The notes under the pieces: generated by a model
Database searches by the model: none
What the model saw: the letters and a program-made list of their open reading frames with translations, nothing else
Told to the model about the DNA's origin: nothing
Position numbers and translations under genes: made by a program
Part shown: piece after piece, positions 1 to 64,000 of the stretch
Numbering within the stretch: the first letter of the stretch is position 1
How the letters are laid out: every line of letters starts with the position of its first letter
Assembly: GCA_026182355.1 (NCBI GenBank)
Contig: JAPFBL010001928.1
Location: 6,527,501-6,591,500, forward strand
Direction of reading: 5' to 3'
DNA: 64,000 nucleotides
From: Hermatobates lingyangjiaoensis
Taxonomy: Eukaryota; Arthropoda; Insecta; Hemiptera; Hermatobatidae

Positions 1-172
1 GTTTAACGCTCTTGAATATTTATTTGGACAAGACATGTTCGTTCTACTGAGTATAAAGAATCATGACTTTAAGTTGTAGTCTGATATTTCAAGCCAGTCC
101 GTGAAAATATTCATAATATATATAACATACTATTATACTATACTATATATACTACTATACTGTACTGTACTA

Positions 173-180
<8 letters not shown>

Positions 181-222
<42 letters not shown>
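181..222. repeat. (TA)n microsatellite
   Basis: About 20 uninterrupted TA units. It forms the left border of the HHR hairpin at 271-463, whose right border is another (TA)n at about 464-504. Confidence 0.95.
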
Positions 223-225
<3 letters not shown>

Positions 226-270
226 CTTGATAAACGGAAAGACGATCCAAACAGGACACAATAACACAAT

Positions 271-463
271 AACAGTTCAAAATTGAAGATGGGTAGTACA
301 CAAAGCAAAGAAACACGCTTACAAACTCGAATTTTCGGGCAATCCGTACAACGTGCTTGGTCTCCCTTTCTCTTTTCTCCTGAAGACGGATTACCCGAAA
401 ATTTAAGTTTGAAAATGTGTTTCTTTACTTTGTGTGTTACTTATCTTCAATTTTGAACTGTTA
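271..463. repeat. HHR-bearing inverted repeat (hairpin)
   Basis: The left arm (about 271-345) is nearly the reverse complement of the right arm (about 385-463), and TA tracts lie at both ends. The right arm carries an intact hammerhead core on the plus strand. In the left arm the stem II and GAAA half is recognisable but the CUGANGA box is lost. Confidence 0.85.
380..400 (+). ncRNA. Hammerhead ribozyme core
   Basis: CUGAAGA at 380-386, one extra C, a short GG/CC stem II, and GAAA at 397-400. It is followed by AAUU, a palindromic stem III, with U as the cleavage-site nucleotide. The stem is short, so activity is uncertain. Confidence 0.6.
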
Positions 464-752
464 TATATATTATATATATATATATATATAAATATATATA
501 TATACTTAATTTATATGTAATATAAAACGATTCCGTGACAGTAAAAAGGTTAAAATTAAAACCAGTATTACATGTGGACATATATAAAAACTATCATACT
601 TCTTTTACTTATATCTTTTTTTCATGTGTTTTGATTAATCTGTTCTTCTTCTTTTTGAAATGAAAATTGTTTGTAAAAGTCATTTACAAAGATAGTAACT
701 AAGAATAATTGTTTGTTTATACTTTCGTCTAAAAGATTCTAAATCTACTTAC

Positions 753-850
753 AGGTTCTTGGAAAATATCTTCCGTCACGTAACCTAATTCCATTTTTGG
801 TTGTTCAGGTTTCACCTCAATCTGTTGATCCGCCATTAGTTTTGTCTTAT
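753..850 (-). CDS. First coding exon of an unrecognised gene
   Basis: The exon is bounded by a good acceptor (TTTTCAG before 850) and a good donor (GTAAGT at 752-747). After a 14-base leader the ATG at 836-834 opens 28 codons ending in phase 0 (begins MADQQIEVKPEQ, ends EDIFQEP). The acceptor implies an upstream untranslated exon, and the gene continues off the left edge. It could instead be an extra 3' exon of the DCST2 locus, but DCST2 already has a stop at 3782. I do not recognise the protein. Confidence 0.5.
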
Positions 851-1080
851 CTGAAAATTTCACTATACTTAAAACAACTTAATGAGAAAGCAAAAAAAAA
901 TGTATAGTGCATTATTGATAATTGTCATTATCATAGATATATATATATGAGTACAATCAATGATCAAACCACAATATGAAATGGGAAAACAAGACTAAAA
1001 TCTCATTGTAGGGTAAAAAGCTGATGAAATGGTCTCCACATATAAAAAAAATGTAAATTTAATTTAATTTAAACAACGCA

Positions 1081-1107
1081 TTTCGAACATGTAGTGTTCT
1101 TCCTCAG
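1081..1107 (-). ncRNA. Hammerhead ribozyme core
   Basis: On the minus strand: CUGAGGA, an extra A, GAACA/UGUUC stem II, then GAAA. The stem III region AUGCGU can pair with itself (A-U, U-G, G-C). Confidence 0.7.
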
Positions 1108-1194
1108 AGTATGAGGAAGTACCACATTTATTATGAGTAAATACCACATAATAACTGATTGCACTTCGTTAGAATTAGAAATAGGCTAAGATTA

Positions 1195-1223
1195 TTCAAC
1201 CGTAAGAAGCGGTCTTCGTCAGT
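1195..1223 (-). ncRNA. Degenerate hammerhead core, family A
   Basis: CUGACGA and the GACCG/CGGUU stem II are present, but GAAA reads GAAU, so it should not cleave. It lies about 100 bp from the minus-strand core at 1081-1107. Confidence 0.5.
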
Positions 1224-1387
1224 CAAAAACCCAAGTGTTATTTCACGTGTTCATGTGAAATCTTTTTATAGTACATACCTATATGAGTACAAATAAATAA
1301 ATTCGAAAAGAGTAACACTAGCACTCTTAACACTTTTGGTTTCAACGTCTCTACATCGGTGTGCTTAATCTTCCTCTATTTCTTCTC

Positions 1388-1409
1388 CTGATGACGAACG
1401 AACCGGAAA
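1388..1409 (+). ncRNA. Degenerate hammerhead-like core
   Basis: CUGAUGA and GAAA are present with the right spacing, but no convincing stem II forms between them. Probably a decayed copy. Confidence 0.35.
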
Positions 1410-1946
1410 TAGTAGACTGTAAATGTTATTTTTAGTTATTCTGTATCTGTAATCTTTTTGAAGTATTTGTTGCCATTTAGGATCGTTTACTCATTGCTCA
1501 AAATGATTTTAAATTAATTAATATTAATAAAGCAGTAACTCGGACGGACTTAATTATTTTTGCGTGGGAACTTTCGAAACACAAAATCTTTTTTTTTTTT
1601 ATCATATGCCCATTCTTTTAGCCCTAAAGTTAGTTATAAACAAAACAAATTTCATAAAATTGCTATTACAGCAAAGGTCAATATACTTATAGAAACTGTA
1701 AATTAATTTTGGAATAATGTATCACTTGCTGTAGTTGATATAGTTGTCGGATTTGTTTACATTTAATGTGGTTCATACAGACTGGTATGGGTTCTTTTAT
1801 AATAGTATGGATAACTAAATAACAATGAAAAAAAGTTAGTTAAAATACATGCAAGGTTTTCATTAAATAGTAATAACATAATAAGAAAACAGTTTGATAA
1901 CTTTTATCTAACGACCTGCTTACGACCTCCTCGGGCGGCAAAAATA

Positions 1947-2276
1947 GTTTCAATGGTGAAATTATTGAAAACCATTGAAACGGCGCCACTGTTTCAATGG
2001 TGAAACCATTGAAAACCATTGAAACGGTGCCACAGTTTCAATGGTGAAACTATTGAAAAACATTGAAACGGCGCCACTGTTTCAATGGTGAAACTATTGA
2101 AAACCATTGAAACGGCGCCACTGTTTCAATGGTGAAACCATTGAAAACCATTGAAACGGTGCCACAGTTTCAATGGTGAAACTATTGAAAAACATTGAAA
2201 CGGCGCCACTGTTTCAATAGTGAAACTATTGAAAAACATTGAAACGGCGCCACTGTTTCAATGGTGAAGTTAAGCA
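1947..2276. repeat. 44-bp minisatellite, about 7.5 copies
   Basis: Unit starts fall at 1947, 1991 and 2035, giving a 44 bp period. Each unit is internally palindromic (GTTTCAATGG against CCATTGAAAC) and ends in GGCGCCACTG or a variant. That ending resembles the end of the putative DNA element at 4404-4915. Confidence 0.9.
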
Positions 2277-2293
2277 CCATAAATGAATTAGTA

Positions 2294-2782
2294 CCGTCTT
2301 TTTCCGAAAATAAGACACTGTCTTATTTTCTCTTTTGATCCAAAATACGTGCTAGGGCTTATTTTCGTGGAAGGGCTTCTAGTACAATAACTAATAGGTA
2401 ATAATCAGACTTACGAGACTGAAATGCACAAACATGTACCGGCACCGTCACCGGAACTCACTACTGCCTTCTGTTATACGTTAGAGGTAAATTCTACTTT
2501 ATATATTCCAGAAATTAATTATTGACACGTGCCTCTGTATTGCATGAAACGAATTGTACAGGTAATCAAAGAATTTCTCAGAATATTTTTTTTTTTTAAA
2601 TATTCTCTGAAATATTAGGGCAACTGGAAATACTACTAAATTCAACTTTAATGGTTAACGAATTATATTTTTCAGATTATTTTAACAAGGGATTATTTTT
2701 AGAAGATGGCTTATATTCCAAAAAGTCCCCAAAATCAGGGTAGGGCTAATTTTCGAGGGATGTATTTTCGGAAAAAGACGGC
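2294..2782. mobile_element. Non-autonomous TIR element, about 490 bp
   Basis: The left end CCGTCTTTTTCCGAAAATA is matched by the reverse complement at the right end (TATTTTCGGAAAAAGACGG, with one internal difference). Interior motifs TTATTTTCG also repeat in opposite orientation. No ORF is present, and the target duplication cannot be defined confidently. Confidence 0.65.
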
Positions 2783-3182
2783 ATATTTAAAGATTATTGT
2801 TTTTTTTCTTTCTTGTCATCATAAACATCGATGACAGGATTTTAATGATATTTGTAGGTTTTAAATGAAAATAAATATTTTGAGGACTTTCTTGAATTTG
2901 GAGATTAAAGCATTATCAACGGCAAGCTGTGGGAGAGGGGGGGGGGGGTGCAAATCTTACGAGCGTCTCGGGTTACTATTCCTCTGTTCATATTAACACC
3001 ATCTGAAATTTTGAGAATCAAAATCTGAGATTTTGAAGAACCATTAAAAATTACTGAAAACATTTTGTATAGACATTCGTTTTTTTCAACGCTTTCACCA
3101 TTTCGTGACATTCTAAGGGTGGAATATTTGGCTTATTTATGATTGGCACCCATTTTAGTAATGAGCATGATACATTACCTGT
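2783..3182. other. Intergenic, no gene; relic of a G-rich repeat
   Basis: No coding exon is visible. The stretch around 2880-3020 (a poly-G run, then a block ending in ATTAACACCAT) resembles 3690-3760 and the right part of the 4404-4915 element, so it is probably an older copy. Confidence 0.4.
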
Positions 3183-3424
3183 TGATTCTACATTGAGGAG
3201 TCCTAAAGTGTGCCTGACTAAAATGTATTTAGAGTAGGGATCTTTAACGAGTACAAGACATCGTATAGGCTCGGGACCGACGGCTTAACATCCTCTCTGA
3301 GGCACGACATACTCAGATTTATTCACCTCCTGCGTGATTAAATCGAGGGCCAGGAGGGGATCGAACCTCCGGACTACCAGCCAAGAAGGGAGTACGTTAA
3401 CCATCGAGCTAACCATACCCCCTT
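3183..3424 (-). mobile_element. tRNA-derived SINE copy
   Basis: The tRNA-like head is at about 3340-3424 on the minus strand, with A-box-like and B-box-like segments. The body contains the family markers of paired GAATAAAT-type and GACGTTAAGC-type segments. About 14 copies of the family lie in the window. Confidence 0.75.
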
Positions 3425-3781
3425 GGAAATGATTGTGTTCACCTGTTCTTGTATATTTACCTCCAAGTTGCTGATTTCTTTAGTTTTAGCATATTAAAAA
3501 TCTTATCAAACAAGTTTATCTATATTAAATACAGAATGTACTACGTAGGACCACTTTTGAGAACCAGATTAATCCAGTTTAAAAACTGGAGACTTTCTAA
3601 TGTAAATGAAAATATATAAAACAAACATAGTTTACCTTTTTTTTTTGTTAGTTCTATTATTTTTAACGGATAGAATGTTTTTTGCTATCTTACTACTGCC
3701 CCGGGTGGCAAAAATAGTTACTATTGCTCTGTTCATATTAACACCATTGACTCTAATAAGTGTTATTCTCTAACGACTACT

Positions 3782-4289
3782 TCAGAAAGCTTCTTCTGAA
3801 TTAGAAGATAATTTACCTTTATGTTTGCAAGGAGCCCGTCTTCCTCCTCTCTTTTGACTTAGCAACGAACCTTTCGTTTTATAAGTTGATAATAAAGAAG
3901 TACACTCGCTTATTTCTTCTTCTTCTTTAGGCCCTTCTGATAATGAATCATCTATTAAAATCACTTCCTCTGAAGACTGTTCAACAAATTCAACAGAGTC
4001 CATTAATGAAACATCTTCAGGTGTTTCTACTTTTGATCTAGATGTTAAACTTTCAATAGTTGTCTTTATAGAAGGGAAAATAATATCACTTGTTCTTTTT
4101 TTCAAAGGAACCATTTGAAGATTTGAATTTCTGTGGATTTCTTCATCAGATTCAAATTCAATAAAAGTTTGTTCAGATTCTTTTTCACTTGGAGTTTTTG
4201 TTACATTTGTCTCAGTAATTCCATCTTCAATAGTTAATGTTGTCCTACTGGATCCATAACTAAGACTATAGTCAACATCGGATGAATCC
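3782..4289 (-). CDS. DCST2: DCST2 exon 15 (terminal)
   Basis: The acceptor CTTTTCAG precedes 4289. The reading frame continues from exon 14 (phase 2 plus 1 base gives Arg) for 168 residues to TGA at 3784-3782. It encodes an acidic, Ser/Thr/Glu-rich cytoplasmic tail (runs such as KEEEE and SSEEV) ending in a basic patch and SSNSEEAF. Vertebrate DCST2 likewise has a long low-complexity tail after the finger, beginning with a DSSD-type acidic motif as here. No membrane segment is present. Confidence 0.8.
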
Positions 4290-4403
4290 CTGAAAAGACA
4301 ACCATTATATTAGAGTAATTTTAAAAGTAATGTGGAAACCCATTTGCTGCTTCAATTAGAGACTCTTAATGAGAGTAATTAGTACATATTAATGAGAGTG
4401 ATC

Positions 4404-4915
4404 CAGTGGCATAGCAAAGGGGGGAAGATGCGTGGGAGGTGGTCCACCCCAGGCGGCACGTGCCAGGGGGCGGCATTTTGAGCTAGTAAACATAGAAAAA
4501 AATTACAATAAAAAAAGTACACAACAAATTTGAAATTTTATACCAAAATGAGTTTTCAAGGTTCAAATTGTCTTTATGTTTTATGTATGTAATACTATTT
4601 TTAAGCGGGTTTTTCAACTGTAATATTTCTAAATTAAAAAAAAAAAATTATTTTAAATTTTTGAAAACTAGTTTTTTAAAGGGGTTAAAAGTTTATTATA
4701 TTTGTTTGCGTAGCCAGTTAATTTAATTTAACTATTTTTTTTATGATTTGAATTATGCGTTTTTGTTTTGAAAATAAAAACAAACAAAAATCTTTTGATT
4801 TCTTTAATGAAGTCTGTATATTTTGAGGACTTTCTGGAATCAGATCATCATTGGGGGTGGGGGTGGGGGATCTATACCACCGCCCCGGGTGTCAAAAATA
4901 TTTACTACGCCACTC
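4404..4915. mobile_element. Putative hAT-like non-autonomous element in DCST2 intron 14
   Basis: The left end CAGTGGCATAG and right end CTACGCCACT are inverted near-repeats, as in many hAT families. The flanking 8-mers agree only partly (5 of 8), so the target duplication is weak. The interior has no intact ORF. Confidence 0.45.
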
Positions 4916-5045
4916 AAGTAATTTAACCCAATTCAGCACCATTTAAAGAGAAAGAATAAAAAGACTACAAAAAGTAATAAATATATTGTTTTAAAAGATA
5001 AAATAATCAATTTTATTTACTTATGTTTACCTGTAACAAAGTTAT

Positions 5046-5898
5046 TGATAAAATTTTTTACGAAATATTCAAAAGAAGGAAGTTTACTTTTATATGAAGG
5101 ATAAAATTTTTTACGAAATATTCAAAAGAAGGAAGTTTACTTTTAAATGAAGGATAACATTTTTTACGAAATATTCAAAGGAAGTAAGTTTACTTTTATA
5201 TGAAAGATAACATTTTTTTACGAAATATTCAAAAGAAGGAAGTTTACTTTTAAATGAAGGATAACATTTTTTACGAAATATTCAAAAGAAGGAAGTTTAC
5301 TTTTATATGAAAGATAACATTTTTTTACGAAATATTCAAAAGAAGGAAGCGTACTTTTATATGAAGGATAACATTTTTTACGAAATATTCAAAAGAAGGA
5401 AGTTTACTTTTTATATGAAGGATATAATTTTTTACGAAATATTCAAAGGAAGTAAGTTTACTTTTAAATGAAGGATATAATTTTTTACGAAATATTCAAA
5501 GGAAATAAGTTTACTTTTAAATGAAGGATAACATTTTTTACGAAATATTCAAAAGAAGGAAGTTTACTTTTATATGAAAGATAACATTTTTCACGAAATA
5601 TTCAAAAGAAGGAAGCGTACTTTTTTATGAAGGATAACATTTTTTACGAAATATTCAAAAGAAGGAAGTTTACTTTTTATATGAAGGATATAATTTTTTA
5701 CGAAATATTCAAAAGAAGGAAGTTTACTTTTATATGAAGGATGACATTTTTTACGAAATATTCAAAAGAAGGAAGTTTACTTTTATATGAAGGATAACAT
5801 TTTTTACGAAATATTCAAAAGAAGGAAGTTTACTTTTATATGAAGGATAACATTTTTTACGAAATATTCAAAAGAAGGAAGTTTACTTTTATATGAAG
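5046..5898. repeat. 53-bp tandem repeat, about 16 copies, in DCST2 intron 14
   Basis: The motif TTTTTTACGAAATATTC recurs every 53-54 bp with A/T variants. It lies about 220 bp from the exon 14 donor. I found no match between the unit and either splice site. Confidence 0.95.
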
Positions 5899-6115
5899 TG
5901 AGTTAACGTTGATACCTACTAAAATGATGAACAAATAAACTGTGACCTACTGTTCCCGCCTGTAGAGTAACAGTAAAGGAGAAAGTCATTTACTTGTGCC
6001 GCTTAGTAAGTACTACATATTTGTGAGTTAGTACATTTGATCTGTCCGAATAATTTCTTGATGAGTATTAAGTTTGATTTGTATAGTCCGAGTAAAAATG
6101 TTATCACCGATTTAC

Positions 6116-6331
6116 CTTTCTTCACTGACATCGCTGACATCACCATACTCGATAGGGTGTTTGCACAATGTGCATCTGTTCTGCAGCTGAGTAAAACAGT
6201 CATTGCAGTAGGTGCCAACACAGTTGGGTCGCTGACACTTCATCAAAGGCTGTTCAATCGACCCTTTAGCACCGCAAACAATACAAGAAGTCCCTGTTTC
6301 ACCTTTGATGAAAAACCGCAAACACGGCATT
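6116..6331 (-). CDS. DCST2: DCST2 exon 14, RING-like zinc finger
   Basis: Acceptor GTTCGCAG precedes 6331; donor GTAAAT follows 6116; 216 bases in phase 2 and out phase 2. It encodes about 72 residues with four cysteine pairs in the order C-x2-C (CIVC), C-x4-C (CQRPNC), C-x2-C (CNDC) and C-x2-C (CTLC). This is the C-terminal finger known from DCST1 and DCST2, and for DCST1 it has been linked to ubiquitin ligase activity. The spacing and the following GDV and DSSD acidic stretch fit DCST2 better than DCST1. Confidence 0.88.
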
Positions 6332-7048
6332 CTGCGAACCAGTTAACAAACAATCTTAATGAAAGGAGTACTCACACTTGTAACTTATTTATGTAATAAG
6401 TATTAAGATTCTTAAAGTAGTTTCTTAAGACAGCTTTAAGAAGATGTCTTCTAAAATTACGAACACAAGACTCTTGTTTCTTGTATTGTTAGTATAGTAA
6501 AATACAGTGCTTTGAAGATGTATGTTCCATTAAGGAAATAATAAGTAAGATTATACAACAGCAACGAAAAAGCGAAGAACTTCAGTTTATTCACATTAGC
6601 AACAAAGGTGCTGCAATAAAGTAAAACTTAAGGTCAACTAATAAAAACCTTCATTTTTGGTAGAAAAGACACTCAGAGTAGAAACAAACGCCTATATTAA
6701 TTGTACTAGATTGTACCATTGTATGTGCATATTACTGTATTCTAGATATATTTACTGCTTTCTTACATTTGAAATTGGGAATCAGTTAAAAGAGATTTAA
6801 CTTACAGCCACGCATTCTAAGAAACGATTGGTATATTATTATTATTACTATTGTATCGCACATTATTACAAATCTATTATTCTTATATACCCTGGGACTG
6901 TTGTCCCTCCGTCAATTCACTTCTTCTCCTGAGGACGACCGCCATAACGGTCGAAATATTGAAAAGTGTCTTTGTTTAGTTTCTTTCTATGTGTCACAGT
7001 TTCTTTTAAGTGTAATCTGTCCTGCCAGACCGGTTTTCGTTTATCAGG

Positions 7049-7084
<36 letters not shown>

Positions 7085-7723
7085 TAGGCTTCAGCTACTC
7101 AAAGGGACTACTTCTACTCGACGACGACGAATGTCGAAATATCGTAGTGAGTCTTTAGTGTGTCTTTTTATCTGTTTTTCTCTTTCCTTTGTGAACTTTA
7201 TATATATATATATATATATATTTGTAAAAGTGTACATTTAACAATATATAAATCTAAAGACCTACTGGTAAATTGATAACAAATATAACAGCAGAGAAAT
7301 AAGCACACTAATATTATTATATTAGGTAATTATTCAATAAAGGTAGACATAAAACTACAATACGAATTAATTTAGTTGAGAATTTCATTTTCATAATTGA
7401 CGGAATTTTTATTTATCATAATTTCCGAAGTGCGAAATGCAATTAATAATGTTCGCACGATGACACTAATGGTAACATAAAATCACCTTCATAATATACG
7501 TAGTGGAGTATTTCATTTGGTATAAGCAGCTCGTTGTGTGATTTACGAGCACAACGAGTTTTCTCTTTCCTAATATTATTCATTACTCATATTTAAGAAC
7601 AACTGAATGCTGTTAACATTCTGCAACTGCAGGATGAGAAGAACAACTAAATTCTTTTAACTACAAGCTTAGGAACATACTACAGTGAACAGTAAAATTA
7701 ATCAAGCAATGTTCAATACTTAC
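6332..7723. other. DCST2 intron 13, repeats only
   Basis: It holds an intact hammerhead core (6929), a degenerate one (about 7117-7139), two (TA)n tracts (7047-7082 and 7198-7220) and otherwise AT-rich sequence without recognisable coding potential. Confidence 0.7.
6929..6956 (+). ncRNA. Hammerhead ribozyme core, family B
   Basis: CUGAGGA, an extra C, perfect 5-bp stem II GACCG/CGGUC, then GAAA, followed by AUAU as a self-complementary stem III. A 3' tail shared with the copy at 45093 runs to a (TA)n tract at 7047. Confidence 0.8.
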
Positions 7724-7988
7724 ACAGCAACCAGTCTCTCTTTAACTGAAACTTTTTCAATTCCTGAACGACCTTTCGTGAACTTCCGTCTAAGTTGTCT
7801 TCTCATGAACTTGACGAAAGAGCCTCTCCGGTTGAGAATGTGGTTATAAAGCCAAGCAGATCTTCTTCTGGAGACATCGGGGTTGTAGTGACACATGACG
7901 ACATTCCTAAGGCGAAGACCGTAAGGCTCTGTCAAGGCGAGCAGCCAGACCATTCCTAGCAGCATCACTGGAAACATCAACATGTTGA
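7724..7988 (-). CDS. DCST2: DCST2 exon 13, DC-STAMP core
   Basis: The acceptor is AAAG before 7988 and the donor is GTAAGT at 7723. The 265 bases join in phase with exons 12 and 14. It encodes a hydrophobic segment (NMLMFPVMLLGMVWLLAL) and then the family signature EPYGLRLRNVV, a tyrosine/proline stretch, and WLYNHILNRR followed by a basic region. DC-STAMP family proteins carry the same membrane segment, RLR motif and LYN motif. The first part of this exon, with its acceptor, is repeated upstream at 8033-8455. Confidence 0.88.
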
Positions 7989-8455
7989 CTTTAATCTGGC
8001 TGTTTAGTTCATTCTTATATCATACTGGGGTGGTAGTGACACATGACGACATTCCTAAGGCGAAGACCGTAAGGCTCTGTCAAGGCGAGCAGCCAGACCA
8101 TTCCTAGCAGCATCACTGGAAACATCAACATGTTGACTTTAATCTGGCTGTTTAGTTCATTCTTATATCATACTGGGGTAGTAGTGACACATGACGACAT
8201 TCCTAAGGCGAAGACCGTAAGGCTCTGTCAAGGCGAGCAGCCAGACCATTCCTAGCAGCATCACTGGAAACATCAACATGTTGACTTTAATCTGGCTGTT
8301 TAGTTCATTCTTATATCATACTGGGGTAGTAGTGACACATGACGACATTCCTAAGGCGAAGACCGTAAGGCTCTGTCAAGGCGAGCAGCCAGACCATTCC
8401 TAGCAGCATCACTGGAAACATCAACATGTTGACTTTAATCTGGCTGCTTAGTTCA
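7884..8455. repeat. 148-bp tandem repeat copying the exon 13 acceptor and start
   Basis: GTAGTGACACATGAC begins at 7884, 8033, 8181 and 8329, giving four units 148-149 bp apart. Each contains the exon 13 acceptor and about 105 coding bases. The three upstream copies diverge after the CHY codons and reach an in-frame stop within a few codons. Copies are nearly identical, so the duplication is recent or homogenised. Confidence 0.95.
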
Positions 8456-8708
8456 ATTACTGCCTCCTGATTGAAATATCGAAATCAAAAATAATGAAAT
8501 ACTTATTAGCAGAAGTTGTCAAATTACCATAAACCTTCTCAAGTATGGGTAATTTATAAAACATAATAAATTAATCTGGGTTGAGACTCCATGCAACTTT
8601 TATTTTCGTACTTATAAACTAGTACACCACCTTTGCTTCTCATGATGAACAAATAATACTCACACTACTATAAATAACAAAATAATAATTAGTTTAAGGA
8701 GATTTTTT

Positions 8709-10325
8709 ACTTTACTATAAGTAAAGTATAGTGATCGTGAAAAAATTCGATCTCGAGATTTTGACGGAATTACATGTTTTGAGGTCCCAGAAGTCGTTTT
8801 ATGAAGTTTTTACGATGATGTCTGTGTGTGTGTGGGTGGGTGGGTGGGTGCGTGTGTTAGCATTGCTTGTTACCACGCTACGGTCCAGAATCTTTGATGG
8901 ATCAAGTTGATATTTTACACAAAAATGGGCCCCATTTAGACGAAGATCCCTATTGTTTGGGAAGAATTATGCATGATGGGAAAGTCACTTTTTTTGCCAA
9001 AAACCGTTTTTTTTAAAACATTTATTTCTCCTAAACTACTAACCCTAGATTTTTGAGATTTTGACATTATCTTTGAGGTTACAAATGGAACAAACGAAAA
9101 ATATATTCAAAATTTTATATCAACAGGAAATATTTTTTTTTCAATAAAATGTACAAATTTTGACTTATAAATCAATCTCAAACCTTGTGAGAGCGATACA
9201 AGCCATACTGTTTGACGGACAAGAATGAAACTATGCCTATAAATAGAACATTATATGGACAATGAGTTGAAATATTTTTTTCTAAAATTACATTCGCTAA
9301 AGGGGCGTTAGAGTACGATTTGTGTTTTCAGAAAATGTTTTTTGACGCTAAACGGCTCGTTAAAAAATTATGAAAATTTGACCAAAAATGGAACAAAAAA
9401 TTAGCAATTCATAAAAAAAAAATCATGAAGTTTCAATTACGGGAAAGAGCAATAACGATATAAAAACTCTTTGTTTATCCTAGACTAAGAGATCACCTGC
9501 TATACTTGTCGAATTTTTTGTATTTTTTTACATTGTTTACATTGACTTAGAAAATTTTTGAGCGAATCCACTGAGATAAAATTGATGTTTCTAATGGAAA
9601 AATGAAAATATATTATTGACTTATAAGAGATGTAAGAGGAATAATATTGTGCAGGTAAATGATAACACTCATTAAAAAAAAATCGTATATATGTTATTTG
9701 ACAAAGGGGAAGGAAAATGATCTTATTAAATACTAAGAAGCCATAAAATTCCCAATATAATAATTCTGTTAAAAACCAAAAATGTAAAAGATAATTCAAA
9801 ATTGAAATATTTCGTTTAGAGATTAATAACTGTAATTATCGTACATCTTTAATTAACAAATCACCTTAAAACAACATTTTCTTCGCTGTTTAAGATGTTT
9901 TTCAGAGAAAAAAAGAGTATTTTACTGTTTTAAATTTGAAAATTTTACATTAATATTCAATGTAGAAGGATGTTAAGTAAACGATGTAAGAAATCTACTG
10001 GCTATTTGAACAATAGCCATGTTCTCTTGTAGGATAATATTTCGTTTCAAGAAATGTTCACATTGGTTTTTCAAAAATGATATTACTGCTGTAGTTATAC
10101 TAATGGAATTATTTGCAAATAATAAATTATTTGTGATGTACAAAAATAAGCTTATAAATTGATATGTCCTTCAATCACTATCTGTACTACCTCACGAATG
10201 CAATGCTAATAATTATATCCCATTTAGATATTTATGTTATGCTTAAATGATACGTTATGTTTTATATACTCAAGAAATTTGACATTGAGTTACTTATAGT
10301 AAAGTAGAGTGTAGGCCACTCCAGA
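8709..10325 (+). mobile_element. Full-length 1.6-kb non-autonomous DNA element, copy A
   Basis: The left end ACTTTACTATAAGTAAAGT and the right end with CTTATAGTAAAGTAGAGTG are inverted and each partly palindromic. The interior has GT/GGGT simple repeats near the left end and no intact ORF. A near-identical inverted copy is at 61678-63313, and fragments occur throughout. The superfamily is not assigned. Confidence 0.75.
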
Positions 10326-10339
10326 TTTTTTTTTATGAT

Positions 10340-11935
10340 CATGTGATACATCTTTTTCGTTTTCACTGTTGCAGAGCATCTGCACTCAATTTCAAATGAA
10401 TCAGAATTTGTTAGAATTAACAAATCTAAAAAAAAGATTATTATTATCTTGCTAACAAATGACAACATTTTATGAATTATTATTTAAGCCCATTAAAGAG
10501 AATAACATAATTTCCCAGAATTACAATAATTTTACTTCAGTTCTTCATTTTGAATAATAGAAAAACTGTCAAAGAAATGAAATATTATTAGATCTTAATG
10601 CAAAAATTATTATCTATATGTAAAAAATGAATCTGTTTGTGTGCACTCGATAGATTCAAAAGTCATATATACAATCGCCGTGAAAATTATTAGGTATAAC
10701 CCTCGGAAGGTTTTTGATGATTTTTTTTAATATCAGAATGAGGGTTCCAGGTGCTCTCGAACAAATATCCCAAATATAACATAAGAGATAAGGTTTGCTT
10801 TATAACCTGTTTGTTTACATTTAGACTAATTAGTAATAGCTACCGCAGGAAGGTTATTCCTTATGACCAACTAAATTCTTACAGAAGTGCTTTTCTAATA
10901 TTTCTGCATGCTTTGTTCAATTGGAAACATCCAGGTATCAAAAACGTTATTGTTTTCAGATTGATATTAAAGACAATTATTGCATTTTAATATAGGTTTG
11001 TTATTAATGTTAACAAAGTTTTAGTTATTAGCAACAGTTTACCATTAACTTTTTTTTATCTGATTGGTTTAACCTACTTTAAGCATTAAAGAAAGTTGTG
11101 CGTTACATAACAACTTATTAACTTCAAGTATACATGATAGTATTTGAAGAATAATTCAAATCTTTTGGCTAAAGAATAGTTAAAGTATTTTGTTTAAGTT
11201 AATGGATGTAAGGGTTGTTTATTTATTACTGATTGATTAATTCGTTTGTTGTAAATATTTTATTAGTAATTAGTATCTGGCCCTACTCCATGTAAGCAAA
11301 ATGATAAGTTATTATATATATCGATGATATCTAACTAGAAGACTTTTATGATCATATTTATGTCTAAATCAGTAAAACTTATAAGGGAATATGTACAGCA
11401 TAAAAAATTGATGACGAAATATTCAAATCCAAGTCTACTTATATAAAACTTAATCACTGTATGCATTTGTGTGTATAAACACAATTCTTAACAAACATAA
11501 TGAATAATGTAGGTAGAATTTAACATTTAGAACTGAACTGACACTTTTCAACACAATGCTTCTTCATAAAGAAATAATATTTCATTACAATAAACTTTCA
11601 ACAGACAATTTTGTTTACTGATATAATTTTAATTAAACATTTAAAACCGTGTGAACTCTTCAACATGAAATTATTGAATGAAATGTAATGTGATATGGTT
11701 TAGCCTCATTAACTAACTGGTTCCTAATTGAAATGATTTGTGGGTTTAAAATATGTGTCATATTTAATAGATAATTAGAAATAAAACTTCTTTCAACATT
11801 CTTGTTGTATTGTTCGACAACAAATATTCTTTTTATTATTAGTTGAATATAAGCTATCAAACCAGTGGTATGACTGTTAGCATCTATCTATCATCTATCG
11901 GTGATAAAAAGTGTAATTTATTATTAGAGTTGGAA
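10340..11935. other. DCST2 intron 12, no feature seen
   Basis: AT-rich sequence with scattered short ORFs of biased composition and no splice-bounded coding segment. Nothing recognisable. Confidence 0.5.
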
Positions 11936-11944
11936 TCAAATTGT

Positions 11945-11985
11945 CTCCCGGGCAATGCCGGGTAGATCAACCAGTCATTTTATAA
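11945..11985. other. GC-rich hairpin, possible Helitron-type terminus
   Basis: CCCGGGCAATGCCGGG forms a strong short hairpin in AT-rich surroundings, followed by TAGATCAACCAGT. It resembles rolling-circle transposon 3' hairpins, but I cannot define an element around it. Confidence 0.25.
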
Positions 11986-11989
11986 ATAA

Positions 11990-13498
11990 CACACCTAAAA
12001 ACTACTTTTTTGTTCCATATAACTGCATGCCCATATTTGCATCAAAAGCTTGCTCATCTTGTCACTAGGGGCGCTGCTATAACGTTTCAAGTTCCTCTTA
12101 ATTACTCACTGATCAAATGTCCTTTCTCTGATTTCGTGTTTTTCAATTTAATAAGTAGGATCAAATTCAATTTTTTTTTTATCTATATTTTACCAAATTT
12201 TTGTTTTATATCAGTACCAATGAAATCAAAGTGTTTTAAAAGTTTATTTATCTCTATTCGAGAACAGTTTTTTGAATTATTGAATCTACTCTACTTTTGA
12301 CTTTCAAGGTACAGACATCAGGTGCCAGCTATAAGGCCAAAACTAAATATAGTTTTTAATACAAATCCTGTAAACGGGTTATTAACAAATTGAAAAAAAA
12401 ATGATTTTTTTCTTATAAAAGGCCATATAAAAAATGTCTATAGTGGAGCCAAGTTTCCGTTGAACACTGAATATCTAAATGTTCACCCTAATGCTATACT
12501 GACATCTCTCTACATTTCAGTAAAAGTAAATAAAAGAAATAAATGCACCTCAGGACAACCATATATTTTTGTAAATTTTTTTTTCTGATTTTGCTAACCC
12601 CCAAATCATTGAGTTTATTTATCACCTGTTCCATTTTATAGATTACAAGTATTCATTTGAAAATAAATAATAATTTGAATTGTAATAATAAAAATAATTA
12701 ATAAAAAATAATAGAATTAAAAAATAAAAAAAATTAAAATTTAAAAAAAATTTTTTTTATAAAATTATATATATTTTATTTTTTTATTTTATTTATAATT
12801 TAAAAAATTGAAAGTTAATTATATAATGTTAATATATTCAATCACAATTCTAATACCATATAGACATTAATTGTCAAATAATTAAATTTAGAAAATACAT
12901 TACAAAAGATATAACATTTGTTACTTAATATTATAAATTATGATAATTATATAATTGATATTATTATAATTACTATTTTAGGTCTTGTAATTACACTTAA
13001 GGGTTATGTTACCATTTGTCTATAGAATTTATGAATTTTATAAATTTACCAGTTTCATGGGCAATCATTTCGCGCTCAGTCATTGGTCACTATCCACTTC
13101 TTTTTTGAACCTTTTTGTAAATATCAAATGACGGAAAACATATTACACAGGAAAACAAAAACTATTCTTTTCTCTTGACAATCATCAAGGGTTGAAATTT
13201 TGTATTTCATAACCTCTCAATAATGGTATGGTATGATAAAAATTATATTAGTTTTTCATGATAGTTAGAGTAGAAAGCCAATAGAAAATCCTGAATACTA
13301 ACAAAGCAAGAAGGGCGAGGTGCAGCCTAACAGGCAGCGTACTTGCTATTGGAACGGAAAATTAGGTGGTTAGATCTTCATCATGACTTGAATGCTTTTA
13401 AATAACAAATAACTTATTTGTGTCCTTTGGGACTCTGAAGAGTTAAAACTCTTAGCAACACTAATATTCGTAGGATATATACAGGACTGTTTCCACTA
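11990..13498. other. DCST2 intron 12, extremely AT-rich, no gene
   Basis: 12660-13000 is almost pure A/T. No coding segment or clear mobile element is visible. Confidence 0.5.
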
Positions 13499-13707
13499 CG
13501 GGGTCTCCAGTTTAGAACTCTTACTCATTGTTTTAATTTTGCAGAAGATGCCAGTTTCTGTTGACATATATAAAAATGTTGACTATGTTTGTTGTATATG
13601 TAACAGTTATAGCATAAATATATAAAACACTTCTCATCAAGATATTCAATTCTTTAATAATTTAATCATTTTTAACAATATTAAATTATAATTTATTCAT
13701 GCCTTTC
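13499..13707. repeat. Inverted copy of 20883-21087
   Basis: About 205 bp here are nearly identical to the reverse complement of 20883-21087, both inside DCST2 introns. It could be a dispersed repeat or a gene-internal inverted duplication. Confidence 0.8.
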
Positions 13708-13984
13708 TGAAAAGTAGAAGCTCCTAAGTATCTCTTATACTCGGACGATATATAAGGCTATGCTAAATGTAATAGGGTTAATTGTTATTTGTCTACATTT
13801 TAATACTGCTGTTAATAAATTCAAGTTTGATTCAGGAGGAACTCCCATAGTGTCCAGTTTACGTTTACTTGATACAAAATATATTTGAATTGTGATAAGA
13901 TTGATAATTTTGTAGTAAGTAAAACAAATATAGTTTGTATAACTTTATTGTATGTTATTAAAACTCAGAATGAATGCAACATAA

Positions 13985-14275
13985 AAAAACTGACTTTCCC
14001 GTCATGCATAATTCTTCCCAAACAATAGGGATCATCTATATTATCGGGCCCATTTTTGCGAAAAATATCAACTTGATCCATCAAAGATTCTGCACCATAG
14101 CCTGGTAACAAGCAATCCTAACATATTCACCCACCCACCCACGCACACAACACACACACAGACATCATCGCAAAAACATCATAAAACGACTTTTGGGGCC
14201 TCAAAACATATGATTCCGTCAAAATCTCGAGATCGAATTTTTTCACGATCATTATACTTATAGTAAAGTAAAACT
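13985..14275 (-). mobile_element. Fragment of the 1.6-kb DNA element
   Basis: Matches the left-end 290 bp of the element at 8709 in inverse orientation, including the ACTTTACTATAAG terminus and the CCCACC/CACACA simple repeat. It ends about 65 bp from the exon 12 donor. Confidence 0.8.
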
Positions 14276-14338
14276 GAGAGAATATTTTAAAATCAGAAAA
14301 TAGTAAGAAAGGAGTTGATGGTGGTTTTGAATACTGAC

Positions 14339-14503
14339 GTATTTGGTGGTACTTGGCGTAATCGGGAGGAGCGGGGTCAGGAAGACAGGCGAGCGTGTCC
14401 ATGTCGAGCTTGATACTGGAGGGCTGAAAGAGGTTGACGATGGAGGAGAACAACTCTGACACGACGCCTTTACCTTCCACCTGCACCTCAATGCTGGCAG
14501 CAC
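14339..14503 (-). CDS. DCST2: DCST2 exon 12
   Basis: Acceptor CCACAG precedes 14503; donor GTCAGT follows 14339; phases 1 and 1. It encodes about 55 residues with VEGKGVVSELF, SSIVNLFQPS, and CLPDPAPPDYAKYHQI. This is the extracellular part of the DC-STAMP region, which in the family runs from a VxGxG motif to a PPDY motif just before the membrane segment of exon 13. GC-rich compared with its surroundings. Confidence 0.88.
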
Positions 14504-14570
14504 CTGTGGACCGCAGAGTCAGTACTCTGAAGAGTCTGGTGTCTCGAGTGACCCCCAAGTGTCTGCCTAC

Positions 14571-14739
14571 CTTCTGCGCCGGCCTTGAGTCTGCCGTGCC
14601 GCCTGATCACCGTCAGCAGCCACCACAGACTGTAGTCGGCCATCATGTGGAAGGAGATCTTGAGCGTCACCAGACCCAGCAGCACTGAAGTCGTCATTAT
14701 CTTGATCCGCTCGCTTGGCAGCAGACGCCACGACGAGAA
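14571..14739 (-). CDS. DCST2: DCST2 exon 11
   Basis: The acceptor is GTTTAG before 14739 and the donor GTAGGC follows 14571. The intron to exon 12 is only 67 bases. It encodes RLLPSERIKI, a hydrophobic stretch (SVLLGLVTLKISFHMM) and ADYSLWWLLTVIRRHG. DCST proteins have the same order of a (L)LPSE-type motif and a membrane segment with an aromatic DY.xxW. The acceptor is the edge unit of the 42-bp minisatellite at 14757-15735. Confidence 0.87.
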
Positions 14740-14756
14740 CTAAACAGCCATCCTAG

Positions 14757-15735
14757 TCGTTTAGAACTAGTCACACTAGAAGTGAACAACCACAGTAGTC
14801 ATCTAGAACTAGTCACACTAGAACTGAACAACTATACTAGCCATCTAGTACTAGTCACACTAGAAGTGAACAACCACAGTAGTCATCTAGAACTAGTCAC
14901 ACTAGAACTGAATAACTATACTAGCCATCTAGTACTAGTCACACTAGAAGTGAACAACCACAGTAGTCATCTAGAACTAGTCACACTAGAAGTAAACAGC
15001 TATACTTGCCAGCTAGAACTAGTCACACTAGAACTGAACAGCCATACTAGACATCTAGAACTAGTCACACTAGAACTGAACAACCATACTAGTTATCTAG
15101 AACTAGTCACACTAGAACTGAACAACTATACTAGTCATCTAGAACTATTCACACTAGAAGTGAACAGCTACAGTAGTCATCTAGATCTAGTCACACTAGA
15201 AGTGAACAGCTATACTAGTCATCTAGTACTAGTCACACTAGAAGTGAACAACCACAGTAGTCATCTAGAACTAGTCACACTAGAACTGAACAACTATACT
15301 AGTCATCTAGAACTATTCACACTAGAAGTGAACAGCTACAGTAGTCATCTAGAACTAGTCACACTAGAACTGAACAGCCATACTAGTCATCTGGTACTAG
15401 TCACACTAGAAGTGAACAACCATACTAGTTATCTAGAACTAGTCACTCTAGAACTGAACAACTATACTAGTCATCTAGAACTATTCACACTAGAAGTGAA
15501 CAGCTACAGTAGTCATCTAGAACTAGTCACACTAGAACTGAACAACTATACTAGCCATCTAGTACTAGTCACACTAGAAGTGAACAACCACAGTAGTCAT
15601 CTAGAACTAGTCACACTAGAAATAAACAGCTATACTTGTCAGCTAGAACTAGTCACACTAGAAGTGAACAGCTATACTAGTCATCTGGAACTGGTCACAC
15701 TAGAACTAAGAAACCACACTAGTCATCTATTTTAA
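14757..15735. repeat. 42-bp minisatellite, about 23 copies, abutting the exon 11 acceptor
   Basis: The unit contains CTAGAACTAGTCACACTAGAA and recurs every 42 bp. Because 42 is a multiple of 3, one plus-strand frame stays open for 317 codons (14-residue repeats such as NNHSSHLELVTLEL). On the minus strand each unit carries GGCTGTTCAGTTCTAG or a variant, nearly the same as the exon 11 acceptor. Confidence 0.95.
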
Positions 15736-15739
15736 AGGA

Positions 15740-16760
15740 CTCTGTGTTGATATATTCAGCCTCTAACTTCTTTAAACATTTGATAACAAAATCACAAGAT
15801 TTGATAAACGTTAGATGAGATTTCTGGTATAAAAACAATTACATATAAAACTCTGTGATGACTGTCTGTCTTTTTGTTAGAGATTCCCAAATGGCTTTAT
15901 TAATATTGATTAATTTACACGTTAATTTAAGTTAATCCTGACACCTGGGAATGTTTTTGACAGGTCAAATTGATAGCATCGCAAAAGGTTAATGCCACAA
16001 CAGAATACCTTATTTTACCTTACCTGCTCTTAGTCACTTCTCAAAAAAAAAAAAAAAAAAAAGTTGTTCTTTAACCCATTTCAGTGAAATTACACATATT
16101 GGCATTATCTTCCTTTACCTTCTAAATCCTCAAAAGTTTATATGATCTTACCTTATAAAAAAAAAAAAAAAAGCTATTAGAAAATTTTCATCTCAGACTA
16201 TTAAGAAAATAAAAGAAGGAATTTAAAATAAAACTTTAAAAAATCTGATATAATGGCTAGAGGACATCAAGTAGCGAGCTTCGAAAACTCTTCAACTTAG
16301 AGTTGACCTATCTAGAAGGTACAACTTACAGACTTCAAGTACAAATGAAAACTGAACCGCTCAAGAATTTCACTTAAAACCTATCATCAAATCCTATTAT
16401 GAATGCGTAACTTGATTGATTCACCATTGCAAGTTATAAAAACTAATATACGCAGCTAATAGATGGTATTTTATTAATTATTAATTTCATTTCTATTGTT
16501 TCTTTTTTCACCATTAATAAAAGATGCCCTTGTCCAGTTTCAATCGATAAGAAGGTAGTGATTATGTTTTTCACAATCATGTTATCTTAAACCTGATAAA
16601 TAACTTTGACTATCTACTGGTAACTTCAATCAGTACACAATATGGGAATGATACAGAAACTGTGTTGGATATAAAATTGAATCTATAAGAAAAATACTGG
16701 TTAATACTACAAATTGAAATCATTCCATGTTTTTTATTTCTTGTTCAATTTTATTATACT
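15740..16760. other. DCST2 intron 10, no gene
   Basis: AT-rich with two poly-A runs (about 16045-16062 and 16157-16173). Nothing else recognisable. Confidence 0.5.
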
Positions 16761-16826
16761 ATTCTGAGGTAAAATGGATAAACAAACAAAAGTCTCCACA
16801 CAAGAAGGTTTTTCAACAACAAAGCG

Positions 16827-16853
16827 TTTCGAACACTTTGTGTTCATCATCAG
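16827..16853 (-). ncRNA. Hammerhead ribozyme core, family G
   Basis: CUGAUGA, an extra U, perfect 6-bp stem II GAACAC/GUGUUC with an AAA loop, then GAAA. Among the best-formed cores in the window. Confidence 0.82.
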
Positions 16854-17006
16854 TAAGACACTACAATACAAATTATATCTAATCAGTTACAAAATTAGAG
16901 TGAAATAATAAAATTCAATTAAGAGAATTAAAGACATACCCAAGGATGTGGTGCTGAACCTCTAATTTTGTAACTGATTAAATATAATTTGTTTTGTAGT
17001 GTCTTC

Positions 17007-17033
17007 CTGATGATGAACACAAAGTGTTTGAAA
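17007..17033 (+). ncRNA. Hammerhead ribozyme core, family G
   Basis: CUGAUGA, an extra U, stem II GAACAC/GUGUUU (final pair G-U), then GAAA. Partner of the minus-strand core at 16827. Confidence 0.78.
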
Positions 17034-17371
17034 AGTGTTGTTGTTGTTGAATAAAACTTCATTTGTGTGACGACTTTTGTTTGTTTATCCATTTTACCTC
17101 AGAATGAGTAAATACTAAACAATTACGGATTGCGCAACTAATGATTTATTATACTATTTGAATGACGTTAATAACATACTAGTATCATTCATTAGTATCT
17201 GGTATTGCATTTCCCGAGATACGTTTAGTCTAGGATTTTTTTGTTGAAAAATTTCTTGGTTTTATTTAAGAATCATGATGTTTAATAAAAGTAACTCCTG
17301 TAATTTGGAAAATAATATTGCTTAGTCTTCTAGACTTAGATGCTAATTGAAGTTCTTTGGTCAAAACTGAC

Positions 17372-17525
17372 TCTTATGTAGTGGTCATGCTCGACAGGTC
17401 TGAGAGGAAGCACTGTCTCCTGATGTTTCACCGTCCTCCTAAAGTCAATATCCAAGAAGTCCTTGGTAATAAACCTGTTGTCGAATCTGTCACTGTGGAG
17501 AAACTTGTGTCTGTAATATATCACC
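17372..17525 (-). CDS. DCST2: DCST2 exon 10
   Basis: Acceptor TTTGCAG precedes 17525; donor GTCAGT follows 17372; 154 bases, phase 2 in and 0 out. It encodes DRFDNRFITKDFLDID, RRT, ETVLPLRPVEHDHYIR. The DN.YIT..F.xxD pattern followed by a VLPL motif is characteristic of the DC-STAMP domain and matches DCST1/2 in order. The exact donor is inferred from phase with exon 11. Confidence 0.88.
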
Positions 17526-17826
17526 CTGCAAAGATACATTCATGTCAAAACAGTGATAAATCATTCACAAATACAAGGAATCACTCATAGTGAATAGTAG
17601 TGCAGAACAACTTAGGGTTCGTTATTGTGTCCTATGCATGACCTGTGACCCTAGCAACATAATAACCATTCCCAACATAAAATCGTGAAATAAAGAAACT
17701 CGTGCAAGCGAATAAAGTTGAACACATACTTTTCAGCAGTCAAAATTAAGTCGATACAATCAAATATAGATAAGGCATAAGTGCATTATCATTATCTTCT
17801 TATTATTTATTAAGTATTATTTTTTA

Positions 17827-17894
17827 TTAAGGTTAGGTTAGGTTGCAGTGGTAGTCCCACAAGGGAATACACATAGGGCGAACATTGACCCTTT
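17827..17894 (-). mobile_element. SINE copy, part 1 (interrupted)
   Basis: The 3' part of the tRNA-SINE, in minus orientation. It continues at 18158-18285 after an HHR-bearing insertion. Confidence 0.75.
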
Positions 17895-18157
17895 GGGTTG
17901 GCGAACATTGACCTAAGAGAGTTGACAACTAGCGGATAGTTTTTTCCTCTTTCTCCTTTGCTTCCCCAAACATCCCTTTTTGGACATTTAGTCCTTTCCT
18001 GCGCTTTCACCCTTTTAAAATACCACTCTTCCCTCCCACTCTTCTCAACCTCTCACCAGATGATTTCTGCATCTAGTGTTTCAGTTGGGTTTTTGACTCT
18101 TACGAAGCCGCTTGTTACGGTTGAAAGATCCCATTTCATATTGCAGTTTGATCATTA
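17895..18157 (+). mobile_element. 263-bp HHR-bearing insertion inside a SINE
   Basis: ATTGACCCTTT occurs at 17884-17894 and again at 18158-18168, where the uninterrupted SINE has one copy, so it is an 11-base target duplication. The insert ends with a family A hammerhead tail (GTTTGATCATTA). This is the only HHR insert in the window whose two ends are fixed by a target duplication. Confidence 0.75.
18099..18126 (+). ncRNA. Degenerate hammerhead core, family A
   Basis: The core box reads CUUACGA instead of CUGACGA, and stem II has lost a base. GAAA is intact. Probably inactive. Confidence 0.5.
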
Positions 18158-18285
18158 ATTGACCCTTTATGATACCACACAATGAAGATTGATTCTACAT
18201 TGAGAGCCATAAATTTTGTTTAACTCGAGTGAATTTAGAATAGCGATCTTTAACGAGTACCTGACACCGTACAGACTCCGGAGTA
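18158..18285 (-). mobile_element. SINE copy, part 2
   Basis: The remaining body of the interrupted SINE; it carries the family motif TCTTTAACGAGTACCTGACA. Confidence 0.75.
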
Positions 18286-18410
18286 AATACGTAAATAAAA
18301 AAAATAAATAATGATTCCATTTCTAGTACATTATCATCTCACATCCTAAAACATTTATATACTAAACTAATAGAATTAAAATTATAATTATGAATTATAA
18401 AATAACTCAC

Positions 18411-18624
18411 TTGAATAAAATAAAGAAGAAGAAAAAAGTAAGAGCGAAACTCATCCAGTCAAACAAGCTGAGAAACGCTTCAGTCCTTTGCTTTATCTCT
18501 GTTGCTATTGCTTTCGTCATATCCTTAAAGTTTTTCGACTTTTCTACATCGAAACTATATTTATGGGAAAATTCCACCGAGATGTAAAACATATTTCTTA
18601 TATGATGAATGAATTCTGTTAATT
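18411..18624 (-). CDS. DCST2: DCST2 exon 9
   Basis: Acceptor TCTTTCAG precedes 18624; donor GTGAGT follows 18411; phases 1 and 2. It encodes about 71 residues: an extracellular part (SVEFSHKYSFDVEKSK), then KAIATEIKQRTEAFLSLFDW and a strong membrane segment (MSFALTFFFFFILF). This is the start of the DC-STAMP domain in the family. The hydrophobic codons give a long pyrimidine run. Confidence 0.88.
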
Positions 18625-18978
18625 CTGAAAGAAAAAAAAAATAAATTTCTTATTAAAATAATTGAACTATAATATATATTAGGTAAATAATAATATACCT
18701 AAAATTCTATATAAATCAAACTCTGAATATGTACCTTCAGAAAGGAGGAGAAATATTATTGAAAATCCACTCATAAAGAACTTCTATGGAAATTTAATGA
18801 ACAATAGTCCGGGACTTTACAAACTAGATAAAATATTAATAAAAGAAATAAGTAAGCAGATCAAGACTCCTTCAATTTTAGGAACATTAAATTCAGACGG
18901 TGATAGCCAGCAATCTTGAAGACTTCAATCAACCAGGTTAACTTGTCATTATATTTTTTGTTTGATTCATTTAGCTCT

Positions 18979-18998
18979 CTGATGATGTTGTAACGAAA
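18979..18998 (+). ncRNA. Hammerhead ribozyme core, family D
   Basis: CUGAUGA, an extra U, GUU/AAC stem II, then GAAA, followed by AGGCCU (palindromic stem III) and U. The stem is only 3 bp. Confidence 0.6.
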
Positions 18999-19089
18999 GG
19001 CCTTAGAGCATTGTAATTAATATATATTTGTTTATAGCGGTGTTTAATTTATATATATATATATATATAACACAATTTGGTTTTTGGCT

Positions 19090-19118
19090 CTGACGAAGAC
19101 CGCTTGTTACGGTTGAAA
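19090..19118 (+). ncRNA. Hammerhead ribozyme core, family A
   Basis: CUGACGA, an extra A, GACCG/CGGUU stem II, then GAAA. The stem III palindrome is partly altered (AGAUUU). Confidence 0.72.
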
Positions 19119-19231
19119 GATTTTAGTCTTTTTTTTCCATTTCATATTGTGGTTTGATCATATATATGTATATATGAAGTTCAAAACCACAATGGAAAAA
19201 GGAAAACAATAGAAATAAATGCTCTAAGGCC

Positions 19232-19250
19232 TTTCAATGTATGTCATCAG
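19232..19250 (-). ncRNA. Hammerhead-like core, family D
   Basis: CUGAUGA and GAAA with short spacing. Stem II is weak (mutated), so activity is doubtful; AGGCCU follows as stem III. Confidence 0.5.
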
Positions 19251-19295
19251 AGAGCAAACAAAGTAAAAAAAGACACTTCTTACTTTGTTTACTCT

Positions 19296-19314
19296 CTGAT
19301 GACATACATTGAAA
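19296..19314 (+). ncRNA. Hammerhead-like core, family D
   Basis: Mirror copy of 19232-19250 with the same weak stem II and AGGCCU stem III. Confidence 0.5.
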
Positions 19315-19416
19315 GGCCTCAGAGCATTTATTTATATTGTTTTCCTTTTTCAATTGTGGTTTAAACTTCCTTGATTGCATCACGTATTTATTTAATGCGA
19401 TTTTTCTGTATATAGA

Positions 19417-19574
19417 TATATATGCATGCTTTGTTGAACACGACAGAGTAGTTCCTGTCTATAAGCTTCATCTCAAGAACTTCTACTTGCCTAAAAACAG
19501 CTTTTTCGTTGTTAGAACAACGGTTGAGATGGTCAACAAAGCATGCATATCTGAAGGACTGTTTCCAAAATATA

Positions 19575-19575
<1 letters not shown>
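19417..19575. pseudogene. Head-to-head Penelope-like N-terminal fragments
   Basis: The plus strand reads TTVEMVNKACISEGLFPKYT then runs into (TA)n. The minus strand reads VLEMKLIDRNYSVVFNKACI then TA. The same pattern (KKIID.xxSVV.N..CI.EGLLPKYT) occurs at 43291 and resembles the start of Penelope-like proteins. Inverted truncated pair, non-functional. Confidence 0.5.
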
Positions 19576-19615
<40 letters not shown>

Positions 19616-20299
19616 CAATTTCTCCAGTTTCAGAATCGGTCCAAACCGTCAGATTATAAATGAAAATATCACCAAAATAATAAGCGAGAAAACTTACTGG
19701 TCGATATTTCCAACTGAAGTTCATCGTCAAGGAGAGAAAGTAGAGGAAGGTATATAAAGCACGTGCGTCCACCGTACAAGGAAGGTTTACTTGGGCTCCA
19801 CTTTGCGGTCACCATTGTAGTACAAATTCTCAAAGTAGTTGCAAAAGATGATAAAAGTAACTTTGAGATACTCTGAGGGAGGCTCACATTTGGTTACTTA
19901 ATGACCGCCAAATGGCCCAAATTAAGTTTTAAATATGATTATTTTTAAATGGAACAGCCATTTATAATATATATTTTTTACAAATCATTCTTTCTCCTCT
20001 TCCTCTTCGCCACTACTGTCCTCCTTTCTACTTGTTCGACCGAACACAGCCTGTTTACCAGTGAATGTCGTATAGTGTAATTTCGAAGCCTAAGCTCGAG
20101 ATACTACAACTGGTGACCTCCGCTGACAATCACTAGCCTATATATACAATTATATAATAAAATTCATCTTCTAAATTCAGCGTGACATGAAATTGAAAGC
20201 TAATTCTAGGCATAAGTTTTCTCGAAATACTAAATATTTTTCTTTTTCTTACTTTATTAATATAATATATATAAAATATATCAATATATTTAGTATATA

Positions 20300-20475
20300 A
20301 ACCAGATACCTCGGGATACGAGTGCCTCAACATACGAGTTATTTGAGATACGAGCTGTCAAATGAGCGAAATTTTGTTTTGAAATACGAATGAAATTTGA
20401 GATACGAGGAACAGCCAATTGAAGCATCAGTTTATTTACAAATACGAGTATATACATTTCTTTTTTCTACAATTC
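20300..20475. mobile_element. Mariner-type fragment
   Basis: ACCTCGGGATACGAGTGCCTC and repeated GATACGAG motifs are typical of the ends of a widespread mariner-derived repeat. The opposite end is not evident. Confidence 0.45.
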
Positions 20476-20726
20476 CACCTACGGCCCATTTTGATGTGAC
20501 AGAGAACACAAACTGCCTATTTATACCAATATCTATATCTATATATATATATTTCGAATGTATTAAATATTTAGTAGTTTTATAATAAATTTTCTTTTCT
20601 ACAATTCACTGTTAAATATAATACAATTATTATTAAATAAAGATATATTTCATAAATTAAAGCGTGAGCATATGAAATGAAAGCTATTTCTAGGTAATTA
20701 TGTAGTTTTGAAATACAGAAACTCAC

Positions 20727-20868
20727 TTTTCTTGACTTTCTTCGTTACTTCGTCACTTACGAACTCAAACATATCACAAATATAGTCCAAGAATTTGACG
20801 GCGTAACATAAACCAGATGCCACGTATGTTACAGAGCACATCCAAGAAAACATGTAGTTTATTTTTAA
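20727..20868 (-). CDS. DCST2: DCST2 exon 8
   Basis: A strong acceptor (T-run then GCAG) precedes 20868; donor GTGAGT follows 20727; phases 0 and 1. It encodes FSWMCSVTYVASGLCYAVKFLDYICDM-type hydrophobic sequence with three cysteines and then a charged stretch ending VTKKVKK. In family proteins this region follows the DDA..C motif of exon 7. Fits by order and phase. Confidence 0.82.
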
Positions 20869-20882
20869 CTGCAAAAAAAAGT

Positions 20883-21087
20883 CATGAATAAATTATAATT
20901 TAATATTGTTAAAAATGATTAAATTATTAAACAATTGAATATTTTTATGAGAAGTGTTTTATGTATTTATGCTATAACTGTTACATATACAACAAACATA
21001 GTCAACATTTTTATATATGTCAACAGAAACTGGCATCTTCTGCAAAATTAAAACAATGAGTAAGAGTTCTAAACTGGAGACCACGTT
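20883..21087. repeat. Segment duplicated in inverted orientation at 13499-13707
   Basis: Starts about 15 bp upstream of the exon 8 acceptor and is nearly identical to the reverse complement of 13499-13707. Confidence 0.8.
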
Positions 21088-21588
21088 CTGCTGTTATAAG
21101 TGGGAGGGAGAATAAAATTCCTCCTGGGATCAGAGCCATGACGCACATAAGCAGGGACTATACGACTGTTAATAAAGTTAGGAGGACAATGACGGGCAGA
21201 AAATTCCTTTTTTATTTGGTCAATTTGGAGACTAGGATCATTTTAAATGCTACAAATTTGATGAAGGCATATGGACAGGGCTCTGGGGATGGCCTTCTTT
21301 ATATGGAGGGGATGACAGCTGTTAAAATGAAGATTAGCTGAACACTAGTTGATTTAATATGTACAGAAGTAAGAAAATGTCCATTATCATCGGTGACAAT
21401 GCCATTCAAAAAGACAATCATGGTATTGGACACTTGGTGACTAAAGTAACTGGATGAAGAGACTGTTTGGAAGGTTGAAAGAAACAGTAACTGATGTTTC
21501 CCATAGCAAACATGACTGGTTAGTGTTCAAGCATGCTAACTATTATACTACTTCAGTCTAATTAAATTAATTATAAACTATTTATTAC

Positions 21589-21710
21589 CTTACAATCAAC
21601 AATGGCATCATCAAAAACCCTCATACACCTCTGGAAAGGAGTTCCCACTTTCTTGTTGCACATAGACACGACACTGTTCAACCATTGGAAACCTTCTTTG
21701 ATGACTCCCA
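21589..21710 (-). CDS. DCST2: DCST2 exon 7
   Basis: Acceptor TTTCCAG precedes 21710; donor GTAATA follows 21589; phases 1 and 0. It encodes GVIKEGFQWLNSVVSMCNKK, VGTPFQRCMRVFDDAIVDCK. The pattern C..xxGxP..RC.RVFDDA..xC is diagnostic of DCST1/2, with vertebrate DCST2 having CARVFDDAKDSC. It encodes part of a cysteine-bearing extracellular segment. Confidence 0.92.
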
Positions 21711-21774
21711 CTGGAAACCACAAAGCCAGTAATATTATTTTTCTTTATCATAGTAGTAGTAGCAGTAGTAGTAG

Positions 21775-22095
21775 TAGGCAACACTGTAGAAGGTTGCAGT
21801 GTCTGTCCTCTGCAAGGGAACACATATAGAACCGAACATTGAGCCCTTTTGATACCATACAGTGAAGATTGATTCTACATTGGGAGTCATAAATTTTTGG
21901 TTAACTCAAGTGTATTTAGAGTAGGAATTTTTAACGAGTACCTCACATTGTACAGGCTCGCGATCGACGGCTTAACGTCCTCAGATTAGTGAATAAATCG
22001 AGGATCAGAGTGTGTTCGAACCCCGGACCCACCAGAGTCGAGCCACGTGAACCACGTGTTCAGAGTCGAGCACGCTAACCACTGACCCAACTTGT
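21775..22095 (-). mobile_element. tRNA-derived SINE copy
   Basis: Minus orientation. It contains the TTTTTAACGAGTACCT body motif and, at about 22005-22090, a diverged tRNA-like head. Confidence 0.7.
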
Positions 22096-22399
22096 TTATG
22101 ATAATTCTACTAGGAATACAAAGGCAAGCAAATAAAACGAAGTTTATACCAACAATTATTTTTTCAGTACTTCTAATATATTACCATACGCATATTTCAC
22201 TATATTAGTTGTTTTTTGTTATTTGTATAATTTGCACCGAATATGATGATTTTAATAAATGTAAAAGTATTATAACATTAATTATGATATATGTCATAAA
22301 CGTTTAAACAACAATAAGGAATTCAGAAATGTGATTAAGTTCTTGAGACAAAAGTAATTTGTCCTAGTCAGAATCACACAATAAATTCGTAATACTATT

Positions 22400-22560
22400 T
22401 TTCTTTCTTTATTGAGGTTTGGTCCAGCATCAAACAGTAAAATACCTTTGAGTCAACGTTTCATCTATATTTGGTGCCCTGAAGATGTCTACAAAATATA
22501 GACGAAACGTTGGCTACACTGTTTGATGCCCGAACAAACATCGGTAAAGAACGAAAAATA
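22400..22560. repeat. HHR-bearing inverted repeat, family E
   Basis: Arms share TTTATTGAGGTTTGGTC-type ends and TCAAACAGT; an intact core lies in the right arm. Confidence 0.75.
22479..22507 (+). ncRNA. Hammerhead ribozyme core, family E
   Basis: CUGAAGA, an extra U, 5-bp stem II GUCUA/UAGAC, then GAAA, followed by ACGU (palindromic stem III) and U. Confidence 0.82.
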
Positions 22561-22702
22561 GTGTTGAATATGGGTGGTCGAGATAAGGAAACATTCAATT
22601 GAAATACATTACAACAATGTAATGACTTTCAATAGGTATATTCAATTGATCATACATATTGTTATAATAATCTTCTTTGGTATATTATATACCCAAGGAG
22701 TT

Positions 22703-22755
22703 TGATATTATGTTTACTTATAGTAAAGCGAGTGTAGGCCACTCCATATTTTAAT
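22703..22755 (+). mobile_element. 3' end fragment of the 1.6-kb DNA element
   Basis: Carries the terminus ACTTATAGTAAAGCGAGTG then GTAGGCCACTCCA, as at 10300-10325. Confidence 0.7.
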
Positions 22756-23235
22756 TGATTAGTAGTTGGTAACACTGATTGATATTTGATAACACTGATT
22801 AGTAGTTGGTAACACTGATTGATATCTGGTAACTACTGATTAGTAGTTGGTAACACCGAATGGTAGTTGTAATTACTGACTAGAAGTTGGTAACACTGAT
22901 TAGTAGTTGTTAACTACTGATTTGTAGTTGTTAACTACTGATTAGTAGTTGGTAACACTGATTGGTATTTAGTAACACTGATGGTAGTTGGTAATACTGA
23001 TTGGTATTTGGTAACACTGATTAGTAGTTGGTAACTACTGATTAGTAGTTCGTAACATTGATTGGTGTTTGGTAACACTGGTTAGTAGTTGGTAACACCG
23101 AATGGTAGTTGTAACTACTGATTAGTTATAGTAACACTGAATAGCAGTTGGTAACTACTAATTAGTATTTAGTAACACTGATTAGTAGTTGGTAACACTG
23201 AATAGTAGTTGGTAACTACTGACTGGCAGTTGTAG
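22755..23235. repeat. 18-20 bp tandem repeat, about 24 copies
   Basis: The unit resembles GATTAGTAGTTGGTAACACT with single-base and length variants. It lies in DCST2 intron 6, beginning at the end of the DNA element fragment. Confidence 0.9.
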
Positions 23236-23558
23236 TGACTTCAAGAACTAGTCAGAGATGGCGTTGTGAGCACAAGAGACTCTTCTTCTTCATGGTAGAT
23301 AAAGGCATGGAACGTAAATAGTTTTCCTCAAAAACTAGCCTTCAAAATGCCAAACATTTTTTGTCGAAACATCAGCGTATAAACAGAAATGTTATTTCTT
23401 TTGACCAAAAATCCTCAAGAAATCCATCTTTGAACTTTAACAGTTTTATAGTTATATTGAAATCACTATACTAAATTACTAAATTTCGCGATACCTATGT
23501 TATAAAAACTAAACAAAAATGTATTTAATGAAATATAAATAGTTGCTAGGGCACTTGC

Positions 23559-23718
23559 AAATGCTGAGAACAATTCTCTTGATAGACACAATGTACTTCT
23601 TCATGCTGTCCGCTATTTCCTTGAGCCTCTTGACTACCGTCTTAATCGTCGCCTTGATGGTGAGGAAAGGTTTCTTAGCCAACTCCATTATCGACTTCAA
23701 GTTATTCTTTACCATGTC
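23559..23718 (-). CDS. DCST2: DCST2 exon 6
   Basis: Acceptor TTTTCAG precedes 23718; phase 0 in. It encodes about 53 residues of amphipathic, lysine-rich helix (VKNNLKSIMELAKKPFLTIK, VVKRLKEIADSMKKYI), corresponding to the Q/K-rich helical region after the ESxAC motif in DCST2. No GT donor gives the right phase for exon 7, but GCAAGT at 23558-23553 does (phase 1), implying a GC-AG intron. Confidence 0.82.
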
Positions 23719-23759
23719 CTGAAAACATTTTAGCAAACATATTTTTTGTCAATTTACCA

Positions 23760-24840
23760 CCAAAGTTATAAATCCTTTTTTTTTTCAAAAATAACTTTTT
23801 TGTTTAGGTTAATCTACTTATTTTTTTTACTGAACACTCTAATACCGTGAAAATTAATAAATATTTGTGTATATTTTATCAGATATAGGTAAAATACAGA
23901 AAATATTGATTATGACACATTCACAATTAATTCATTCATTCATTCGGATTAATTCTTACATCTTATATTCTTAGGTATTATTTGAACTATATAGCAAGAA
24001 TTTTCACGAATTTTCTGAACATAAAATACATTTCTGATGCTTTCGCGGTATGATGGATGTGTTTAACAAATGCTCTAATCAATCTATATGTTGCACCCTT
24101 GAACAAAACTTAATATCAGATGTAATTTTTTAGTGTTTATGATTTATAGTATCTTTGGATAATATTGAAGGGTGAGGAATGGACTATTTCCTACCATATT
24201 GTAACAAATATCCAGGTTTTTTTACTATTCTAGTCTAATAGTTCATATTAATTTCAAAAATTTGGAGCTTCCAGCTATAAAAGTTTTAAATCATACTGAA
24301 AAACATGCTTTGAATTTGATTTCAGTATTCAATCTGGCTAATTACTAATATTTTTTCCTCAATATACATTTACAGCAACTTTATAAGTAATTTTTAATAT
24401 TTCTGACAAACGTAAAGAAAGTACTTTTTTAAAAAACACTAGCATACTATAAAATTCCTCTTTAATAATTTTACAAAAAACCAAAAATGTAAATTATAAT
24501 TCAAAATTGAAAACATTGTGTAAAAAGTAATAAATGAAATAAGCTTACATCTTAAATTAAAAATTATCTTAAAACGACATTTTTTCTTTCATGTTTCTTA
24601 CATTTTTCAGACTAAATAGGAATATTATCAAGTTGTTAATGGAAAAGTTTGTAAAAAAGGATAAGGTTGGTGTACAAAAACGAAAAACTAGTGCAAATTA
24701 TGCCATAATCTTGGCAATAATAATCATTGCAATACAACCGCTGTAATAATTATTTAGTGTTTGTGTTAGGATATTGTTTTCAAAACCGTTTAGTTATGTT
24801 ACTTTAAACTTAATAATCAAGTAAATAATGAATTACTAGT
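23760..24840. other. DCST2 intron 5, no gene
   Basis: AT-rich. The part around 24260-24790 weakly resembles the right half of the 1.6-kb element (similar phrases near 9770-10130), so it is probably an old copy. Confidence 0.4.
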
Positions 24841-24900
24841 TTTTACTGTGTATGATTTCAGGGAAGTGTTTTAAATACTAAAGAGACTGGATGAGCAGAC

Positions 24901-25051
24901 CTGACTGCAAGCGAGACTCTCCGACATGATCTTGGTGTTGCGGAGAACGTTCTTGGCAGGCCCTGTCAGAGCCAAGATGAGTGCGTAGGCAGTCAGTGCT
25001 TGTCGACCTCGCTTCGAGAACACGTGTGGCAGCACCATCAGCACGTAACTC
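24901..25051 (-). CDS. DCST2: DCST2 exon 5
   Basis: Acceptor ACTTACAG precedes 25051; donor GTCTGC follows 24901; phases 2 and 0. It encodes SYVLMVLPHVFSKRGRQAL, AYALILALTGPAKNVLRN and SESLAC. The LP..FS..GR motif followed by GPxxN.LRN and SE.xAC is a signature of the N-terminal membrane part of DCST1/2, and vertebrate DCST2 has LLPQAFSRQGR and LRN at the same places. Confidence 0.93.
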
Positions 25052-25374
25052 CTGTAAGTGTTTAGTGTTAGTTGACAGAGTTGAAATGAATGACTGATAA
25101 TAGGGAATATTGGTTCGCTAACAGTTGTACTAACGAACCCAATATGCCATGGGCTCTCAGCCCTGTTTGATCCAAGCAACCCTCTTCTCTATTTGTCACA
25201 ATGTCATTCCCCACCCATTCTTCTTTCTGAGATAGTCTATACCAAAAATTCTATTTTATATTATACGCAAATATTACTAACAATCCTTTTATTTTTTCTT
25301 CATCAGTATATATATATATACACTTTAACACAGAGAAAAGAACACAGAAAGACACTACAGAACTCACTTCGATA

Positions 25375-25396
25375 TTTCGACATCCGTCGTCATCGG
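25375..25396 (-). ncRNA. Variant hammerhead core, family C
   Basis: CCGAUGA (U4 replaced by C), an extra C, GAC/GUC stem II and GAAA. The same variant occurs at 59999 and 60114, so it is a family-wide change. Confidence 0.5.
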
Positions 25397-25552
25397 GAAG
25401 AAGTGCGAAGTACTCGCGTTGAGAAGCAAACTGCTACTGGCCTCCAGAGTAACTCCTGGAACCACCGCAATGCTGCCCCCCAGCGGAGGAGAGGAAAAAT
25501 AGAAATCCCTCTATATATATATATATATATACTGTCAGTTGGATTTTTGACT

Positions 25553-25581
25553 CTGACGAAGACCGCTTGTTACGGTTGAAA
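25553..25581 (+). ncRNA. Hammerhead ribozyme core, family A
   Basis: CUGACGA, an extra A, GACCG/CGGUU, then GAAA. Preceded by GACU, which pairs with AGUC after stem III. Confidence 0.75.
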
Positions 25582-25712
25582 GATTTTAGTCTTGTTTTCC
25601 CATTTTCTTATTGTGGTTTGGTCATTGAATGTTATTTTACGTGTTTATGTTAAATCTTTATATATATCAATGATCAAACCACAATATGAAATGGCAAAAC
25701 AGGACTAAGATC

Positions 25713-25741
25713 TTTCAACCGTTACAAGCGGTCTTCGTCAG
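25713..25741 (-). ncRNA. Hammerhead ribozyme core, family A
   Basis: CUGACGA, an extra A, GACCG/CGGUU-type stem II with one change in the loop side, then GAAA and palindromic AGAUCU. Confidence 0.75.
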
Positions 25742-25796
25742 AGTCAAAAACCCAACTGATGGTTTTTTGACCAGTTGGTCAGTTGGGTTTTTGACT

Positions 25797-25825
25797 CTGA
25801 CGAAGACCGCTTGTTACGATTGAAA
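25797..25825 (+). ncRNA. Hammerhead ribozyme core, family A
   Basis: CUGACGA, an extra A, GACCG with CGAUU (one stem mismatch), then GAAA and AGAUCU. Confidence 0.68.
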
Positions 25826-25963
25826 GATCTTAGTCTTGTTTTGCCATTCCATATTGTGGTTTGATCATTGATTGTTATTTCACGTGCTATGTGAAATCTT
25901 TTATATATATATATATATGTATGATCAAACCACAATAAGAAATGGGAAAACAAGACTAAGATC

Positions 25964-25992
25964 TTTCAACCGTAACAAGCGGTCTTCGACAG
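25964..25992 (-). ncRNA. Variant hammerhead core, family A
   Basis: CUGUCGA replaces CUGACGA; stem II and GAAA are intact. Probably inactive because the invariant A6 is changed. Confidence 0.55.
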
Positions 25993-26058
25993 AGTCAAAA
26001 ACCCAACTGACTCTGACTCAAACTCTTACTCTGACCCAACTCAGTTGGGTTTTTGACT

Positions 26059-26087
26059 CTGACGAATACCGCTTGGTACGGTTGAAA
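26059..26087 (+). ncRNA. Hammerhead ribozyme core, family A
   Basis: CUGACGA and GAAA intact. The 5' side of stem II has changed to UACCG, so the first pair becomes U-U. Confidence 0.62.
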
Positions 26088-26189
26088 GATCTTAGTCTTG
26101 TTTTCCCATTTCTTATTGTGGTTTGATCATTGATTGTTATTTCACGTGTTTATGTGAAATCTTTTTATATATATGTATATATAAAATTC

Positions 26190-26490
26190 ACACAAGGTGT
26201 TCTTGAGGATTTTGGTCATAAAACATACAACTCCTGATTATAAGCCGACGTTTTGCCAAAAATTGTTTGGCATTTTCAAGGCAAAAAAAACAATTTATAA
26301 ATGACATAAGTAAAGCAAGATAAATACATCACCGGACACCACCCAACTGTATGTGGGTGATGTATTTATCTTGCTTTACTTATGTCGTTAATAAATTGAT
26401 TTTTTGCCTTGAAAATGCCAAACAATTTTTGGCGAAACGTCGGCTTATAATCAGGAGTTGTATGTTTTATGACCGAAAGCCTCATGAACC
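26190..26490. repeat. Hairpin with degenerate HHR cores, family H
   Basis: About 110-bp arms around a 100-bp centre. Both arms contain UGCCAAA/UUUGGC stem II and GAAACGUCGG, but the first core box reads CUUGAAA. Left end borders a TA tract. Confidence 0.8.
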
Positions 26491-26514
26491 CCTTGTATGA
26501 ATTTGAAATTAACA

Positions 26515-26740
26515 ACAAACTAAATTAGCACAGTTCATATTAGCACCCACGCGTTAGACAATTGAATCACCCCAGCACTTCTCCGAAATTTGTTCGGAAC
26601 TCTCCCATGTTGTGACCTGTCGAAGGCGAGAAGTGCTGGGTGATTCAACTGTCTAACGCGTGGGTGCGCGCATGTAGAGCTGCTTTGCCAGTTAAACGCT
26701 GCCACTATTTGAACTGTGCTAATTTAGTTTGTTGTTAATT
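26515..26740. repeat. Inverted repeat without HHR core
   Basis: Arms carry CAACAAACTAAATTAGCACAG and the reverse complement, plus CCACGCGTTAGACA. It adjoins the family I HHR region and may be the 5' part of that element. Confidence 0.75.
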
Positions 26741-26785
26741 TTTGGTTTATGTTTTAATTGTTTCGTTTTATTGTTTACTGTTTAC

Positions 26786-26810
26786 CTGATGATGGCCAAT
26801 GTGGCCGAAA
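26786..26810 (+). ncRNA. Hammerhead ribozyme core, family I
   Basis: CUGAUGA, an extra U, perfect 4-bp stem II GGCC/GGCC, then GAAA. About 100 bp upstream of a Penelope-like N-terminal fragment, as expected of a 5' HHR-bearing repeat. Confidence 0.8.
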
Positions 26811-26910
26811 GTTTGTTTCTCTTTAGTTTTTTAACCCAGTTTGTGTTTGTGTAGTGTCAAATATAGTTTGTTTCATTAGTTTTCTTCAAGATTGTTTTCC
26901 TGTTCTTATT

Positions 26911-27065
26911 ATGGAATTAGGTAGCTTAATTTTTGAACTACCAGTGAATTACAAGAAAATAATAAGGCAAATAGAACATCTTTCTAAAAAGATTATTAAT
27001 GCTGAAGCCGCTGTGCTTTTTAACAACACTTGTTTAAAAGAAGACTTGCTGCCAGTATACACCAA
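26911..27065 (+). pseudogene. Penelope-like protein N-terminus fragment
   Basis: Begins at an ATG (MELGSLIFELPVNYKKIIRQ) and continues LSKKIINAEAAVLFNNTCLK, EDLLPVYT before dissolving into TA repeats. The same KKI.xAE motif with LLPVY appears at 45600. Helical start of a Penelope-like ORF is the best guess; truncated. Confidence 0.5.
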
Positions 27066-27154
27066 TATATATATGTATATATATGTATCGGTCGGTGGAC
27101 ACATTTACGTCTCCGTTCCTTCATTCCTTCTCCTTTTTATTTTCTTTTTCTCTC

Positions 27155-27177
27155 CTGAAGACGGCAAGACGCTGAAA
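27155..27177 (+). ncRNA. Hammerhead ribozyme core, family M
   Basis: CUGAAGA, an extra C, GGC/GCU stem II, then GAAA. Short stem, moderate support. Confidence 0.55.
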
Positions 27178-27244
27178 TGATTGAGATTCGTGAGTGTTAG
27201 TCCTCTTTCTCTAGTTAGTCTTTCTTGTGTTCTCTAGCTGTAAC

Positions 27245-27285
<41 letters not shown>

Positions 27286-27413
27286 TATATATATAACATG
27301 ATTTCACAATAAGCACGTGAAATAACAATTAATGATTAAACCACAATATGAAATGGGATCATATTGTGGTTTAATCATATAGCCCACTGCTGGGTTTTGG
27401 ACTCTGAAGAAGA

Positions 27414-27432
27414 CCGTTTGTTGTGGTTGAAA
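27414..27432 (+). ncRNA. Hammerhead ribozyme core, family A variant
   Basis: CUGAAGA, an extra A, GACCG pairs with UGGUU through a G-U pair in place of G-C, then GAAA and AGAUCU. Confidence 0.7.
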
Positions 27433-27506
27433 GATCTTAATCTTTTTTTTTCCCCCCCATTTGTGGTTTGATCACAGAAAAACATATATATTTTTATACA
27501 AAATAA

Positions 27507-27800
27507 TGGGTGCCTGGTTAACTCAGTGGCAAGGTACACACCTCTGAACTAGTGGATCCTAGGTTCAATACCCAGACTAGGCCTTGATTCTTTCACGCCG
27601 GAGGTGAATAAATCTGAGTATGAAGTCTATTGGAGAGGACGTTAAGCAGTCAGTCCGGAGTCTGTACGTCAGGTACTCCTTAAATATCCCTACTTTAAAT
27701 ACATTTGAATAAAACAAATGGAGGACTCCCAATGTAGAATGTTCATTGCGTGGTATCATAAAGAGCCAATGCGTATTTTCTTCTGAGACTGCCACTGAAA
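27507..27800 (+). mobile_element. tRNA-derived SINE copy
   Basis: Head at 27510-27580 with A-box-like TTAACTCAGTGG and B-box-like GGTTCAATACC; body follows. Confidence 0.8.
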
Positions 27801-28634
27801 CTTAACCTATACAAAATCATACGAGTATATACTTTTGAAACTGTAAGTGTGTCGCTTTATTGTATGTACTTATTTAGTTCATCGGAACTTTTGCTCATCA
27901 TTTTTGAACGATTTCCATTCGTTTAAGTATATAAATTTTCAGTTAAAAAACTGCCATTTTTTATTATTATAATTTTTACAATACTTTTTCTAACTTTCTT
28001 ACATTTTTACTTAGTCTTCTGGAGTATTGAACATTCATTTTATAAACCTTGATTCATTGGACTTACTTTACAGCATAACTTCTGGCAGCGTTGTATTGTT
28101 ATAATTGATTCAATTATTTATAAAATTGATTTTGAGATTCCAGAGGACTTACGTTAAAAGTTAAGAAAGAAAAGTAGCTTAAAAAAAATGGTATTATGTT
28201 TAACTAAACTTAAATCACAGAAGGGTTGCTCTCATTATATATGAAGGAAAAACTATAAAGTTTAAATAAAATTGAAAAATTCATTGAGGCTTTTCAATTT
28301 ATGTCATCAGAGATCAATCAACGAATGTCAAATATAACGAGGTAACAAAAAGGTTATAAACAAAAGGAAGGGAATGAAAGCAGCTAAATAAGGCAGGTTA
28401 TAACGGAACAAATGGAACCAATGAGAGAGAACTACAAATAATAAAAATTAAAAACACCAACAAAATTGAACACACAATGAAATCAAAAAGAAAACAAACA
28501 ATAAAATAGCAATGTATTACAGTTTTAGAAAACAAAATTTTATACTGGAATTATTTATCAGCTCAGTTTAGGTAGAATTAACTGAAATAACAGCATTTTC
28601 TCCTTGTAATATATAAATAAATAACATTGATTAC

Positions 28635-28718
28635 CTTATTTTCTTGCTAAAAGCAAGTCCAAGGGAGAAAATAATTCCCATAATGGAACAAATGACAGTT
28701 GCAGTAGTGAAAGACATC
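28635..28718 (-). CDS. DCST2: DCST2 exon 4
   Basis: Acceptor TTCAACTCAG precedes 28718; donor GTAATC follows 28635; 84 bases, phase 2 in and out. It encodes MSFTTATVICSIMGIIFSLG and LAFSKKIR: a membrane helix ending in the GxxFSxxxR motif of DCST2 (GMGFSRQVR in vertebrates). It joins exon 5 in phase. Confidence 0.82.
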
Positions 28719-28770
28719 CTGAGTTGAAAAACAGAAATCAGGAATAGAAGGTATGTCAGAGTTATTCCAC

Positions 28771-28821
28771 CTGGAACAATTTGTTAACAAATGCTGGTTC
28801 ATAATAATCATAAGAAATAAT
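28771..28821 (-). CDS. DCST2: Candidate DCST2 exon 3
   Basis: A pyrimidine-rich acceptor (TCTCCTATCAAG) and donor GTGGAA bound 51 bases coding LFLMIIMNQHLLTNCSR, which would extend the first membrane hairpin and joins exon 4 in phase. It does not join exon 2 in phase, so one more small exon (length 1 modulo 3) must exist or this call is wrong. Confidence 0.4.
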
Positions 28822-29356
28822 CTTGATAGGAGAATCAATTGCTTATTTTAGTCTAACTTTTTCTAAGTTCATTTATAGTTGACTTGTAGACAACGTTCCC
28901 TGTAAGCTGCACGCATGCGCAATCGCGCGCTGCCCTCACATGCTGTGCGCACAACAAAACTAATCCAGCCCACGAGAAAAGTCAACATACAGTCGTCAAA
29001 AAAAAAAAATCTAATCTTTGAAAAAAATGAAGTAGCATTTTGAAAAGTACAATACACCATTTTTCTTATGTTATCAACTTAGTACAATCGTGAAATGCGC
29101 TTTTTTTTCTAGTTTATTATTTTTTTTAAATTCAATAGGATACAAAATAAAATCAAGAAGGAAAAAAATTACAAATAAAGTATTTTTAAAAAACTCCTAT
29201 AGTCACTTTTGTTTTTTAGGCAAGATAGTTTTTAATTGCATTGATCGTATTACAAGATCATAGAAATTACAATTTTTCTGTGAGTAATATATATATATAT
29301 ATATATATAATATATATATAATAACAGATTCAATAATATATCGACCGTTCGATAGA

Positions 29357-29408
29357 ATAGGTGTGTTCTCTAATCGGGGTTCGGACCGAACCCCGATTAG
29401 AGAACACA

Positions 29409-29413
<5 letters not shown>
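29357..29413. repeat. Perfect 28-bp palindrome with a 1-bp centre
   Basis: Arms 29357-29384 and 29386-29413 are exact reverse complements around a single A; a long (TA)n tract follows. Confidence 0.95.
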
Positions 29414-29476
<63 letters not shown>

Positions 29477-29606
29477 GAAAACTAATAATCAACAATAACT
29501 CATTTTAATTTCATACATATTATATATAAAAAGATTTCACATAAACACGTGAAATAACAATCAATGATCAAACCACAATAAGAAATGGGAAAACAAGACT
29601 AAGATC

Positions 29607-29635
29607 TTTCAACCGTAACAAGCGGTCTTCGTCAG
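29607..29635 (-). ncRNA. Hammerhead ribozyme core, family A
   Basis: CUGACGA, an extra A, GACCG/CGGUU, GAAA, AGAUCU, U, then AGUC, which pairs with GACU before the core. A complete type I layout. Confidence 0.82.
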
Positions 29636-29668
29636 AGTCAAAAACCAGTCAGAGTTGGGTTTTTGACT

Positions 29669-29697
29669 CTAACGAAGACCGCTTGTTACGGTTGAAA
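29669..29697 (+). ncRNA. Variant hammerhead core, family A
   Basis: CUAACGA replaces CUGACGA (invariant G5 to A), the same change as at 43858 and 60461. Stem II and GAAA intact. Confidence 0.55.
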
Positions 29698-30039
29698 GAT
29701 CTTAGTCTTGTTTTCCCATTTCTTATTGTGGTTTGATCATTGATATAATATATATATATATATCACTTATTGTGGTCCCTAGTCTCCTCAGAGAGCTTGT
29801 GTGTGTGTGTGTGTGCAGATGCATGAAAATTTAGAGGGAACATTGCTTGTGGATAAAGTAGAGAAGAGTTGTCGTACTCTTTCGTACTTTTTCGTACTCG
29901 TCGTACTCAAGTACGCAAGGTTCATAACACCTTGCCTTCTTGGTCGACCAGTTTCTTTATTTATTTCCTTTCATTGTTTAAACCGATCTCCTAGCGGGTG
30001 ATAACGTCAGCCGTTTACTGGCTTTTTGTTTGATCGGTG

Positions 30040-30275
30040 ATTCTACATCGGGAGTCCTAAATTTTGCATAACCCAAGTGCATTTCGAATAGGGATCTTTA
30101 ACGAGTGTCTGACATCGTACAGGCTCGAGACCGACGGCTTAACAACCTCTCTGAAGGACGACATACTCAGATTTATTCACCTAACACGTGGATAAATCAA
30201 AGGCCAAGCAGGAATCAAACCCCGGACCTACCACTTCAGAGGCGAGTGCGTTAACCACTGAGCTAACCTGGCCCT
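30040..30275 (-). mobile_element. tRNA-derived SINE copy
   Basis: Minus orientation with the body motif TCTTTAACGAGTGTCTGACA and head near 30205-30275. Preceded by CTAGCGGGTGATAACGTCAG, a segment also found beside the SINE at 48400. Confidence 0.8.
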
Positions 30276-30833
30276 ACACTGATAAGAGTAAATATAAAAT
30301 TATAGTTATTTTAAAATGCACTGAAATTTGAATTAGTTTAATTATCTTTGGATAAATGATTATGAAATTTTAAAATCCACAGGTTCTTTCGTCATATTTC
30401 TGTAGCACATACACTTAATCTCGTGATTTTATTTCAGCTGGTGTAATATTACATAACATCACCGCATTCGTTAGTCTCCCAGCTCAAGTGCCATGTTTTA
30501 TTTTTATTTATTCATTATAGTTTATTAGGTTCCATTTATTCTTAAATCTTATCGTCAATAATCCCTTTCGTTTTTGCAAAATAAATAATTATTTACATGT
30601 GAGGGGGGGGGGGGGGAGGGTTTGAACGTACAACTGAGTTTTATACTATTTGTTATGGCGTAAACTGTTTCGACTAACAAGTAAGACTACATACAAGCAT
30701 ATTTTTGCAACAAATTAAACAAGTATGTCGAGAAACCAATGTAATATTTATTCTATTCTAAAAGTCCAAACATCAAAAGTTACCTACTAATCAATTTACA
30801 AGAATTAAAACATCTAAAAATTTTAATTCTTAC

Positions 30834-30976
30834 CAAGAAATCCTATAATGCTTTTAAAAATATAATTTTCAAATGTGCCATTGTGAGCTAGTCTTATTTT
30901 AAATTTTTTTAGCCTCCCTACACTTTTATAGTCATCTTTCGATAGCTTTGCTCCACCAAGAAAGCTTGGCAATAAT
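30834..30976 (-). CDS. DCST2: DCST2 exon 2
   Basis: Acceptor TGTTTCAG precedes 30976; donor GTAAGA follows 30834; 143 bases, phase 2 in (joins exon 1) and 1 out. It encodes LLPSFLGGAKLSKDDYKSVG, RLKKFKIRLAHNGTFENYIF, KSIIGFLG: a cytosolic N-terminal region running into the first membrane segment. Assigned by position, phase and resemblance to DCST N-termini, which are less conserved than the rest. Confidence 0.72.
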
Positions 30977-31429
30977 CTGAAACATAGAAATGAAATTAAA
31001 ACTAAGAAATTTCCTTTCAAAAAAAAACATATTTAAATTAAAATAATTAAACAGCACTGAACAAATATTAATTAGCATTTTATAAGTGAAAATTGTGGAG
31101 TTAATTTTTAGAGTTTGAAGCATTAAATGGTTCAAACAAATAAAGTAATTGAGTTTTCAAAATGAATATTGAAGAGCTGGGATCAGGTTTATTCAAACAG
31201 ATAATCTGCTTGCTTTCGTACTGAAGATGACTGGTTCTAATCTGTGGTATGACAGTTCATTTTTCATGTGGGAAATGGGAAATCTTGAGTACACAGAACT
31301 TCGGAGAAGGCACAAAGCTGTCGTTCACGAGCTTGTATGAAAGTTAACGTGCAAGTTAAATAGTATTCAATGTTAACGTACTAGTTCAATATCCCTACTC
31401 GAATACAAGGAAAATGTAGAATTGGTGAG

Positions 31430-31690
31430 GTAGGTTAGGTTGCAGTGGCAGTCCCACAAGGGAACACACGTAGGCCAAGCATTGGCCCTTTGTGATGCCA
31501 CACAATGAAGATTGATTCTACAGTGGGAGTCCTAAATTTTGCCTAACTCAAATGTATTTAGAGTAGGGATCTTTAACGAGTACCTGACATCGTACAGGCT
31601 CGGGACCGACGGTTTAACGTCCTTCTCCGAGGGACGACGTGCTCAGATTTATTCACCTCCCGCGTGAATAAATCGAGGGCCAGGTGAGAA
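31430..31690 (-). mobile_element. SINE copy lacking its head
   Basis: Starts with GTTAGGTTGCAGTGGCAG and carries the whole body to GAATAAATCGAGGGCCAGG, but the tRNA head is missing. Confidence 0.8.
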
Positions 31691-31799
31691 TTGGTGAGGT
31701 ACCTCACGTATTACTAGAATGAGTGCCAAATTACAAATCAAACACGATATCTAACGAATGAAACACAATATCCAACAAATGAAACACAATATCCATCTC

Positions 31800-32110
31800 T
31801 AGAATCGCAAAGCGAAAGCCAATAAGTGATGTTGAAAACAGCAGGAATACTAACATAGTTATTTTAAATTTTTATACATGGTAAAAATGTAGTCAAGAGT
31901 ATGGCTATAAAAATATATATCTTTAAATTACACAAAGCACGACACAGAAAAAGAAAAGGAATAAAGAGCACATTTGCAGAATTTTCAATATTTCGAACTG
32001 TTGTTCGTCATCTGGAGTAGACTAGAAAAGAGGACGAACAACAGTTCGAAATACCATACTGAGAATTCTGCAAATGTGCTCTTTATTCCTTTTTCTGTGT
32101 CTTGCTTTAA

Positions 32111-32151
<41 letters not shown>

Positions 32152-32260
32152 GTCATACCTTATACAATATTTTTTCCATATATAAAAATTTCAAATAACT
32201 ATGTTAGTATTCCTGCTGTTTTCAACATCACGTATTGGCTTTCGTGATGTTAAACAACAG
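31800..32260. repeat. Nested inverted repeat with HHR variants
   Basis: Outer arms (about 31810-31890 and 32175-32250) include AGCAGGAATACTAACATAG and its complement. Inside is a second hairpin (31920-32110) with HHR-like cores and a TA tract. Confidence 0.85.
31991..32014 (-). ncRNA. Variant hammerhead core
   Basis: CAGAUGA in place of CUGAUGA, an extra C, perfect GAAC/GUUC stem II, then GAAA. The U4 change should impair cleavage. Confidence 0.5.
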
Positions 32261-32389
32261 ATCGTCAAACAACAGACAAAACAGGGTCAAGAAGGTCGTA
32301 AAACACGGATAAATTACTACACTTGTTCCGGCACAGCTGAAAATATTATATTTGTTTACGTAGACAGGTAATTTAATTTAACAATTTTT

Positions 32390-33660
32390 TTACTTTACTA
32401 TCAGTAAAGTATAGTGGCATGAAAATATTCCATCTAGAGATTTTAACGGAATTACATGTTTTTGAGGTCCCAGAAGTTGTTTTATGAAGTTTTTTCGATG
32501 ATGTCTGTATGTGTGCGTGTGGGTAGATGAGTATGTATCCAAATACATACAAACCGTAGTTTGTGGCCACGCTACGGTCCAGAATCTTTGATGGATCAAT
32601 TTATATGTAACACAAAAATGGGCCTCAGATTGTAGGGATGCCTTTAGTTTGGGGACAATTACAGTGGTACCTCGGTTGTCGACCATAATTCGTTCGAGTT
32701 TGTTGGTCGAAAACCGATTTATTCTTATGAAACATTTTTTCCCATAAGAAACAATGGTAAGTATTTTAATCCGTTTTAACTAAAGAAAAATACTTATCAA
32801 TTAAGAAAACGTGTATCTAAACAACATTAAAGACCTGTACATAACATAGAATAAACATAAAAAAGAAGAAATATAAACCATTTTATATCATTTACTTACC
32901 TTTTGAACAGCGGTGTGATGGCATACAGGGTGACGCTGCGTACGTTTCGGCTCCACTCGGCTATTTTCGGTTCCCAGCCCGAGTGTTCGAACACCGAAAT
33001 CTGTTCGAATTCGGAAGCATTTTTAGCTCGAATTTTTTGGTCGAAAACTGAATTCTTCGAATAGTGAGGAGGTCGAAAACCGAGGTACCACTGTATAACT
33101 GATGGGAAAGTCACTTTTTTTGCTAAAAACCTGTTTTTAAACTACATTTTTTTTTCTCCTAAACTACTAATTATAGAGTCTTGAAATTTGGGCATTATCT
33201 ATGAGATTACAAAAGCAATAAACGAAAAATATTCTCAGATTTTTAAAACAACTGGAAATATTTTTTGTTCAATAAAATGTAAAAATTTTGACTTAGAATT
33301 CAATTTGAAAGCTTGTGAGAGCGATGCAAGCCAAACCGTTTCACGGATCAAAATGAAACTATACCTAAAAATAGAACATATGTGGTGGATGAGTTGAGAT
33401 ATTTTTTTTTCAAAATTACATGTCCGAAAGGGGCGTTAAAGTACATTTCCTGTTTGTAGAAAATGTTTTTTAGACGCTAAACGGCTCACTAAAAAAACAT
33501 GAAATTTTTGGAAAAACTGAAAAAAAAATTAATAATTTATAAAAAAAATTCATGAAATTTCAATTACTGCAAAGAGTAATAAAGCTATAAAAACAGAATA
33601 TTGATCCTGGACTACTGATTCGCTTGCTTACATAATTCTATTTACATTTATTTACATTGA
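32390..33660 (+). mobile_element. Diverged copy of the 1.6-kb DNA element, with mariner insert
   Basis: Follows the 8709 copy from the ACTTTACTATCAGTAAAGTA end through the GT-rich zone and beyond, interrupted by the mariner element at 32662-33093. Confidence 0.75.
32662..33093. mobile_element. Mariner-type MITE, 432 bp
   Basis: Ends CAGTGGTACCTCGGTTGTCG and its inverted partner CGAAAACCGAGGTACCACTG, with TA on each side. It splits the older DNA element; no transposase ORF. Confidence 0.85.
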
Positions 33661-34300
33661 CTTAGGTATATTTTGAGTAGCCCGTTGGTTGGGACCCATG
33701 ACTCAATATAAAACTCAACTATAGTACCTGATAGAAGTTATACATTATTCTAGACTCATTTGTTACACATTATTACAGTCCCATGTGTTTCACGTTACAA
33801 TGGTCTCATGTCCCATATATTACACATTCTTACTGATCGATCTAAGGTTAGTACATTCCTGAGTACAGCATGCACCAAAAGTGTCAAATTCATTTTTAAC
33901 CGCCGAACAGGAACAACTATATAAACCGATAGCACATCTCTCCTACGACTCCTTTATGTGATATGAAATATTAATAGCCGTAAATATAAAATCAATTTAA
34001 AAAAGAATTAGATTTTTTTTATTCGATTAGAAAATCGTTCTCGTAATTCAGACGATTATGTTCTGATTTAATATTTATTAAAATGGGATCCTCGCTAGCA
34101 CCAATAGTGGTTGTTAATAAAACTTGTTTACAACTTTTGTAATACGATATAAAAAAAATTAAAAACTATTTATTAACGAACTGAAATGCACTTTATTATT
34201 AAATAGAATTTTTAAAGTTGAAATATAAGACCGTTATTCCTGTAATTGTGGTTTTATCCCATTTGAGTAATTTAGCCAATTACTCAAACGACGAGTTCCA
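33661..34300. other. Non-coding, nothing recognised
   Basis: DCST2 intron 1 sequence without repeats that I can match inside the window. Confidence 0.4.
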
Positions 34301-34304
34301 AACA

Positions 34305-34625
34305 AGGGCTAGATGAGCTCAGTGATTGACGTACTCGTCTCTGAACTGGTAGGTCCGGGGTTCGATACTCACCTGGCTCTTGATTTAATCACGCAGGAAG
34401 TTTAATAAATCTGAGCACGTCGTCCTCTGGAGAGGACGTTAAGCCATTGGTCCGAGCCTGTACGATGTCAGATACTCGATAAAGATCCCTACTCTAAATA
34501 CACTTGAGTTAGGCAAAATTTAGGGCTCCCACTGTAGAATCAATCTTTATTTAGTGATATCACAAAGTGCCCAATGTTCTGGCTTATGTCTGTTCCCTTG
34601 TGGGACAGCCACTACAACCCTAAAA
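34305..34625 (+). mobile_element. tRNA-derived SINE copy, nearly complete
   Basis: Head at 34305-34380 with GAGCTCAGTGATTGACG and GGGGTTCGATACTC; the body runs to GGGACAGCCACTACAACC. Confidence 0.85.
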
Positions 34626-34849
34626 TTCCCTACTACTACTACTACTATTAAAGTTTTAAATATGGGACATCACTCATAAAATAAAGACGAGTTGTCTTTT
34701 AGAATAGATTCCAACACACCCAATAAACTTTCACCCTCAGTGACGTGTTCTAAGAGGTAAATCAATGACCTAAAAGGTAGGTCATTTTACTACTGCTGAT
34801 TTATCTGTTTTACTATTTCATATTTAGAAAACATTTTAGTTATGTGTGA

Positions 34850-35062
34850 CCTATAACTACTAAATTTTACCTTAAGTTTATTAGAGTAGAGACTTTTAAC
34901 GACCACCTGACATTGTGCAGGCTCGAGATCGATAGCTTTATGTCCTCTTCGAAGGACAAGTTTTTCATCTACCACATGGAAAACCTATTGTCATATGAAA
35001 GACTACAATCTTTAGTACTAAAGACAAGCATGCTACCTGTTCAACTATACCTGACCTCTTAA
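34850..35062 (-). mobile_element. Old SINE copy
   Basis: Recognisable by the order of body motifs (TTTAACGACCACCTGACA) but diverged. Confidence 0.6.
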
Positions 35063-35249
35063 GTTAAATACGGGTTTATTCAAATCGAGAGGTATCACTT
35101 ACCAGTATCTATACTGGCTGTGCTCTCTCTTCTGGAGGAGTACAACAGGTCTAGCTAATGATAAATTGAAAAGAAGGAAACCACAATTGCGTGCATAAAA
35201 CAGTAGAAACCGGCATTTTTTTTTAATTCTAGGTATGAATAGCGCTCAC

Positions 35250-35329
35250 CTGAGAAAGAACATTTCCATTTTCATCATTAGCCCTGGTTTACGTGTTGGA
35301 TCTTGCGATAGTTTCTTCCACAGTGTCAT
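35250..35329 (-). CDS. DCST2: DCST2 exon 1 (first coding)
   Basis: The ATG at 35329-35327 opens MTLWKKLSQDPTRKPGLMMK, MEMFFLR, ending at donor GTGAGC in phase 2, which joins exon 2. A stop lies in frame 24 bases upstream of the ATG, just before a GAA run, so this ATG is the likely start unless an acceptor adds residues. The family has a poorly conserved cytosolic start, so support comes from frame and splice fit. Confidence 0.62.
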
Positions 35330-35679
35330 ATCTTCTTCTTCTTCTCTTTAGACCGTAGACTTTAAGCAGGTTTAACAAATACATCAGGAAACGGGCACTA
35401 TAAAGCAATCTGTTCTAAAATAATAATGAACTTATAAAGTTATTTGTAAATACTATTCGAAATAAAGAAATAGTTAAAAACGGGGTATTCGACAGAACAC
35501 AATATCAATAATTTGAACTGCACGATTAAATGTAAATAATATTTGCACAAGTTGTTTTTGTTTGATAATTAAAAAAACTAGATGCCACTGTGTTTCAAAT
35601 ATTTAAATATTGCCAAATATAAAAAAAATATAACAATAGTTAACTTCCATTATCTCTGACCTTAATTTAATTCACGTTA

Positions 35680-35880
35680 TCCTTAGGGAGAGGACGTTAG
35701 GCCGTTGGTTCCGAGCCTGTATAATGTGAAATATTCGTTAGAGATTCTTACTCTAAATACACTTGAGTTAAGCAAATTTAGGGCTCCGAATGTAGAATAT
35801 TCATTCCGTGGTATCAAAAAGGGCCAATGTTCGGGCTTTGTGTGTTCTCTTGTGGATTACCTTTGCAATCTAACCTAATT
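35680..35880 (+). mobile_element. SINE body fragment
   Basis: Begins at GGGAGAGGACGTTAGGCCG; head missing. Confidence 0.75.
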
Positions 35881-36444
35881 TTCATTGTGAACCACATTCT
35901 TATACATCAGAATGCTTCAGTATATTACCGTTATTATCATTAGTTATTTAATAATAATAAAAAAAACTGGAGTGGCCTACACCCAACTTGTCTAAATATC
36001 TCAGAATTTTTTCTGAGTGAGTGTTATCCTTTTCCCGCCTTCTATACTCTGTTATAAGTTTGCTATGAATGTATATTGAGAAAAAATATATTAGTAATTA
36101 GCCAGTTTACATACTCAAATCGAAGTCAAAGCCAGTTATTCAATATAATTTAAATCTTTTATAGTTGGGAGCATCTAATTTTTGAAAATAATAAATATGA
36201 ACTATTAGACTAGAATTATAAAAAAAAAAATGTATATTTCTCAACAAACATACACTCCGTAGTACTCTGTAGTTTTTTGTAAATAAACAGTATATTTAAC
36301 GATGTATCCCTATTGCACGTAATCAAAATATATTTTTTCCATTCATTTTATGAAACACTACTGAAATCCGTCTTTCATTTAAACCTTAACATCGATTTTT
36401 CATTACCCCTAATGAATGTAAAATTCACTTTCAATTCTCGTTAG

Positions 36445-36665
36445 AGTAGTCGTGTCTAAGTGATAAAGTCATTGGTCCCGAACTCAGGTCCTATACAATG
36501 TCAGGTACTAGTTACGGATTCCGACTCTAAACATACCTACTCCTGAGTTGAGAAAAATTTAGGATTACCAAAGTAAAACCAATCTTCATTATCTGGTATC
36601 ACAAAAGGGTCAATGTTCGACCTGTGCCTTCCCTTGTTGGGACTGCCACTGTAACCTAACCTGGC
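36445..36665 (+). mobile_element. SINE body fragment
   Basis: Diverged, starting near AAGTCATTGGTCCCG and ending GGGACTGCCACTGTAACC. Confidence 0.65.
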
Positions 36666-37204
36666 GTTGACAATGTGAGGTAATACAGAATTAACTTCAG
36701 TCGACACGAAATCGACTAGAATGAGAAATAATAGGATTAGGCAACGACATATAAATATAGACACAGTGTGTGAGATAGAGATGTTATGTGTTTGATAAAA
36801 ATCTATATGTAAGATAAGTTTTATATGTGGAGACCATTTCATTAGATTTTTACCCTACAATGAGTAAATACCACATAATAACTGATTGCACTACATTAGA
36901 ATATGTAAGATTATCATTTTTAAATGTAAGATTTTCAATAATCAATTAGAGAACAGAGAGCACGTTAAAGAGAGGTAATATTGTGACAATAAGATAAAAA
37001 TACAAATTATATCGATCATTGTACTGGTTAATGTCTCAATTTTAGGTTAACTGATATTGAATGCCTGTTTTTAAACATGTTTAATGGTTTGAGTCCAATT
37101 TAACAATCCAAGAGAAAATCTCGCAATGTTTTGATAATAACACTGTTTGTACACTTGATTTTACCCCACTCTTTCGACTGATTAATCAAGAAACGTTATT
37201 GAAT

Positions 37205-37850
37205 GGTGTTTTTACATCTACCCGCCTTACTACTACTACTATGTACAATTTACGTATCAGTCTATTCGTTTTGACTTTTCTAACACGACTACTATGAAAA
37301 TATTAAAAAATAACAAATTCACCACACCTAGAATATTGAAGTTCACGCCTTGACTTCTGTTAAACCAATTCCATGAAAATGGAAAACTTTATCAAATTAT
37401 GCACAGTTTACGTATCAGTCTAGTCGTTTTGACTATTCTAACACGATTACTCTGAAAATATAAAAAAATAACAAATTCACCACACCTACAATATTATTGT
37501 TCACGCCTTGACTTCTGTTAAACCAATTCCATGAAAATGAAAAACTTTATCAAATTATGTACAATTACGTATCAGTCTAGTCGTTTTGACTATTCTAACA
37601 CGACTACTCTGAAAATATAAAAAAATTAAATAAATTTAAACAAATTCACCACACCGTCCATATTGAAGTTCACACCTTGACTTCTGTTAAACCAATTCCA
37701 TGAAAATGAAAAACTTTATCAAATTATGCACAATTTCCATATTTGTCTAGTCGTTTTGACTTTTCTAACAAAACTACTATCAAAATAAAAAAAAAAAATT
37801 CACCACACCTACAATATTATTGTTCACGCCTTGAATTCTGTTTTAAACTA
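37205..37850. repeat. About 160-bp tandem repeat, 3.7 copies
   Basis: TACGTATCAGTCTAGTCG-type starts recur near 37251, 37410, 37566 and a decayed one near 37740. Confidence 0.9.
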
Positions 37851-37979
37851 TCTCTATACTACTTTGTAAGTAAGGATATTTCTAAATTTTTATCAGCTTT
37901 CGTGATTCTAAGAGATTTAGAAGCTTCCTAAGAAACATTAGAGACATCCAGATTCGGAAGTACTAACCCAGTGCTCCGC

Positions 37980-39185
37980 AACCGGTGTGTCATGAGCCAG
38001 ATACAGGTGTGCCATTAGCCAGATACAGGCGTGCCGCGGCACACTGGTGTGCCATGAGACAGATACAGGTGTACCATGAGCCAGATACAGGTGTGCCATT
38101 AGCCAGATACAGGCGTGCCGCGGCATACTGATGTGCCATGAGACAGATACAGGTGTGCCATGAGCCAGATACAGGTGTGCCATTAGCCAGATACAGGCGT
38201 GCCGCGGCACACTGGTGTGCCATGAGACAGATACAGGTGTACCATGAGCCAGATACAGGTGTTCCATTAGCCAGATACAGGCGTGTCGCGGCACACTGGT
38301 GTGCCATGAGACAGATACAGGTGTGCCATGAGCCAGATACAGGTGTGCCGCGGCACACTGGTGTGCCATGAGCCATATAGAGGTGTGCCATGAGCCAGAT
38401 ACAGGTGTGCCGCGGCACACTGGTGTGCCATGAGACAGATACAGGTGTGCCATGAGCCAGATACAGGTGTGCCGCGGCACACTGGTGTGCCATGAGCCAT
38501 ATAGAGGTGTGCCATGAGCCAGATACAGGCGTGCCGCGGCACACTGGTGTGCCATGAGACAGATACAGGTGTGCCATGAGCCAGATACAGGTGTGCCATT
38601 AGCCAGATACAGGCGTGCCGCGGCACACTGGTGTGCCATGAGACAGATACAGGTGTGCCATTAGCCAGATACAGGCGTGCCGCGGCACACTGGTGTGCCA
38701 TGAGCCAGATACAGGTGTGCCATTAGCCAGATACAGGTGTCCATTAGCCAGATACAGGCTGTCGCGGCACACTGGTGTGCCATGAGACAGATACAGGTGT
38801 GCCATGAGCCAGATACAGGTGTGCCGCGGCACACTGGGTGCCATAGCCAGTTGCCATGAGCAGATACAGGTGCCGTGCCATTTAGCATACAGGGCATACA
38901 GATCGTGTGCCATTAGCCAGATACAGGCGTGCCGCGGCACACTGGTGTGCCATGAGACAGATACAGGTGTGCCATGAGCCAGATACAGGTGTGCAGCGAC
39001 ACACTGGTGTGCCATGAGACAGATACAGGTGTGCCATGAGCCAGATACAGGTGTGCCGCGGCACACTGGTGTGCCATGAGCCAGGTACAGGTGTGCCAAT
39101 TAGCCAGATACAGGTGTGACGCGGCACACTGGTGTGCCATGAGACAGATACAGGTGTGCCATGAGCTAGATACAGGTGTGTCAAA
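37980..39185. repeat. Minisatellite inside the hAT element
   Basis: Basic 20-22 bp units such as GTGCCATGAGCCAGATACAG alternate with GCCGCGGCACACTG in higher-order units of about 60-90 bp. The motif GTGTGCCGCGG also occurs once near the element's right end (39652-39663), suggesting the satellite grew from element sequence. Confidence 0.95.
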
Positions 39186-39286
39186 TAGATACCGCAGCCG
39201 CGGTCAAATACATTGCATTTGACATTTTACAATTTGTCATCATGAATTTAATACACAATGACAATATTTCACCGAAACTCCATTAG

Positions 39287-39529
39287 ATGTTTTCTGAATT
39301 TACGTCTAAAAACGAATATCTTCACATTTCCTACAAAGCAATCTTAATATTACTTCCATTTTCGACGACATATTTATATGAGCAAAGTTTTTCAACTCTT
39401 TTATTAATTAAAAATGATAAGCGGTCATGCTTAAAAGATTTTGACCAAGAACTACGAGTTGCGTTGTCAAATATTGAGCCGAATATAAAACTTTTGTGTT
39501 CATCGAAACAAGCGCAGGTATCACATTAA
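39287..39529 (+). pseudogene. hAT transposase C-terminal remnant
   Basis: Encodes an open 80-codon stretch with ILLPFSTTYLYEQSFSTLL, LRVALSNIEPNIKLLCSSKQ, AQVSH and stop. This is the hAT dimerisation region (YxxExxFS, then LR.ALS...P). Everything N-terminal is lost, probably replaced by the satellite. Confidence 0.8.
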
Positions 39530-40055
39530 TAATTATTATGATTGCGTTAAAATAAATATGTTATAGATTTATATATCTATACTTTTCAAATAAAAAACAA
39601 ACATTTATTGTAAAATTTGTGTATCAATTAATACCTATATACTTTAGCTTTTGGTGTGCCGCGGATTTAGAAAGAATTTTGGTGCGTCATATAGTAGGTT
39701 AGAAAAGGTTGCGGAGCACTGTACTAACCAATCTTAAATGAAATTTCCAAAAATTCAGGTATGAAACATCGTAATAAGTACATGATTAGGTACATAGTCT
39801 TTCGCAAATGATAAAATCTCAAAAAGAAAACAAAAAATAGATTATTCAGTTGCAATCACATATTAAGTAAAATTCGACAGTAGTAGGTCCGTGACCTGGA
39901 ACTGCTAATTACAATGCGCACTGTAGTGCACGGAACGAATCGTTGGTCGTATTAAGAGGATTATTTTATTGGGTCAATTAAATGTTATTGGAATCCTATA
40001 ATTCTATAAATGAAGGATAAAAAAAAACCATTGAACTCTTTATAATTATATTGTA

Positions 40056-40392
40056 CTAGCAAACGTACCCGTCTTTGACGGAATCAAAAATTCTATTATA
40101 CTTGGTATTCCAAAATATCAATTATAGTATTATACTAATACTACAATTAGAAGTTATAGAATAGTAGAAAATACCATTATTAGTACAGTGCTAAAAAGAA
40201 GCCTCTGTATACAAAGATTAGATTTTAAGTTAGACATACACAAATCTACAATCAATGTTTCAGCTTTATATGTCTTATGGTAGCAATATTTTGTGGACAA
40301 ACCGACAGACAGAAATTATTCTAAGGGTACATGTGGCTACTCTGAAGTATGAAACGTAAAGAAAACTTGAAATGAGTTAGTTCTAATTAACG
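40056..40392 (-). mobile_element. Internally deleted Helitron copy
   Basis: The 3' end on the minus strand has the GACGG hairpin and terminates CTAG next to T. Its other part matches the 5' region of the copy ending at 42236. Confidence 0.6.
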
Positions 40393-40419
40393 TGCTCCCA
40401 GTCAAAAGCTAGCACGCAA

Positions 40420-40770
40420 GCCACTGGGCTACTCTGGTTCCATACCTTACTTTATTACCAGTGTTTATATTACGCAAATATTAAATTAAAAAAATATATT
40501 TTTGTTGTGTTTATTTATAATACATTTGCACTACTGTCATCGGCGAGCAAGCAAGCTACTGGCAACCCTGGCTAGATCCCTTTACTTTATTACCATCTTT
40601 TATATTATCCACATTTTAAATTCAAAAAAATATTTGTTTGTTACATTTATTTATAATACATTTGCACTACTGTCATCGGCGATCACGCAAGCCACTGGGC
40701 TACTCTGGTCCCATACCTTACATTATTACCAGTGTATTTATTAAGCAAATATTAAATTAAAAAAAAGTTG
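40420..40770. repeat. About 130-bp satellite, three units
   Basis: Units contain CACGCAAGCCACTGGGCTAC then TTTATTACCAGTG. The same family is at 56560-56930. Confidence 0.85.
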
Positions 40771-40787
40771 ACAGTTATATATAATAC

Positions 40788-42236
40788 ATAGCAAACGTAC
40801 CCGTCTTTGACGGAATCAGAAGTTCCTGCTTTGGTTTATTGCCGTGTGCCTATTGTCTTTCGGCTATACAACGGAGGAATCAGAAGTTCCGTCATTTTTG
40901 GTATTTCAAAATGTCATTAGAAATTATAGAATAGTAGAAAATACCATTATTACTACAGTGTTAAACAAATGCCCCAGCTTATACACTACATTAGCTGTCT
41001 GTCCTTTAGGTTCATGGTAGAAGAAAGAGTTGAAACCTCTGACCGTTGAGCATGTAAACTACATTTGACCATGTGAGAAAAACTTGGTTTTGCTACCTTG
41101 TATTCCTGCGTTAGATGAAGTCTCCCTTTGCGACTTAGTTAACGTCATTGCGAAATAGACTCTGACCGGACTTTGCAATCATTTCAACGTAAACAGACAG
41201 TGGTTCGGAATCAATGGTATGTGAAGTATACACACAGACTCCCCAATACCACATCCAGTCATTATGTCCGCCTCTATGGCATATCTGTGTAGAGCACGAA
41301 CTCCGAGTCGTGTCCCCCGTTGCACAGTTTTGGGGCACTCATGTTTCGTAACATGAAATTTGTTACTGCTACTAAATTGTAGCATGATTGGTGCTCTACT
41401 TTAAGTTTTTACTCATGAGCAGACAGTCCAGGAGAAATAAATTCAGAGTCAAGAAATTCAATTAGATAATGAACTGCTTCTTCGTCACTAATCCAATCTC
41501 TTTACTGACTTGTAAGTTCTTTCCTCGGCTTCATATAGCGTAAGAACTTGTTTGTTGATTTTTCCTCCCTGTTCATATTAAGAGTTGAGAATTGCTCGTT
41601 TACAAAACATTTATTCTCAATAGATAGTACATCCTTAACTCTGTGAAACACCATTTCAATGATGTCAAATACGCAATATATTCATATGCTCAATTGAAAT
41701 TAAAATCAACTAACAATACCTACTTGCCACACCTGTGTATTTTCAAAACAAACTTGTCTGTGAAGTTAGGAAAATACAGCTAAAAGCCCCATAACTTCGC
41801 TTCTGTACTGAATTAATAATCTATTTAGAGCCCATATTTTAAGTTAGGCACACACAAATCCAGTGTCAATGTTCCAGCTCGCTATGTCTTATGGTGGCTG
41901 AGTTTACTTGTGACAAACATTTTTGCGTTAAACGTCCATAACTTCACTTCTACGTTGAATTTCCAATCAATTCATAGCCTATATTTTAAGTTAGACCTAC
42001 ACAAATCTACTGTAAAAGTTTCAGCTTTATATGTCTTATGGTAGCTGAGTTTACCTGTGACAAAGTTTTGCGGACAAACCGACAAACCGACAAACCGACA
42101 ACCGACAAACCGACAAACCGACAGAAATTTTTCTAAGGGTGGATTCGGTTTCTCCAATGTATGAAACGTAAAGAAAACTTGAAATGAGTCAGTTCTAAGC
42201 AATGTACAGACAAAATCATTATTTTATTTATAAAGA
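40788..42236 (-). mobile_element. Helitron copy, 1.45 kb
   Basis: On the minus strand it starts A|TCTTTATAAATAAAATAATG, typical of Helitron 5' ends, and finishes with the CCGTCAAAGACGG hairpin near CTAT (mutated CTAG). It contains a relic of the helicase C-terminus. Short tandem ACAAACCGAC units lie at 42063-42122. Confidence 0.7.
40960..41480 (-). pseudogene. Helitron helicase C-terminus relic
   Basis: Frames carry GTRL, ALHRYAIEADIMTGCGIGES, PVRVYFAMTLTKSQ, FSHGQM and the KGQTANVVY ending, matching the Pif1-like helicase end of Helitron proteins (FAMTINKSQGQT, SHGQLYVACSR). Several stops and frameshifts; not functional. Confidence 0.7.
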
Positions 42237-42239
42237 TAA

Positions 42240-43180
42240 CAACAATTATAAAGTAAGTACAATAATAATGTTATATTATACGACAACATTTAACATATAT
42301 TAACATTTAATAACATAGACATTTCATTGGAAGCTGCTTGCTCGATATGTTCTGTTATATAGACAATAAAGACATACATACGAGTCATTTTAGATGATTT
42401 AGCAACAATTGTAACAATCGTTTATTCCAAGTCAAAAAAAAAATGACAACATTTATTTCTTTAAACTCTAATATTTTCATTTCATGAAAATATGAATTTT
42501 ATTTTATATTCGATATATCCTTGTCTCAACATGAATAAATTACAATTAATGAATTCATCGGAACATAAAGCCTCAATGCAACAAACATAAAAATTAATTT
42601 TACAACTAAATAATTTTTTATAACATATTCCTGAAAAATGAGCTAAACAATTAAATAGGTTATGTTAATGAAATAATAAAGGTATATTTCATATGTAATC
42701 ATATGGACACTATACTAAAAAAAATGTTATATTTTATTTTGAAGAACTAAATATTATTTCTAATACATAAATATTTCAATTTTTTGAAATTTTTAAATTC
42801 TTCACAATATATTAAATATTGACAGGGGTGACCAAACTACGACAAGTGAATTAAATTAGTCCACTTTATGACCATCATATTTTAAATTTCGTTTAAAATA
42901 AACGGGATGAATGAATTCCAACTTTTTGTTTTCTGAAAGTCGAAATTTCCTTTAGCATGATATTAGAGTAAAGACAACTTACTTTTCAGTGTAAAACATT
43001 TTTAAACTAGAAGTATGTAATCTTATACTTGAAAAATGATTGAAATTTGAGAGATTGTTTGACTAAAGATTGTTTATAGCTTTGCTCGAATTATTAAGTC
43101 AGTTCTACGATTTAGACTAACCCCCTCTCTCTGATCAGTTTAACAGATATGTATGTACTATATATATAACTATATATACT
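42240..43180. other. AT-rich, no feature seen
   Basis: No coding segment or matched repeat. Confidence 0.4.
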
Positions 43181-43209
43181 CTACTATATATGGTATATAT
43201 ACATGATTG

Positions 43210-43373
43210 GTTATAAACGACTGAATATTGTTGAAGAAGAAGATCAATTAATTTAAATTAATTACATTAATTTTTCGCAATCTCGAAAAGTTGGAGAAGA
43301 AGATCATCGACCGACAATATTCAGTCGTGTACAACCAATTATGTATAAAAGAAGGACTGCTACCGAAGTACAC

Positions 43374-43375
<2 letters not shown>
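43210..43375. pseudogene. Head-to-head Penelope-like N-terminal fragments
   Basis: The plus strand reads LEKKIIDRQYSVVYNQLCIK, EGLLPKYT then (TA)n. The minus strand repeats QYSVVYNQSCI before TA. Same arrangement as at 19417-19575. Confidence 0.5.
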
Positions 43376-43406
<31 letters not shown>

Positions 43407-43786
43407 CTATATATATATTATATATATATGTAAGTACAATTTAACTATCTTTTTGCAAAGTGTCCTTCTATTATAACGTTTTGCTTAATAAACAAAACTA
43501 CTAACCTTTTAGTTAAGGTCATAGGAAACAAACAAATTCGATAGATCATAGGAAAGGGGTACATAACAGTTCAGAAGATACTCACAAAAATTCAAATGCA
43601 TCTTGTTTTGATGATATTTATATTATGCAACAAATAAGAAAAAATTGTAGAATATCAGCTCCTTTTGTTAATTGGAAGCTTCATAAATAAATGTATATAT
43701 ATATATATATATAATATGTATGTACGTATATACATAAATATATATGATCAAACCACAATATGAAATGTGGAAACCAGGCTAAGATC

Positions 43787-43815
43787 TTTCAACCGTAACA
43801 GGCGGTCTCCGTCAG
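43787..43815 (-). ncRNA. Variant hammerhead core, family A
   Basis: CUGACGG replaces CUGACGA (A9 changed); stem II and GAAA intact. Confidence 0.55.
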
Positions 43816-43857
43816 AGTCAAAAACCCAACTGTTAGGTGTCAGTTAGGTTTTTGATT

Positions 43858-43886
43858 CTAACGAAGACCGCTTTTTATGGTTGAAA
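43858..43886 (+). ncRNA. Variant hammerhead core, family A
   Basis: CUAACGA variant; stem II GACCG with UGGUU; GAAA intact. Confidence 0.5.
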
Positions 43887-44086
43887 GATCTTTGTTTTGT
43901 TTTCCCATTTCATATTGTGGTTTGATCATTGATTGTTATTTCACGTGTTTATGTGAAATCTTTATATATATATATATATTGTGTTAAACTGAATTGCCTT
44001 AATCAAACATAGCTTTCTTCTTAAGCAGTTTTTCATATTTTCTAGCTAATTTCAATTCGTCTTGATTCAGCTGGTGAATTACCATA

Positions 44087-44290
44087 TATCAGCAAAACTC
44101 CAGTTGGACATCACTATTTATTAACTAACATTTTACAAAAGATTTTACAACTAAATTAAAATAAACTTGACATGTTTTATTTCTGAAGATGGTTGGAGAC
44201 AACCGAAACATGTCAAGTTTATTTTAATTTAGTTGTAAAATCTTGTGTAAAATGATAGTTAATAAATAGTGATGTCCAACTGGAGTTTAG
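44087..44290. repeat. HHR-bearing inverted repeat, family J
   Basis: Arms contain AACTCCAGTTGGACATCAC and the reverse complement, and converge on the core at 44183. No long TA border. Confidence 0.9.
44183..44208 (+). ncRNA. Hammerhead ribozyme core, family J
   Basis: CUGAAGA, an extra U, stem II GGUU/AACC, then GAAA, palindromic ACAUGU, C as cleavage nucleotide, and AAGU able to pair with AUUU before the core. The most complete type I HHR in the window. Confidence 0.85.
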
Positions 44291-44602
44291 TCATGGGGTC
44301 CATTATTAAAAAAGTATGGTGAATCTTAGTCTTGGTCGTGAACCAACTATTGATAATTGATAATTACCAAAAGAATTATATTGAATGGAAAGTAATTGAT
44401 GAAATTAAAATGGTTCACTAGCCGCAAAATATGATCACCCCCTCTGATTTCAAATAATTCTATATTTAAGAAAGTAAATAAGTTAATAATTAATAATAAA
44501 ATACAAAAATAAAAATTATGTTTCGACTGATTTTCATGTCCAGTTATAGATAGATATGTGGTTCAAGAGATTTTTAATTTATGATATTTAACGATGTTGA
44601 GC

Positions 44603-44827
44603 TTATGATTTTACAATTTCATCGATCTGAGGAATAAGTTTTTTGATTCTTGTTGGTTCTGAATGATAACCCCACATGATCATGCTGAGATATTCTGCTG
44701 TAGGCATGCCTCGAAGAGGAGTGTCGTCTGTTTCAAACGGGCCGATAAATTCCTCTTTTACTTTTGTTGAAATCTCTTTAAGATTCCTGTTTCGAACAAC
44801 ATCCCAGGTTTTTTCTTCACCTTCAGG
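44603..44827 (-). CDS. Gene 2 exon 3 (terminal), unknown conserved protein
   Basis: Acceptor TTTGTAG precedes 44827. The 74 codons in phase 0 begin PEGEEKTWDVVRNRNLKEI and end RIKKLIPQIDEIVKS before TAA at 44605-44603. Charged, soluble, with DDTPLRGMPTAEYLSMIMWG in the middle. No membrane segment. Joins exon 2 cleanly. I do not recognise the family by name. Confidence 0.8.
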   Translation of the reverse strand, partial: PEGEEKTWDVVRNRNLKEISTKVKEEFIGPFETDDTPLRGMPTAEYLSMIMWGYHSEPTRIKKLIPQIDEIVKS

Positions 44828-44986
44828 CTACAAATTTTTTTTGTTTTATTATAACAAATACATTAGGCAATTATTTTTTTTAAATCAAGCATGGGCAACC
44901 TGTTGTTAACTGTAGGGCCGCATTATATAATTTCCAAGTGACCGTGGGCCGCATGGTCATTTCAGTGGTATTTAGATACATAGAGC

Positions 44987-44999
<13 letters not shown>

Positions 45000-45018
<19 letters not shown>

Positions 45019-45180
45019 TAAGCAGTGACACATAAACAGAAACACAACAAAGACTCACTTTTCAATATTTCGACCGTAATTCACTTCTTCTCCTGAGGAC
45101 GACCGCCATTACGGTCGAAATATTGAAAAGTGAGTCTTTGTTGTGTTTCTGTTTATGTGTCACTGCTTATTTTAATTGTT
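45000..45180. repeat. HHR-bearing hairpin, family B
   Basis: Arms with AAAATAAGCAGTGACACATA and its complement close on the core at 45093; TA tract at the left. Confidence 0.9.
45093..45120 (+). ncRNA. Hammerhead ribozyme core, family B
   Basis: CUGAGGA, an extra C, 5-bp stem II GACCG/CGGUC, GAAA, then AUAU palindrome; AAGUG downstream pairs with CACUU upstream as outer stem I. Confidence 0.83.
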
Positions 45181-45287
45181 ATTTGTCCTGCCGGACCGTT
45201 TTTCGTTTATCATGGTGTATATATATATATATATGTATATATATATGATCAAACCACAATATGAAATGGGAAAACAAGACCAAGATC

Positions 45288-45316
45288 TTTCAACCGTAAC
45301 AAGCGGTCTTCGTCAG
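45288..45316 (-). ncRNA. Hammerhead ribozyme core, family A
   Basis: CUGACGA, an extra A, GACCG/CGGUU, GAAA, AGAUCU. Its mirror arm (to 45375) starts inside stem II, so only one strand has a full core. Confidence 0.78.
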
Positions 45317-45539
45317 AGTTACGGTTGAAAGATCTTAGTTTTGTTTTTCCATTTCATATTGTGGTTTGATCATTGATTGTTATTTCATGTGTTTATGTGA
45401 ATTCTTTATATATATATATATATATATATATAGATCTGCATTAACAATTGCTTTCAATAGAACCCAATTGTTCTTTTTTCGAACTACTTTTCTGCGCTGC
45501 AAATGCAATTATATTATTGCCTCCATTATGCCCCTAGGA

Positions 45540-45790
45540 TATTTGTTATTTTCATTGCCTTTACAACATAGAAAAGTGGTTAGAAAAAAAGCGCAATTAC
45601 TGAAAAAATCGTGAATGCAGAATCTGCTCTGTTAATTAACAGTATATACTTGGATGAAGATCTGCTGCCAGTTTATATATATATATATATTGGTATATAT
45701 TGGCAGCAGATCTTCTCTCAAGCATATTTTATTGAAAACGATCGTTGTTTCTGCATTCACGACCTTTTTTAACTATAATCTGTTAATAAA
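45540..45790. pseudogene. Penelope-like N-terminal fragments, inverted pair
   Basis: The plus strand carries KKIVNAESALLINSIYLDED, LLPVY (one frameshift upstream) ending in TA. The region after 45690 repeats it on the minus strand (CTGCTGCCA reversed). Confidence 0.5.
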
Positions 45791-46075
45791 ATGATCTTGA
45801 ATGCAGAAACTGCGATCATTTTCAATATTATATATATATATATATATATTGATAAAAGTATCAACCGTGGAATAGAAACCAAATTAAAGTTTATCAGGAC
45901 TTGGTCAGTGGACCGAGTTTTTTTGTTAAAAAACAAAGGAATTGTTAATATTCAGATATAATTCCAGTTAATCTCCTAGGGCTACACAATAACTTATATT
46001 GATCCTTATTTGGCCCACAGGCCGCAGGCTACCCATGCCTGTCTTAAATCAATAATATCAATAATGAATATTTAC

Positions 46076-46388
46076 CTTGGTTATCCTGAGTTTCTTTATA
46101 TCACCTTCAGCCTGTGAATAGGCCTTAAGAAATCCACAGTCATCGATTTTCATATGATCAGCAAGTGGTTTAAAAGCTTCCACCGTTTCCAATGGCAGGT
46201 ATGCAAAACCCTCTTTGGATCTACCTTTGGCCTTGTAGTCGCTGATCCATTCTTCAAAAGTTTCAATTGCCTCGTTTAAATTGGTTCTTTTTTCTTTGTC
46301 GGTTGTTCTTTTGTATATGACCTTAGCCCTGTTGTACATTGAATTGACTATTTGCAGCTGGTAACTAGGGTCCCTTCCCTCCAGCAAT
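46076..46388 (-). CDS. Gene 2 exon 2, unknown conserved protein
   Basis: Acceptor GATCGTAG precedes 46388; donor GTAAAT follows 46076; 313 bases, phase 2 in and 0 out. It encodes LLEGRDPSYQLQIVNSMYNR, AKVIYKRTTDKEKRTNLNEA, IETFEEWISDYKAKGRSKEG and onward to YSQAEGDIKKLRITK. Predicted soluble, largely helical. With exons 1 and 3 it gives an uninterrupted 226-residue protein. Confidence 0.85.
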
Positions 46389-46455
46389 CTACGATCATAA
46401 ACAAATTTCAAAAAATCACAAAACAAACATCAACATTCATTACCAAATCACTTAC

Positions 46456-46541
46456 AGATAATTAAAACAATTAATAGCCTTTATATAAGCCTCACTGCTA
46501 CTTAACACACATTGGTTAATTAACACTATTTTTCCATCCAT
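46456..46541 (-). CDS. Possible alternative first exon of gene 2
   Basis: The ATG at 46541-46539 opens 28 codons (MDGKIVLINQ to KAINCFNYL) ending at donor GTAAGT in phase 2, the same phase as exon 1. Splicing to exon 2 across a 67-base intron would keep frame. It may equally be a chance ORF next to a GTAAGT. Confidence 0.3.
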
Positions 46542-46869
46542 CGTAAATAATAATGATTCGTGATTAATAACAAAGTACTACACTTGTACAGCGAATTCTA
46601 CACACGCTTTGCAAGTGCAATAACAGTGGTTAACAAATTGTTTGGTGCCTAAGGTTTCTAAACTGATTTGGATTAATTTAGGGTGCTGATTCCGAAAACT
46701 TGTTTCCGATCAAGTCAAGTTTTTGGGGAGTTTTCTATGTAATACCTTTTTTTACCTTAAAATTAGTTGTATTTCTAAACACATTCTAGCGTCATGATTA
46801 CAATTGTAGGTTGTTATTGTGATCAATGTTAAACGATTATTACATCCTAAATCTTAATGTCAAATTTCG

Positions 46870-47570
46870 ACCGTAATGGCGGCATCCTCTCCTAGGCGGC
46901 ATTGCTTAAACAAACCAAATGTGTTTTGGTATATTTGCAAAAATATATATATATTGAAACCTAAATGTATTTCATACGTATTTGTATAAGTATTGCAAAT
47001 ATTTTGGTATGATTAATAATTAAATGAAAATATAGTTTCTTCGATTTACCTGTCTTTATTCTAGCTACCGCCTTTCTACAGAGAGAGATATACCATAGCA
47101 AAAAAACTAGACCTGGTCGAGAAAAAACGACAGCATTTCAGAAATTAGCGCCTTTAAATTAGATAAAAACTGATAGAACATTATAGGCACCATGATAATT
47201 TTTTTGTTTGTTGGCCAGTGTTAATTATTTTTAAAACAATCTACTCTAATACGAATAATAAACGAATTATAAATTGCCTTTTCTGTTTCTATTTCAGCCT
47301 AACACAGACTATGTCCATGCAAAGTGTAAAAATCTATAAATTTATTTCATAAGAATAAATATAAGAAATTTAGTATCAAAAAATATATTTTGGTTACAAA
47401 TTGTATAAAAGAATATGTAAATTTAAAATAATCGATTGTCATATTGCCACTAGCGACCCTAGTGACACCATGAGCAAGCTGTATTCAAATAGCAAAATTT
47501 AGATATGGATGTGGCCAAAAGTGTATTAAACAATTGATTTTTTAATTCATGTTAGTGACCTCAAAGCATA
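46870..47570. other. Intron 1 of gene 2, no gene
   Basis: Holds only a decayed family B HHR fragment near 46865-46895 and AT-rich sequence. Confidence 0.5.
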
Positions 47571-47653
47571 TATATATATATATATATAAACACTTAAAAT
47601 AAACAGTGACACATAGACTGAAACATAACGAAAGATTCACTTATCAATATTTA

Positions 47654-47681
47654 TTTCGACCGTAATGGCGGTTGTCCTCAG
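47654..47681 (-). ncRNA. Hammerhead ribozyme core, family B
   Basis: CUGAGGA, an extra C or A region, stem II with GCCAUUACGGUC pairing, then GAAA. One base of the 5' stem side differs from family B (ACAACCG for CGACCG). A TA tract lies about 75 bp away. Confidence 0.68.
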
Positions 47682-47860
47682 GAGAAGAAGTGAATCGACG
47701 GAGGGACGACAGTCAAATGTATATAAAGTAATAACTATTATTTCAATCAATAATTTCTAGTCAAGATTACAGCAGGGCATTTATTCTTTTTTTAAGGAAT
47801 GTAAGTTATTATTCATGAGTATTTAAAGCTTTCTTCCTTTTTTTATTTCATTGTTTAGAC

Positions 47861-48363
47861 TAGTGCTTTTCAACCTTTTTGCAGGCGCGGATCCGCCTAG
47901 GAGCTTATTTATTCTTGCGGATCCCCTTGTACATAAATATACATGTATATGTAAGTATATATAACTTCCTATTGTACCTCTTTTGGTTGAGCGAGCTCGA
48001 GGTAAATTTAAACATACAATGCAGCTGATACACAAAAAGTAAACAATCAGAGCGTCACGTATTGGCTAAATTAAATGTTTCAATTAAATGACGTAGGTCG
48101 TCATCATAACTGAACTGCCCGACTCAAATTTTGGCTCGCAGTTCTTCCCTAACGTTACCGAAAGCTGCTGGTTTTAGATGTGAACGACGAGTTATCTTGA
48201 TAAGATGCACTAATTACATTGATAGTGTGCTGCTGTACTTACATTGACGTGTACACATTGATAATACATTAATTGCACATTGTGAATCTGTAGGTCTTGC
48301 GGATCCCCTGGGCAAACGTCACGGATCACCAGTGATCCGCGGATCACAGGTTGAAAACCACTG
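47861..48363. mobile_element. hAT element, 503 bp
   Basis: Ends TAGTGCTTTTCAACCTTTTT and AGGTTGAAAACCACTG are inverted repeats; GTTTAGAC flanks both sides (47853-47860 and 48364-48371), a perfect 8-bp target duplication. Interior repeats of GGATCCGC/GATCCGCGG; no transposase. Confidence 0.92.
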
Positions 48364-48399
48364 GTTTAGACCGATCCCCTAGCGGGTGATAACGTCAGC

Positions 48400-48640
48400 C
48401 GTTCTACATTGGGAGTCCTAATTTTTACCTAACTCAAGTGGATTGCCAGTAATGATCTTTAACGAGTACCTGACATAGAACAGGCTCACAACCGACGGAT
48501 TAACGTCCTCTCCCAGGGACGACATACTCAGATTTATTCACTTCCCGCGTGAATAAATTGAGGGTTATAAGTGGGTATCGAACCCCGGACCTTCCAATTC
48601 TTAGGTGAGTGCGTTAACCATTGAGCTAACCTGGCCCCTT
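48400..48640 (-). mobile_element. tRNA-derived SINE copy
   Basis: Body and head in minus orientation; preceded by CTAGCGGGTGATAACGTCAG as at 29992. Confidence 0.8.
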
Positions 48641-48713
48641 TCTTATTGTAAGTTGTACCATTATATTCTGTCGTACTCAACATAGGAGGTCGATTTAATA
48701 TCATTATGGGGGG

Positions 48714-49015
48714 TCAGGCTAGCTCAGTGGTTACGTGCTCGCCTCTGAACTGATATCCTCACCTGGCCCTCGATTTATTCACGCGGGAGGTGAATAAATC
48801 TGAGCACGTCCTCCCTCGGAGAAGGACGTTAAACCGTCGGTCCCGAGCATGTACGATGTCAGGAACTCGTTAAAGATCCCTACTCTAAATACATTTGAGT
48901 TAGGCAAAATTTAGTACTCCCACTGTAGAATCAATCTTCATTGTGTGGTATCACAAAGGGCTATTGCTGGGCCTACGTGTGTTCCCTTGTGGAACTGACA
49001 CTGCAACCTAACCTA
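48714..49015 (+). mobile_element. tRNA-derived SINE copy
   Basis: Head GGCTAGCTCAGTGGTTACG; a deletion removes most of the B-box. Body complete to CACTGCAACCTAACC. Lies tail to tail with the SINE at 48400. Confidence 0.8.
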
Positions 49016-49171
49016 ATATCATTATGATTTAATAAATCGTAATATTTTAAGTTTCTATCCTGAGATTGTTACGTAGTTGACTGAAATATTTCTAATTGCA
49101 TTGTTTTCTTTAATTTTATTTATTTGTTTGTATTCCACATAGCATTGGAAGTGACTTTGGTAAGTCGCTAC

Positions 49172-49320
49172 CTGATAGTCTCCAGGGCCTTTTCCTTGTC
49201 TTTAAAGCCAGCTCCTTGGAATGTGTTTTCACCATTTTCCGAGCCAAACAGTTGTCCACCACCACCCCATCCTGATTTCCTTTCGCTTGTTTTCTCAGAT
49301 GCTACTTTCGGCATTTCTAA
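49172..49320 (-). CDS. Gene 2 exon 1, unknown conserved protein
   Basis: The acceptor (T-run then TTGTAG) before 49320 shows that an untranslated exon lies further upstream. The ATG at 49314-49312 opens MPKVASEKTSERKSGWGGGG, QLFGSENGENTFQGAGFKDK and EKALETIR, ending at donor GTAGCG in phase 2. The Gly-rich GWGGGGxLFG start is distinctive. Introns: 2783 bases to exon 2, and 1248 bases between exons 2 and 3. Confidence 0.78.
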
Positions 49321-49454
49321 CTACAATCAAAAAAAAAAACAATAATAAAACTTGAAAAAATTATTTAATAATTAAATCATTTTAAATTCTAACAAGATTA
49401 ATAAAAAATTCAAACCATTATATTCATGAAAACAAACATAGAGTTACAAATTCT

Positions 49455-49770
49455 TATTCTTTCCCGTCATGAATAATTATTCCTAAACAATAGGGATCAT
49501 CTACACTATGGGGTCCATTTTTGTGGGAAATATGAACTTGATCTATCAAAGATTGTGGACCGTAGCGTGGTAACAAGCAATACTAACACACTCACGCACC
49601 CACCCACGCACCCACCCACGCACCCACCCACGCACCCACACACACACACACAGACATCATTCAAAAAACTTCATAAAAATGACTTTTGGGAACTCAAAAC
49701 ATATAATTCCGTCAAAATCTCGAGATCGAATTTTTTCACGATTACTATACTTTATTTATAGTAAAGTAAA
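49455..49770 (-). mobile_element. Fragment of the 1.6-kb DNA element
   Basis: Left-end portion with CCCACGCACCCA repeats and TTACTATAAATAAAG terminus. A further partial end lies at about 49775-49875. Confidence 0.8.
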
Positions 49771-50214
49771 AAGTCAAAAAAGAACTTTGAGGACCTCAAA
49801 ACATGTATATGCGTAAAAATCTCGAGATCAAATTTTTGCATGATCACTATCCTTTACTTATTGTAAAGTAATAAATTATATCAATAATGTTTTTACTAAC
49901 AATATTCATAAATTTAATACTGTTTTTATTTTAAGTCTTCTTAATCCTTTAGAGAATAAATAATAAAATGATAAACAGTGAATGGATAGAATGTCTGATT
50001 GCCCTAGAGAATGACCGTGAAATGCGAATACAGTCTAAGTGAAGTAGGTCGCCACAGTAGGTACAAAGACCTCTGTCCAAGGCTACCCCATAAGGTCACT
50101 TTTAATACAGCCATTCAATTAGCCTATCGGCCACATCTTTGAAAAACCCTCCCACATAGGTATCAAGCCTTAAACCAATCGATAAAATCACACCTAATCA
50201 ATCATCAGAGAAAT

Positions 50215-50312
50215 AAAACGACTTTTAGGACCACAAAACATATAATTCCCTCAAAATCTCGAGATCGATTTTTTTCACGATCACTATACTTTACTTATAG
50301 TAAAGTAAAAAG
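50215..50312 (-). mobile_element. Terminal fragment of the 1.6-kb DNA element
   Basis: Only about 95 bp from the TTATAGTAAAGTAAA end remain. Confidence 0.75.
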
Positions 50313-50319
50313 AATCATA

Positions 50320-51405
50320 AACATGCCATCGTTTGTGAATTCTAAGAAGACCTGAAGAATAATTATCTTGTTTATTTTTTACATAACTAACGTTATGTAA
50401 AATTAATCAATCCGGAATTAAATAATAAATATAAGCAGGTTTGGACAAGAACAATGATAAGGGTATGGGATGTTGGCATAACGATCTTAATCCTTTAGTG
50501 CAGGGGGTGATATTCACCCCTTGGGGTGAATTTTGAATTTACAGGGGGTGAATTGTGACCACAGCAAGTTTACAGACTGAGGAAAGCTGTTATAGGTTTT
50601 AACCTCATAATTATTAATTAAAAAATTTAATTGAATTAATATTTCCTATATCCATCAATAATTGTAATTAACATTCTATTTGTATAATTATATTATAAAC
50701 ATAATCAGTGTAAAGTTGTAAAAGTGTAACTACCTTGTAAAGAAGAGAGGGTGGGGGGAATGGCGTGAGAGGTGAATGGGCCACGGAAGCCTGTGTGTTT
50801 AAACTGTGGTCACACTCAGGAAATACATTAAACAAAAGGCCAAGACTGGGACTTCATTCGTTTCAACTTTGACGCCTATACATAAGTATCAAAGATACAA
50901 AAATCAAAGAAATTTGCGTAAATTATATTTCGCAAACTGAAAAAATTGGAGAAAATAAACCAAAAGGCAACGATTATGGATATTTATTGCACAATTTAAT
51001 TACTGATTAATTAATTAATAGATTAATTATTTAATAGATTTTTACTATTAATCGATAGGCTATTCATAAAGTCAACGTACAATGGACATGACATCAATGA
51101 AAAACTAAGAAAACAAATTCAGTTATAGTACTTAGGGAAAAATACGACAAAAAAAAGTATTAAGCGAAATTAAAGTTCCTTCCCAAAAAAAAATAATTTA
51201 TGTTTGTCAACATAAACTTCATATTAACGTAATGAGAAATTATAACAGGAGTTGTTTCTATGTGAAGATATCAACAGCATAATAATGAAATATAAATAAA
51301 TATATTTACGTAGAAATAACTGTCAGATTGTTTAATGATACAGCTTCATTTATTAAAATGTAAATAGATAAATAAAAAGTATAACTTTGAAAGCAATTAC
51401 TAAAA
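50320..51405. other. No gene; one possible hAT end
   Basis: CAGGGGGTGATATTCACCCC near 50504 looks like a hAT terminus, but no partner end was found. The remainder is AT-rich and unassigned. Confidence 0.35.
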
Positions 51406-51409
51406 AAAA

Positions 51410-51712
51410 GAGACTTTCCCGTCATGCATAGTTCTTGTCAAACAATAGGGATTATCTACACTATGGGCCCATTTTTGTGTAAAATATCAACTTGACCTAT
51501 CAAAGATTCTGGACGTAGCATGGTAATAAGCAATGCTAACACACTCACACAACCAACCCACCCTCCCACCCACCCACCTGCCCAACCACACACACACACA
51601 CAGACATCATCAAAAAAACATCATAAAACGACTTTTGGGACCTCAAAACATATAATCCGTCAAAATCTCGAGATCCAATTTTTTTTCATGATCACTATAC
51701 TTTACTTATAGT
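51410..51712 (-). mobile_element. Fragment of the 1.6-kb DNA element
   Basis: Left-end 300 bp, similar to 13985-14275. Confidence 0.8.
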
Positions 51713-52059
51713 AAAATTACATAAATATCATTATGTTCCTTTCATTGATTGAGTCTTTTTAAATTCGGTGAGTCTTTATTCTTTCTAAGTGAGTGTTTTA
51801 ATCCAAGCAAGCACTGCTTGTTTCAGGCGGATACTATTTTTGTAAACGGATGAATGACTCAGCTATTTTTGAGCATTCTCTCTAACTCGGTCGGTCAGAC
51901 TTTAAAAAAGAAAATTCAAACTGATACGATAGAAAGCAGCTAATTAAGATAATTAATTAACAACTAATTAAACTTGTCCAAAACATTTCAAACAAAATGT
52001 ACAATTTATGTTGCAACCATAGTTTTAATAGATCTTCATTAACTCTGCAATCTGTTATA

Positions 52060-52400
52060 GTGTGGTGTTTACTCATGTTAGGAAATATATTAAATCTTCA
52101 CACAAAAAAGTTTATTACAAGAAACAACGTGTTTCGAACACGTGATATTCTTCTTCAGGTTACATCTAGAAAAAATATATATGTATTTCATTATTATTCA
52201 CATTTCAAATTATTTCCGTTATCACTCAATAGTGTCAGATGTATTCATTTTAATTAATTCACTCCGATGTTCCCAAAGCTCTTAAATGTATATATATATA
52301 TTCTAGATGGAACTTGAAGACGAACATCAAGTGTTCGAATCGCTTTGCTTAGTTTCTTGTAATAAACTTTTTTTTGTGTGGACACTTAATACTTTTCCTA
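52060..52400. repeat. HHR-bearing inverted repeat
   Basis: Arms share TTAGGAAATATATTAAAT-type sequence and its complement. Left arm has an intact core; the right arm (about 52313-52340) has CUUGAAGA and GAAU. Confidence 0.8.
52132..52158 (-). ncRNA. Hammerhead ribozyme core
   Basis: CUGAAGA, an extra A, stem II GAAUA/UGUUC (weaker), then GAAA. Related to family G. Confidence 0.6.
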
Positions 52401-52981
52401 ACATTTAATAGATTTATTCTAACAAATAGAGTATTTTCTTTTTTGGTAAATCAAGTAAGATTTGTATAATTATTGCTGTTTAAGAAAGACGTTTGGGTGA
52501 AGAATAATTGCTACTTATGGTTATTTCATTCTTGTACGATGCTAGTTTATACTTTTATGAATTTGCATTACTGTAAGAGCCTTATAATTTTAAGGCAGAT
52601 TAAAATGTACTGACTAGGCAAATAATTATAAAAGAAAAATAAATAAAAATGTGAATAATCAAACTATCAACTGCAAGGGCATTCAAAGTAATGAATCATC
52701 CTATTGATTTTGATCATGTTAATAGATTTCATGATTATTAAACAAATAATAAAGGACAAGAATAGTCTCTTGTACACATTACGAACCGTCAAAGCCCTTA
52801 GCCAAGTTGTATACTCGTACACCAGTATAAGTTATATAAACGAAGTTCAGCAACACTGGCGTGTAACTTGAATGAGAGACAGCTAATGATGTTGGCACCA
52901 CTGATGGGTGGTTCGTTATAGATTAAATAAGTACAGAAACAATAATGAACGACACTTTCCCCCTTAGTAAACCTCCATATG

Positions 52982-53295
52982 GGGCCAGGTTAGCCAAGTG
53001 GAAATTCACTCGGATCTGGAATGGTAGGTCCGGGGTTCAATACCCACTAATGGTCCTCGATTTACTCACGCTGGCGGTGAATAAATTTGAGCGCGTCGGG
53101 AAAGTACGTTAAGCCATCGGTCCCGAGCCTGTACCATGTCAGTTACTTGTTAAACATCACTACTCTAAATACACTTGAGTTAGGCAAAATTTAGGACTCC
53201 CAAAGCAGAATAATTGGACAAATGTAGAATCTCAAAGGACAAATGTTTAGCTTATGTGTTCTATTGTGAGGCTGCCACTGCAAACTAATCTAATC
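52982..53295 (+). mobile_element. tRNA-derived SINE copy
   Basis: Head GGGCCAGGTTAGCCAAGTGG, B-box GGGGTTCAATACCC, full body. Confidence 0.82.
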
Positions 53296-53673
53296 TAAAT
53301 CTCTATAAGTCTGAGTATTGTATTAAAAAAAAAAGTATAACAAATATATTTCCATGGTCTTATATTAAAATCTCTTCATTTTTAGTAGATGCTCGCTAGC
53401 TGAAATAACCAGTTGGTGTCGCATACACCAAATAAGGGGATGACAGATACGTATTCCGTGTGTGAATAGGAGCAGTCAAACGGTAAGAGCTTGCAAAGTG
53501 GGAGAAACATGAACACAACCTACACATATACTTATATAACAAGGTTTCGCAGTAAACATATGAATAAAAATCAACGTCTAAACCACAGTAAGAAAATCAG
53601 AAATTAGCCAAGATCTTTCTTTCAACCAAAACGAGACGTCTCTTGTTTCATTTTGATTCAGTATTACATCAGA

Positions 53674-53948
53674 GGGGGGCCAGGGTAGCTCAGTGGTTAA
53701 CATACTCGCCACTGAACTGATAGAACCGGGGTTCGATCCCCACCTGGCCCTCGATTTATTCATGCGGGAGGTGAATAAATCTGACCACGTTGTCTTTCAG
53801 AGAAGGACGTTAAACCATCGGTCCCGAGCCTGTACGATGTCAATTACTCCTTGAAGATCCCTACTCTAAATACAATTTGAGGTAGGAAAAATTTAGGTGG
53901 CCCACGTGTGTTCCCTTGTGAGACTGCCACTGCGACCTAACCTAACCT
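53674..53948 (+). mobile_element. tRNA-derived SINE copy
   Basis: Best-preserved head in the window: GGTAGCTCAGTGGTTAACA and GGGGTTCGATCCCCACC, then the body with a short 3' deletion. Confidence 0.85.
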
Positions 53949-54537
53949 ATCACTAACAGTATCTGACTATCACTTGTTTTGGTTGAAGGACTTTATTTTT
54001 CTAATTTTTTTCTGTGTTTTAGAAGCTGAACATCTTAAAGTTCATAGCAGTTACTGTGTTTACAATTTTAATTTGATAAGCTCTAATCTTCGGACACATT
54101 CTTTTTGGCTGGAGTGAAGGCCCAAATCATGTGTCATGTGAAGCTCGTTATATTATCAAGCTTAATTTCCAATCAATGTTTAATTATATATTTTTCAAAA
54201 TATTTGAAAATAAAAATAACAAAAAAGTTATAATGTTAGTGAAAAAGTTATTGTACATTTAAAAGTAATGATCTTTTAAATAAATATAAATGCAAGATTA
54301 TTTTAAAGTTAAACAGTACAAATTATGCATACCCGAAAGCTGGTCCAGATATAATCTTCCAGCTTCAAGGTGCTGTAATTGTTTTGAAACAACTGGCCTT
54401 CACGTATTTTAATTACCAGTCATTACAAAGTAGATAAATTAATATTATTAAAGTATCAATGATATTTCAAAATTAATTTATTTGCATTAAGATTTGTTAA
54501 TAAATCGTCAAAAATCTGTGTAAGAAAAATAATAAAA

Positions 54538-55530
54538 AAATCTGGAGTGGCCTACACTCAACTTTACTATAAGTAAACATAATATCAAACTGCTTGGGTA
54601 TGTAATATACAATGTTCCATTTAGGTGTAATATAAATGTCTAAATGGGAGATGTTTATTAGCCTTTCATTTCTGAGGTAGTACAGATAACTGATTGATCC
54701 ACTTATCAATATATATGCTTATTTTTGTACATCACACCACTGATTTATATAATATCATTAGTATAACTGCAGTAATAACATTTTTGAAAAGCGAAAGTGT
54801 AAATTTCGTATTTCGAAATAAGCACGTACAGGAGAACATGGCATTTGTCCCAATTGCCAGTGGATCTCTTACATAGTTGATCTGACCTCCTTCATCATCA
54901 GTGTTTCCCAAACTTTTTCGAGTGACCGCCCCCCTTGGGTCCATAAACCTATAACTCAACACCCTTGAATAATAATCAGATTCCTAGACTAAATAACCAA
55001 ATGAGTAATATTTTAATAATTAAATTAAAATAATTACTAACCGAATATTTATTTAGAATCCAATAGATGTATTGTTTCATAGCATATTTATGCAAAAGAA
55101 TTAATACACAGTAAAAGAAACTTAGGTGAGAATATATTTTTAACATAAAAATGAATTATTAAAACAAATAATTTTAAGAAACTGTTTCCTAGAAGTTTAC
55201 ATGTCGTGTTTTCATTTAAATTTACAAATTATATTGCATGAACATTTTCAATTTATGGAAATAGAATCTCTGCTCCTTTTTCCATTACCGCCCCCCGATA
55301 TCAAAGCGGGGGCGGTACTGCCCACTTTGAGAAACACTGTTCTACATTGAAGGTTTAAGCGAAAGTTTCCCATTTAAGACTTGAAAAGATTCCTATTTTG
55401 TCTGAAAAATGTCAGAAACATCTAATTAAAAATGTCGTTTTAGGATAATTTGGAATTTAAGATGTAGGATAATTTCAATTATTATTTTTAAGAATGTTTT
55501 CAATATTGAATTATTTTTTATAGTTTTGGT
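54538..55530 (-). mobile_element. 3' half of the 1.6-kb DNA element, split by a hAT MITE
   Basis: Matches 61676-62230 (TCTGGAGTGGCCTACACTC onward). It is interrupted at 54899-55339. Confidence 0.78.
54899..55339. mobile_element. hAT MITE, 441 bp
   Basis: Ends CAGTGTTTCCCAAACTTTTT and CACTTTGAGAAACACTG are inverted repeats. The empty site in the related copy near 62035 reads TTCTACAT, seen on the right (55340-55347), with a diverged TTCATCAT on the left. Confidence 0.85.
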
Positions 55531-55680
55531 CTTGCTCTTTGGAGCTCGATCTAGCTCATTTTTCACTAGCTTAGCTCCACATTTCCTATTTCAGCTCCCA
55601 GCTTCTTATCTAGCTCATTGTTTGATAGTTTAGCTCTAACTTTTTTTTTTAGAACAAAAATATATTTTGAATTATTTTTC

Positions 55681-55819
55681 GGCTGACCGGAAGAGGTTAA
55701 ACATTGATGAGAACAGTTGGGTGTCCGATCATGATCGTAAGAGCATAGCTAAAAGCTTGAGAGATGTGGACTCCTTCCGGTGTCTTAACCATCCTGTCCA
55801 TTCTTTACACCTACACTTC
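55681..55819 (+). pseudogene. Possible hAT transposase relic
   Basis: Frame with KSIAKSLRDVDSFRCLNHPV, HSLHL resembles the conserved hAT stretch before the catalytic C-terminus, but it is short and ends in a stop. Weak. Confidence 0.25.
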
Positions 55820-56559
55820 TGATCAAAAACGCTGATAAGGATTTTTTTTCCAAAGAAAGCCAGTACAGTTGTTGCATTACAGTGCAAAATTCATTTTCTG
55901 CCTGTGCTAACAGTTTTAATTAAAACATATTTTGAATTTTCAAATCACTCATTGTTATTATTTTTCTAACTGAATTAAATTATTTGCCAGTGATATTATG
56001 ACTATCAACCTAGTTATAAAAATGAAAAGTCAACAGACGTCTTTGCTAATTGTGGAGACTCCATGACCTGACGGGTCACTTGTAGTCTAGCAATATGTAG
56101 TAACGTGACCCTTTGTGTCACAGAAATTATAACAATAGGTATTGAAATTAATCCACTGAACATTCTTGATAGGTAATTTTAATTGTTGTTTCTTGTTATT
56201 AAAGCACGGAAACAGATTCTTATATGACCCAAGCATTTGATATAGTATTCTTAACATGATTCAAGATATATACACTCTAAGTTTATTTAGCAAAATAAAA
56301 ATCATTTAAAAGTAAAAAAAGAAGTCAATTACTTTATGACATAAGTAGATAAAACATAAATTTAAGTTAAATACACAATCAAATATATATCTAAAATAAA
56401 CAAAAGTTGTAAATTGAGATATTCGATTTATTGACCTAACATAACATAACATTAATGAAAGGAATGTGTCTTTATAATATTACCTTAGAATATTCGTTTT
56501 TTTATCTGACAGCTGCGTTCAAGCTTGTTTCTAAAATTGTCAATTTTTAATCTCTAATG

Positions 56560-56930
56560 TAATAATAAATTATATATTTGTTACATTTATTTGTAATACA
56601 TTTGCACTAGTATCACCGGCAAGCACGCAAGCCTCTGGGCTACCCTGGATCCATGCCTCTACTTTATTACCAGTGTTATAATCCGCAAATTTTAAATCAA
56701 AAATATTTTTTTAGTTGTTACATTTATATATATACATTTTTTCACAACTATCACCGGCAAGCACGCAAGCCTCTGGGCTACCCTGGCTCCATATCTTTAC
56801 TTTATTATCAGTGTTTATATTATCCAAATATTAAATTGAAAAAAAATTTTTACATTTACATATAATACATATTGCACTACTGTCATCAGTGAGCACGCAA
56901 GACACTTGGCTCCAATTTTCAGAATATAGT
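56560..56930. repeat. About 125-bp satellite, three units
   Basis: Same family as 40420-40770 (CACGCAAGCCTCTGGGCTAC). Confidence 0.85.
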
Positions 56931-57559
56931 GATAATTTTCATTTATTTAATATTATTCAGGTAATAAATATTATATATTATAATTTTAGGTCTCTATCTC
57001 CACGGAAAATGGGTGAACAAACAGACAAACAAACTCACTAACTATGTATAGATGTGAATGTAATGAAGAGAGTTTATCGAAGTTTTATTTATCGGAAATT
57101 CAGAGGAAATTACTCTTCAGAGGAAATATTAGGTAGAAATATAAATCTAACATATTTAAGATTTTAGTTATGGCTAGCCTAGGATATAGTTAAATATAAA
57201 AAGATAAGGATTTAGCATACTGCTGTTTAATGTAAACGGAAAACCAAGATATTGGTGACACTAACTGTACATTGTTTGGCGTCTCGTAAGAACCCAAGAT
57301 AGGAAAGGACTTTACCAATGGCTTTCTTTGTGTCTGTATGCAAATCCCGGATACTAAGGTACTAAGCTATATCTTGTTTTGCAGATATAAGAAAGTGAAT
57401 CATTATATTTTAACAAACTCAGCCCTGGCAGCCATCAAATATTATATATTAAATAATATACCTATATATAATATATATATGTTATATATATCATATATTA
57501 TATTATATACATCTTGCTGTTCTTTTCTTGACCACTCTATTCATATGCTTTGAGATTTG

Positions 57560-57711
57560 TTAAGGTTTTTGGCCTAGATATTAAAAAAAAAACTTCTTTG
57601 CCAACGTTTTGACATATATTTTAGCCCTGAGGAAGACATAAATATATGTCGAAACGTTGGCATAGAAGTTTTTTTTTAATATCTAGGCCAAAAATCCTTA
57701 AAAAATCTCAA

Positions 57712-57715
<4 letters not shown>
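57560..57715. repeat. HHR-bearing hairpin, family K
   Basis: Arms of about 70 bp with TTTTTGGCCTAGATATT and complement; a TA tract follows on the right. Confidence 0.9.
57627..57654 (+). ncRNA. Hammerhead ribozyme core, family K
   Basis: CUGAGGA, an extra A, stem II GACAU/AUGUC, then GAAA, ACGU palindrome, U. Confidence 0.8.
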
Positions 57716-57745
<30 letters not shown>

Positions 57746-57818
57746 ATATCATATAAACACGTGAAATAACAATCAATGATCAAACCATAATATGAAATGG
57801 GAAAACAAGACTAAGATC

Positions 57819-57850
57819 TTTCAAACGTAACAAGCGGTCTTCGTCGTCAG
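57819..57850 (-). ncRNA. Hammerhead ribozyme core, family A
   Basis: CUGACGA followed by a 3-base GAC-type duplication, then the usual stem with GUUU for GUUA; GAAA intact. Confidence 0.6.
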
Positions 57851-57864
57851 TTGGGTTTTTGACT

Positions 57865-57892
57865 CTGACGAAGACCGCTTGTACGGTTGAAA
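57865..57892 (+). ncRNA. Hammerhead ribozyme core, family A
   Basis: CUGACGA, an extra A, GACCG/CGGUU with a one-base shorter loop, GAAA, AGAUCU. Confidence 0.76.
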
Positions 57893-58794
57893 GATCTTAT
57901 TCTTGTTTTCCCATTTCTTATTGTGGTTTGATCATTGATATATATATATATATATATAATATATATATGTTTTCTTATCTCGATCACATATATTTAACAT
58001 TATTTTTTTCTTTTATTGAGGTTTGATCTGGCTTCAAACTATACAACACCATTAAGCCGACGTTTTGTCTATATTTTATTGTAATTAAATTCTGTATTGA
58101 AGTAACCCTTATTTATATATCTACATTAATTTGATATATCCAAGGATAGACTATAGAACAGTCATAATTAAATTACAGACAATAATATTTAAATATGGCA
58201 TATATTTACTAATTTATCAACTTATAAAATATAGTAAAAGATTTAAAATATTTTAATTTTTAGTAAAAAAGAACAATTTTAGTTATGTATAGTTGTTACT
58301 TTAAAGTGGTGTCCTCTTACTGTTCTAGATTCGAAGAAAAAGTTAGTGTTTATGAATTGGTTGAAGGTTGTTAAATGTGTTTTAGGGGTGAGGACTTTGC
58401 TCATTTCGAGCTTGGCTACGCCCCTCCGCTATAAACATCCCCAGTACTGTCTACCAGTTAACTTCACAAATATTATTTCTTTTCAACTCTATCCTAGTTG
58501 ATATTACGATAAAAAGAAAAAAAAACTTTATATATTCAGGAATATTTATATATCTGTAATTTAAAATAAAAACAAAACTACCATCCACTTTCAAATAACT
58601 ATAAGTAACGAACATTTTTATTTTATATTGAAAATTTAAATATTTTAAATGTTTTACTGTAAGTTCAATTCTTTTTTATATATTTCAGAAATATTTAATT
58701 GCTACCATAAAGTAGGATAGTGTACAATAATTACGTAAAATTTGAAAGAAAATTAAGAAATAAAAAATAAAAATTTTTTAAAGGTACTCTGCTA

Positions 58795-59217
58795 GTAAAC
58801 CATCCAATATTCATAGAATATAATCATTGCAATCTAAAATCCTCCGCACTATCACAAATGCTCCATATTACGTCAAAAACTACACCCTTCATAAAGACCT
58901 AAAAATTCCATTCATCCAAAACCTTGCCTCTGATCGTTATAAGTCATTTCACAACAATCTTTCCTCTCACCCAAATCCATTTGTACGAATCCTTGCTTCC
59001 TCTTCACCTTCCCAGAATCCACCAAGACGACTCAAGAGAAAATAGCCAGGGATCTACTATTACAATAATATACTTTAAAAAGAAAAAAAAAACCAAAAGT
59101 GAGAAGTTAAACCAGTGGGTTTCATTCTTTGCTCATGTGCATCGATGTCACTGTGTAATCTATTACTATATATGCCTGTTACGCATAATATGCGTAGTTG
59201 TATAAAAAAAAAATAAA
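58795..59217 (+). mobile_element. Jockey-like LINE, 5' truncated
   Basis: Flanked by AAGGTACTCTGCTA (58781-58794) and AAGGTTCTCTGCTA (59218-59231), a 13/14 target duplication. The insert codes the C-terminus of a reverse transcriptase ORF (58827-59045: ILRTITNAPYYVKNYTLHKD, LKIPFIQNLASDRYKSFH, stop) and ends with an A-rich tail. Confidence 0.85.
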
Positions 59218-59589
59218 AAGGTTCTCTGCTATGAAGTATGAAAATTGATGCTTAATATTTGATTTCTAAAATGAAGGATGAAAGGGCGACTCTCTGACCT
59301 TTATCTGTTAGAGATAAGATAGAATGAAGTTCAGCTTTGATCACAGGAAACAGCTTGTATTTTGATGGATTATCACTGCCATGTAAGGGCTTAAGATTTA
59401 TACAGAATTGTTGATTTTTACAATTATACATTTCAATTCTAACATGGTATTGTATTCGTAATAAGCTAAAGATAAAAAATAAGAAAGAAAATATTTTAAC
59501 TGATACCTGTAATAACTATGCAATGGCTGAGAGAAAGAGAGAGAGAGTGAGAGAGGTGGTCCAATAGTGCACAATGTTGGAATGCGACG

Positions 59590-59715
59590 CTACAAAAGCG
59601 TGGACTCGGACTGGGGCATGATGTCATGTTCGTAAATACCGGCGGAGGGGGCGACCATGACCCATACTCTACTCCTACAGCTGGCGGCCTCTGGAGCCTT
59701 GTCTCCCCCGGTCTC
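59590..59715 (-). CDS. Possible terminal exon of an unrecognised gene
   Basis: A GC-rich island in AT-rich DNA. Acceptor GTCCTTAG precedes 59715, and one frame runs 41 codons to TAG at 59592-59590 (contains WVMVAPSAGIYEHDIMPQSE, STLL). Composition resembles the GC-rich DCST2 exons. No upstream exon was found before the right edge. Confidence 0.3.
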   Translation of the reverse strand, partial: ETGGDKAPEAASCRSRVWVMVAPSAGIYEHDIMPQSESTLL

Positions 59716-59998
59716 CTAAGGACCACCAAGTCTGCCTAACTTAGCAGGTCACTTACAAATACTAACAGATGAGTGGCATAATAAACCGTCTATTATTAAT
59801 TACTCAAACCATATTTGAGTAATCAACTTAATAAGTGTATCCATCAACTCTTCTAAGAATTGATACACTATATTTAGTTTACCAACTCTTCGAGTTGATT
59901 TAGTTGTTGCACCCTCTAAGTTGAATATATATATGCATATATACACTTTAAACACATAGAAAAGAACACAGAAAGACACTACAGAACTCACTTCGATA

Positions 59999-60020
59999 TT
60001 TCGACATCCGTCGTCATCGG
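59999..60020 (-). ncRNA. Variant hammerhead core, family C
   Basis: CCGAUGA, an extra C, GAC/GUC, GAAA, AUAU. Confidence 0.5.
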
Positions 60021-60113
60021 GAAGAAGTGCGAAGTACTCGCGTTGAGAAGCAAACTGCTACTTAGTTGCTGAGTAGCAGTTTGCTTCTCAACGCGAGTAC
60101 TTCGCACTTCTTC

Positions 60114-60135
60114 CCGATGACGACGGATGTCGAAA
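60114..60135 (+). ncRNA. Variant hammerhead core, family C
   Basis: Mirror copy of 59999-60020. Confidence 0.5.
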
Positions 60136-60417
60136 TATCGAAGTGAGTTCTGTAGTGTCTTTCTGTGTTCTTTTCTATGTGTTAAAGTGTTTATTGTCCA
60201 CACGGACCTTTCATTTTATTCGAAGTATATGTATATATATACGAGTATATATACATGAATGTTTTCTTTATCTCGACCACATATATATAACACCATTTTT
60301 CTTGTTTATCGAGGTTTGGTTGAATTACTGAAGCTAGACCAAACCTCGATAAACAAGAAAAATAGTATATATATATGATCAAAACACAATATGAAATGGG
60401 AATACAAGACTAAGATC

Positions 60418-60446
60418 TTTCAACCGTAACAAGCAGTCTTCGTCAG
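60418..60446 (-). ncRNA. Hammerhead ribozyme core, family A
   Basis: CUGACGA, an extra A, GACUG/CGGUU (one C to U change gives a U-G pair), GAAA, AGAUCU. Confidence 0.72.
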
Positions 60447-60460
60447 TTGGGTTTTTGACT

Positions 60461-60489
60461 CTAACGAAGACCGCTTGTTACGGTTGAAA
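60461..60489 (+). ncRNA. Variant hammerhead core, family A
   Basis: CUAACGA variant with intact stem II and GAAA. Confidence 0.55.
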
Positions 60490-60691
60490 GATCTTAGTCT
60501 TGTTTTCCCATTTCATATTGTGGTTTGATCATTGTTTGTTATTTCACATGTTTATGTGAAATCTTTATATATATATTATATATATACTCTAAAAATTGTT
60601 CTTGTCCTCTTCTATTCTATTTTATGTGGTAGGTTTTGTTTTTTCAGGGCTAGATCATATAAAAGAAAATAAACTCCTTCCTAGTCCAACG

Positions 60692-60719
60692 TTTCGATGT
60701 ATTTGTGCATCATCTTCAG
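60692..60719 (-). ncRNA. Hammerhead ribozyme core, family L
   Basis: CUGAAGA, an extra U, GAUG/CAUC stem II, GAAA, ACGU, U. Confidence 0.8.
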
Positions 60720-60832
60720 GACTGAAATTAGAGTAAGATAGTTGTTCTCAATAAGTTAGTTCTCCATGTAGGTTGTAGATTGTTTTGGTAAATGTATTAT
60801 AGTTTTTACTCTAATTTTAGCCCTGAAGATGA

Positions 60833-60850
60833 TGTACAAATACATGGAAA
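60833..60850 (+). ncRNA. Hammerhead ribozyme core, family L
   Basis: CUGAAGA, an extra U, AUGUA/UACAU stem with the first pair mismatched, GAAA, ACGU, U. Confidence 0.68.
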
Positions 60851-61069
60851 CGTTGGTCTAGAAAGGAGTTTATTTTCTTTTATATGACCTAGCTCTCGAA
60901 AAACAAAACCTACCTAATACAATAGAATAGAAGAGGACAAGAACAATTTTTTGAGAATATATATATATATATATATTGTAAAGAGGAGAACGATCCCAAA
61001 GGACAACAAATGTTTCACGATAAATTACAGACACAGAAATACGATACGAACACACTTACTGTCTCTAAT

Positions 61070-61090
61070 TTTCGGTTGAACCGTCATCAG
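61070..61090 (-). ncRNA. Hammerhead ribozyme core, family F
   Basis: CUGAUGA, an extra C, GGUU/AACC with a very small loop, GAAA, AAUU palindrome, A. Confidence 0.65.
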
Positions 61091-61479
61091 GAGAGTTGAG
61101 ATAGGGACACCAAGCGCACTTGTGAAGCGACGGTTGGTCTCCGTCTCACAGGAACATTTTAGAACCACTAGGCTTCAACCTGAACTGTCATTTTCTGTTG
61201 GCAATTTTATTTACTTACTTATTTCGACGACGCGGTCGAAATAGTGCGAGTTTCTGTGATCTCTTTTATGTGTGTTTTTTCTGTGAATCTAGTTTATATA
61301 CATATATAACATGTAATATACAAACGGTCCAAACAGGACAAATTAGTAACTGTTAAATAAGTAGAACACATTAAAGAACGAGACAATTACTAGAATAAAT
61401 ATTTCGAACTACGGTGGTTGGAGACCCCCTCCAACCGTCGCTTCGCATGTGCGCTTGGGGTATCCTTATCTCTTCTCTC

Positions 61480-61500
61480 CTGATGACTGTTAAACCGAAA
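61480..61500 (+). ncRNA. Hammerhead ribozyme core, family F
   Basis: Mirror of 61070 with one stem change (UGUU/AACC); GAAA and AAUU intact. Confidence 0.6.
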
Positions 61501-61677
61501 ATTAGAGACTATAAGTTCGTTTTTCTATTTACTGTATACCTATAGTTTACTTTCAAACATCTGTTCTCCTTTGTGGATCGTTTTCTTGATGATAATATAT
61601 ATATATAACAAGATTTGACAATAAACACATGAAACAATAATCAATGTTCAAACCACAATAAGAAATGAAAAAAAAAA

Positions 61678-63313
61678 TCTGGAGTGGCCTACACTCTACT
61701 TTACTATAAGTAACTTAATGTCAAATTTCTTGAGTATATAAAACATAACGTCTCATTTAAGCATAACGTAAACATCTAAATGGGATATAATTATTAGCCT
61801 GTCATTCCTGAGGTAGTACAGATAGTGATTGAAGGACATATCAATTTATAAGCTTATTTTTGTACATCACAAATAATTTATTATTTGCAAATAATTTCAT
61901 TAGTATAACTACAGCAGTAATAACATTTTTGAAAAACCAAAGTGAACATTTCTTGAAACGAAATAGTATCCTACAAGAGAACATGGCTATTGTTCAAATA
62001 GCCAGTAGATTTCTTACATCGTTTACTTGACATCCTTCTACATTGAATATTACAGTAAAATTTTCAAATTTAAAACAGGAAAATACCCTTTTTTTCTCTG
62101 AAAAAACACCTTAAACAGCGAAGAAAATGTTGTTTTAAGGTGATATGTTAATTAAAGATGTACGATAATTACAGTTATTAATCTCTAAACGAAAGATTTC
62201 AATTTTGAATTATCTTTTACATTTTTGGTTTTTAACAGAATTATTATACTGGGAATTTTATGGCTTCTTAGTATTTAATAAGATCATTTTCCTTCCCCTT
62301 TGTCAAATAACATATATACGAATTTTTTTTTAATGAGTGTTATCATTTACCTGCACAATATTATTCCTCTTACATCTCTTATAAGTCAATAATATATTTT
62401 CATTTTTCCATTAGAAACATCAATTTTATCTCAGTGGATTCGCTCAAAAAATTTCTAAGTCAATGTAAACAATGTAAAAAAATACAAAAATTCGACAAGT
62501 ATAGCAGGTGATCTCTTAGTCTAGGATAAACAAAGAGTTTTTATATCGTTATTGCTCTTTTCCGTAATTGAAACTTCATGATTTTTTTTTATGAATTGCT
62601 AATTTTTTGTTCCATTTTTGGTCAAATTTTCATAATTTTTTAACGAGCCGTTTAGCGTCAAAAAAACATTTTCTGAAAACACAAATCGTACTCTAACGCC
62701 CCTGTAGCGAATGTAATTTTAGAAAAAAATATCTCAACTCATTTTCCATATAATGTTCTATTTATAGGCATAGTTTCATTCTTGTCCGTCAAACAGTATG
62801 GCTTGTATCGCTCTCACAAGGTTTGAGATTGAATTATAAGTCAAAATTTTTACATTTTATTGAAAAAAAAATATTTCCTGTTGATATAAAATTTTGAATA
62901 TATTTTTCGTTTGTTCCATTTGTAACCTCAAAGATAATGTCAAAATCTCAAAACTCTAGGGTTATTAGTTTAGGAGAAATAAATGTTTTAAAAAAAACGG
63001 TTTTTGGCAAAAAAAGTGACTTTCCCATCATGCATAATTCTTCCCAAACAATAGGGATCTTCGTCTAAATGGGGCCCATTTTTGTGTAAAATATCAACTT
63101 GATCCATCAAAGATTCTGGACCGTAGCGTGGTAACAAGCAATGCTAACACACGCACCCACCCACGCACCCACCCACCCACCCACCCACACACACACAGAC
63201 ATCATCGTAAAAACTTCATAAAACGACTTCTGGGACCTCAAAACATGTAATTCCGTCAAAATCTCGAGATCGAATTTTTTCACGATCACTATACTTTACT
63301 TATAGTAAAGTAA
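61678..63313 (-). mobile_element. Full-length 1.6-kb non-autonomous DNA element, copy B
   Basis: Near-identical to 8709-10325 over its full length but inverted. Ends in the TTATAGTAAAGTAAA terminus at the right and TCTGGAGTGGCC at the left. Confidence 0.8.
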
Positions 63314-63348
63314 AAAGACTAAGATCTTTCAACCGTATATATATATAT

Positions 63349-64000
63349 ATATCTATATAAATAAAATAATGATTTTGTCTGAACATTGCTTAGAACTGAC
63401 TCAATTCAAGTTTTCTTTACGTTTCATACATTGGAGAAACCGAATCCACCCTTAGAAAAATTTCTGTCGGTTTGTCGGTTTGTCTGTTTGTCCGCAAAAC
63501 TTTGTCACAAGTAAACTCAGCTACCATAAGACATATAAAGCTGAATCTTTTACAGTAGATTTGGGTAGGTCTAACTTAAAATATAGGCTCTGAATTATTT
63601 GGAAATTCAACGTAGAAGTGAAGTTATGGACGTTTAAAGCAAAAACGTTTGTCACAAGTAAACTCAGCCACCATAAGACATGGCGAGCTGAAACTTTGAC
63701 ACTGGATTCGTGTATGCCTAACTTAAAATATGGGCTCTAAATAGATTCATAATTAAGTACAGAAACGAAGTTATAGGGCTTTAAGCGTATTTTCCTAACT
63801 TCACAGACAAGTTTGTTTTGAAAATACACAGGTGAAGCAAGTAGGTATTGTTGATTTTAATTTCATTGGAGCATATGAATATATTGCGTATTTGACATCT
63901 TTGAAAAGGTGTTTGCCAGAGTTGAGGATGTACTATCTATGTATTACGAATAAATAGTTTTGTAAATGAGCAATTCTCAACTCTTAATACGAACAGGCAG
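63349..64000 (+). mobile_element. Helitron 5' part, cut by the window edge
   Basis: Begins TCTATATAAATAAAATAATG directly after a TA tract and follows the 42236 copy colinearly to the end of the window. Confidence 0.7.

Follow-up and report, generated by a model that had tools for sequence, protein, structure and literature searches.

The hammerhead-like sites scattered along the 64-kb stretch of probably animal DNA analysed here (the window) are probably, at a likelihood of roughly 0.7, minimal type I hammerheads, some intact and others decayed, that belong to short non-autonomous retroelements of Penelope-like (PLE) type, which mostly stand as head-to-head pairs.

Number and structure of the hammerhead motifs

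The pattern CTGANGA-N6-36-GAAA matched 36 times on both strands of the 64-kb window, against a mean of 4.11 and a maximum of 9 in 100 dinucleotide shuffles of the window. This excess bears out an earlier note, in which many families of hammerhead had been reported from the two strands, and all nine positions which it listed (380, 6929, 16827, 22479, 26786, 44183, 45093, 57627 and 60692), as well as 29607, are exact pattern matches. Restricting stem II to 6–30 nt and counting each start once gave a set of 34 sites (mean 3.1 and maximum 8 in 100 shuffles). Two core matches, 3970+ and 4128- (3970–4149), lie inside a 175-aa open frame on the minus strand (3782–4309) and are probably chance occurrences rather than members.

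At 22 of the 34 sites, a short palindrome (AGATCT, AGGCCT, ACGT, AATT, ATAT or ACATGT) comes after GAA and a non-G base, H17, after the palindrome, a feature absent from the earlier note. Shuffles give 0.34 such sites, and 3.4 sites with a self-complementary stem III, A15.1 to U16.1, are expected with shuffled flanks. H17 is U, a slow choice for hammerhead cleavage, in 18 of the 22. At 14 of the 22 sites, the bases after the palindrome and H17 are complementary to those just 5′ of CTGA; palindrome, non-G H17 and a stem I of at least 3 bp thus coincide at 14/34 sites, where shuffles give 0.01 and swapping upstream flanks among sites gives a mean of 4.4 and a maximum of 10. Stem II has at least three pairs, with one mismatch tolerated, in 26/34 sites, and lacks them in family F2 and at 380, 1388, 4128 and 61480. 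Core, palindrome, and stems I and II of at least 3 bp each occur together at 10/34 sites and in none of 20 shuffles; the script that counted them had no filter against G at H17, which is non-G in all ten. The description of the cores as 'intact' holds for these ten and is too strong for the remainder. Seven otherwise complete copies carry one core change (0.1 in shuffles), and changed cores in related copies include CCGATGA (three identical motifs, family F5b) and TTGAAAA (one element, F3d).

Stem I covaries across families. Permutation of 11 families gave a mean of 20.8 and a maximum of 30 proximal pairs, and none of 20,000 permutations reached the 31/33 observed; with four pairs per family, 37/44 were formed, a value reached by 2/20,000. 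Collapsing the families to seven left 20/21 pairs (38/20,000), or 26/28 with four pairs (11/20,000). A test with 13 families gave 36/39 pairs, and the 11-family test is preferred because two of the 13 had an alignment chosen for pairing.

The 4- or 6-nt palindrome is all that is present of stem III, and no closed stem III occurs in the same molecule. Judged from its sequence, the motif is a minimal type I hammerhead, predicted to form stem III only between two copies. Active ribozyme would therefore require two copies paired through the palindrome. Newt hammerheads act as dimers paired through stem III, and the same has been proposed for PLEs. The earlier assignment to the type known from PLEs and retrozymes stands, as do its type I cores, with the correction that these are minimal, lack a closed stem III and would be expected to act only as dimers. 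In RNAcofold predictions for two identical copies, the full double hammerhead was the best structure in 1/14 sequences (19232), and 25713 and 18979 paired stem III but not stem I; because of that single case, RNAcofold is not used as support.

The earlier note had named Rfam covariance models as a check on its reading and background scores as grounds against it. Taken formally, the result goes against it: no hammerhead family was returned, even at E up to 10, when the whole window and two short stretches were scanned. This is not taken as a refutation, because the motifs have no closed stem III, which we think the models expect. The Rfam matches in these scans were sub-threshold only and many were to microRNA models, which are read as the inverted repeats. 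An Rfam scan can thus miss the minimal class of hammerhead, which may be undercounted.

The density and diversity of the motifs are notable, and the set is newly found. The kind is already known, since minimal motifs in such numbers have been described: passages of PMC7229834 give over 6,000 hammerhead motifs, from 16 families, for the coral Acropora millepora. What had been called a remarkable density is notable in this light, rather than new in kind.

Families and their units

Families were grouped by eye, since an automatic clustering lumped 34 of 39 sites together, we think because the flanks of neighbouring elements overlap. The count of at least ten families given earlier is fair as a rough by-eye figure (nine to twelve), and several groups look related.

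The F1 unit is about 140 bp long; in an unrestricted self-comparison its start coincides with the outer edge of stem I, and the hammerhead lies 5′ within it. An array at 25534–26183, with a 262-bp period, holds five F1 units of 90–143 bp in alternating orientation, with hammerheads at 25553+, 25713-, 25797+, 25964- (core CTGTCGA) and 26059+, the palindrome AGATCT (AGATTT at 25553), H17 U and stem I GACT/AGTC. Head-to-head F1 pairs occupy 29521–29744 (29607- intact; 29669+ with core CTAACGA), 43696–43979 (cores decayed), 45245–45426 (45288- intact; 5′ side of both arms cut), 57723–57939 (57819-, 57865+) and 60349–60584 (60418-, 60461+). A further pair at 27277–27474 has a strongly truncated left arm and a core at 27404+, and a single plus-strand copy at 19073–19161 (core 19090+) has its palindrome decayed to AGATTT. 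The left arms of F1 are truncated variably, and the arms are cut unequally at the centre. A 3′-terminal stem-loop is clear in F1 (26059) and not in F5, F5b or F2, so no common 3′ structure is claimed. A 32-letter F1 pattern had no match in viral contigs and none in prokaryote contigs.

F2 is represented by a plus-strand core at 18979–18998 (palindrome AGGCCT, H17 U, stem I GCTCT/AGAGC), a head-to-head pair at 19176–19369 (19232-, 19296+; AGGCCT) and a decayed relative at 28292-; stem II is very weak in the core and the pair. The inverted elements F3a (22391–22565, core 22479+) and F3b (57538–57724, core 57627+) share ACGT, H17 U and stem I GCC/GGC, and in each the arms join in the stem II loop. 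F3c is an inverted pair at 60566–60975 (60692-, 60823+) with the palindrome ACGT and an arm start at -17 from the core, and F3d, an inverted element at 26174–26514 (26409+), retains stem I GCC/GGC, stem II, ACGT and H17 C around its core TTGAAAA. An inverted pair at 60964–61607 (61070-, 61480+), with palindrome AATT, H17 A and stem I TCTC/GAGA, forms F4, to which decayed relatives at 1388+ and possibly 27155+ belong.

F5 comprises an inverted element at 45011–45177 (core 45093+; ATAT, H17 U), in which stem I has 2 proximal bp and a possible distal CACTT/AAGTG, a plus-strand copy without an inverted partner at 6914–7079 (core 6929+) and a further copy with core 47654- and a decayed palindrome. 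F5b has an inverted pair at 59939–60194 (59999-, 60114+) with arms 96.5% alike, core CCGATGA, palindrome ATAT, H17 C and stem I CTTC/GAAG. A minus-strand F5b copy at 25307–25451 (motif 25375-, core CCGATGA) is 98.4% alike to one arm of that pair over 123 nt and 93.2% alike to the other over 146 nt, and a decayed plus-strand copy lies at 7110–7221 (7118+, core TCGACGA). F6 is a 194-bp inverted element at 44095–44288 with a single hammerhead at its apex (44183+; ACATGT, H17 C, stem I ATTT/AAGT). In F7, an inverted pair at 16761–17105 (16827-, 17007+) retains core and stem II without the palindrome; a relative at 52075–52404 (52132-) has stem I AAC/GTT and stem III ACACGT, and a possible minus-strand relative at 1081–1107 retains core and stem II, with stem III ATGCGT and a 1-bp stem I. 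The remaining groups are F8, a plus-strand core at 26786–26810 (26786+) that retains stem II without a palindrome, and F9, an inverted element at 269–464 (core 380+) with AATT, a weak stem II and, by script, no proximal stem I pairs.

An inverted partner lies near 23 of the 34 sites, compared with 30/300 random positions and 17/300 positions away from the sites. By geometry, 20 of the 23 are head-to-head, to which 61070/61480 add two, and many units are held in inverted repeats of 167–644 bp. Runs of (TA)5 or more occur within 220 nt downstream of 20/33 sites, compared with 13.6% of random positions; (TA)n is also common upstream (16/33 sites), and these runs could be either target or tail. 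Three single copies without an inverted partner (6929, 47654 and 1081) have (TA)n downstream but lack it over the 600 nt upstream. Pfam scans of 20 open frames, out of 183 that are 60 aa or longer, revealed neither a PLE reverse transcriptase nor a GIY-YIG domain; the matches were to DC-STAMP exons and, below threshold, to hAT.

Origin of the units and rival explanations

It is proposed that each unit would start where stem I has its outer edge and carry its hammerhead 5′, often near (TA)n, and that the units would correspond to the pseudo-LTRs (pLTRs) of PLEs. The hammerheads of PLEs are described as minimal and without helix III in passages of PMC6155905 and PMC7761336, their pLTRs as inverted and head-to-head with palindromes at the junction in part of PMC3846280, and their cleavage of AT-rich targets in part of PMC11167929. 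Most units stand head-to-head as inverted pairs, as PLE pLTRs do, and the best account of this arrangement is that reverse transcription folded back or jumped between templates. The other arm of an inverted copy could then pair with the ribozyme, and this may keep the motif silenced. The core is paired elsewhere in the local best fold at 23/34 sites, and the claim is put no higher than 'may' because many random segments pair elsewhere too (163/300 of the same lengths; 144/300 away from cores).

The hammerhead segment might itself double as the fold-back site for head-to-head PLE copies, with families that keep spreading despite a damaged core, although this is judged improbable. Two F1 pairs have a left arm whose first base falls at or inside the core CTGA (unit bases 19 and 21). 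In one of these, 60418/60461, the arms overlap by TCAG, which is complementary to CTGA and at the same time forms the 5′ end of the F1 unit. The other F1 junctions have spacers of 0, 6, 7, 19, 30 and 32 nt without such an overlap. Nine F1 head-to-head junctions were listed; that at 1183–1237/1236–1284, with a right arm from unit base 95, was left out of the counts because this arm holds no hammerhead. The junction of the arms falls in the stem II loop in F3a, F3b and F5, where the arms have short stretches in common (AAT in F5), and F5b and F3d keep stems and palindrome despite a changed core. Little weight attaches to the clustering of breakpoints in the hammerhead, because pairs were sought around hammerheads. 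The role of hammerheads in PLEs is called unknown in part of a review (PMC7761336), and coexisting families with intact and damaged cores can be used to ask whether cleavage, dimer pairing or fold is kept during spread.

The sites could instead be metazoan retrozymes, whose tandem transcripts are self-cleaved by type I hammerheads, circularised by tRNA ligase and reverse-transcribed by a helper. The 262-bp period of the F1 array falls within the 150–450 bp given for metazoan type I repeats in passages of PMC7229834, which also describe amphibian retrozyme hammerheads that are palindromic in the helix III loop and act as dimers. Read as a retrozyme array, however, 25534–26183 was rejected, as its units alternate in orientation; it is the sole core-holding array of such a period, and direct tandem repeats of 150–450 bp with one hammerhead each were not found. 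Since most copies are head-to-head, F1 units begin at the outer edge of stem I rather than at the cleavage site, and stem III is minimal as in PLEs, an origin from retrozymes is considered unlikely.

Less likely again is a mobilisation by transposase, with the units as foldback or MITE-like DNA elements in which the hammerhead would be an incidental inheritance. Inverted repeats around so many units would suit such elements, but the single copies at 6929, 47654 and 1081 with (TA)n downstream only and the unequal central cuts of F1 arms would not, and the constraints on stem I and palindrome across families call for an explanation at the RNA level. That AT-rich repeats simply yield CTGANGA and GAAA by composition, multiplied by a few repeat families, is very improbable. 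Several families are repeats, so that their sites are not independent, and about 3–4 chance cores are expected among the matches; the by-eye families nevertheless share stem I complementarity and palindromes to a degree seldom or never reached by the permutations of seven and 11 families. Short non-autonomous elements of PLE type remain the preferred reading.

Comparison with known systems

Minimal type I hammerheads of PLEs and Terminons were reportedly described by Cervera and de la Pena in 2014 and by Lunse et al. in 2017. The motifs here resemble them in CUGANGA, stem II, GAAA and stem I with helix III missing or tiny, in the many divergent families per genome and in a proposed cleavage as dimers; passages of PMC7761336 and PMC6155905 deal with this class. 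They differ in that the scanned frames hold no PLE open frame and the copies are mostly inverted pairs, not direct tandems. The Penelope pLTRs of Adineta vaga are similar in that an inverted pLTR lies 5′, head-to-head, is shorter than the direct copy and has palindromes at the junction, according to part of PMC3846280; unlike them, the units here are pLTR-sized and no gene was seen to separate them. PMC3846280 nowhere uses the word 'hammerhead'.

Poseidon PAc of Anolis carolinensis similarly has a hammerhead with stems I and II only, and passages of PMC11167929 report that PAc cleaves AT-rich DNA and that its insertion in vitro is independent of hammerhead cleavage. Unlike the units here, PAc encodes the protein, without which its hammerhead did not cleave (same passages). 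Metazoan non-LTR retrozymes share short, low-GC units and type I hammerheads with the present set, and the helix III loop of the axolotl is palindromic (part of PMC7229834). Those retrozymes are direct tandems, most invertebrate ones with a stable helix III (part of PMC7761336), whereas the units in the window are head-to-head and their stem III is minimal.

Hammerhead cores and their flanking helices

The earlier note described CTGANGA, a pairable stem and GAAA recurring in order on both strands as about thirty intact hammerhead cores. This pattern is confirmed: 36 exact matches occur over both strands, including the ten positions singled out in that note (380, 6929, 16827, 22479, 26786, 29607, 44183, 45093, 57627 and 60692), whereas 100 dinucleotide shuffles gave a mean of 4.1 and a maximum of 9. 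Requiring a stem II of at most 30 nt and allowing one match per start reduces the set to 34 sites (3.1 in the shuffles). Two of the 36 cores, 3970 and 4128, sit inside one 175-aa open frame and are likely chance matches. The hammerhead set in the window is real and dense.

The flanks of the cores were aligned to the hammerhead numbering scheme. At many sites this alignment revealed a short palindrome directly after GAA, with A as its first base and T as its last: AGATCT, AGGCCT, ACGT, AATT, ATAT and ACATGT in the element families F1 to F6, respectively. The palindrome is followed by a non-G base (H17, 5′ of the predicted cleavage) and then by the complement of the bases just upstream of CTGA, which forms stem I. 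Neither the palindrome nor the stem I flanks featured in the earlier observations. Palindrome and H17 occur together at 22/34 sites (0.34 in whole-window shuffles, 3.4 with shuffled flanks), H17 being U in 18, C in two and A in two. With stem I of at least 3 bp also required, 14/34 sites remain (0.01 and 0.25, respectively), compared with a mean of 4.4 and a maximum of 10 when upstream flanks were swapped among sites. Stem II has at least three pairs at 26/34 sites. Jointly requiring stem I, stem II and palindrome yielded 10 sites with an unchanged core, seven with one change and five with two; the last are in part chance, because 20 shuffles, which averaged 0 and 0.1 for the former classes, already average 1.25. 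Among altered cores, CCGATGA is found in family F5b, where three motifs are identical, and TTGAAAA in family F3d.

Stem I was tested for covariation using one sequence per family, with families grouped by eye. Across 11 families, 31/33 proximal pairs form (mean 20.8 and maximum 30 in 20,000 permutations); with four pairs per family, the 37/44 observed were reached twice in 20,000. Merging related families into seven gave 20/21 pairs (reached 38 times in 20,000) or, with four pairs, 26/28 (reached 11 times). Pair types vary from family to family, and stem I therefore covaries.

Background scores in the Rfam models had been named in the earlier note as grounds for rejecting hammerheads, and formally this is the outcome: neither the whole window, whether at gathering score or with E relaxed to 10, nor two short stretches scanned separately matched an Rfam hammerhead family. 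This silence is not accepted as refutation, because Rfam hammerhead models presumably score a closed stem III, which is missing from these motifs. Minimal type I motifs without helix III are described for Penelope-like elements (PLEs) in passages of two reviews (PMC6155905, PMC7761336), and axolotl hammerheads are reported to have a palindromic helix III loop and to act as dimers (PMC7229834).

Element anatomy and head-to-head junctions

On self-comparison of the window, many sites proved to be surrounded by inverted repeats of 167–644 bp. Under a fixed criterion, 23/34 sites have an inverted partner, compared with 30/300 random positions and 17/300 positions away from the sites. Twenty of the 23 partners are head-to-head by geometry; those of 18979, 19090 and 25553 are not head-to-head copies of the site's own unit. 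An additional head-to-head pair, 61070 and 61480, has a longer centre. Next to the F3d element, at 26543–26667, lies an inverted repeat of 125 bp that has no hammerhead core.

Unit anatomy is clearest in F1. Its unit of ~143 bp opens with TCAGTTGGG at the outer edge of stem I, which places the unit start 18 bases upstream of the core. In an unrestricted self-comparison this start recurs at 25533–25535, 25775–25778, 26041, 43838, 57846–57847 and 60439–60443. Nine F1 head-to-head junctions were listed and one, whose right arm lacks a hammerhead, was left out. In the other eight, the first unit base present is 1, 1, 1, 1, 1, 3, 6 and 37 in the right arms and 1, 1, 2, 8, 16, 19, 21 and 64 in the left arms, the query opening at unit base 1 so that earlier starts are invisible in this comparison.

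Folding back of a cDNA end onto the hammerhead segment would fit overlaps at several junctions. At 60418/60461 the F1 arms share the 4-nt overlap TCAG, which is the unit 5′ end and the complement of the core CTGA; at 45093, compared by eye with 6929 and 47654, AAT occurs both in the loop of stem II and in the flank upstream; and the arms at 22479 and 57627 likewise join in the stem II loop. Other F1 junctions, however, show no such overlap, their arms being separated by 0 to 32 nt. As this evidence is small and partly ascertained, such folding back is considered rather improbable.

Tracts of (TA)5 or longer lie within 220 nt downstream of 20/33 sites (13.6% for random positions) and upstream of 16/33. 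The sites that lack an inverted partner differ in this respect: (TA)n occurs downstream, with none in the 600 nt upstream, at 6929, 47654 and 1081; on both sides at 27155; upstream only at 27404 and 1388; only further downstream at 26786; and on neither side at 28292.

The window also holds other repeats. A SINE-like dispersed family of ~240 bp emerged from self-comparison (3182–3422, 27508–27740, 30038–30275, 31512–31691, 34316–34543, 48402–48641, 48755–49015, 52981–53211 and 53675–53897); at 27512–27583 it matches the Rfam tRNA model below threshold. An inverted duplicate of 1.65 kb (8704–10334 and 61669–63316) is 96.9% identical, and the one frame of it scanned has no above-cut-off Pfam family. 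Long minisatellites at 14753–15729 (23 copies of 42 bp) and 37984–39180 (22-bp and 62-bp units) read as open frames.

Predicted folding and open frames

A long hairpin from both arms was predicted in 4/7 short segments folded, with stem II retained at 44183. In local transcripts with 150 nt on each side, 23/34 cores were predicted to pair elsewhere (18/23 sites with an inverted partner, 5/11 without). This count is weak evidence for ribozyme silencing, because 163/300 random segments of the same lengths also paired elsewhere. Dimer folding, whose energy models omit tertiary contacts, predicted a full double hammerhead for one of 14 sequences, 19232, and lends no support to dimeric hammerhead action.

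Frames at 14130–14606 (−) and 7723–8019 (−) match different parts of a DC-STAMP-like Pfam family above cut-off; they probably belong, as exons, to a single animal gene and suggest that the DNA is animal. The latter frame overlaps a tandem array (7879–8455) made of 3.9 copies of a 148-bp unit. The frame at 46061–46429 (−) is 69% identical over 85% to a 176-aa protein, the sole match of one homology search. A Pfam scan of that protein with an E limit of 0.01 gave no family, though its record carries PF21491. A frame at 39287–39526 (+) has a sub-threshold match to a hAT dimerisation region (E 0.043).

Comparison with Penelope-like elements

In the passages available, PLE pseudo-LTRs (pLTRs) carry minimal hammerheads (PMC6155905, PMC7761336), the direct pLTR may exceed in length the inverted one on the 5′ side, head-to-head junctions contain palindromes that are interpreted as self-priming (PMC3846280), and PLE-type cleavage of AT-rich DNA is described (PMC11167929). 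The window elements are alike in their minimal hammerheads, head-to-head inverted pairs and shorter arms, and many lie near (TA)n, which may be either target or tail. Because these traits match, the units are most likely of PLE type, and the window would be full of short, non-autonomous examples. No reverse transcriptase or GIY-YIG domain (Pfam) was found in 20 scanned of 183 open frames of at least 60 aa. For PAc, the Poseidon element of Anolis carolinensis, part of PMC11167929 reports in vitro insertion without need for hammerhead cleavage.

Titles and abstract openings of the matches listed in a literature search, which did not include the main PLE hammerhead papers, do not join hammerheads with inverted pairs. 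This kind of element is already known, and no priority is claimed for the combination. For one coral, PMC7229834 reports over 6,000 hammerhead motifs that fall into 16 families; up to 1,508 of the motifs are canonical and the rest resemble minimal PLE variants.
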